A stretch of 26,740 nt of DNA from NCBI GenBank assembly GCA_030613505.1, contig JAUWLW010000039.1, positions 1 through 26,740 of the forward strand, read 5' to 3'. The translations under genes and the position numbers were made by a program. Below the pieces are notes generated by a model. It searched no databases. It was not told where the DNA came from and was given only the letters and a program-made list of their open reading frames with translations. Below are positions 1-26,740 of the stretch, piece after piece; the stretch's first letter is position 1, and each line of letters begins with the position of its first letter. The stretch comes from Candidatus Zixiibacteriota bacterium. GTDB lineage: Bacteria > RBG-13-66-14 > B26-G2 > WVWN01.

Positions 1-36
1 TTATTCGTGCTCGGCGCCGCGGAATGGATGAAATAA
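1..36 (+). CDS. 3' end of a small membrane-protein gene (partial)
   Basis: An open frame runs from the window edge to a TAA at 34-36 and encodes LFVLGAAEWMK. The short hydrophobic tail, and its position just upstream of three homologous small membrane-protein genes, suggest it is the end of another array member. Only 11 residues are visible, so the family cannot be confirmed. The next start codon follows 10 bp later, consistent with tight tandem packing. Confidence 0.3.
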   Translation, partial: LFVLGAAEWMK

Positions 37-46
37 GAGAGAAGCG

Positions 47-301
47 ATGAGTAACGGCGAAAAACCGCTCGAGCCCGCCTGGCTGTGGTACGGCCTCTCT
101 TTCATAATCCCGATATTAGGAATAATATTGGGCGCTATTTAATTGGGGAAACCTGAACCCGAAAACAAGCGCTTCGGCAAGAACTGCATCATCGCCGCCG
201 TCGCATCTTTCGTCGTGGTAATTTGTTGTGTAATAATATATTTGATATTCGTTTTTGGGTTAATAGGTACCAGCATATTCGGTGCCGCGATGAGTACGTA
301 A
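47..301 (+). pseudogene. Two-helix small membrane protein, interrupted by in-frame TAA
   Basis: From ATG 47 the frame reads MSNGEKPLEPAWLWYGLSF and continues as a hydrophobic helix to a TAA at 140-142 (codon 32). The same frame then stays open for 52 more codons to TAA 299-301, and carries the KPEPE..RFGKNC motif and second helix seen in the two intact paralogs at 338 and 666. At the stop, both paralogs have Tyr (IIY-x-KPEP), so a single TAT/TAC to TAA change would explain it. The downstream half is still homologous and helix-forming, so the lesion looks recent. A sequencing or assembly error, or stop-codon readthrough, are alternatives. Function of the family is unknown. Confidence 0.7.
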
Positions 302-337
302 ATCTCGCAACTATTTATTCCTACGGAGGTATGACGG

Positions 338-568
338 ATGACGAACGGTAACAAGCCGCTGGAGCCGAAGGTACTTTGGTACGTTCTCTCGTTTTTCATA
401 TGGTTGCTCGGCATCATCCTCGGCATTATTTATATGCAGAAGCCCGAGCCGGAGGTAAAAGCCTTCGGCAAGAACTGCCTTATCGCGGCGATAATAGGCG
501 TAGTGACGTGCATCTTATGTTACGTTATCTTCGGCTTGTTAGGGTTAGGCGGCAGGATTTGTGGGTAA
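338..568 (+). CDS. Two-helix small membrane protein, array copy 2
   Basis: This is a 76-residue protein. It has a short polar N-terminus (MTNGNKPLEPK), a first membrane helix (about residues 13-32), a conserved loop YMQKPEPEVKAFGKNC (32-47) and a second helix (about 48-70). The start at 338 is set by GGAGG at 325-329, 8 bp upstream; the ATG at 331 is too close. It is very similar in DNA and protein to the copy at 666, so the duplication is fairly recent. The hairpin topology and charged Lys/Glu loop are visible, but I do not recognise a characterised family. An inner-membrane accessory or stress protein is possible, but that is speculation. Confidence 0.8.
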   Translation: MTNGNKPLEPKVLWYVLSFFIWLLGIILGIIYMQKPEPEVKAFGKNCLIAAIIGVVTCILCYVIFGLLGLGGRICG

Positions 569-665
569 TTGGTCAGCAAAAGATGATGCGGCCACTACCG
601 AACAACACGTACCGAGCTTTAAGATTTCCATATAACCAAAAGCCTTACGGGAAAAGGAGACCTTT

Positions 666-896
666 ATGACGAACGGTAACAAGCCGCTTGAACCAAAGAT
701 CCTTTGGTATATTCTCTCTTTCATAATTTGGCCCATGGGCATTATTCTCGGAATAATATATCTGAAGAAGCCCGAGCCCGACGTGAAAGCCTTCGGCAAG
801 AACTGCCTTATCGCGGGAATTATTATGGTAGTCCTACTATGTTTATGCATAATACTTTCCACGGTCGGGGTCGGCATCCCCAGGCTCATCGGTTAA
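666..896 (+). CDS. Two-helix small membrane protein, array copy 3
   Basis: A 76-residue protein nearly colinear with the copy at 338: MTNGNKPLEPK start, helix 1, the YLKKPEPDVKAFGKNC loop and helix 2. An AAAAGGAGA ribosome binding site lies 7-8 bp before ATG 666. The 97 bp gap after copy 2 holds no clear promoter, so the copies may be co-transcribed. A strong intrinsic terminator (911-944) follows directly and closes this transcription unit. Function unknown. Confidence 0.8.
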   Translation: MTNGNKPLEPKILWYILSFIIWPMGIILGIIYLKKPEPDVKAFGKNCLIAGIIMVVLLCLCIILSTVGVGIPRLIG

Positions 897-910
897 ATTA
901 GATCCGCGAG

Positions 911-944
911 CCGCCCGGCCCGGAAGGGCCGGGCGGCACCTTTT
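911..944 (+). terminator. Rho-independent terminator after the small membrane-protein array
   Basis: A perfect 11-bp GC-rich stem (911-921 with 926-936) has a GGAA loop and is followed by CACCTTTT. It lies 14 bp after the stop of the third array copy, so it separates the array from the AT-rich genes downstream. Confidence 0.9.
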
Positions 945-954
945 CTAAAGGGAT

Positions 955-1164
955 ATGGACCTGGAAATTAAACGGTTTTGGCCTTATTATATTATTGCTT
1001 TATTAGCACCTTTAGCGGGTTTTATTTTGGCTACGATATATATAAATAAACCCGATAAAAAATATAAAAAGAAATGGATAACGATTTTCCTAAGCCTAAA
1101 ACCGTTCAACCCGGCGAAGAGTTCGCGGTTGCAGCATTGGTTTCCGGTTGCTGTGGAATTATAA
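955..1164 (+). pseudogene. Degenerate or truncated relative of the two-helix family
   Basis: From ATG 955 the frame encodes a first helix and a loop (about residues 9-40, ending IYINKPDKKYKKKW) that matches the helix-plus-KPEP loop of the upstream copies. The second helix is missing: after WITIFLSL the sequence becomes polar and unlike the family, and it overlaps the 5' end of the next gene by 91 bp. The ribosome binding site is poor and a terminator lies just upstream. This suggests a copy whose 3' half was lost by a deletion that joined it to the DUF4190-like gene. A -1 frameshift into that gene at the A-rich tract near 1066-1074 is a less likely alternative. Confidence 0.4.
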
Positions 1165-1352
1165 ATCCGGTTTCTAGTATACTAGGAATTATTTTTGGTG
1201 CTATTAGTCTAAGTAAAATGAAATATGGTACCGGGAGACGAAGGGGTATGGCAATATCTGGTATTGTTTTAGGAATAGTATTCATAACTATTTGTATTAT
1301 GTTCTACATTATTTATTTCGTTTTTTTAACTACGCTATTCGATACTTACTAA
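1074..1352 (+). CDS. DUF4190-like small membrane protein
   Basis: A 92-residue protein. The polar start (MDNDFPKPKTVQPGEE) leads into the DUF4190 pattern: FAVAALVSGCCGII (helix 1), SSILGIIFGAISLSKM, then RRRGMAISGIVLGIV (start of helix 2) and a hydrophobic tail. The GMA-x-x-G-x-x-x-G motif is the recognisable signature. DUF4190 proteins are small integral membrane proteins without an established biochemical role. The gene is AT-rich, has a weak ribosome binding site and overlaps the degenerate frame at 955. It pairs with a second DUF4190-like gene 44 bp downstream. Confidence 0.65.
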   Translation: MDNDFPKPKTVQPGEEFAVAALVSGCCGIINPVSSILGIIFGAISLSKMKYGTGRRRGMAISGIVLGIVFITICIMFYIIYFVFLTTLFDTY

Positions 1353-1384
1353 AAAACTTATACAATAATTATAAAATACCAACA

Positions 1385-1389
1385 GGAGG
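1385..1389 (+). promoter_or_regulatory. Ribosome binding site fixing the start at 1397
   Basis: GGAGG lies 1 bp before ATG 1391 but 7 bp before ATG 1397, so the latter is the start. The same GGAGGTATGA arrangement precedes the gene at 338. Confidence 0.75.
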
Positions 1390-1396
1390 TATGAAA

Positions 1397-1699
1397 ATGG
1401 AAAATACTTTAGGCGGTATAAACCAACCAAAATTACCAAGTAAAGGGCTGGCTATAGCCGCCCTTATATTAGGAATAGTTTCGTTGGTAGGCGGAGGTAT
1501 TACAATTGTTATACCTATTTTAGCCGTTGTTTTTGGCGCTATACCTTTAAAACAGGGTAAAGGTACCCAATGGGACGGAAAAGGTATGGCGGTAGCGGGC
1601 TTAGTAATGGGTATAATAGGCTGCGCTGGATGGGGTTTATGTTGCCTCGTTTGGGGCTGGGCTGCAATGATAGGTAGTTTAGGCGCTGCCGGTGCGTAA
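1397..1699 (+). CDS. DUF4190-like small membrane protein
   Basis: A 100-residue protein chosen to start at ATG 1397 because of GGAGG at 1385-1389; the open frame extends upstream to 1292 without support. The features are classic for DUF4190: LPSKGLAIAALILGIVSLVGGG (helix 1), PILAVVFGAIPLKQGKGTQ, then GKGMAVAGLVMGIIGC (helix 2) and a Gly/Trp/Cys-rich hydrophobic end. It is likely an inner-membrane protein of unknown role. It is paired with the related gene at 1074, and both are AT-richer than the main body of the window. Confidence 0.8.
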   Translation: MENTLGGINQPKLPSKGLAIAALILGIVSLVGGGITIVIPILAVVFGAIPLKQGKGTQWDGKGMAVAGLVMGIIGCAGWGLCCLVWGWAAMIGSLGAAGA

Positions 1700-1986
1700 G
1701 CCTAGGTTCGGTTTAATTTTCCTTTAATAATTTAAACCGCGCCTAAGCCAAACCGTCGTCGATAATTTATTTATATAAAGTTAAAATAACAAAAGCCTAA
1801 CGCGGCAAAAGCGCGTTTCTAACACATATTGGATTCGTCGGCATCATCGGCCTGAGCGGCGGGTTCTCCTAAACCGGAGTCCACCCACGTAAAAAAAAGC
1901 CGGCTCATACGAGCCGGCTTTTCGCACTTCTCTATTTATCTTTCGGTAACTACGGCATCCGTAGGGGCCGCGAAAAGGTCCGCCGC
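1700..1986. other. AT-rich intergenic region with an imperfect hairpin
   Basis: An imperfect inverted repeat, 1700-1716 with 1732-1749, begins at the stop of the preceding gene. It could slow or end transcription but lacks a T-run. The stretch 1829-1871 reads IGFVGIIGLSGGFS followed by a stop, with no start codon. It looks like the tail of a lost small membrane-protein gene. A bidirectional terminator lies at 1895-1922. I see no intact gene here. Confidence 0.5.
1895..1922. terminator. Bidirectional intrinsic terminator
   Basis: A 12-bp perfect stem (AAAAGCCGGCTC with its complement) has an ATAC loop, an A-run on the left (1891-1898) and TTTT on the right. On the minus strand the left A-run becomes a T-tract, so it ends the eight-gene minus-strand run. 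It can also stop read-through from the plus-strand array. Confidence 0.92.
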
Positions 1987-2895
1987 TTAAAATGACAAGC
2001 CGAGCGACATCGTGTGCGCCGTTTCCGCGGTGAAGTCCTCCTCCACGTAGGCGTAGTCGAAGCCGACGGCGTAGCCGCCCCGCGGCAACACCACCGCCGC
2101 CCCCAGCGTCGGCGCGCCGTCGTCCAGGCCGGCCCGCAGCGCGACCCGCTCGTCCAGCCAATACTCCGCGCCGCCGCGGTACCGCCAGCTCTCCCCCTGG
2201 CCGACGTCCGCCTGGAACACCAACAGCAGCTTCTCCCAGGGCCGCAGGCCGAAGCCCAGCAGCGCGCGCGTCGGCACGTCCTCATCCGGCCCGGTCTCCG
2301 TCTTCTCCCAGCGGATGCCGGTGGCGACGTCGCGGACCGCCGCCGCCGCGGTAACCCACTCCCACGGTGTTACGCGGACGCCGGCGTCCAGGCCGTAGCC
2401 GGAGGCGCGGCCTTCCCCGAGCTCGGAGTAGTAAAAACGCCCCGCGACGCCGGCCTGTATCCACTCCAAGACGACCGGCCGGCCGAAGCCGAAGATGAAC
2501 AGGTTCTGCGAGTTGTCGATTTCTTCCGTCGGATTGCCGGCGTAGTTCCGGCCGACGAGGTCGCTCACCGACGCGTTGGTCCAGGAGACGCCCACGCCGG
2601 ACCCGGCGATGAGCGGCCGGCCGTACCCGAGCTCGATTATCCGCCGGTCGAACGACAGCGCCCGGTAGGTCGACGCGAGTTCGTTGCCGTCGACGGTCGC
2701 CAGCGCCGCCGGGTTATAATATATCGCCGGAAGGCGGTCCAGCGCCACGCCGGCGCCGCCCAGCGCCAGCGAGCGGCCGTCCCCCGCCATTAGCGCGAAC
2801 GCCGCGCCGAAGCCGCCGTCGTCGTGGTCCCGCGCCGCGGCCGCCGAAGCCAAGACCGCGCACGCGATTATTAAAACCGTATATCTCGATTTCAT
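1987..2895 (-). CDS. PorV/PorQ-like outer-membrane beta-barrel protein
   Basis: A 302-residue protein with a signal peptide (MKSRYTVLIIACAVLASAAAA, about residues 1-21). It then has the signature of the UPF0164/PorV/PorQ group of FadL-like barrels: GDGRSLALGGAGVA followed by AIYYNPAALA. The rest is alternating beta-strand sequence ending in ...AHTMSLGLSF, with a C-terminal Phe as usual for outer-membrane barrels. Start 2895 is supported by GGGGGAGG about 10 bp upstream. The open frame continues upstream, but that part overlaps the neighbouring gene out of frame. It lies 17 bp after the propeller gene and is probably co-transcribed. In FCB bacteria, PorV-type proteins help export and attach cargo, so a link to that neighbour is plausible. 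Confidence 0.85.
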   Translation of the reverse strand: MKSRYTVLIIACAVLASAAAARDHDDGGFGAAFALMAGDGRSLALGGAGVALDRLPAIYYNPAALATVDGNELASTYRALSFDRRIIELGYGRPLIAGSGVGVSWTNASVSDLVGRNYAGNPTEEIDNSQNLFIFGFGRPVVLEWIQAGVAGRFYYSELGEGRASGYGLDAGVRVTPWEWVTAAAAVRDVATGIRWEKTETGPDEDVPTRALLGFGLRPWEKLLLVFQADVGQGESWRYRGGAEYWLDERVALRAGLDDGAPTLGAAVVLPRGGYAVGFDYAYVEEDFTAETAHTMSLGLSF

Positions 2896-2912
2896 ATCGG
2901 GCCGCCTCCCCC

Positions 2913-4439
2913 TCAGTTGAGGACGACGAACTTGCCGCGCGCCGCGGCCTCGCCGCCCACCTCGAGCGTGAAGAAATAGATGCCGTTGGCCGCGGCCGTG
3001 CCGTCGTCGCGGTAGCCGAGCCAGTATTCGTCGATGCGGTCGCCCGGGCCCCGGTACTCGTGGTCCACCAGGCGCTTCACGCGACGGCCGGCGAAGTCGT
3101 ATATGTCCAGCGTCACGGTCCCGCCGTAGGCCAGGCCATACCGTATCGTGATGAAGCCGTCCCGGTTTCGCGCAAAGGGGCTCGGGAAGGCGAAAGCCTT
3201 CGGGAGGTCCGCCCGGCCGGCGGGGGGCGTCAACTCTATCTTGCGCCATGTCGCGCCGCTGTCTTTTGAGAAGCCGAGGCCGAAGTCGGTCCCGGCCCAT
3301 ACCTCCGCCTCGGAGGCCGCAGCGACCGTCGTCACGAACGGCGTCGGCAGGCCGGCCTCGACGCCGTAGTTCTCCCACGTCGCGCCGCCGTCGCGCGAGC
3401 GGCTGACGCCGCCCGGCGTCCCCGTGTACGCGTACGTACCGGCCCATACCCAGGGGCCCGCGGACGCCAGGCCGTAGGCGGTGTGAGAACCGAGGCCTTG
3501 CGCCATATTGTAATTAAACCACGTCGCGCCCCCGTCTTCCGACTTGAAGACGCCGTTGCCTAATATGGCAGGATTGAACGGGTTCGACGGCGCGGTCCCT
3601 GCCCAGACGACGTCGCGGCCGCCCACGTTCTGGATATCTACCACTACCGCGAAGCCGAACATTCCCTGCGGCGCGCCGTAAAAGGTCCAACTCGAGCCGT
3701 TGTCCGTCGATTTGAAGACGCCCTGCTCGCTCAATAAAGGTTGCGAACCGGGCTCCTCGGGATTATATCCCGGGTTGGGGTATGTTATTTCGGCGGCGGC
3801 CCATATCAGGTCGCCGCGCTTGGCCAGCGAGTAAAAATGACGGGCGTCCCGGCCCTTCCGGTCCTTGGGAATTATCAGCTCCCACGTCTTGCCGTTGTCC
3901 GCGGATTTGCCGATGCCGCCTTTCCACAGCGCCACCCACACGACGCCGTCGTCGTCGACGACGACGTCCCAGGCGAGCTCGAGCGGGCCGTCGGCCGGGA
4001 GGCCGTCCTTCTTACCGTAAACCCGCCACCGCCCCATAGCGGCGTCGTAGTGGGCCAACCCCCTACCCTCTAACGTGTAGCCTCCGAGGCCGAGGTCGAT
4101 AATCTCTATGCACGAGGCCCAGATATCGCCCTTGTAGGTGGCGACGGCGACGACGTCGCTCGAGGGCAGGCCGTCCCCCTGGCGGTACGTGCGCCAGCTC
4201 GAGCCTCGGTCGCGCGTCACGCCCAGGCCGTCGACGGTCGCGACCCACGCCGCGGCGCCGTCCACCCAGATGTCCTGGACGACGTCGGACATGCGCGGCA
4301 CGCCGCCCTCGTCGGCGCCCGCCTCGGCGCCCGCCAACTCGGCCGCGAGCCACGAGCGCTTCACCGTCGCGCCGCCGGCCGTCGCGACGACCAACGCCGC
4401 GCAGGCACATAATATAGATATTCTCCTCAACGCTACCAT
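2913..4439 (-). CDS. Secreted Asp-box beta-propeller with C-terminal FlgD-type Ig domain
   Basis: A 508-residue protein with a signal peptide (about 1-24). At least six Asp-box (BNR/sortilin-type) repeats are visible: TRDRGSSW, SADNGKTW, STDNGSSW, SEDGGATW, SRDGGATW and SKDSGATW, spaced as blades of a beta-propeller. The last 90 or so residues (AFPSPFARNRDG..., LDIYDFAGRRVKRL, then ANGIYFFTLEVGG...KFVVLN) form the FlgD-like Ig module often found at the C-termini of exported proteins in FCB and related phyla. It is probably cell-surface or periplasmic; the ligand is unknown. Family members are annotated as two-component-regulator-like propellers or photosystem-stability-like proteins, with no proven activity. 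An AGGGG directly abuts the ATG, so the exact start is less sure. Confidence 0.85.
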   Translation of the reverse strand: MVALRRISILCACAALVVATAGGATVKRSWLAAELAGAEAGADEGGVPRMSDVVQDIWVDGAAAWVATVDGLGVTRDRGSSWRTYRQGDGLPSSDVVAVATYKGDIWASCIEIIDLGLGGYTLEGRGLAHYDAAMGRWRVYGKKDGLPADGPLELAWDVVVDDDGVVWVALWKGGIGKSADNGKTWELIIPKDRKGRDARHFYSLAKRGDLIWAAAEITYPNPGYNPEEPGSQPLLSEQGVFKSTDNGSSWTFYGAPQGMFGFAVVVDIQNVGGRDVVWAGTAPSNPFNPAILGNGVFKSEDGGATWFNYNMAQGLGSHTAYGLASAGPWVWAGTYAYTGTPGGVSRSRDGGATWENYGVEAGLPTPFVTTVAAASEAEVWAGTDFGLGFSKDSGATWRKIELTPPAGRADLPKAFAFPSPFARNRDGFITIRYGLAYGGTVTLDIYDFAGRRVKRLVDHEYRGPGDRIDEYWLGYRDDGTAAANGIYFFTLEVGGEAAARGKFVVLN

Positions 4440-4455
4440 CCCCTTATAATCTGCG

Positions 4456-4995
4456 CTAATGCTCGGACGTGGGCGGCGCCGCAGCCGCGCGCTCGCGCTT
4501 CGCCCGGCGCCTCTTTTCGCGGGCCCGGACGGCCGCGAACGCGCCGGCGTAACACAGCGCCGCGGTTGCCGTCGCGATTATCAAATTGCCCAACAAGTAG
4601 GCGTACGTCGTCCGCGAAAACGCCCACACGTACTTCTCGTTGCGGACCAGCCCGTAGATGGCGTGCCACTCGGTCCCGGTGAAGGCGGCGCCCAACATCG
4701 CCGAAGCGGCCCAGAAAAGAGGCGACGTGAGCGGGTTCATAATCGCCGCGCCCGCCAGTGCGCCGGCCTTGTTGAAGCGAAATATCCACGCCAGGGCGTA
4801 CGCCGCCGGCCCGGCCAGGCCGAAGGTGGGAAAGACGCCCAGCCACACGCCCACCGCGACGCCCGAAGCCACCCGGTGCGGCGACGCGTTGACCCGCACG
4901 ACGCGGACGAACAGAAGCTTCGCCAGGCGGCCCAACCTTCGCCAAAAGTTCTTAGGCCGTGCGTGCCGCGGCCTCCGAAACCAACGAGTACGCAA
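4456..4995 (-). CDS. DUF2062 membrane protein
   Basis: A 179-residue frame beginning with TTG. It has a basic N-terminus, then the DUF2062 core: SPHRVASGVAVGVWLGVFPTFG, a second helix with RFNKAGALAGAAIMNPLTSP, and a last helix (LLGNLIIATATAALCYAGAFAAV) before a basic tail. The N-P-x-T/W-x-P stretch in the middle is the family hallmark. DUF2062 proteins are small inner-membrane proteins of unknown role, often found beside glycosyltransferases. The start is uncertain: a good -10 box (4998-5003) sits 2 bp from the TTG, so transcripts from it would begin inside this codon region. A later start, or read-through from upstream, is likely. Confidence 0.75.
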   Translation of the reverse strand: MRTRWFRRPRHARPKNFWRRLGRLAKLLFVRVVRVNASPHRVASGVAVGVWLGVFPTFGLAGPAAYALAWIFRFNKAGALAGAAIMNPLTSPLFWAASAMLGAAFTGTEWHAIYGLVRNEKYVWAFSRTTYAYLLGNLIIATATAALCYAGAFAAVRAREKRRRAKRERAAAAPPTSEH

Positions 4996-4997
4996 GT

Positions 4998-5026
4998 ATT
5001 ATAACGCCGACGCGCCCGAAGCGCAA
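4998..5026 (-). promoter_or_regulatory. Possible internal promoter before the DUF2062 gene
   Basis: On the minus strand TTGCGC (5021-5026), a 17-bp spacer and a perfect TATAAT (4998-5003) lie in the short gap after the P-type ATPase stop. The -35 match is only moderate. If active, it would uncouple the last three genes of the run from the ATPase. Confidence 0.45.
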
Positions 5027-7720
5027 CTACTCCGGGAAGACGCCGAAGTAATCCTCGGGCTCGCGGCGAATCCTCCTGACCAGCGCGTACAGCGGTTTGT
5101 ATATCTCCATAAATACGAGCGGCGAGGTCGAGATGGCGAGCATCAACCCCCAGTCCCGCAGCGACAGCGGCACGGTGTGGAAGATAGATTGAAAGACCGG
5201 GATATAAATAATAGCGGTATGCAACGCCATAACCGTTGCGAACGAAATAAGCAACCACCGGTTGGAGAACGGGCCAAGGGCGAAGAAAGAGCGCGTCTGG
5301 CTCCGGCAATTGAGGGCGTGGAACTTCTGGCTCAACGTCAGTACCGAGAACGCGAAGGTCCGCGCCGTCGCCAACCCCTCCTGGAAATAATAGAGTACCA
5401 GCAAATATGAACCCAAAGTCGCCGCCGCGATGACGAACCCTTGGGCTACCATCAACTTCAATTCGTGGCCGTCGAACAGGAACGCGTGCTTCGGCCGGGG
5501 CTTCCGGAGGAGCAGGCCACTCTCCGGCGGGTCTACGCCGAGCGCGAGCGCGGGCGGGCCGTCGGTGATGAGGTTGACCCATAAAATCTGGATGGGCAGG
5601 AGCGGTAGCGGCCAGCCGGCGAGCGTCGCCACGATCATGACCAGGAGTTCGGAAGCGTTGCACGACAGCAGGAAGTGGACGAACTTCTTGATATTGGCGT
5701 AGATACTCCGCCCCTCCTCCACCGCCGCGATGATGGTCGCGAAGTTGTCGTCGGTGAGGATCATGTCCGACGCCTCCTTGGAGACGTCGGTGCCGGTGAT
5801 GCCCATCGCCACGCCGATGTCGGCCTCTTTGAGAGCCGGAGCGTCGTTGACGCCGTCGCCGGTCATCGCCACCACGGCGCCGCGCGCGCGCAGCGCCCGC
5901 ACGATGCGCAGCTTGTGCTCCGGCGTTACGCGCGCCAGTACCCGCGCGTCCTCGAGCTCGTCTATCAACTCCTCGTCGCTCAGCTCGTCCAACTCGCGGC
6001 CGGTCAGTACGGTACCGGCTTCGTCGAGGATGCCGACCTCGTCGGCGATGGCCGCGGCGGTGGCGCGATGGTCGCCCGTCACCATAATGGGCGTTATGTG
6101 CGCCATCCGGCATTTGCGCACCGCCTCGTAAACCTCAGGCCGCGGCGGGTCCTCGATCGCCACGTACCCCCGGAACGTGAGGTCCCTTTCTATCTCGACC
6201 GACACCTCTACGTCGTCGGCCACCGCGCGCGTCGCGACGGCGATGACGCGCAGGCCGCGGGCCGCCAGGCCGGCGTTGGCCTGTTGAATCTCGTCGCGGC
6301 CCTGCGGCGTCAGCGGCCGCTCGCCGCCGCCGTCTCGAACCGCCGTGCACAGCTCGAGCACTATCTCCGGCGCACCCTTCACTACGGCGACGCGAGCGCC
6401 GGCGGCGGCGAACACCGCGGTCATCCTCTTGCGCTTAGAGTCGAAAGGCACCTCGGCCTGGAACTCGTAACGGGCGGCCAGCTCGCGGGCGTCTACGCCC
6501 ACGTCCAGCGCCGCCTCCACCAGCGCCGCCTCGGTGGGATTGCTGCGCTCGCCGCCGAAGGAGTAATCGCCCGTCGTCGCCGCGTAGATGAAGTCGGAGG
6601 TGCACAGGAGCGCGGTAGCGAGCAGCTCCTTTAAATCTTCGGGCGCGTCGGGCCGCACCACCTCGCGGCCGTTGACGTACGCCCGCCGCGCCGCCATTCT
6701 GTTCTCGGTCAACGTACCGGTCTTGTCGGTGCATATCACCGACGTCGAGCCCAACGTCTCCACCGACGATAGGCGCCGAACGAGCGCGTGACGCCGGACC
6801 ATGCGCTGCACGCCGATAGCGAGCGTAATCGTCACGACGGCCGGGAGGCCCTCCGGAATGGCGGCCACCGCCAGCGCCACCGCCGTCAGAAACATCTCGT
6901 GCGCCGGTAGACCACGCAGAAGGCCCGCGCCGAACATAACGCTGCACAGGATAAGCACGGCCCAGACCAAAAGCTTCCCCAACTTGGCCAGCCGCCGTTG
7001 GAGCGGCGTCTGCTCTCCTCCCACCTCTTGAACCAGCGCCGCGATGCGCCCCAGCTCGGTACCCATCCCGGTCGCGACGACCAGGCCGTCGCCGCGGCCG
7101 TACGTCACGACGGTCCCGGTATACGCCATGTTCCGCCGGTCGGCCAGCGACATGTCGTCGTCGAGCTCGAGCGCCGCCTCTTTCTCGACAGCCAAAGATT
7201 CGCCGGTAAGCGCCGCCTCGTCCACCTCGAGGTAGTGTTCCTCGACCAGGCGAAGGTCCGCCGGGACGCGGTCACCGGCCCGCAGCCGGACGAGGTCCCC
7301 CGAGACCACGTCGCGGGTATCCAACACCTTCTCGCGGCCGTCGCGCACCACGGCGGCCTTGGGCGCCGCCATCTCGCGTAACGCTTGCAGCGACTTCTCG
7401 GCCCGATATTCCTGAATGAAACCTAAGATGCCGTTGAGCATCACGATGGCGAGAATCGCCGCGGCGTCCACGTATTCGCCCAGAAGGGCCGATACGACGC
7501 ACGCGCCGATAAGGACCAGCACGAGGAAGTCGGTGAATTGCGAGAGGAATATTCTAACGCCGCGCCGGGCGCCCACCTGCGCCAGCGCGTTGGGGCCGTA
7601 GCGTCGGAGCCGGGACGCGGCTTCGTCGGCCGTAAGGCCGACGCGTGACGAGGTCCCCAGCTGCGACGCGACATCCGCCGCGGCCCGGGCGTGCCATAAC
7701 TTGTCGACGCTTTCCGCCAT
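5027..7720 (-). CDS. Ca2+-transporting P-type ATPase (type II, SERCA/PMCA-like)
   Basis: An 897-residue pump, full length for type II ATPases. In order: N-terminal cation-ATPase segment (1-60), membrane helices 1-2, actuator domain with TGES (172-175), helix 4 with AAIPEGLP (287-293), phosphorylation motif DKTGT (Asp332), nucleotide-binding KGAPE (448-452), hinge TGDGVNDAP (620-628) and the C-terminal helices. The ion-binding residues of SERCA site II are conserved: Glu290 in PEGLP, Asn688/Glu691 in SCNASE, and Asn716/Asp720 in LWVNLITDG. This supports Ca2+ export from the cytoplasm, though Mn2+ or other cations cannot be excluded. It starts 1 bp after the stop of the anchored protein upstream, so translation is probably coupled. 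Confidence 0.93.
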   Translation of the reverse strand: MAESVDKLWHARAAADVASQLGTSSRVGLTADEAASRLRRYGPNALAQVGARRGVRIFLSQFTDFLVLVLIGACVVSALLGEYVDAAAILAIVMLNGILGFIQEYRAEKSLQALREMAAPKAAVVRDGREKVLDTRDVVSGDLVRLRAGDRVPADLRLVEEHYLEVDEAALTGESLAVEKEAALELDDDMSLADRRNMAYTGTVVTYGRGDGLVVATGMGTELGRIAALVQEVGGEQTPLQRRLAKLGKLLVWAVLILCSVMFGAGLLRGLPAHEMFLTAVALAVAAIPEGLPAVVTITLAIGVQRMVRRHALVRRLSSVETLGSTSVICTDKTGTLTENRMAARRAYVNGREVVRPDAPEDLKELLATALLCTSDFIYAATTGDYSFGGERSNPTEAALVEAALDVGVDARELAARYEFQAEVPFDSKRKRMTAVFAAAGARVAVVKGAPEIVLELCTAVRDGGGERPLTPQGRDEIQQANAGLAARGLRVIAVATRAVADDVEVSVEIERDLTFRGYVAIEDPPRPEVYEAVRKCRMAHITPIMVTGDHRATAAAIADEVGILDEAGTVLTGRELDELSDEELIDELEDARVLARVTPEHKLRIVRALRARGAVVAMTGDGVNDAPALKEADIGVAMGITGTDVSKEASDMILTDDNFATIIAAVEEGRSIYANIKKFVHFLLSCNASELLVMIVATLAGWPLPLLPIQILWVNLITDGPPALALGVDPPESGLLLRKPRPKHAFLFDGHELKLMVAQGFVIAAATLGSYLLVLYYFQEGLATARTFAFSVLTLSQKFHALNCRSQTRSFFALGPFSNRWLLISFATVMALHTAIIYIPVFQSIFHTVPLSLRDWGLMLAISTSPLVFMEIYKPLYALVRRIRREPEDYFGVFPE

Positions 7721-7721
7721 C

Positions 7722-8315
7722 CTAATCGGCCGCGAACAGATGTCTAACGCCCTGCGCCAGCGACGTCAAGAAGCCGGCCCGCCGCTGCCGAGCCAATTCC
7801 AAGTACGTCTGCCGTATCTGCTCCAGCACGTCGCCCTCTTTGTCCGCCAGCGGCCGGTCGTCGCGCAACCCCTTGGGCAAGCCCGCCTCGGCGAGCAGCC
7901 GCACGGCCGTCGCCAGGCCCAGCTCCGACGTCAACGCCAGGTAATCGTCGTCCCGCAAGAGGTGTCCCCATTCCGCGACTACCTCCTTCATTCGTTCGCG
8001 ATTTGGGTTGATGACGCGTTCCGACATACTCACCTCTACGGCCAGGAACGCCTCGGCCGCGCCCTTCTTCTCCTCGGGCGAAAAAGGCGCGCTCTCGCTC
8101 GCGTACGTCGACATCAAGCGGTCCTCTACTTCGCCCGCCTTGGCCCGGGCCGCGGCGTTCTCGCTCAGCAGCGCTTGGAGCGGCCCGTACGCCTTGCTCA
8201 GCGCCGCCTCCAACCCGCGGCGCCGGCTGGCGACGGCCAAAACGACCGCCATCACGGCCAGCCCGAAAAGCGTTCCCACGCAGAAATATCCCAGCGTCGC
8301 AAACATGCTTCCCAT
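7722..8315 (-). CDS. Membrane-anchored protein of unknown function, coupled to the Ca2+ pump
   Basis: A 197-residue protein from ATG 8315; the GTG one codon upstream is less well placed relative to GGGGAG (8322-8327). It has one N-terminal helix (about residues 4-28, MFATLGYFCVGTLFGLAVMAVVLAVA), a basic RRR stop-transfer, then a soluble Ala/Leu/Glu-rich, mostly helical domain with probable coiled-coil (about 33-70). It includes the segment VSMSERVINPNRERMKEVVAEW. I do not recognise a family. The single-bp spacing to the ATPase gene suggests the two are made together and could interact, but that is inference from context only. Confidence 0.75.
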   Translation of the reverse strand: MGSMFATLGYFCVGTLFGLAVMAVVLAVASRRRGLEAALSKAYGPLQALLSENAAARAKAGEVEDRLMSTYASESAPFSPEEKKGAAEAFLAVEVSMSERVINPNRERMKEVVAEWGHLLRDDDYLALTSELGLATAVRLLAEAGLPKGLRDDRPLADKEGDVLEQIRQTYLELARQRRAGFLTSLAQGVRHLFAAD

Positions 8316-8321
8316 CACGTT

Positions 8322-8327
8322 CTCCCC
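8322..8327 (-). promoter_or_regulatory. Ribosome binding site selecting ATG 8315
   Basis: GGGGAG on the minus strand lies 6 bp before ATG 8315 and only 3 bp before the alternative GTG at 8318, which favours the ATG. Confidence 0.6.
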
Positions 8328-8337
8328 GGTTAAAGCG

Positions 8338-10533
8338 CTACCGTCCTTCGGCCGCGCGCGGCGCCGCCGCCAACGCCGCCATAACGGCCGCCGCCAACGC
8401 GACCACCGCCATCGCGGCCTTGCCGATGCCCAACGCCGGTACCAAAATTACGGCCGTAACCACCGCGCCCGCCGCACCCCCCAGCATGTCGGTCCCGTAG
8501 AGCACGCCCGCGCCCCGCTCCCCCCACGCTCGGAGCGCCACGACGAACTGCGCGCCGCCGCAAAGACCGGCGGCGAAGGCCAAGGCACCGAAGACGACGT
8601 GCAGAATGACCGCCGGCGCCGCGGGCCAGCGCGAGAGCAGGTGAAGCGCCGGCGGCACCGCCAACGCTACCATCGCCGCGAACGCCATTATGTCGATCAG
8701 TCGCTGCGGGTACGTCCCGGCCTCCGCCGGCCGCGGTAGCAACCCGCCCGCCGCTAGGCCCGCCATAAAAGCCCCCACTATCAGCGCCAACTCCAGATAT
8801 GCCGAGCCGTACATTACCTGGAAGCCGAATATAATCAGCACCTCGAGCGAAATCTCTACGAAGCCCTGCGCCGCGACGGCGAGCGCCACCGCCGGCCTGC
8901 CCGCCAGCCGCCGCCGCCATATAAACCACGGCGCCGCGAGGGCCGCAGCGAACGCGATAATATACCATAACCGCAGCCCCCTTGCGGCCGTTAATACGCG
9001 CCGTCCCCCGCCGCCCACCCTCGACGCCCACCCCCCCCGGCCGTAGTAAAGCGCTTTGGGTTTCAAATCGGTATTTACGTCGGCCGCCAGACTCGTCGCA
9101 CCCGCCGCGGCGTCGACGCGGTCAACCGTAAGCGCGTAACGGAAATAAGTCTCGGTCAGATAATTATTTTGGATATCGTAACGGCGCAGCGCCCGCACGT
9201 ACGCGCCGGCCGAAGCGTCTATGGGCGCGTCGGAGGCCAAGAACGTGAAGCGCTCGCCGGGTAGGTACGCGACGTGCGGGAAGGCCGCGGCCGCGGTCCT
9301 GCGATTCGAGCTCAGGAACTCCGCCAGGTCGGGGGGATAGTAATTCGCCGCGCCGGGCGCGCTAAAGGCCATTAGGCCGCCGGGCGTGAGCAACCGCCGA
9401 ACGTCCTCGAAAAACTCGACCGTAAAGTAACGGTTGACCTGAGCCGATACCGGCGTCGGCATCGCGACGACGACGACGTCCGCCCGTTCGCCGCGCGAGG
9501 CGGCGCGCCGCGCCCACAACCGCCCGTCGCCGGCTACGAACGTCACGCCGGGGAGCGCGTCGACGCCCGGGTAGAACGTCGCCGCCGCGGCCTCCACCAA
9601 CGCCGCGTCCAATTCTATGTATATGACTTCCTGGACGTCCGGGAACTTCGCGAACTCGGCCAGCGCGCCGGTCAGGCCGCCGCCGAAGAGGACCACGCGC
9701 CGCGCCTCCGGGCGAAGCAACATCGCCGGCTGGGCCGTCTCCTCCGCCGCCAACCGGTCGGGGTAAGACGCGACCAATAGACCGTTCTCATATAGGGAAT
9801 ACTGGTCCGCGCGCTTCACCGCCACCACCGCGCCGTACGGCGAGTTGCGGTAATCCAACACCTTTTCGCCGGGGAAAGAACGGCTGAAAAACCAGCGCTC
9901 CAACAAAGGGGCGCGAAACGCCGCAACGCCGCAAGCCGCGGCCAGCGTCAGCAAAAGAGCGACCGCCGCGCCGACGCGTGCGCCTCGAGGCCGTGCCACC
10001 GCCGCCGACGCCGCGCCGGCCGCGCACGCGAAAACGAGGACGCCCACGGTCAGCGGCGAGAACCAACGGTATAATATCGTAATGAATAGGAGGCCGGCGA
10101 CGCACGAGCCCGCGGCCTCGGCGACGTACACCACGCGGGCCTTGCCGGCCGCGGCCGCCACGAGCGCGAACGTCGCGCCGGCGAAGAAGGCCGCCGGCCC
10201 CGCCGCGGCGAAGGCGAAGGCAAACCCCCGCAACCAACCCACCACTTCGCCCGGCGCCGCCCCCAATAGCGCCCGTCCGCCCCACGTGAGCCACAGGCCG
10301 AACAGGTAGGCCGCGGCGAGGGCCGCGAACGACAGCGCCGCTGCGAGCCACGAGGGCCGACGCAGCCGACTCGCCGCCAGGCTGCCGAGGCCGCCCGCGG
10401 CCAGCCACGCGCAAAGGGTTAAACCGACGGCGACTTCGTTGCCGCCGGTGAGCGACAAGTACTCGCGCAACAGCTCGAGTTGGGCGACGACGGCCGCGGC
10501 GCCCAAACAAAACGCGAAGACGATAGTCGCCAT
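8338..10533 (-). CDS. Membrane-embedded spermidine-synthase-like protein (fused MFS/spermidine synthase type)
   Basis: A 731-residue protein with an N-terminal block of about six to seven helices (1-205), a soluble class I methyltransferase-fold domain of the spermidine synthase family (about 220-440) and a second helix block (about 490-731). The soluble part has the family landmarks SPYGAVVAVKR (231-241), LYENG, the nucleotide-binding VLFGGGLTG (281-289), the acidic YIELDA (305-310), GDGR (335-338) and QVNRYFTVEFF (365-375). The Asp of the usual catalytic D-x-x-D-P or LPDP region is replaced: AMPTP, Thr360. The usual His before the glycine loop also reads Gln (EETAQPAML). Classical polyamine synthesis is therefore doubtful, and the real substrate may be membrane-associated. 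The gene sits 19 bp upstream of the anchored protein. Confidence 0.82.
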   Translation of the reverse strand: MATIVFAFCLGAAAVVAQLELLREYLSLTGGNEVAVGLTLCAWLAAGGLGSLAASRLRRPSWLAAALSFAALAAAYLFGLWLTWGGRALLGAAPGEVVGWLRGFAFAFAAAGPAAFFAGATFALVAAAAGKARVVYVAEAAGSCVAGLLFITILYRWFSPLTVGVLVFACAAGAASAAVARPRGARVGAAVALLLTLAAACGVAAFRAPLLERWFFSRSFPGEKVLDYRNSPYGAVVAVKRADQYSLYENGLLVASYPDRLAAEETAQPAMLLRPEARRVVLFGGGLTGALAEFAKFPDVQEVIYIELDAALVEAAAATFYPGVDALPGVTFVAGDGRLWARRAASRGERADVVVVAMPTPVSAQVNRYFTVEFFEDVRRLLTPGGLMAFSAPGAANYYPPDLAEFLSSNRRTAAAAFPHVAYLPGERFTFLASDAPIDASAGAYVRALRRYDIQNNYLTETYFRYALTVDRVDAAAGATSLAADVNTDLKPKALYYGRGGWASRVGGGGRRVLTAARGLRLWYIIAFAAALAAPWFIWRRRLAGRPAVALAVAAQGFVEISLEVLIIFGFQVMYGSAYLELALIVGAFMAGLAAGGLLPRPAEAGTYPQRLIDIMAFAAMVALAVPPALHLLSRWPAAPAVILHVVFGALAFAAGLCGGAQFVVALRAWGERGAGVLYGTDMLGGAAGAVVTAVILVPALGIGKAAMAVVALAAAVMAALAAAPRAAEGR

Positions 10534-10578
10534 ATAAGGGTAAAAAAGCCGGCGGAGAATACCGCCGGGCGCTCAGGC

Positions 10579-10881
10579 CTAACCGGCGCCGGCGACGACG
10601 CGCACGAGCCAGGGTAAGACGAGGGCGCGCAGGGCCCACAGCGCCGCCAGTACGACCAGCGGCGAGATGTCGATGCCGCCGAGGTTGAGGCGCAACCGAT
10701 AATGTATGAAATCGCGCACCGAGGATAGCACCGGGTCCGTGACGGCGTAAAGGAACCTGACGATGGGATTGCGGGGGCTGGGCCTGAACCACGACATGAT
10801 AGCCCGAGCGACGATGACGAGCATGTACATGCCGATGGCTCGGTCGAGTATTGACAGCGCTAAAACCAGTACGTTGCTCAT
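10579..10881 (-). CDS. YggT family membrane protein
   Basis: A 100-residue protein with the YggT pattern: a first hydrophobic segment (LALSILDRAIGMYMLVIVARAIMSWF), the loop RPSPRNPIVRFLYAVTDPVLSSVR, then GGIDISPLVVLAALWALR. The W-F-x-P...NP...TDP and D-x-SP motifs are characteristic. YggT proteins are inner-membrane proteins linked to osmotic tolerance and cell-division neighbourhoods in other bacteria; the exact function is not established. It begins 5 bp after the sugar-kinase stop with a weak ribosome binding site, so translational coupling is likely. Confidence 0.88.
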   Translation of the reverse strand: MSNVLVLALSILDRAIGMYMLVIVARAIMSWFRPSPRNPIVRFLYAVTDPVLSSVRDFIHYRLRLNLGGIDISPLVVLAALWALRALVLPWLVRVVAGAG

Positions 10882-10886
10882 ATTAT

Positions 10887-11786
10887 TTAAAACCGGGTCA
10901 TATCACCCAAGCGCTCGAGGCGCTCCTCCACCTCGTCGCGGGTCAACTTCGCCAGCCGGCTTATCCCCAACCCCTCGACGGCGAAGGAGGCCACCGTAGC
11001 GCCGTAGGCCACGGCGCGGCAGAGGTTAGCGGGAGACGTATCGTCGGACGCGGCAAGGTAGCCGAGGAAGCCGCCGGCGAAGCTGTCGCCCGCGCCCGTC
11101 GGGTCGGCGACTTCGCGCAAGGGGAACGCCGGTAACACGAACTCGAAATCGCGGGCCATAAGTACGGCGCCGTGCTCGCCCTTCTTGGCCAGCACGTACC
11201 GAGGTCCCAACTCCAGGAGACGCGTCATCGCGGCGAGCAAATTGGCCTCGCCCCCCAACATCTTCGCCTCGGCGTCGTTGACGACGAGGACGTCGGCCCG
11301 AGCGATCACCTCAGCCAAATCGTCGCGCTGCCGGTCTATCCAGTAATTCATCGTATCGACGGCGACGAATTTGGGACCGTTGAGCTGCTCCAATACGGCG
11401 AGCTGCAGCAGCGGGTCGATGTTGCCGAGGGCCACGTACGGGTGGTCGCGGCAGCTCTCCGGCACTACCGGCCGGAACTCGTCGAAAACGCCGAGTTCGG
11501 TCTTCTCGGTTATAGCGACGTTGACGTCGTCCTCGTAGCGGCCGCACCACCGAAAGGTCCGGCCCGCGCGGCGCTCCAGGCCGGCGCAATCGACGCCGCG
11601 TTCGACGAAGATTTGAAACGCCTCCTCGGGAAAATCGTCGCCTACCACCGCGACGACGGCCACCGGCGCGAACAGCGAGGCCGCGAGCGAAAAGTAGGTC
11701 GCCGAACCGCCCAGCCCCTCGTCGACGCTGCCGCCGGGGGCTTTTACGGTATCCAACGCGACGGACCCTACGGCCAATATGCTCAT
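10887..11786 (-). CDS. PfkB family carbohydrate/nucleoside kinase
   Basis: A 299-residue kinase of normal PfkB (ribokinase) length. It has an N-terminal substrate-binding region with GLGGSATYFSLAAS (24-37), a central Rossmann-like core, the motif VVNDAEAKML (168-177), and PfkB signature 2 DPTGAGDSFAGGF (228-240), in which Asp234 is the expected catalytic base. The substrate cannot be read from sequence: ribokinase, adenosine-kinase-like or fructokinase activities are all possible. It is the first gene of the eight-gene minus-strand run and diverges from the amidohydrolase. No Shine-Dalgarno sequence is evident before ATG 11786. Confidence 0.88.
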   Translation of the reverse strand: MSILAVGSVALDTVKAPGGSVDEGLGGSATYFSLAASLFAPVAVVAVVGDDFPEEAFQIFVERGVDCAGLERRAGRTFRWCGRYEDDVNVAITEKTELGVFDEFRPVVPESCRDHPYVALGNIDPLLQLAVLEQLNGPKFVAVDTMNYWIDRQRDDLAEVIARADVLVVNDAEAKMLGGEANLLAAMTRLLELGPRYVLAKKGEHGAVLMARDFEFVLPAFPLREVADPTGAGDSFAGGFLGYLAASDDTSPANLCRAVAYGATVASFAVEGLGISRLAKLTRDEVEERLERLGDMTRF

Positions 11787-11811
11787 ATAATTTACGACAA
11801 ACGATAACGCT

Positions 11812-11839
11812 TCGACACTTACCCTATTTTGATTATAAT
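11812..11839 (+). promoter_or_regulatory. Sigma-70-type promoter for the amidohydrolase gene
   Basis: TCGACA (11812-11817), a 16-bp spacer and perfect TATAAT (11834-11839). The -10 lies in a palindromic ATTATAAT, so it also reads TATAAT on the minus strand. It is 48 bp upstream of ATG 11888. Confidence 0.7.
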
Positions 11840-11867
11840 GCTATCATAGAGTTACTGGTGGTGTCAA
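11839..11867 (-). promoter_or_regulatory. Candidate divergent promoter for the minus-strand run
   Basis: On the minus strand a consensus TTGACA (11862-11867) is followed 18 bp later by a weak TAGCAT (about 11838-11843). The palindromic TATAAT lies 24 bp away, too far for normal spacing. It would serve the PfkB-first operon; confidence in the -10 is low. Confidence 0.4.
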
Positions 11868-11887
11868 CGGCTCGCGCCGGAGTCGGC

Positions 11888-13432
11888 ATGGAAGCGGACA
11901 AGATATTCAAAGCCAAGGCTATCGTAACGGCGCCGGGCGCACCCGACGCGTACTCTCTGGCCGTAAAAAAAGGCCGCGTCGTAGCGACCGACGTCGAAGG
12001 ACGGGAAGATTTCGCTCGAGCCGGCGTGCCGGTAGTCGACTTCGGCGACGCCGTCGCACTGCCCGGGTTGTGGGACGCCCACGTGCACCTGTTGTCGACC
12101 GGCCTCGCGCTCCGCGAGGTGAACCTGAGCGGCGCCCGCCGCCTGGCCGACGTTCTCGAGCTCGTGCGCGACGCCGCCCCGAGTGCCGGCGAAATCTTAA
12201 TGTGCGCCGGCCTCGACGACAGCCGCCTGGCCGAAGGGCGACTACCGACCGGCGCCGAGCTCGACGTCGCGTCGCCGACCAAACCCGTGGCCGTAACGCG
12301 CGTGGACTATCACACGTTGGTCGTAAACGCCGCGGCCCGGCGGCGTTTCGGCCTCGACCCCTCCTGGCCGGGCGTGGAATTGGATGCCGACGGCCGGCCC
12401 ACCGGCGTCCTGCGCGGCCGGGCGAACGAGCTGGCGCGCGCGAAGATCCACGGCCGGCTCGAGTCGGCGACGAAAACCGCGGCCTACCGCGACGCCGCCG
12501 CGCTCGCGGCGGCCCGCGGCGTCGTAGCCCTTTGCGCGCTCGAGGGGGGCCAAATTGCCGGCGATGAAGACGTACGAATCCTTTTGGAATGTCGCGAGCG
12601 GCTGCCGGTGGAGACGTTCATCTTTCCCCAGATTACTTCGGCCACAACGGCGCGAGAGTTGGCCCTGCCGCGGCTGGGCGGCTGCTTGCTGGTGGACGGC
12701 TCTATCGGCTCGTGGACCGCGGCGCTGAGCGAACCCTACGCCGATAAGGCCACGACGCGGGGCGAGCTATACTTCGCCGACGACGACCTCAACGCGCTCG
12801 TTATGACGGCGCACGCCGCCGGCCTCCAGGTCGCCCTCCACGCCATAGGCGACCGCGCCGTGTCGCAAGTGCTGGACGCGTACGGCGTCGCGGCCTACGA
12901 ACACCCGCGCGACGACTGCCGTCACCGCGTCGAACACGCCGAACTCATATCCAACCGCGACCTTAAAAGAGCGGCCGATCTCGGCGCCATCCTATCCGTG
13001 CAGCCGGCGTTCGAATGGTTGTGGGGCGGCCCGGGCAAGCTGTACGAAACGCGGCTGGGCGAGCGGCGCCGCCGCACCAACCGGCTGCGGTCGGCGCTGC
13101 GGGCGGGCGTCGCGCTGGCGGGCGGTTCCGATTCTAACATTACCCCTATAAATCCCCTCTTGGGAATCGCCGCGGCGACCAGCCACCCCACCGAAGAAGA
13201 GCGCCTGTCTTTCGACGACGCGCTGGCTATGTTCACCATCGGCGCCGCGGCCTCCGTATTCGCGGAAGACGACTGGGGGACGCTGTCGCCGGGCAAGTGG
13301 GCCTCGTTCACCGTCGTGGCGCAGGACCCGCGCCGCCTCGCCGCCGCGGAACTGGCGGACGCGGAGGTCGTCGCCACGGTAGTTAAGGGGGAGTTTACGT
13401 ATAAAAAGGACGAGGAGGGCGCCGACCTATAA
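11888..13432 (+). CDS. YtcJ-like metal-dependent amidohydrolase
   Basis: A 514-residue protein from ATG 11888, which has GGAG at 11879-11882 (5 bp gap); the open frame extends to 11858. It has the composite TIM-barrel layout of the amidohydrolase superfamily (Amidohydro_3/YtcJ group): an N-terminal beta-sandwich strand region, metal-binding DAHVHL (His65, His67), a barrel His in VALHAIGDRAV (His318), His350 in RHRVEHAEL, catalytic Asp415 in GGSDSNITPINP, and a C-terminal sandwich strand (LSPGKWASFTVV). Family members hydrolyse exocyclic or N-acyl amide bonds of small molecules, but the substrate here is unknown. It is cytoplasmic, as no signal peptide is visible. It overlaps the convergent glycosyltransferase gene by 6 bp tail to tail. 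Confidence 0.88.
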   Translation: MEADKIFKAKAIVTAPGAPDAYSLAVKKGRVVATDVEGREDFARAGVPVVDFGDAVALPGLWDAHVHLLSTGLALREVNLSGARRLADVLELVRDAAPSAGEILMCAGLDDSRLAEGRLPTGAELDVASPTKPVAVTRVDYHTLVVNAAARRRFGLDPSWPGVELDADGRPTGVLRGRANELARAKIHGRLESATKTAAYRDAAALAAARGVVALCALEGGQIAGDEDVRILLECRERLPVETFIFPQITSATTARELALPRLGGCLLVDGSIGSWTAALSEPYADKATTRGELYFADDDLNALVMTAHAAGLQVALHAIGDRAVSQVLDAYGVAAYEHPRDDCRHRVEHAELISNRDLKRAADLGAILSVQPAFEWLWGGPGKLYETRLGERRRRTNRLRSALRAGVALAGGSDSNITPINPLLGIAAATSHPTEEERLSFDDALAMFTIGAAASVFAEDDWGTLSPGKWASFTVVAQDPRRLAAAELADAEVVATVVKGEFTYKKDEEGADL

Positions 13433-14518
13433 CCCGAGCGCGGCCCGGTAGACGGCCGCGGTGCGGCGGGCCACCTCTTCCCAGGAGTACAAGTCGGCGA
13501 CGCGACGTTCAGCCGCGGCGCCTTTTTCTTTTACGTCTTCGGGCGAGGCGACAAGGCGCCGCAGTTGTTCGCCCAACGCGGCGACGTCGCCCGTCGGGAA
13601 GTAGAAGCCTGCGTCGCCCAGCGCCTCGACGTTGGGCGGGATGTCCGAGGCCAAAACGCCGGCGCCGTAGCTCATCGCCTCCAGCAGCGCTATCGAAAGG
13701 CCCTCTAACGTCGACGGTTGGACGTATAAATAGGAGCCGGCGAAGAAGGCGGCGAGCGGCGGCCCGTAGACGTAGCCGACGAAGCGCACCCTGTCGTCGG
13801 CTTCCTCCCTCAGCCGAGCGAGGTACTTCCCGTGCGGGTCGTCGCCCACGACGACCAGCGGAAAGTCCGTCGCGACGTTGCGGTACGCTTCCAACAAAAG
13901 GTGGATACCCTTCTCGGGGACGAGCCGGCCGACGGTCAACAGGTACCGTCCCGCCTCGAGGTCGTACGGCTCCAGCGCGCGGAGGTCGACGGGCCCGGGC
14001 GTACTGACGGCGTTCGGTACGTACGTCGTGCGCCGGCGGTAGCGCCGCGCGAAATAACGCTGGAGCTCGCGGGATACGACGACGGTACGCGTGGCCAGGC
14101 GCGCCGCGGCCCACTCACCCGCGCGAAGGTACGCCGACGCGACCGGCCCCCACTTCTCGCGCTGCCAGTCGAGGCCGTGGACCGTAACGACGACCGTCTT
14201 GCCGAGCGAGCGCGGGATGAACGCGAGCGTCGCCGGCCCGAGGGCGTGATAGTGGTAGACGTCGAAGCGACGGGGCGCGGCGTCGAGCGAGGCCAGCAAG
14301 GTGTGGGTCCACGCGTCGAGGTGTTTGGTATTCACGCTGGGTAGGCGGCGCAGCGTCACCCCCTCCGCCGAGGCGTCGGGAGGGGTGTAGTGGTCCCGGC
14401 AATATACCGTAACGTCGTGGCCCAGCCGCGCCAGGCCGCGGCCCAACTCCTCCACGTGCCGCTCGATGCCGCCGTGCAGCGCCGGCACGCCCTTCAAGCC
14501 TATCATGGCGACCTTCAC
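13427..14518 (-). CDS. GT4 family glycosyltransferase
   Basis: A 363-residue GT-B enzyme. The N-terminal half has LKGVPALHGGIERHVEELGRGLARLGH, a glycine-rich acceptor-side loop. The C-terminal half has the nucleotide-sugar site: VGRLVPEKGIHLLLEAY (196-212), LYVQPSTLEGLSIALLEAMSYG with the family E-x7-E (Glu272/Glu280). It is a retaining transferase that probably adds a sugar to a lipid- or surface-linked glycan at the inner face of the membrane. The GTG start at 14518 overlaps the stop of the upstream GT4 gene by 4 bp (GTGA), so translation is coupled. It is the last gene of a three-gene glycan operon. Confidence 0.9.
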   Translation of the reverse strand: MKVAMIGLKGVPALHGGIERHVEELGRGLARLGHDVTVYCRDHYTPPDASAEGVTLRRLPSVNTKHLDAWTHTLLASLDAAPRRFDVYHYHALGPATLAFIPRSLGKTVVVTVHGLDWQREKWGPVASAYLRAGEWAAARLATRTVVVSRELQRYFARRYRRRTTYVPNAVSTPGPVDLRALEPYDLEAGRYLLTVGRLVPEKGIHLLLEAYRNVATDFPLVVVGDDPHGKYLARLREEADDRVRFVGYVYGPPLAAFFAGSYLYVQPSTLEGLSIALLEAMSYGAGVLASDIPPNVEALGDAGFYFPTGDVAALGEQLRRLVASPEDVKEKGAAAERRVADLYSWEEVARRTAAVYRAALGL

Positions 14519-15723
14519 GCCGCGACCTCCCGGTAAACCTCGAGCAACCGCGCCATATGCTCCTTAAAGGAGTAATCGCTCTCCAGCCGGGCGCGGCCGG
14601 CGGCGCCAAGCTTGCGGCCTTTACGGGCGTCACCGGCCAGCAGCTCGAGCGCCGCCGCCAGTTCGCGAACGTCCTCGGCCTCGACCAACAAGCCCTCGAC
14701 GCCGTCCTCCACCATCTCCGGTACGCCGCCCACGCGGGAGGCCACGACCGCGGCACCGGCCGCGAACGCCTCCAACACCACCGCCGGCGTGTTCTCGGGC
14801 CAGCGCGACGGGACGACGACGGCTCGAGCCGACGCCATCAATCCGGCGAGCCGGCGCGCGTCGACGTGCCCCAGAAACTCAACCTTGTCCGCGGCGTAAC
14901 CCTTCGCGGTTTCCACGAGGTTGGCCTCCTCCGGGCCCGAGCCGGCCACTTTCAACCGCACCTTCGGCCCCGCCAGGCCGACGGCCTGGATAAGTACGTC
15001 CACGCCTTTCTGGGGCGCGAGGCGACCCGCGTACAAGAAATAGTTTTGTTTGCGCCGACTTTCACTTTCCTTAATGTCTATCGCCGGCGGGAGGAAGAGC
15101 ACCCGCCCGTAGTCGTATCCGGCGGCGCGCACTTTTTCGCTAAGGAAAGCGGAAGGCGCGAGGATGCGGTCCAGTTTATGATATACCTTCTTCCGCCGCG
15201 CGACGAAGTGGGCCAGGTAACCCACGGTCGAAGCGCCAAGCTTGCCCTTCACGCACCGGCGCGTTATGCACGAAAAATATTTCTTTTCGGTGCAGCGGAA
15301 ACAGGGCTCGTCGCGGCTGTAGAAATAATGGTTCGGGCAGAGTAGGTTGTAATCATGGAGCGTAATGACCGCGGGGACGCCGGCTCGAGCCAGCGCGGCG
15401 ACGACCGCGGGCGTCAGGTGGTACGCGATATTATGCAGGTGGGCGACGTCCGGCTTGACGTCGGCGAGGAAGGCTTGGAATTTTTCGGCCGCCGCGCGCG
15501 ACCATACCGCGCCGAGCGCCGTCCGGAGGCCGACGCGCGGCGCGACGAAGTCGCGGTAGGGCGGGTAATATCGGCGATACTCGCCTTCGACGTTGTCGGG
15601 ATGCGCCGTCCCGAAGAAGAAGACGTCGTGGCGCCGCCTTTTCAGGGCGCGGGCGACGTCGAACATATAGCGCTCGGCGCCGCCGCGGCGATACAGGAAC
15701 TTGTTTACGTGAACGATGCGCAC
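14515..15723 (-). CDS. GT4 family glycosyltransferase with a cysteine cluster
   Basis: A 402-residue GT-B enzyme: N-terminal KFLYRRGGAERYMFDVARAL, DVAHLHNIAYHLTP, then donor-binding GRLAPQKGVDVLIQA, VVPSRWPENTPAVVLEAFAAGAAVVAS. Between residues 129 and 157 there are five Cys (129, 141, 144, 152, 157), a cluster seen in a subset of GT4 enzymes that may bind a metal or form a structural zinc site. It has a GTG start at 15723, 3 bp after the GT2 stop. The donor and acceptor sugars cannot be read from the sequence. It probably acts between the GT2 and the second GT4 in making a surface polysaccharide or glycolipid. Confidence 0.9.
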   Translation of the reverse strand: MRIVHVNKFLYRRGGAERYMFDVARALKRRRHDVFFFGTAHPDNVEGEYRRYYPPYRDFVAPRVGLRTALGAVWSRAAAEKFQAFLADVKPDVAHLHNIAYHLTPAVVAALARAGVPAVITLHDYNLLCPNHYFYSRDEPCFRCTEKKYFSCITRRCVKGKLGASTVGYLAHFVARRKKVYHKLDRILAPSAFLSEKVRAAGYDYGRVLFLPPAIDIKESESRRKQNYFLYAGRLAPQKGVDVLIQAVGLAGPKVRLKVAGSGPEEANLVETAKGYAADKVEFLGHVDARRLAGLMASARAVVVPSRWPENTPAVVLEAFAAGAAVVASRVGGVPEMVEDGVEGLLVEAEDVRELAAALELLAGDARKGRKLGAAGRARLESDYSFKEHMARLLEVYREVAA

Positions 15724-15726
15724 TCG

Positions 15727-16509
15727 TTACCCGCTCGAGCCCCGCCTGGTTCGGAACTCGTAATACGCCAATATTCCCTGCGCCGCGTCGAGAAAACAGG
15801 CCAAAAAGCCGGGCCACCCGTCCAGGAAGCCCCACTTGAATAAGTAGCGCCGCCAGAACCGAACCTCGGGCCGCACCAGAAAATACCACAAGTCGGCGGC
15901 GAAACCGGCGCGCCGGCCGCGCCGCTCCAGGTAGTCGGCGCCCGCGGTCACGTACAGCGGCAGCTTCCGAAAGTAGTCGGCCAACGTGGGGTACGTCTCG
16001 TGGTAGAGCGGCGCCCCGAGCCTGCCGACGCGGCCGTCGACGTCGAGACGCTCGTGCACCGATACGCAGCGAAAACGCGCCCGCCCCCGCCGAAACAAGC
16101 GCAGCTGGTAATCGGGGTACGCGCCGCCGTGTTTGAGATATCGGCCGAAGTAGTTGTTCAGGCGGGGGAACTCGTACGCGTCGTACGGCGCGTCGCCGTC
16201 GGCCACCGCGGCCTCGACAGCGGCGGCGAGCTCCGGCGTTACGCTCTCGTCGGGGTCGAGGAAAAGGATCCACTCGCCGCGGCAGGCATTTATAGCCACG
16301 GTTTTATTTACGTTTAAATTGAAATCGTTTTTAACCGGAACGACTTTAGCGCCGGCGCGGCGGGCCACGGCGGTGGTGTCGTCCGAAGATTCGGCGTCGG
16401 CCACGACTACTTCGTCGGCGAACGTTACGGTCTCGAGGAGCGCGGCGAGCTCGCCCGCTTCGTCGTGGGCCAGGATGGCAACGGATAGCCGCGGCGTTTC
16501 TTCTTGCAT
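15727..16509 (-). CDS. GT2 family glycosyltransferase (WaaE/KdtX-like)
   Basis: A 260-residue GT-A enzyme: LSVAILAHDEAGELAALLETV at the N-terminus, VVADAESSDDTTAVAR (35-50) and the metal-binding D-x-D in ILFLDPDES (Asp85/Asp87). The RLNNYFGRYLKHGGAYPDYQLRLFRR segment is typical of the WaaE/KdtX-like branch, which adds sugars to LPS inner core. The C-terminus (about 200-250) is aromatic and amphipathic, suggesting membrane association. It is the first gene of the glycan operon. Its start codon region overlaps the -35 box of the divergent rpmB promoter. Confidence 0.88.
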   Translation of the reverse strand: MQEETPRLSVAILAHDEAGELAALLETVTFADEVVVADAESSDDTTAVARRAGAKVVPVKNDFNLNVNKTVAINACRGEWILFLDPDESVTPELAAAVEAAVADGDAPYDAYEFPRLNNYFGRYLKHGGAYPDYQLRLFRRGRARFRCVSVHERLDVDGRVGRLGAPLYHETYPTLADYFRKLPLYVTAGADYLERRGRRAGFAADLWYFLVRPEVRFWRRYLFKWGFLDGWPGFLACFLDAAQGILAYYEFRTRRGSSG

Positions 16510-16532
16510 GGAAAACTAGTTTATGCTATTAT
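16504..16532 (+). promoter_or_regulatory. Promoter of rpmB
   Basis: TTGCAT (16504-16509), a 17-bp spacer and TATTAT (16527-16532), 22 bp before ATG 16555. The -35 box overlaps the first codons of the divergent GT2 gene. Confidence 0.65.
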
Positions 16533-16554
16533 AGCCGTTCGCGAAAGGGATATT

Positions 16555-16743
16555 ATGTCTTACCGATGCGACATTTGCGGCAAGGGACCGATGTTCGGCA
16601 ACAGCATAAGCCACGCCCACAACGTGACGAAGCGCAAGTTCATGCCGAACCTTCACCGCGTTCGCGTCCGCGTCGACGGCCACGTGAAGAGGCTTCGCGT
16701 ATGCACGCGGTGTCTGAAGGCCGGCAAAGTGCGCAAAGCGTAG
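16555..16743 (+). CDS. rpmB: 50S ribosomal protein L28 (zinc-ribbon form)
   Basis: A 62-residue protein of normal L28 length. It starts at ATG 16555 after GAAAGGGA; a TTG-initiated extension to 16504 runs through the promoter and is rejected. MSYRCDICGKGPMFGN..SHAHNVTKRKFMPNLHRVRV is the L28 signature. The four cysteines (Cys5/8, Cys50/53) make this the Zn-binding C+ type; bacteria that also carry a C- paralog usually use it under low zinc. It is transcribed alone: its own promoter upstream and an intrinsic terminator 18 bp downstream. Confidence 0.96.
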   Translation: MSYRCDICGKGPMFGNSISHAHNVTKRKFMPNLHRVRVRVDGHVKRLRVCTRCLKAGKVRKA

Positions 16744-16761
16744 CCCGCCTCGCAGCGCAAC

Positions 16762-16787
16762 AAAAGGCCCGTCATCGGGCCTTTTTT
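16762..16787 (+). terminator. Rho-independent terminator of rpmB
   Basis: A 10-bp stem (16762-16771 with 16776-16785), a TCAT loop and a T-run (TTTTTT) that continues past the stem. Confidence 0.92.
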
Positions 16788-16829
16788 ATTTTAAAGCCCG
16801 CGCGCCGTTACGTCAAGGCAATTCTCCGC

Positions 16830-16857
16830 TTGACATTTCGCAAGCCTCCTTTATAAT
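16830..16857 (+). promoter_or_regulatory. Consensus sigma-70 promoter for the epimerase-GT2 operon
   Basis: Perfect TTGACA (16830-16835), a 16-bp spacer and perfect TATAAT (16852-16857), 48 bp before ATG 16905. It is the best-matching promoter in the window and probably drives the three plus-strand genes that follow. Confidence 0.85.
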
Positions 16858-16904
16858 CGAAGAGGAGGGTCGCCGGCGCGGCGGCCTTCTTACCCTTTGG
16901 GACT

Positions 16905-18854
16905 ATGCCTTCCGAACAGGAAAAAGCTCCCGAGCGGCGGCGCGTTCTCGTAACCGGCGCCGCCGGCTTCATCGGCTCGAGCCTCGTCGACGAGCTCCTG
17001 GCGCGCGGTCACGAGGTCGTGGGCGTAGACAACTTCCTCGACAATTACGGCCGCGAAGTCAAGCTCGCCAACCTGCGCGCCGCCCGCGACCACGCCGCTT
17101 TCACCTTCTACGAAATAGATTTGGCTCACGACGATTTGGAAGACGTCGTCGACGGCGTCGATGCGGCGTTCCACCTGGCGGCGCGGCCGGGGGTCCGCGA
17201 CTCCTGGGGTCGGCACTACGAGGAGTATCTGACGAACAACGTCCTCGCCACGCAACAGCTGCTGGAGGCGCTCCGGGCCCGGGCGGACGTCCCGCTCGTC
17301 CTCGCCTCCTCCAGTTCGGTATACGGCGACGCGAACCGCCTCCCCGTCGCCGAAGACGCGATGCCGTCCCCCGTCTCGCCCTACGGCGCGACGAAGCTGG
17401 CGGCGGAAGACCTCGTCGATTTATATAAAAAAAGCTACGGCCTCCAGGCCGTGACACTACGTTACTTCACCGTGTACGGCCCCCGCCAAAGACCCGATAT
17501 GGCGATCCACAAGTTCATTCGCGCCATCCTGGACGGCGAGACCATCGTCCTGTACGGCGACGGCGAGGAACGGCGCGACTTCACGTACGTGGGCGACGCC
17601 GTGAAGGCCACCGCGGAAGTGCTGGCTCGAGGCCTAACGTCGGGGACGTACAACGTGGCCTCCGGGAAGACGGTATCCCTGGCCGAGCTCACCGCGTCTC
17701 TCGAGAAGGTGCTGGGCAAAAAGGCCGACGTTACCCGGGCGCCCCATCAGCGCGGCGACGTCCGCGCGACCCACGGCGACGTAACGGCGCTGCGGAAAGC
17801 GATAGGCTACGCCCCCGCCACCGCGCTCGAAGAGGGCCTGGCGGCGCAGGCCGCTCGGATGGCCGAGGAGGCGCCGGGCGAAGCCCCCGCGGCGGCCACG
17901 GCGGCACGGCGTCCCGTGCGCTCGCCCAAAGTGTCGGTCATAATCGTCAACTACAACGCCGCCCACGTCGTACACGAGGCCGTCGACTCCTGCTGGAGGA
18001 ATCCACCCGCCGGCGGCGAGGTGGAGATAATCGTCGTCGACAACGCGTCGTCGGACGGCTCGGCCCAAGCGCTCGCCGCCCGGGACGACATCATATTCAT
18101 TCGCAACCGCCACAACCTGGGCTACGCCGCGGCCAACAACCAGGGCCTCGCCGCGGCCCGGGGCGACTACTTCGTGCTCCTCAACCCGGACGTGGAGGTG
18201 GCGCCGGGCGTCTTCGACAAACTCATCGACTTCATGGACGAGAACCCGGACGCCGGCGTGGTGGGACCCGCGCTGGTCAGCCCGGCGGGGCGGCTCCAGG
18301 AATCGTACCGCCGCTTCCCCAACCTCCTCCACCTCATCGGGAGTCGCAAATCGTTGATCTATCGCTTCTGGCCGCGCAACCCGTTCTCGCGCCAGGGCTT
18401 CTACGGCCAGCTGGAGCTCGAGCGGCCGGTGAAGGTGGACTTCATCGCCGGCGCCGCGATGATGTTCACTCGCGAGCTCGTCGACCTCATCGGGCCGCTG
18501 GACCCCAATTACTTCATGTACGTCGAGGACGCGGACTTCAGCCGCCGCGCGCGCGACGCCGGCTACTACACCTACCTGCTGCCGGACATCACCGTCCTCC
18601 ACCACTGGGGCGAGTCCGCGGCGCTTCACCCGTACCGCGTGGTCTTCATCCACCACATCTCGATGATGCGGTACTTGAGGAAGCACCAGCCGCTCCAGTT
18701 CGCGCTGTACCTGCTCCTCCTGCCGCTGGTGGGCGTACACCTCCTCCTCGAGCTGCTCTACGCGTGGCGCGCGACGCGCCGCCGCAAAAAGCAGCTCGCC
18801 GCGGAACGAGAGGCGGGGGCCGCGGAGCAAAGAGATGTTTCGGGCCGGCCCTAA
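16905..18854 (+). CDS. Fused sugar-nucleotide epimerase and GT2 glycosyltransferase
   Basis: A 649-residue, two-domain protein. Residues 13-315 are an extended SDR (UDP-glucose/glucuronate 4-epimerase-like): NAD-binding TGAAGFIG (17-24), Ser136-138, the catalytic Y-x3-K (Tyr160/Lys164) and RYFTVYGPRQRPDMA. An Ala/Pro/Arg linker (about 320-340) joins it to residues 342-625, a GT2 transferase of the rhamnosyltransferase-like type: VSVIIVNYN, VVDNASSDGS (378-387), D-x-D-like LNPDVEV (426-432), EDADFSRRARDAG (541-553) and HHWGESAA. A hydrophobic C-terminal segment (about 598-622) may anchor it. The fusion implies that a nucleotide sugar is epimerised and then transferred by one polypeptide. The start is ATG 16905; its ribosome binding site is weak. 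Confidence 0.88.
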   Translation: MPSEQEKAPERRRVLVTGAAGFIGSSLVDELLARGHEVVGVDNFLDNYGREVKLANLRAARDHAAFTFYEIDLAHDDLEDVVDGVDAAFHLAARPGVRDSWGRHYEEYLTNNVLATQQLLEALRARADVPLVLASSSSVYGDANRLPVAEDAMPSPVSPYGATKLAAEDLVDLYKKSYGLQAVTLRYFTVYGPRQRPDMAIHKFIRAILDGETIVLYGDGEERRDFTYVGDAVKATAEVLARGLTSGTYNVASGKTVSLAELTASLEKVLGKKADVTRAPHQRGDVRATHGDVTALRKAIGYAPATALEEGLAAQAARMAEEAPGEAPAAATAARRPVRSPKVSVIIVNYNAAHVVHEAVDSCWRNPPAGGEVEIIVVDNASSDGSAQALAARDDIIFIRNRHNLGYAAANNQGLAAARGDYFVLLNPDVEVAPGVFDKLIDFMDENPDAGVVGPALVSPAGRLQESYRRFPNLLHLIGSRKSLIYRFWPRNPFSRQGFYGQLELERPVKVDFIAGAAMMFTRELVDLIGPLDPNYFMYVEDADFSRRARDAGYYTYLLPDITVLHHWGESAALHPYRVVFIHHISMMRYLRKHQPLQFALYLLLLPLVGVHLLLELLYAWRATRRRKKQLAAEREAGAAEQRDVSGRP

Positions 18855-20165
18855 ATGAGCACGGGGGATGCCGTGAAAACCGGGAGGGGTATCCAAGTTC
18901 GCAAGCTATTCGTAGTTCTATGCGTCGCGGCCGCCGCGACCTTAACCTACCCCGCCGCGACCGGCGCAGCATATCTCCTTATACCCATGGACGACGCGCA
19001 GGCCGACCACCTGCGCGCGTACGGCATCTGCTACGAGGCGCTGCTGCGGGGCGCCCGGGCGGAGTGGCTGCTCAATTACCGCGGCGGCTCCTTCCTCGTC
19101 GCCGACTTCGAAGGCCTACCGGAGCTTTGCCTCGAGCGCGGCGTAACGGCCGAGTACGTCGCCGACCCCGGCCCCATATACGCCGTAATCGAAGAAAATA
19201 ACATGGAGGCGGTCCCGCTCACCAAGGCGCCGCGCGTGGCGCTCTACGCGCCGGCCGACGAGGAAATGTGGGACGACGCCGTGATGCTGGCGCTCGACTA
19301 CGCCTACATCCCCTACGACGTTATCTGGAACGACGTCGTCCTGACCGGCGGCCTGTACCAGTACGACTGGGTGCACTTGCACCACGAGGACTTCACCGGC
19401 CAGTTCGGCAAGTTCTACGGTTCGTTCTCCGGGACGCCGTGGTACGAGGCGCTGGAGGCGCAGTACCGGGCGGAGGCCGCGGCCGCCGGGCACCCCTCGG
19501 TGGCCGCGTACATGGGCGCCGCGGCCGAGGCCGTCGAACGCTTCGTCGCGGGAGGCGGCTTCCTGTTCGCGATGTGCGCCGCCGCCGACACGCTGGACAT
19601 CGCGCTGGCGGCTCGCGACGTCGACGTCGTCGCCGAGGTCTTCGACGGCACGCCGGTCGACCCTCGCGCGAGCGAGCGCCTCGACTACGGCCGGACGCTG
19701 GCCTTCACCGACTTCGCGGTCCTTCCCAACCCTTACCTCTACGAATACTCCGACATCGACACGCCCCGCTCGATCTCGCCGGCGGCAGACCCGTCCAACC
19801 CGGGGTCGTTCACGCTCTTCGAGTTCAGCGCCAAAGCCGACACCGTTCCCACCATCCTCACCCAAAACCACCGCTCGAGGATAACGGAGTTCATGGGCCA
19901 GACCACGGCGTTCACGCGCAAAACCGTCAAGAAGAGCGTAGTCGTCCTCGCGACGGTGGACGGCTACGAGGAAGCGAAGTACGTCTACGGCAACCACGGC
20001 GAGGGTTTCTTCTCGTTCCTCGGCGGCCACGACCCGGAGGACTTCCAGCACTTCATCGGCGAGATGCCCACCGACCTCCGCTTCCATAAAAATTCGCCCG
20101 GCTACCGCCTTATCCTCAACAACATCCTCTTCCCCGCGGTGCGCCGCGAGGAGCTAAAGACTTAA
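18855..20165 (+). CDS. Exported protein of the family often labelled 'asparagine synthetase B'
   Basis: A 436-residue protein whose N-terminus carries a late signal peptide (about residues 16-39, RKLFVVLCVAAAATLTYPAATGA). From memory it resembles a Bacteroidetes/FCB family called asparagine synthetase B-like. Shared landmarks are YLLIPMDDAQADHLRAYGICYEALL, WLLNYRGGSFL, YDWVHLHHEDFTGQFGKFY and GGGFLFAMCAAADTLDIALAA. It lacks the AsnB catalytic and ATP-binding signatures, so that label is probably wrong. The GGGFLFAMC stretch resembles a class I amidotransferase-like nucleophile elbow, but this is only an impression. The ATG directly abuts the stop of the fused enzyme, with a later GTG possible. 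Its location is probably periplasmic or surface. Confidence 0.75.
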   Translation: MSTGDAVKTGRGIQVRKLFVVLCVAAAATLTYPAATGAAYLLIPMDDAQADHLRAYGICYEALLRGARAEWLLNYRGGSFLVADFEGLPELCLERGVTAEYVADPGPIYAVIEENNMEAVPLTKAPRVALYAPADEEMWDDAVMLALDYAYIPYDVIWNDVVLTGGLYQYDWVHLHHEDFTGQFGKFYGSFSGTPWYEALEAQYRAEAAAAGHPSVAAYMGAAAEAVERFVAGGGFLFAMCAAADTLDIALAARDVDVVAEVFDGTPVDPRASERLDYGRTLAFTDFAVLPNPYLYEYSDIDTPRSISPAADPSNPGSFTLFEFSAKADTVPTILTQNHRSRITEFMGQTTAFTRKTVKKSVVVLATVDGYEEAKYVYGNHGEGFFSFLGGHDPEDFQHFIGEMPTDLRFHKNSPGYRLILNNILFPAVRREELKT

Positions 20166-21028
20166 TGCGGCGCGGCCGGTGGACGCTTTGGCTCGCGGCT
20201 TTGGTCGTGGCGGCGTCTTCATGCGGCTCGAGCGACGTCGTCGTACATAAGGACATAACGTACTACGACGGCCCGGGCCACGACGCCAAGAAGCACCTGC
20301 TCGACCTTTACCTTCCGGCCGACGCGGAAAACTTTCCCGTCCTGCTCTTCATTCACGGCGGCGGCTGGCGCCACGGCCACAAGGACGGCGACTTCAACTT
20401 CTACCATCGCCTCGGCAAAGGGTTGGCCCGGCGAGGCGTGGGCGTCGCCGTCGCGGCATACCGGCTGGCGCCCAAGCACAAGTTTCCGGCGCAGGCCGAG
20501 GCCGGCGCCCGGGCGACGCGGTGGGTATACGAGAATATCGGGGAATACGGCGGCGACCCTGGGCGGATATTCCTGTGCGGCCACTCCGCCGGCGCTCACC
20601 TGGTCGCGCTCGCCGCGCTCGACGAAAGGTACTTGAAGGCGGAGGGTTTGCCGCCGGAAGCCGTCGCCGGCGTCATCGGCATCAGCGGTCCCTACGACGT
20701 TGAATATATGTGGGAGGAGGGCGGTTGGTTCGCGCGGCGGTACTTCGTCGAGCCGGCCTTCGGCGACGAGCCGGCGACGTGGGCCACGGCGTCGGCGCCG
20801 AATTACGCCCGGGCCGACGCGCCGCCGTTTCTGCTAATCTACGCCGAGCACGACCACGCCGGCCTGGCCGCGCAGGCGTACCGCTTAGCCGGGGCGCTCG
20901 CGGCTCGAGGCGTCCAGACGCCGGTCCACGAGGTCGCGGGCCGCAACCATTTAACGATTATCTACTACGCGGGGAAAGAGGGGGACAGTACGACGGAACT
21001 TATTTTAAATTTCATAGAACGCCGATGA
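20165..21028 (+). CDS. Lipoprotein alpha/beta-hydrolase (esterase-like)
   Basis: A 287-residue protein. The N-terminus has a hydrophobic run ending VVAASSC (Cys20), a near-canonical lipobox that suggests lipidation and export. The catalytic parts are all present: oxyanion HGGGW (64-68), the nucleophile elbow GHSAGA (Ser141), the acid Asp230 in YAEHDHAG and His262 in GRNHLTI. This is the layout of the HSL/BD-FAE-like carboxylesterase group, which act on acyl esters, including feruloyl and acetyl-xylan types. The substrate is unknown. It overlaps the previous stop by 1 bp (TAATG), so expression is coupled to the exported protein upstream. Confidence 0.88.
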   Translation: MRRGRWTLWLAALVVAASSCGSSDVVVHKDITYYDGPGHDAKKHLLDLYLPADAENFPVLLFIHGGGWRHGHKDGDFNFYHRLGKGLARRGVGVAVAAYRLAPKHKFPAQAEAGARATRWVYENIGEYGGDPGRIFLCGHSAGAHLVALAALDERYLKAEGLPPEAVAGVIGISGPYDVEYMWEEGGWFARRYFVEPAFGDEPATWATASAPNYARADAPPFLLIYAEHDHAGLAAQAYRLAGALAARGVQTPVHEVAGRNHLTIIYYAGKEGDSTTELILNFIERR

Positions 21029-21049
21029 CGCCCTCCCGCCGATAACGGC

Positions 21050-22288
21050 TCAGTACCCCAATAGCCTCATCTGCTCCGCCACCCTCTCCCGCCGAAGCTT
21101 CACGTTCAATATCAAGCCGACGGCGATAAACGACGATATCGTCGCCGAGCCGCCGTACGACATGAACGGCAGCGGCAGACCCGTAACCGGGATAAGGCCC
21201 ACCGCCATCGCCGCGTTCACAACGAACTGCGTGAAGAAGAGGGTGCCCAGGCCGAAGGCCAAGATGCCGCCGCGGCGGTCGCCGGCGCGATACGCGATGA
21301 GGAACGACCGAAAAACGACGACGGCGAACAACGCGACCACAAGCAGGCATCCGGCGAAACCCCATTCCTCGCCCCAAGCCGACAGCACGAAGTCGGTGTG
21401 GCCGGCCGGAACGAACTGGCAGTGAACCTGGCTGCCCTCCAGGAAGCCCTTGCCGAACAGCCGCCCCGAGCCCAGCGCGATCTTGGCCTGGATGATGGAA
21501 TAGCCGGCGCCGTGCGGGTCGGCGGTGGGCGAGAGGAAGGATAGAATGCGCGCCCGCTGATACTCCTTGAGGAGTCCCCACAGGACGGGCGTCGCCGCCC
21601 CCGCTACGACGTTCGCGCCGACGACGAACGCGCGCTCCCACCACCGCGCCCGGGCGACCAGCGCTACTACGACGACGACGCCCAGGAATATCAGGAAGGC
21701 GACGAGTTTGAACGATACGAAGAAAGCCGCGAACGGGGAAAGCAGCAATAACAAGTACACAACCGGAGCGCGCGCCCAGTAGAGGCAAGCGAAGAGCAGC
21801 GGCACGAAGACCGCCGCCGTCCCCAGGTCCGGCTCGACCGCTATCAGCGCCGCCGGCGCCGCGGCGACCGCCACCGGTAAAATAAAATGGGGTAAACTCT
21901 CGAGGCGGCGAAAGACGTCGAGGACGAGCGCCAGCGTAAGTACCGTCGCTATCTTGGCGAACTCCGACGGTTGGAATCTGAACGGGCCCAGCGAAAGCCA
22001 CCGCTGCGCGACGCCGCCCTGCGACACGGCCTTGGCCGCGAGGAGCGCCAACGCGGCCAACGCCAGTACGTATAACGCCCAGGAAATCTTTACCGTCGCG
22101 CGGTAAGGCACCGCCACGGCCAGCATTAAAGCCACCCACCCAAGGCCCACCCACAGGAGCTGTTTAAAAAATATCTCGCCGCCCGCCGCCGCGGAGTAAA
22201 CAGCCGCCAGGCCGACGACGCTCAGAAGAAAGGTCGCGCCCAGGAGGGGCAAATCCACGCGGCGCCCGATGTCGTGCAGCGTGCCCAC
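21050..22288 (-). CDS. rodA: Rod shape-determining protein RodA (SEDS glycosyltransferase)
   Basis: A 412-residue SEDS protein with about ten membrane helices and the family landmarks AQRWLSLGPFRFQPSEFAK, VEPDLGTAAVF (the Asp is the catalytic residue of RodA polymerases), FLSPTADPHGAGYSIIQAKIALGSG, and the C-terminal TGLPLPFMSYGGSATIS. It polymerises lipid II glycan strands for cell elongation with PBP2. The GTG start at 22288 overlaps the mrdA stop (TAGTG), so the two partners are translationally coupled. The genes converge with the esterase gene 21 bp away; no clear terminator is visible between them. Confidence 0.95.
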   Translation of the reverse strand: MGTLHDIGRRVDLPLLGATFLLSVVGLAAVYSAAAGGEIFFKQLLWVGLGWVALMLAVAVPYRATVKISWALYVLALAALALLAAKAVSQGGVAQRWLSLGPFRFQPSEFAKIATVLTLALVLDVFRRLESLPHFILPVAVAAAPAALIAVEPDLGTAAVFVPLLFACLYWARAPVVYLLLLLSPFAAFFVSFKLVAFLIFLGVVVVVALVARARWWERAFVVGANVVAGAATPVLWGLLKEYQRARILSFLSPTADPHGAGYSIIQAKIALGSGRLFGKGFLEGSQVHCQFVPAGHTDFVLSAWGEEWGFAGCLLVVALFAVVVFRSFLIAYRAGDRRGGILAFGLGTLFFTQFVVNAAMAVGLIPVTGLPLPFMSYGGSATISSFIAVGLILNVKLRRERVAEQMRLLGY

Positions 22289-24111
22289 TAGCCGGCGACC
22301 TCTTCGTCGGTTTTACTCTTCTCCATATCGGCGGGTGTGACGCCGGCCGGCGGTTGCGGCCACGCCGCGCCGCCGATTATATTTTCGCGGCAATAACCGA
22401 CGATCTCCTTACCCCACTTGAGGTACGACTCCCCGTAACCGCCGTTCTCCACCAGGATGCAAACCGCGACCTTGGGCTCGTACGCCGGCGCGAAGCCGGC
22501 GAACCAGGCGTGGGTATCGCCCAACGGGTTCTCGGCCGAGCCGGTCTTGCCGGCGAGGTAATGGGCGTTCACGCCGTAGCGGTTTACGACGCCTATGAGG
22601 CCGCGCATAATCGTCTCCCGCGTCGCAGGCTCGAGGCCCACGACGCCGCGCACCTCGGGCGGGAAAGACGCCCGCACGACGCCGTCGCCGTCCGCCGCGC
22701 GCGTGACTAAGCGCGGCCTGTACAGACGGCCGCCGTTGGCGAAAGCGCAGAAGGCCACGAGCTCCTGTATGGGCGTCAGCAGAATCTGGCCCTGCCCTAC
22801 GGCGTTGTTGAGGACCTCGCCCCGCGGCCACCTCTTGCCCCATTTGCGCTCGAGCCTCTCGCGGCTGGGTATCAGGCCGCGGTTCTCGTGGGGAAGCGGT
22901 ATACCGGTCGGGGCGCCGTAGCCGTACTTCCGCGCGTATTTGTTTAAGTTATCGATGCCGACGCGGAGGCCCAACTGGAAGAAGAAGACGTTGCAGGAAT
23001 TTTTTAAACCGCCGGCGATGTCGAGGGAGCCGTGACCGGAACGCTTCCAGCAGTGGAAGCGCCACCGGCCGTACCGGAAGACGCCGCCGCAGGGAAGCGG
23101 CATCCTCTCGTCGTGGCGCACGAGCTCTTCCTCCAGCGCCGCGCTGGCGGTAACCAACTTGAACGTCGACCCCGGCGGATATGAACATTGGATGGCGCGG
23201 TTGAGCAGGGGATGGTCGGGGGCGCCCGCGTACGCGGCCCACCTGGCCGCCGACAGGCCGGCCGCGAAGTCGTTGGGGTCGACCGCGGGCGAGGAGGCGA
23301 GCGCCCACACGTCGCCGTTCTCCGGGTTCATCACTATTATGGCGCCGCGCCGCCCGGCCAGCAACCCATCGACCAGCAGCTGCAGGCCCAGGTCTATCGT
23401 CGTATGTAAATCGTATCCGGCGCGCGGCGGCGTCGTCTCCTCCGCGTACTCCAACCCCAGCTTCTTCTCGAGCGCGTTGACCGCGACCGCCTCGAAGCCG
23501 TCGCGGCCGCGCAAATACTCCTCGTACGCGTACTCCAATCCCGCCAGGCCGACGGTATCTCCCAGGCCGTACCCGCGGGCCTTCAGCGCCGCCAGCCGCT
23601 CGGGGCCGATCTCCCCCACGTACCCCAACAGGTGGCAGGCCAACGAGCCGTGGGGGTAGCAGCGCACCGGCCGCGAGACGACCGTCATTTCCGGGTAGCG
23701 CGCCCGCACCTCCTCGAAGGCGAAGAGCTCCCGGGGCGTCAGGCCGGTCGCGACCTCCGCCGGCTCGTACGGGAACTCGCGGTTCTCCTCGATGGTGGCG
23801 GCGAGGGTCGCGGGCGTCGTCGTAAGGTACGAGGCCGAACGCTCGAGCGCGGCCGCCGGCACCGCCTCGGCCGAGGGCAACATCCAAAGTATGGAGTAGG
23901 AAGGTCTGTTGCAGGCGAGAACCTCGCCGCTGCGGTCGTATACGCGGCCGCGCGGCGCCCGCACCGGGATGCGGCGCAAACGGTTCTGTTGGCTGAGGGC
24001 GTAGAAATCGTCGCCGGACGCCAGTTGGAGGTCGGCGACCCGGAGAGTAAGGATCCCGAGCGCCGCGCCGGCAACGACGGCCGCGGCTACCAATCGCCCC
24101 TTAGTCGCCAT
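22288..24111 (-). CDS. mrdA: Penicillin-binding protein 2 (elongasome transpeptidase)
   Basis: A 607-residue class B PBP. One N-terminal helix (about 6-25), dimerisation/pedestal region with RAPRGRVYDRSGEVLACN (51-68) and a transpeptidase domain with all three active-site motifs: STFK (Ser315-Lys318), SCN (372-374) and KTGS (522-525). FHCWKRSGHGSLD (352-364) is typical of PBP2. It cross-links peptidoglycan along the cylinder wall, working with RodA, whose gene overlaps its stop by 1 bp. ATG 24111 lies inside the last codons of pgeF (11-bp overlap), so the three genes form one tightly coupled operon. Confidence 0.94.
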   Translation of the reverse strand: MATKGRLVAAAVVAGAALGILTLRVADLQLASGDDFYALSQQNRLRRIPVRAPRGRVYDRSGEVLACNRPSYSILWMLPSAEAVPAAALERSASYLTTTPATLAATIEENREFPYEPAEVATGLTPRELFAFEEVRARYPEMTVVSRPVRCYPHGSLACHLLGYVGEIGPERLAALKARGYGLGDTVGLAGLEYAYEEYLRGRDGFEAVAVNALEKKLGLEYAEETTPPRAGYDLHTTIDLGLQLLVDGLLAGRRGAIIVMNPENGDVWALASSPAVDPNDFAAGLSAARWAAYAGAPDHPLLNRAIQCSYPPGSTFKLVTASAALEEELVRHDERMPLPCGGVFRYGRWRFHCWKRSGHGSLDIAGGLKNSCNVFFFQLGLRVGIDNLNKYARKYGYGAPTGIPLPHENRGLIPSRERLERKWGKRWPRGEVLNNAVGQGQILLTPIQELVAFCAFANGGRLYRPRLVTRAADGDGVVRASFPPEVRGVVGLEPATRETIMRGLIGVVNRYGVNAHYLAGKTGSAENPLGDTHAWFAGFAPAYEPKVAVCILVENGGYGESYLKWGKEIVGYCRENIIGGAAWPQPPAGVTPADMEKSKTDEEVAG

Positions 24112-24934
24112 TCCCGTGACCCTCGGCCTTCGCCGTCTCGAGCGCGGCTATGGCCATCAGGCGGCCGGCCTCGTCGCCGTCGCGCCGCCGCGACTCGAGC
24201 AACCCCTCTTCGCAAGACGCGCACGTCGCGACGCGGTAGACGTTCTCCGGGAGGACGCCCGCCTCCTGCGCCGCGAGTTCGTTGGCGCGGTGGAGGTCCA
24301 GCCGGCGCTTCCCGCCTTCCTCCGTCAAAACCTGGCCGGCCCGTTTGCCGAACGCGGCCTCCGCCGCCCGGGCGCCATCGTCGCCCACGGCGTAGCAGCA
24401 CGGCCCGACGGCGGGGCCCAGGAAGACGGCGACCTCTTCGGCTCGAGCCGCCCAGGACTCTTCGAGCCGCGAAACGCCCTCGCCGATTATTTTGGCCAAC
24501 GTCCCGCGCCACCCGGCGTGCAAGACCGCGAGCGCGCCCGGCCGCGCCGCCCACATCACTATCGGCACGCAGTCGGCCGTGAAGACGGCGAGCGGCGCGT
24601 TGACGACGTCCGTGGCGAGGCCGTCGCACTCGCCGCACCACCGCCGCTCCGCCAACGCGACCCGGCATATCTCGGTCCCGTGGACCTGGCGGCACGTCGC
24701 CAGCCGGCCGTACGGGAACCCCAGCGTGGCGCATAAGCGCGCGACGTACTCCTCGTTTACGCGGCCGTCCTCGTCGAGCGGTTTGCCGGCGAACGCCGCC
24801 GCGGGCCCCTCTTTCAGCGTTTTTTTAGTCGCGAACGCGGCCGTTACGCCGTCGAAGGCCGGCACGCTATCGAGCCACAGCGCCCCCGCCTCGCCGGCCA
24901 GCTCCCGCGGCGCGAATTCGTTTTCGGCGTTCAA
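24101..24934 (-). CDS. pgeF: Peptidoglycan editing factor PgeF/YfiH (multicopper polyphenol oxidase fold)
   Basis: A 277-residue protein with the YfiH/DUF152 metal-site motifs: QVHG (His85), FTADCVPI (Cys122) and LHAGWRG (His139), plus FLGPAVGPCCYAVG. In E. coli, YfiH/PgeF removes wrongly added L-Ser from peptidoglycan precursors; the family has also been described as a laccase-like or purine-nucleoside-processing enzyme. Its place directly upstream of mrdA-rodA fits peptidoglycan editing. The start codon is TTG at 24934, chosen because GGAGG (24940-24944) lies 5 bp before it. It overlaps mrdA by 11 bp. Confidence 0.88.
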   Translation of the reverse strand: MNAENEFAPRELAGEAGALWLDSVPAFDGVTAAFATKKTLKEGPAAAFAGKPLDEDGRVNEEYVARLCATLGFPYGRLATCRQVHGTEICRVALAERRWCGECDGLATDVVNAPLAVFTADCVPIVMWAARPGALAVLHAGWRGTLAKIIGEGVSRLEESWAARAEEVAVFLGPAVGPCCYAVGDDGARAAEAAFGKRAGQVLTEEGGKRRLDLHRANELAAQEAGVLPENVYRVATCASCEEGLLESRRRDGDEAGRLMAIAALETAKAEGHGNGD

Positions 24935-24939
24935 GCGTA

Positions 24940-24944
24940 CCTCC
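24940..24944 (-). promoter_or_regulatory. Strong ribosome binding site before a TTG start
   Basis: GGAGG on the minus strand lies 5 bp before the TTG at 24934 and fixes the start of pgeF. Confidence 0.75.
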
Positions 24945-25097
24945 TCAAGGCCGCCATATCCGACGTTCGACCGACGACACGAACGGAAGCGACCGTATGT
25001 CCTTCGCCGCCCGCTTTAGGCGCGGCGGGCGAAGGCCGCGGCCTCCTCGACTATAGTACCGACCTTGGCCATCTTTTTATTCTAACATATGCCGAAT

Positions 25098-25124
25098 AAA
25101 AAAACGCCCCCGTGGCGAGGGCGT
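25098..25124 (-). terminator. Rho-independent terminator of the secreted paralog pair
   Basis: On the minus strand an 8-bp stem (25117-25124 with 25104-25111, one G-U pair) and a 5-nt loop are followed by seven T. It lies 23 bp after the stop of the gene at 25147 and separates it from pgeF. Confidence 0.9.
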
Positions 25125-25146
25125 CTATCTGACCCATAGGTAACAC

Positions 25147-25785
25147 CTATCTAAACAACGCTCGTACGCGGCCCAGGCTCGTGGGCTCGAGGCCGGCCAT
25201 GGTACCGATATGGAGGCGGATGTACTGACCCTCGGCATACACCGTCCCGGTGGCGGCGTCATCTCTGAACGCGTAGCAACGGCCCCCGGCGGCGCTATAA
25301 ATTTTGCAATATATATCATGGCCGCTGTCGCCGCGCCACCTTATCTCCATTAGCAAGTTGTCACGGTTGTCGTAGTTGAACTTGCCGGGGGAGATGCCGA
25401 CGTCAATCCATTCCGTACCCCTTAGTTCCAGGCTCACCGTATCCAAGACTTGCACCGGCGTTTTTCCCGCGTAGTTGTTGTAGAACGTAGGCTCGAGCAC
25501 GGTCTTCGTCGTATGGCACAGCCAGACGCGGCAGTTGTTAAACGCGCCACTGGTACTGCCGGAACTATATTTGAAATCGACTCGGTTAATATACCCGGCG
25601 TAATTAATGTCGCGCTGAAACCAAAGACACTGGAACCTCATCTCGTACCCCATACCCCTCCACGGGACGAGACTGCCGGTAACTTCGGTCCCGATAGTAA
25701 TGACCTTGCCGGTGGCGAACGCCGCGTAGGGCGCGAAAGTAGCGACGCTTACAACTCCCACGAACAAGGTCAATAACTTCTTCAT
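25147..25785 (-). CDS. Secreted protein of unknown function, paralog A
   Basis: A 212-residue protein with a clear signal peptide (MKKLLTLFVGVVSVATFAPYAAFA, about 1-24). The mature part is beta-rich and polar: MRFQCLWFQRDINYAGYI, FNNCRVWLCHTTK, NNYAGKTPVQVLDTVSLEL, NYDNRDNLLMEIRWRGDSG. It ends with IRLHIGTMAGLEPTSLGRV and a short basic tail. It is clearly homologous to the gene just upstream (25872). It has paired cysteines, and the NYDNRDNLLMEIRW block looks like a carbohydrate- or matrix-binding jelly-roll core, but I do not recognise a named family. GGAGG lies 8 bp before ATG 25785. Confidence 0.78.
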   Translation of the reverse strand: MKKLLTLFVGVVSVATFAPYAAFATGKVITIGTEVTGSLVPWRGMGYEMRFQCLWFQRDINYAGYINRVDFKYSSGSTSGAFNNCRVWLCHTTKTVLEPTFYNNYAGKTPVQVLDTVSLELRGTEWIDVGISPGKFNYDNRDNLLMEIRWRGDSGHDIYCKIYSAAGGRCYAFRDDAATGTVYAEGQYIRLHIGTMAGLEPTSLGRVRALFR

Positions 25786-25871
25786 TTTAAATCCTCCTTA
25801 TTCTATGCCAAGCTCCCCACTCTTCGAAAAAAACCGGGTAAGCGCCGTTGTATAACGAATGTTAATAACCG

Positions 25872-26519
25872 CTATCTGTATAGCGCCTTGACGCGCCCCA
25901 GGCTCGTGGGCTCGAGGCCCACCATCGTCCCGACGTGCAGGCGTATGTACTGGGTTTTATCTTCTACCATACCAGTATTCGCGGTATGGCTTTTAGCATA
26001 AACGCGCGCGGCCGTACCTTCGGAACGCCAACAATAAATAGCGCGCCCGCTATCGCCGGACCAACGTATCTCCATCAGCAAGTTATCGCGGTTATTGTAG
26101 TCGAACTTGTTGGCGTCGATGCCTATATCGTACCAACCGGTGCCGCTAAGCGTAAGGGTTAACTTATCCATGACCTGCGCGGGCGTATTGCCGGCGTAGT
26201 TATCGTCGAAGGTGGCGACGAGCGCGGATTTGTTCGTGTGGCAAAACCAAACGCGGACGTTATTGAAAGCGGCCGGCGGCCTGCCCGACTGATATGCGAA
26301 CTCGACAGCGTTTACGTAACCGGCGTAGTTGATGTCCCGTTGGAACCAAAGGCATTGGAACCTCATACCGGCCGCGCCTTGGCCCATCCAGGGTATACTA
26401 TTGCCGGCTACGCGCGTGCCGATGGTTACCACTTTACCCGACGCGTTTACCGCCGGGGCCGCCAAAACCGCGCCTACCACGAGCAACGCCGGTATTCTTA
26501 AGAACCTCCTCATTTTCAC
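25872..26519 (-). CDS. Secreted protein of unknown function, paralog B
   Basis: A 215-residue protein with signal peptide (about 1-26, MKMRRFLRIPALLVVGAVLAAPAVNA). It is colinear with paralog A: MRFQCLWFQRDINYAGYV, FNNVRVWFCHTNK, NNRDNLLMEIRWSGDSG, and the C-terminus IRLHVGTMVGLEPTSLGRV plus a short tail. AAGGAGGAG precedes ATG 26519 at good spacing. The 86 bp between the copies holds only paralog A's ribosome binding site, so the pair is likely one transcript. Function unknown; secretion is well supported by the signal peptide. Confidence 0.78.
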   Translation of the reverse strand: MKMRRFLRIPALLVVGAVLAAPAVNASGKVVTIGTRVAGNSIPWMGQGAAGMRFQCLWFQRDINYAGYVNAVEFAYQSGRPPAAFNNVRVWFCHTNKSALVATFDDNYAGNTPAQVMDKLTLTLSGTGWYDIGIDANKFDYNNRDNLLMEIRWSGDSGRAIYCWRSEGTAARVYAKSHTANTGMVEDKTQYIRLHVGTMVGLEPTSLGRVKALYR

Positions 26520-26740
26520 TCCTCCTTTTATTAAATCCTAGCCCCCGTACTATTCCACGGCTATTCTATAACACCACGGTCCGATATTGCAATAAAAATC
26601 TTTTGTCAAAACCCTATTAATTAGGTAATATTTATTATATCAATGCCAATAGTAAAGTATCTAGTGACCTATTTTAACCGTAAAAGGGTTCAAGTTGCCG
26701 TTTAAGTAGGTAACGCTGGGGAATCCTAATAACGCATAAA
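26520..26740. other. AT-rich non-coding end of the window
   Basis: Apart from the candidate promoter and near-palindrome above, I see no open frame with coding character and no RNA gene. The composition is clearly AT-richer than the central 20 kb. Confidence 0.6.
26581..26609 (-). promoter_or_regulatory. Candidate promoter of the secreted paralog pair
   Basis: On the minus strand a consensus TTGACA (26604-26609) is followed 17 bp later by a weak TATCGG (26581-26586). A near-palindrome (26611-26626) lies just upstream and could be a binding site. The -10 is poor, so the call is tentative. Confidence 0.4.

Follow-up and report, generated by a model that had tools for sequence, protein, structure and literature searches.

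HIP1 sites are conserved beyond expectation; what purpose HIP1 serves has long been an open question, and the leading idea links the sequence to methyltransferases. HIP1 (GCGATCGC) and other cyanobacterial HIP sequences reach 1000–2000 copies per Mb (Elhai 2015, PMC4390886), and HIP1 exceeds the count expected from base composition 55- to 228-fold (PMC4390886). A multi-copy palindrome of another kind, 18 bases long, is found in Caldithrix abyssi: it has 38 exact copies, which are mostly intergenic and REP-like (PMC5317091). A literature search for over-represented CTCGAG returned nothing directly relevant. A palindrome iterated in a phylum unrelated to the cyanobacteria allows independent testing of how such words arise and persist, and the value of the present one lies in close relatives with and without the CTCGAG excess and with no obvious common methyltransferase.

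The window analyzed here, a stretch of 26,740 nucleotides, makes up the entire contig C74 of a draft genome (G000; 2.86 Mb, 100 contigs). The initial annotation had estimated about forty CTCGAG sites against roughly nine predicted by base composition; we count 45, at positions 68 to 25911, and compute an expectation of 9.0 (Table 1). Thirty sites are in frame as Leu-Glu codon pairs, the other two frames hold 7 each, and one site lies outside genes. The GCT-CGA (Ala-Arg) instances singled out earlier at 12014, 17625 and 20903 prove to be real, each inside a genuine gene, and the sites at 14823, 15384, 24442 (Ala-Arg) and 9984 (Pro-Arg) share their frame. When the synonymous codons of the 19 window genes, picked by eye, were shuffled 1000 times, 15.0 +/- 3.3 sites were obtained (maximum 26), compared with 44 observed. 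The excess extends well beyond the window: CTCGAG occurs 3271 times in the genome, as opposed to 1719 occurrences of the reversed word GAGCTC. At 1.68 sites per kb versus 1.14 genome-wide, the window is richer than average, yet not special. A maximal-order Markov model expects 30 sites in the window (observed/expected only 1.5); since CTCGAG supplies much of its own sub-word counts, this test is weak, and it was set aside as a sole test.

Table 1. CTCGAG sites in the window, with reading frame where the site lies in a gene
Site	Position	Strand	Basis
Outside called genes	68..73	.	window count + gene check
In frame (Leu-Glu)	2961..2966	.	window gene analysis
Out of frame (GGC TCG AGT)	3691..3696	.	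window gene analysis
In frame (Leu-Glu)	3978..3983	.	window gene analysis
Out of frame (CCC TCG AGC)	4159..4164	.	window gene analysis
Out of frame (GGC TCG AGC)	4198..4203	.	window gene analysis
In frame (Leu-Glu)	5951..5956	.	window gene analysis
In frame (Leu-Glu)	6353..6358	.	window gene analysis
In frame (Leu-Glu)	7166..7171	.	window gene analysis
In frame (Leu-Glu)	7226..7231	.	window gene analysis
In frame (Leu-Glu)	8842..8847	.	window gene analysis
Out of frame (CCT CGA GGC), Pro-Arg	9984..9989	.	window gene analysis
In frame (Leu-Glu)	10474..10479	.	window gene analysis
In frame (Leu-Glu)	10914..10919	.	window gene analysis
Out of frame (GCT CGA GCC), Ala-Arg from 12014	12015..12020	.	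window gene analysis
In frame (Leu-Glu)	12155..12160	.	window gene analysis
In frame (Leu-Glu)	12458..12463	.	window gene analysis
In frame (Leu-Glu)	12539..12544	.	window gene analysis
In frame (Leu-Glu)	13955..13960	.	window gene analysis
In frame (Leu-Glu)	14539..14544	.	window gene analysis
In frame (Leu-Glu)	14644..14649	.	window gene analysis
Out of frame (GCT CGA GCC), Ala-Arg	14823..14828	.	window gene analysis
Out of frame (GCT CGA GCC), Ala-Arg	15384..15389	.	window gene analysis
Out of frame (GGC TCG AGC)	15734..15739	.	window gene analysis
In frame (Leu-Glu)	16432..16437	.	window gene analysis
Out of frame (GGC TCG AGC)	16976..16981	.	window gene analysis
Out of frame (GCT CGA GGC), Ala-Arg from 17625	17626..17631	.	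window gene analysis
In frame (Leu-Glu)	17700..17705	.	window gene analysis
In frame (Leu-Glu)	18417..18422	.	window gene analysis
In frame (Leu-Glu)	18747..18752	.	window gene analysis
In frame (Leu-Glu)	19131..19136	.	window gene analysis
Out of frame (CGC TCG AGG)	19874..19879	.	window gene analysis
Out of frame (GGC TCG AGC)	20227..20232	.	window gene analysis
Out of frame (GCT CGA GGC), Ala-Arg from 20903	20904..20909	.	window gene analysis
In frame (Leu-Glu)	21899..21904	.	window gene analysis
In frame (Leu-Glu)	22630..22635	.	window gene analysis
In frame (Leu-Glu)	22849..22854	.	window gene analysis
In frame (Leu-Glu)	23467..23472	.	window gene analysis
In frame (Leu-Glu)	23842..23847	.	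window gene analysis
In frame (Leu-Glu)	24137..24142	.	window gene analysis
In frame (Leu-Glu)	24194..24199	.	window gene analysis
Out of frame (GCT CGA GCC), Ala-Arg	24442..24447	.	window gene analysis
In frame (Leu-Glu)	25186..25191	.	window gene analysis
In frame (Leu-Glu)	25492..25497	.	window gene analysis
In frame (Leu-Glu)	25911..25916	.	window gene analysis

We compared G000 with two genus-mates (G001 and G003), a more distant genus-mate (G002), a genome of the same order (G004) and one of the same phylum (G009). DNA identity to the window over 4–5 kb is 90% in G001, 77% in G003 and 73% in G002; among named genomes in the searched collection, Candidatus Zixiibacteriota A-C077 comes closest (79% protein identity at the PBP2 gene). 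A further genome, L005, is very probably G003 itself, and was left out as not independent. The sampled DNA comprised up to 730 kb of G000, 368 kb of G001, 471 kb of G003, 240 kb of G002, 220 kb of G004 and 69 kb of G009, with genes called by a simple codon-usage score instead of a full gene finder, and uncalled DNA includes missed genes. Synonymous codons were swapped only between positions matching in both amino acid and following base, so that most codon-junction effects are preserved. Rather than falling to a normal score under this shuffle, CTCGAG tops all 4096 six-mers (357 versus 201 expected, z 12.8). Out of frame it ranks first of 4096 in G000, G001 and G003 (z 13.6, 11.0 and 8.7), with 176, 112 and 116 copies where 40, 19 and 27 are expected—4.3–5.8 times the expectation. 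Outside called genes the three carriers hold 70, 66 and 80 copies (28.8, 15.2 and 25.4 expected), and G002 holds 17 (27.7 expected). Within the 730 kb sampled from G000, 657 in-frame copies are found versus 403 expected, 127 versus 35 in frame 2, and 49 versus approximately 5.4–5.6 in frame 1 (NCT-CGA-G, in Ala, Pro, Ser or Thr-Arg contexts). Leu-Glu pairs give most copies, while the 49 copies in frame 1 make the excess proportionally greatest where codon preference opposes CTCGAG. The excess demonstrably sits in the DNA word itself, beyond codon pairs, and the initial annotation was correct that Leu-Glu accounts for only part of it.

The excess is also demonstrably lineage-specific, below the genus level: out of frame, none is seen in G002 (11 observed, 9 expected) or G004 (14 and 10). 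Naive counts mislead here, as G009 has a similar excess over base composition (3.4), yet all of it in frame. In the carriers this ratio is 3.7–5.0 for CTCGAG and 11.1–13.8 for the 8-mer GCTCGAGC. Whole-genome totals in G000, G001 and G003 are 3271, 3580 and 3986 (approximately 1.1–1.5 per kb), and the sampled DNA has 1239, 1429 and 1664 copies per Mb. The carriers represent one genus and not three independent origins; read most simply, the excess was gained on the branch leading to them, with a loss in G002 as a possible alternative. Simple gene calling, missed genes and shared ancestry would not yield a spike on one exact word that is missing from G002 when it is analyzed in the same way.

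The nine one-letter neighbour pairs of CTCGAG occur at 0.3–1.25 of expectation in the three carriers; the excess is therefore an all-or-none spike on the exact six bases. The remaining palindromes built on a TCGA core (ATCGAT, GTCGAC, TTCGAA) show no common increase. CCGCGG is raised too (1.3–1.5), mainly in one frame. An extended palindrome of 10 or 12 bases was rejected, the left and right extensions being near-independent. The carriers contain 106, 171 and 128 copies of GGCTCGAGCC versus 26, 23 and 24 of its reversed form (11 and 15 in G002). A preceding G at position –1 is common beside other GC palindromes too, and only the C at –3 looks particular. A dispersed repeat was likewise rejected, because the out-of-frame and uncalled copies have mostly unrelated flanks, save a few near-identical pairs. 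The copies are distributed evenly along genes, and their spacing is near-random (CV 1.04–1.10), with no regular spacing found.

Existing copies are also retained at synonymous positions. We compared orthologues with conserved amino acids, taking as control the same codon with the same next base elsewhere. From G000 to G003, 64 of 84 in-frame sites are kept (46.0 expected) and 15 of 23 out-of-frame sites (5.8 expected); in both directions together the numbers are 158 of 236 and 105.7. The resulting z of 6.8 is the best of 16 palindromes with at least 30 sites, where the median is approximately 0.9 and CCGCGG (6.5) alone is comparable. There is no retention surplus from G000 to G002 (11 versus 10.6 expected), and a small one from G002 to G000 (11 versus 6.0, on 18 sites). 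Plain conservation measured against words matched in composition was mixed out of frame (15/42 versus 33%), because amino-acid change is uncontrolled there, and was dropped; the codon-matched controls are clear. Lower loss of CTCGAG suggests selection or protection, not merely faster creation, and is in itself compatible with context-dependent mutation that would generate the word and protect it as well.

Several explanations can be weighed against these observations. Codon-pair bias in translation, with CTC favoured over CTG before GAG and GC-rich composition supplying the remainder, is consistent with the in-frame share in called genes of G000 (657 of 833), with 866 CTCGAG to 194 CTGGAG, and with G009, where the excess is purely in frame (69 versus 46.5 expected; 1 versus 2.5 out of frame). 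It leaves unexplained why CTCGAG is in 4- to 6-fold excess out of frame, why it is also in excess outside called genes and why it ranks first after the codon-plus-next-base shuffle; very unlikely overall, it is refuted as a full explanation and valid for the in-frame baseline. Context-dependent mutation or a very-short-patch-like repair could create CTCGAG without benefit, and near-random spacing and evenness along genes fit such a process. We judge it quite unlikely: under a Vsr-type process the C-to-T neighbours should be scarce, yet they stand at 0.85–1.04 (CTTGAG) and 0.63–0.97 (TTCGAG), no C5 methyltransferase was found in the six draft genomes, and creation alone would not raise retention. 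Its specific form, C5 methylation with Vsr repair, was rejected, as PF00145 is missing from the six drafts and CTTGAG is not depleted. A chi-like recombination signal or a DNA-uptake signal is highly improbable, even if approximately 3300 to 4000 copies per genome and synonymous conservation are of the right kind. CTCGAG is its own reverse complement and has no orientation, so it cannot supply the strand orientation that defines chi, a non-palindromic word strand-skewed along the replichore. DNA-uptake signals are longer and far more strongly enriched than CTCGAG.

A methylation-linked ratchet, the model proposed for HIP sequences, would have a CTCGAG (XhoI/PaeR7I-type) methyltransferase mark the site and strand-directed mismatch repair fix new copies. 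Carrier density is within the 1000–2000 per Mb of HIP sequences (PMC4390886), and an exact palindrome without neighbour excess resembles the specificity of a modification enzyme. We searched the six genomes, drafts 90–97% complete, for the corresponding genes. The XhoI endonuclease (PF04555) has a match in G009 (5e-75) with an adjoining methyltransferase, and is absent from G000–G004. In G001, a methyltransferase truncated at a contig end is 68% identical to that adjoining enzyme, which speaks for the ratchet; G000 has no close relative of it, only local matches of 25–32%, which speaks against. PF00145 (C5 methyltransferase) has no match in the six genomes. Several PF02384, PF01555 and PF07669 genes are present in G000 and G001, but G003, the densest carrier, has none of these and no PF00145. 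The only methyltransferase found in G003 is Dam-like (PF02086), and this family is represented once each in G000, G003, G002, G004 and G009, and in G001 by no more than a weak match inside an N6_N4 enzyme. The copies of G000, G003 and G002 are 72–82% identical, which points to probable vertical inheritance, and the motif-less G002 carries its orthologue at 75% identity. A search for MT-A70 (PF05063), run without a positive control, gave no matches. No methyltransferase family searched in these drafts follows the presence of the motif, and the XhoI gene is confined to G009, which has no out-of-frame excess; the suggestion in the initial annotation of a DNA-methylation motif is so far unsupported. 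We regard the ratchet as unlikely; a conventional DNA methyltransferase is a possible recogniser to which gene content lends no support.

The reading that we hold to be probable is that CTCGAG is a genome-wide iterated palindrome of a sub-genus lineage, recognised by a putative protein, with copies kept by benefit or by protection during repair. The exact six-base word, present in every reading frame and also in uncalled DNA, would be recognised as a palindrome by a sequence-specific, probably dimeric protein. Each copy may then be kept through a small benefit, as proposed for HIP1 (recombination, repair, chromosome structure); alternatively, recognition may shield the copies during repair. 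The favoured recogniser is a lineage-specific DNA-binding or DNA-modifying protein, as a candidate only, and the gene families searched yielded no such protein. The effect is modest beside HIP1, a point against this reading. More tentatively, CTCGAG could represent a HIP-like system that evolved a second time, independently, outside the cyanobacteria, where a protein other than a canonical methyltransferase would recognise the word and selection for chromosome structure, repair or recombination would maintain thousands of copies.

Among known systems, the XhoI/PaeR7I site is identical in sequence, and the endonuclease and methyltransferase occur in the same phylum (G009). A host genome usually avoids the sites of its restriction-modification systems, whereas the carriers show an excess; the G000 and G003 assemblies have neither gene, and G009 has both with no out-of-frame excess. 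The codon-pair bias of CTC-GAG in GC-rich bacteria matches the in-frame baseline, as in G009, but has no effect in the other frames or in DNA beyond the genes. The Caldithrix abyssi palindrome is likewise a multi-copy genomic palindrome of a poorly studied phylum (PMC5317091), whereas CTCGAG is a short word present in thousands of copies, most of them within genes. The comparison with HIP1 differs in strength (11.1–13.8 for the octamer GCTCGAGC and 3.7–5.0 for CTCGAG, versus 55–228), in CTCGAG being a hexamer with only mild flank preference, in the carriers having no matching common methyltransferase among those found and in the host phylum, which is not cyanobacterial. With the strength of HIP1 not reached and no methyltransferase family among those searched following the motif, CTCGAG is not filed as a HIP member. 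The likeness proposed by the initial annotation nevertheless holds in weaker form, through the genome-wide and out-of-frame excess and the retention: CTCGAG is a palindrome, the most over-represented word (rank 1/4096 out of frame in three carriers), it falls in the range of 1000–2000 copies per Mb, is found in some related genomes and missing from others, and its sites are kept beyond expectation (158/236 versus 105.7). In these respects it resembles HIP1 as a selected or repair-protected genome-wide palindrome.

Besides CTCGAG, a second palindrome, CCGCGG, is enriched 1.3-1.5x out of frame across the genomes of G000, which contains the window, and its genus-mates G001 and G003, one frame supplying most of the excess in these three genomes. 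Between orthologues it is kept at 202 of 346 sites, against 142 by codon expectation. No CCGCGG excess is found in G002, a more distant genus-mate, or in G004 from the same order. The GATC-centred palindromes CGATCG, TGATCA and GGATCC are all under-represented genome-wide in G000 after codon shuffling, even though this genome carries a gene for a Dam-like D12 methyltransferase.

Within the window, two tandem paralogues share the ending GLEPTSLGRV followed by ALFR or ALYR, and a Pfam search with the first returned no match. A separate single frame looks by eye like a fusion of an NAD-dependent sugar epimerase and a family 2 glycosyltransferase.

Locations of the genes discussed
Feature	Location	Strand	Remark
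Tandem paralogue, first	window 25147-25785	minus	short, secreted-looking protein
Tandem paralogue, second	window 25872-26519	minus	short, secreted-looking protein
Single open frame	window 16905-18854	plus	judged by eye
XhoI-family restriction endonuclease	G009 C159:14718-16198 (L117)		PF04555, 5e-75
Methyltransferase	G001 C119, L103:1447-2040		cut by contig end

In the phylum-mate G009, an N6/N4 methyltransferase adjoins the XhoI-family endonuclease gene. CTCGAG is not depleted in frame in this endonuclease-bearing genome (69 observed versus 46.5 expected). The truncated methyltransferase of G001, close to an HTH/zinc-ribbon antitoxin-like gene, shares 68% identity with the XhoI-linked methyltransferase of G009.
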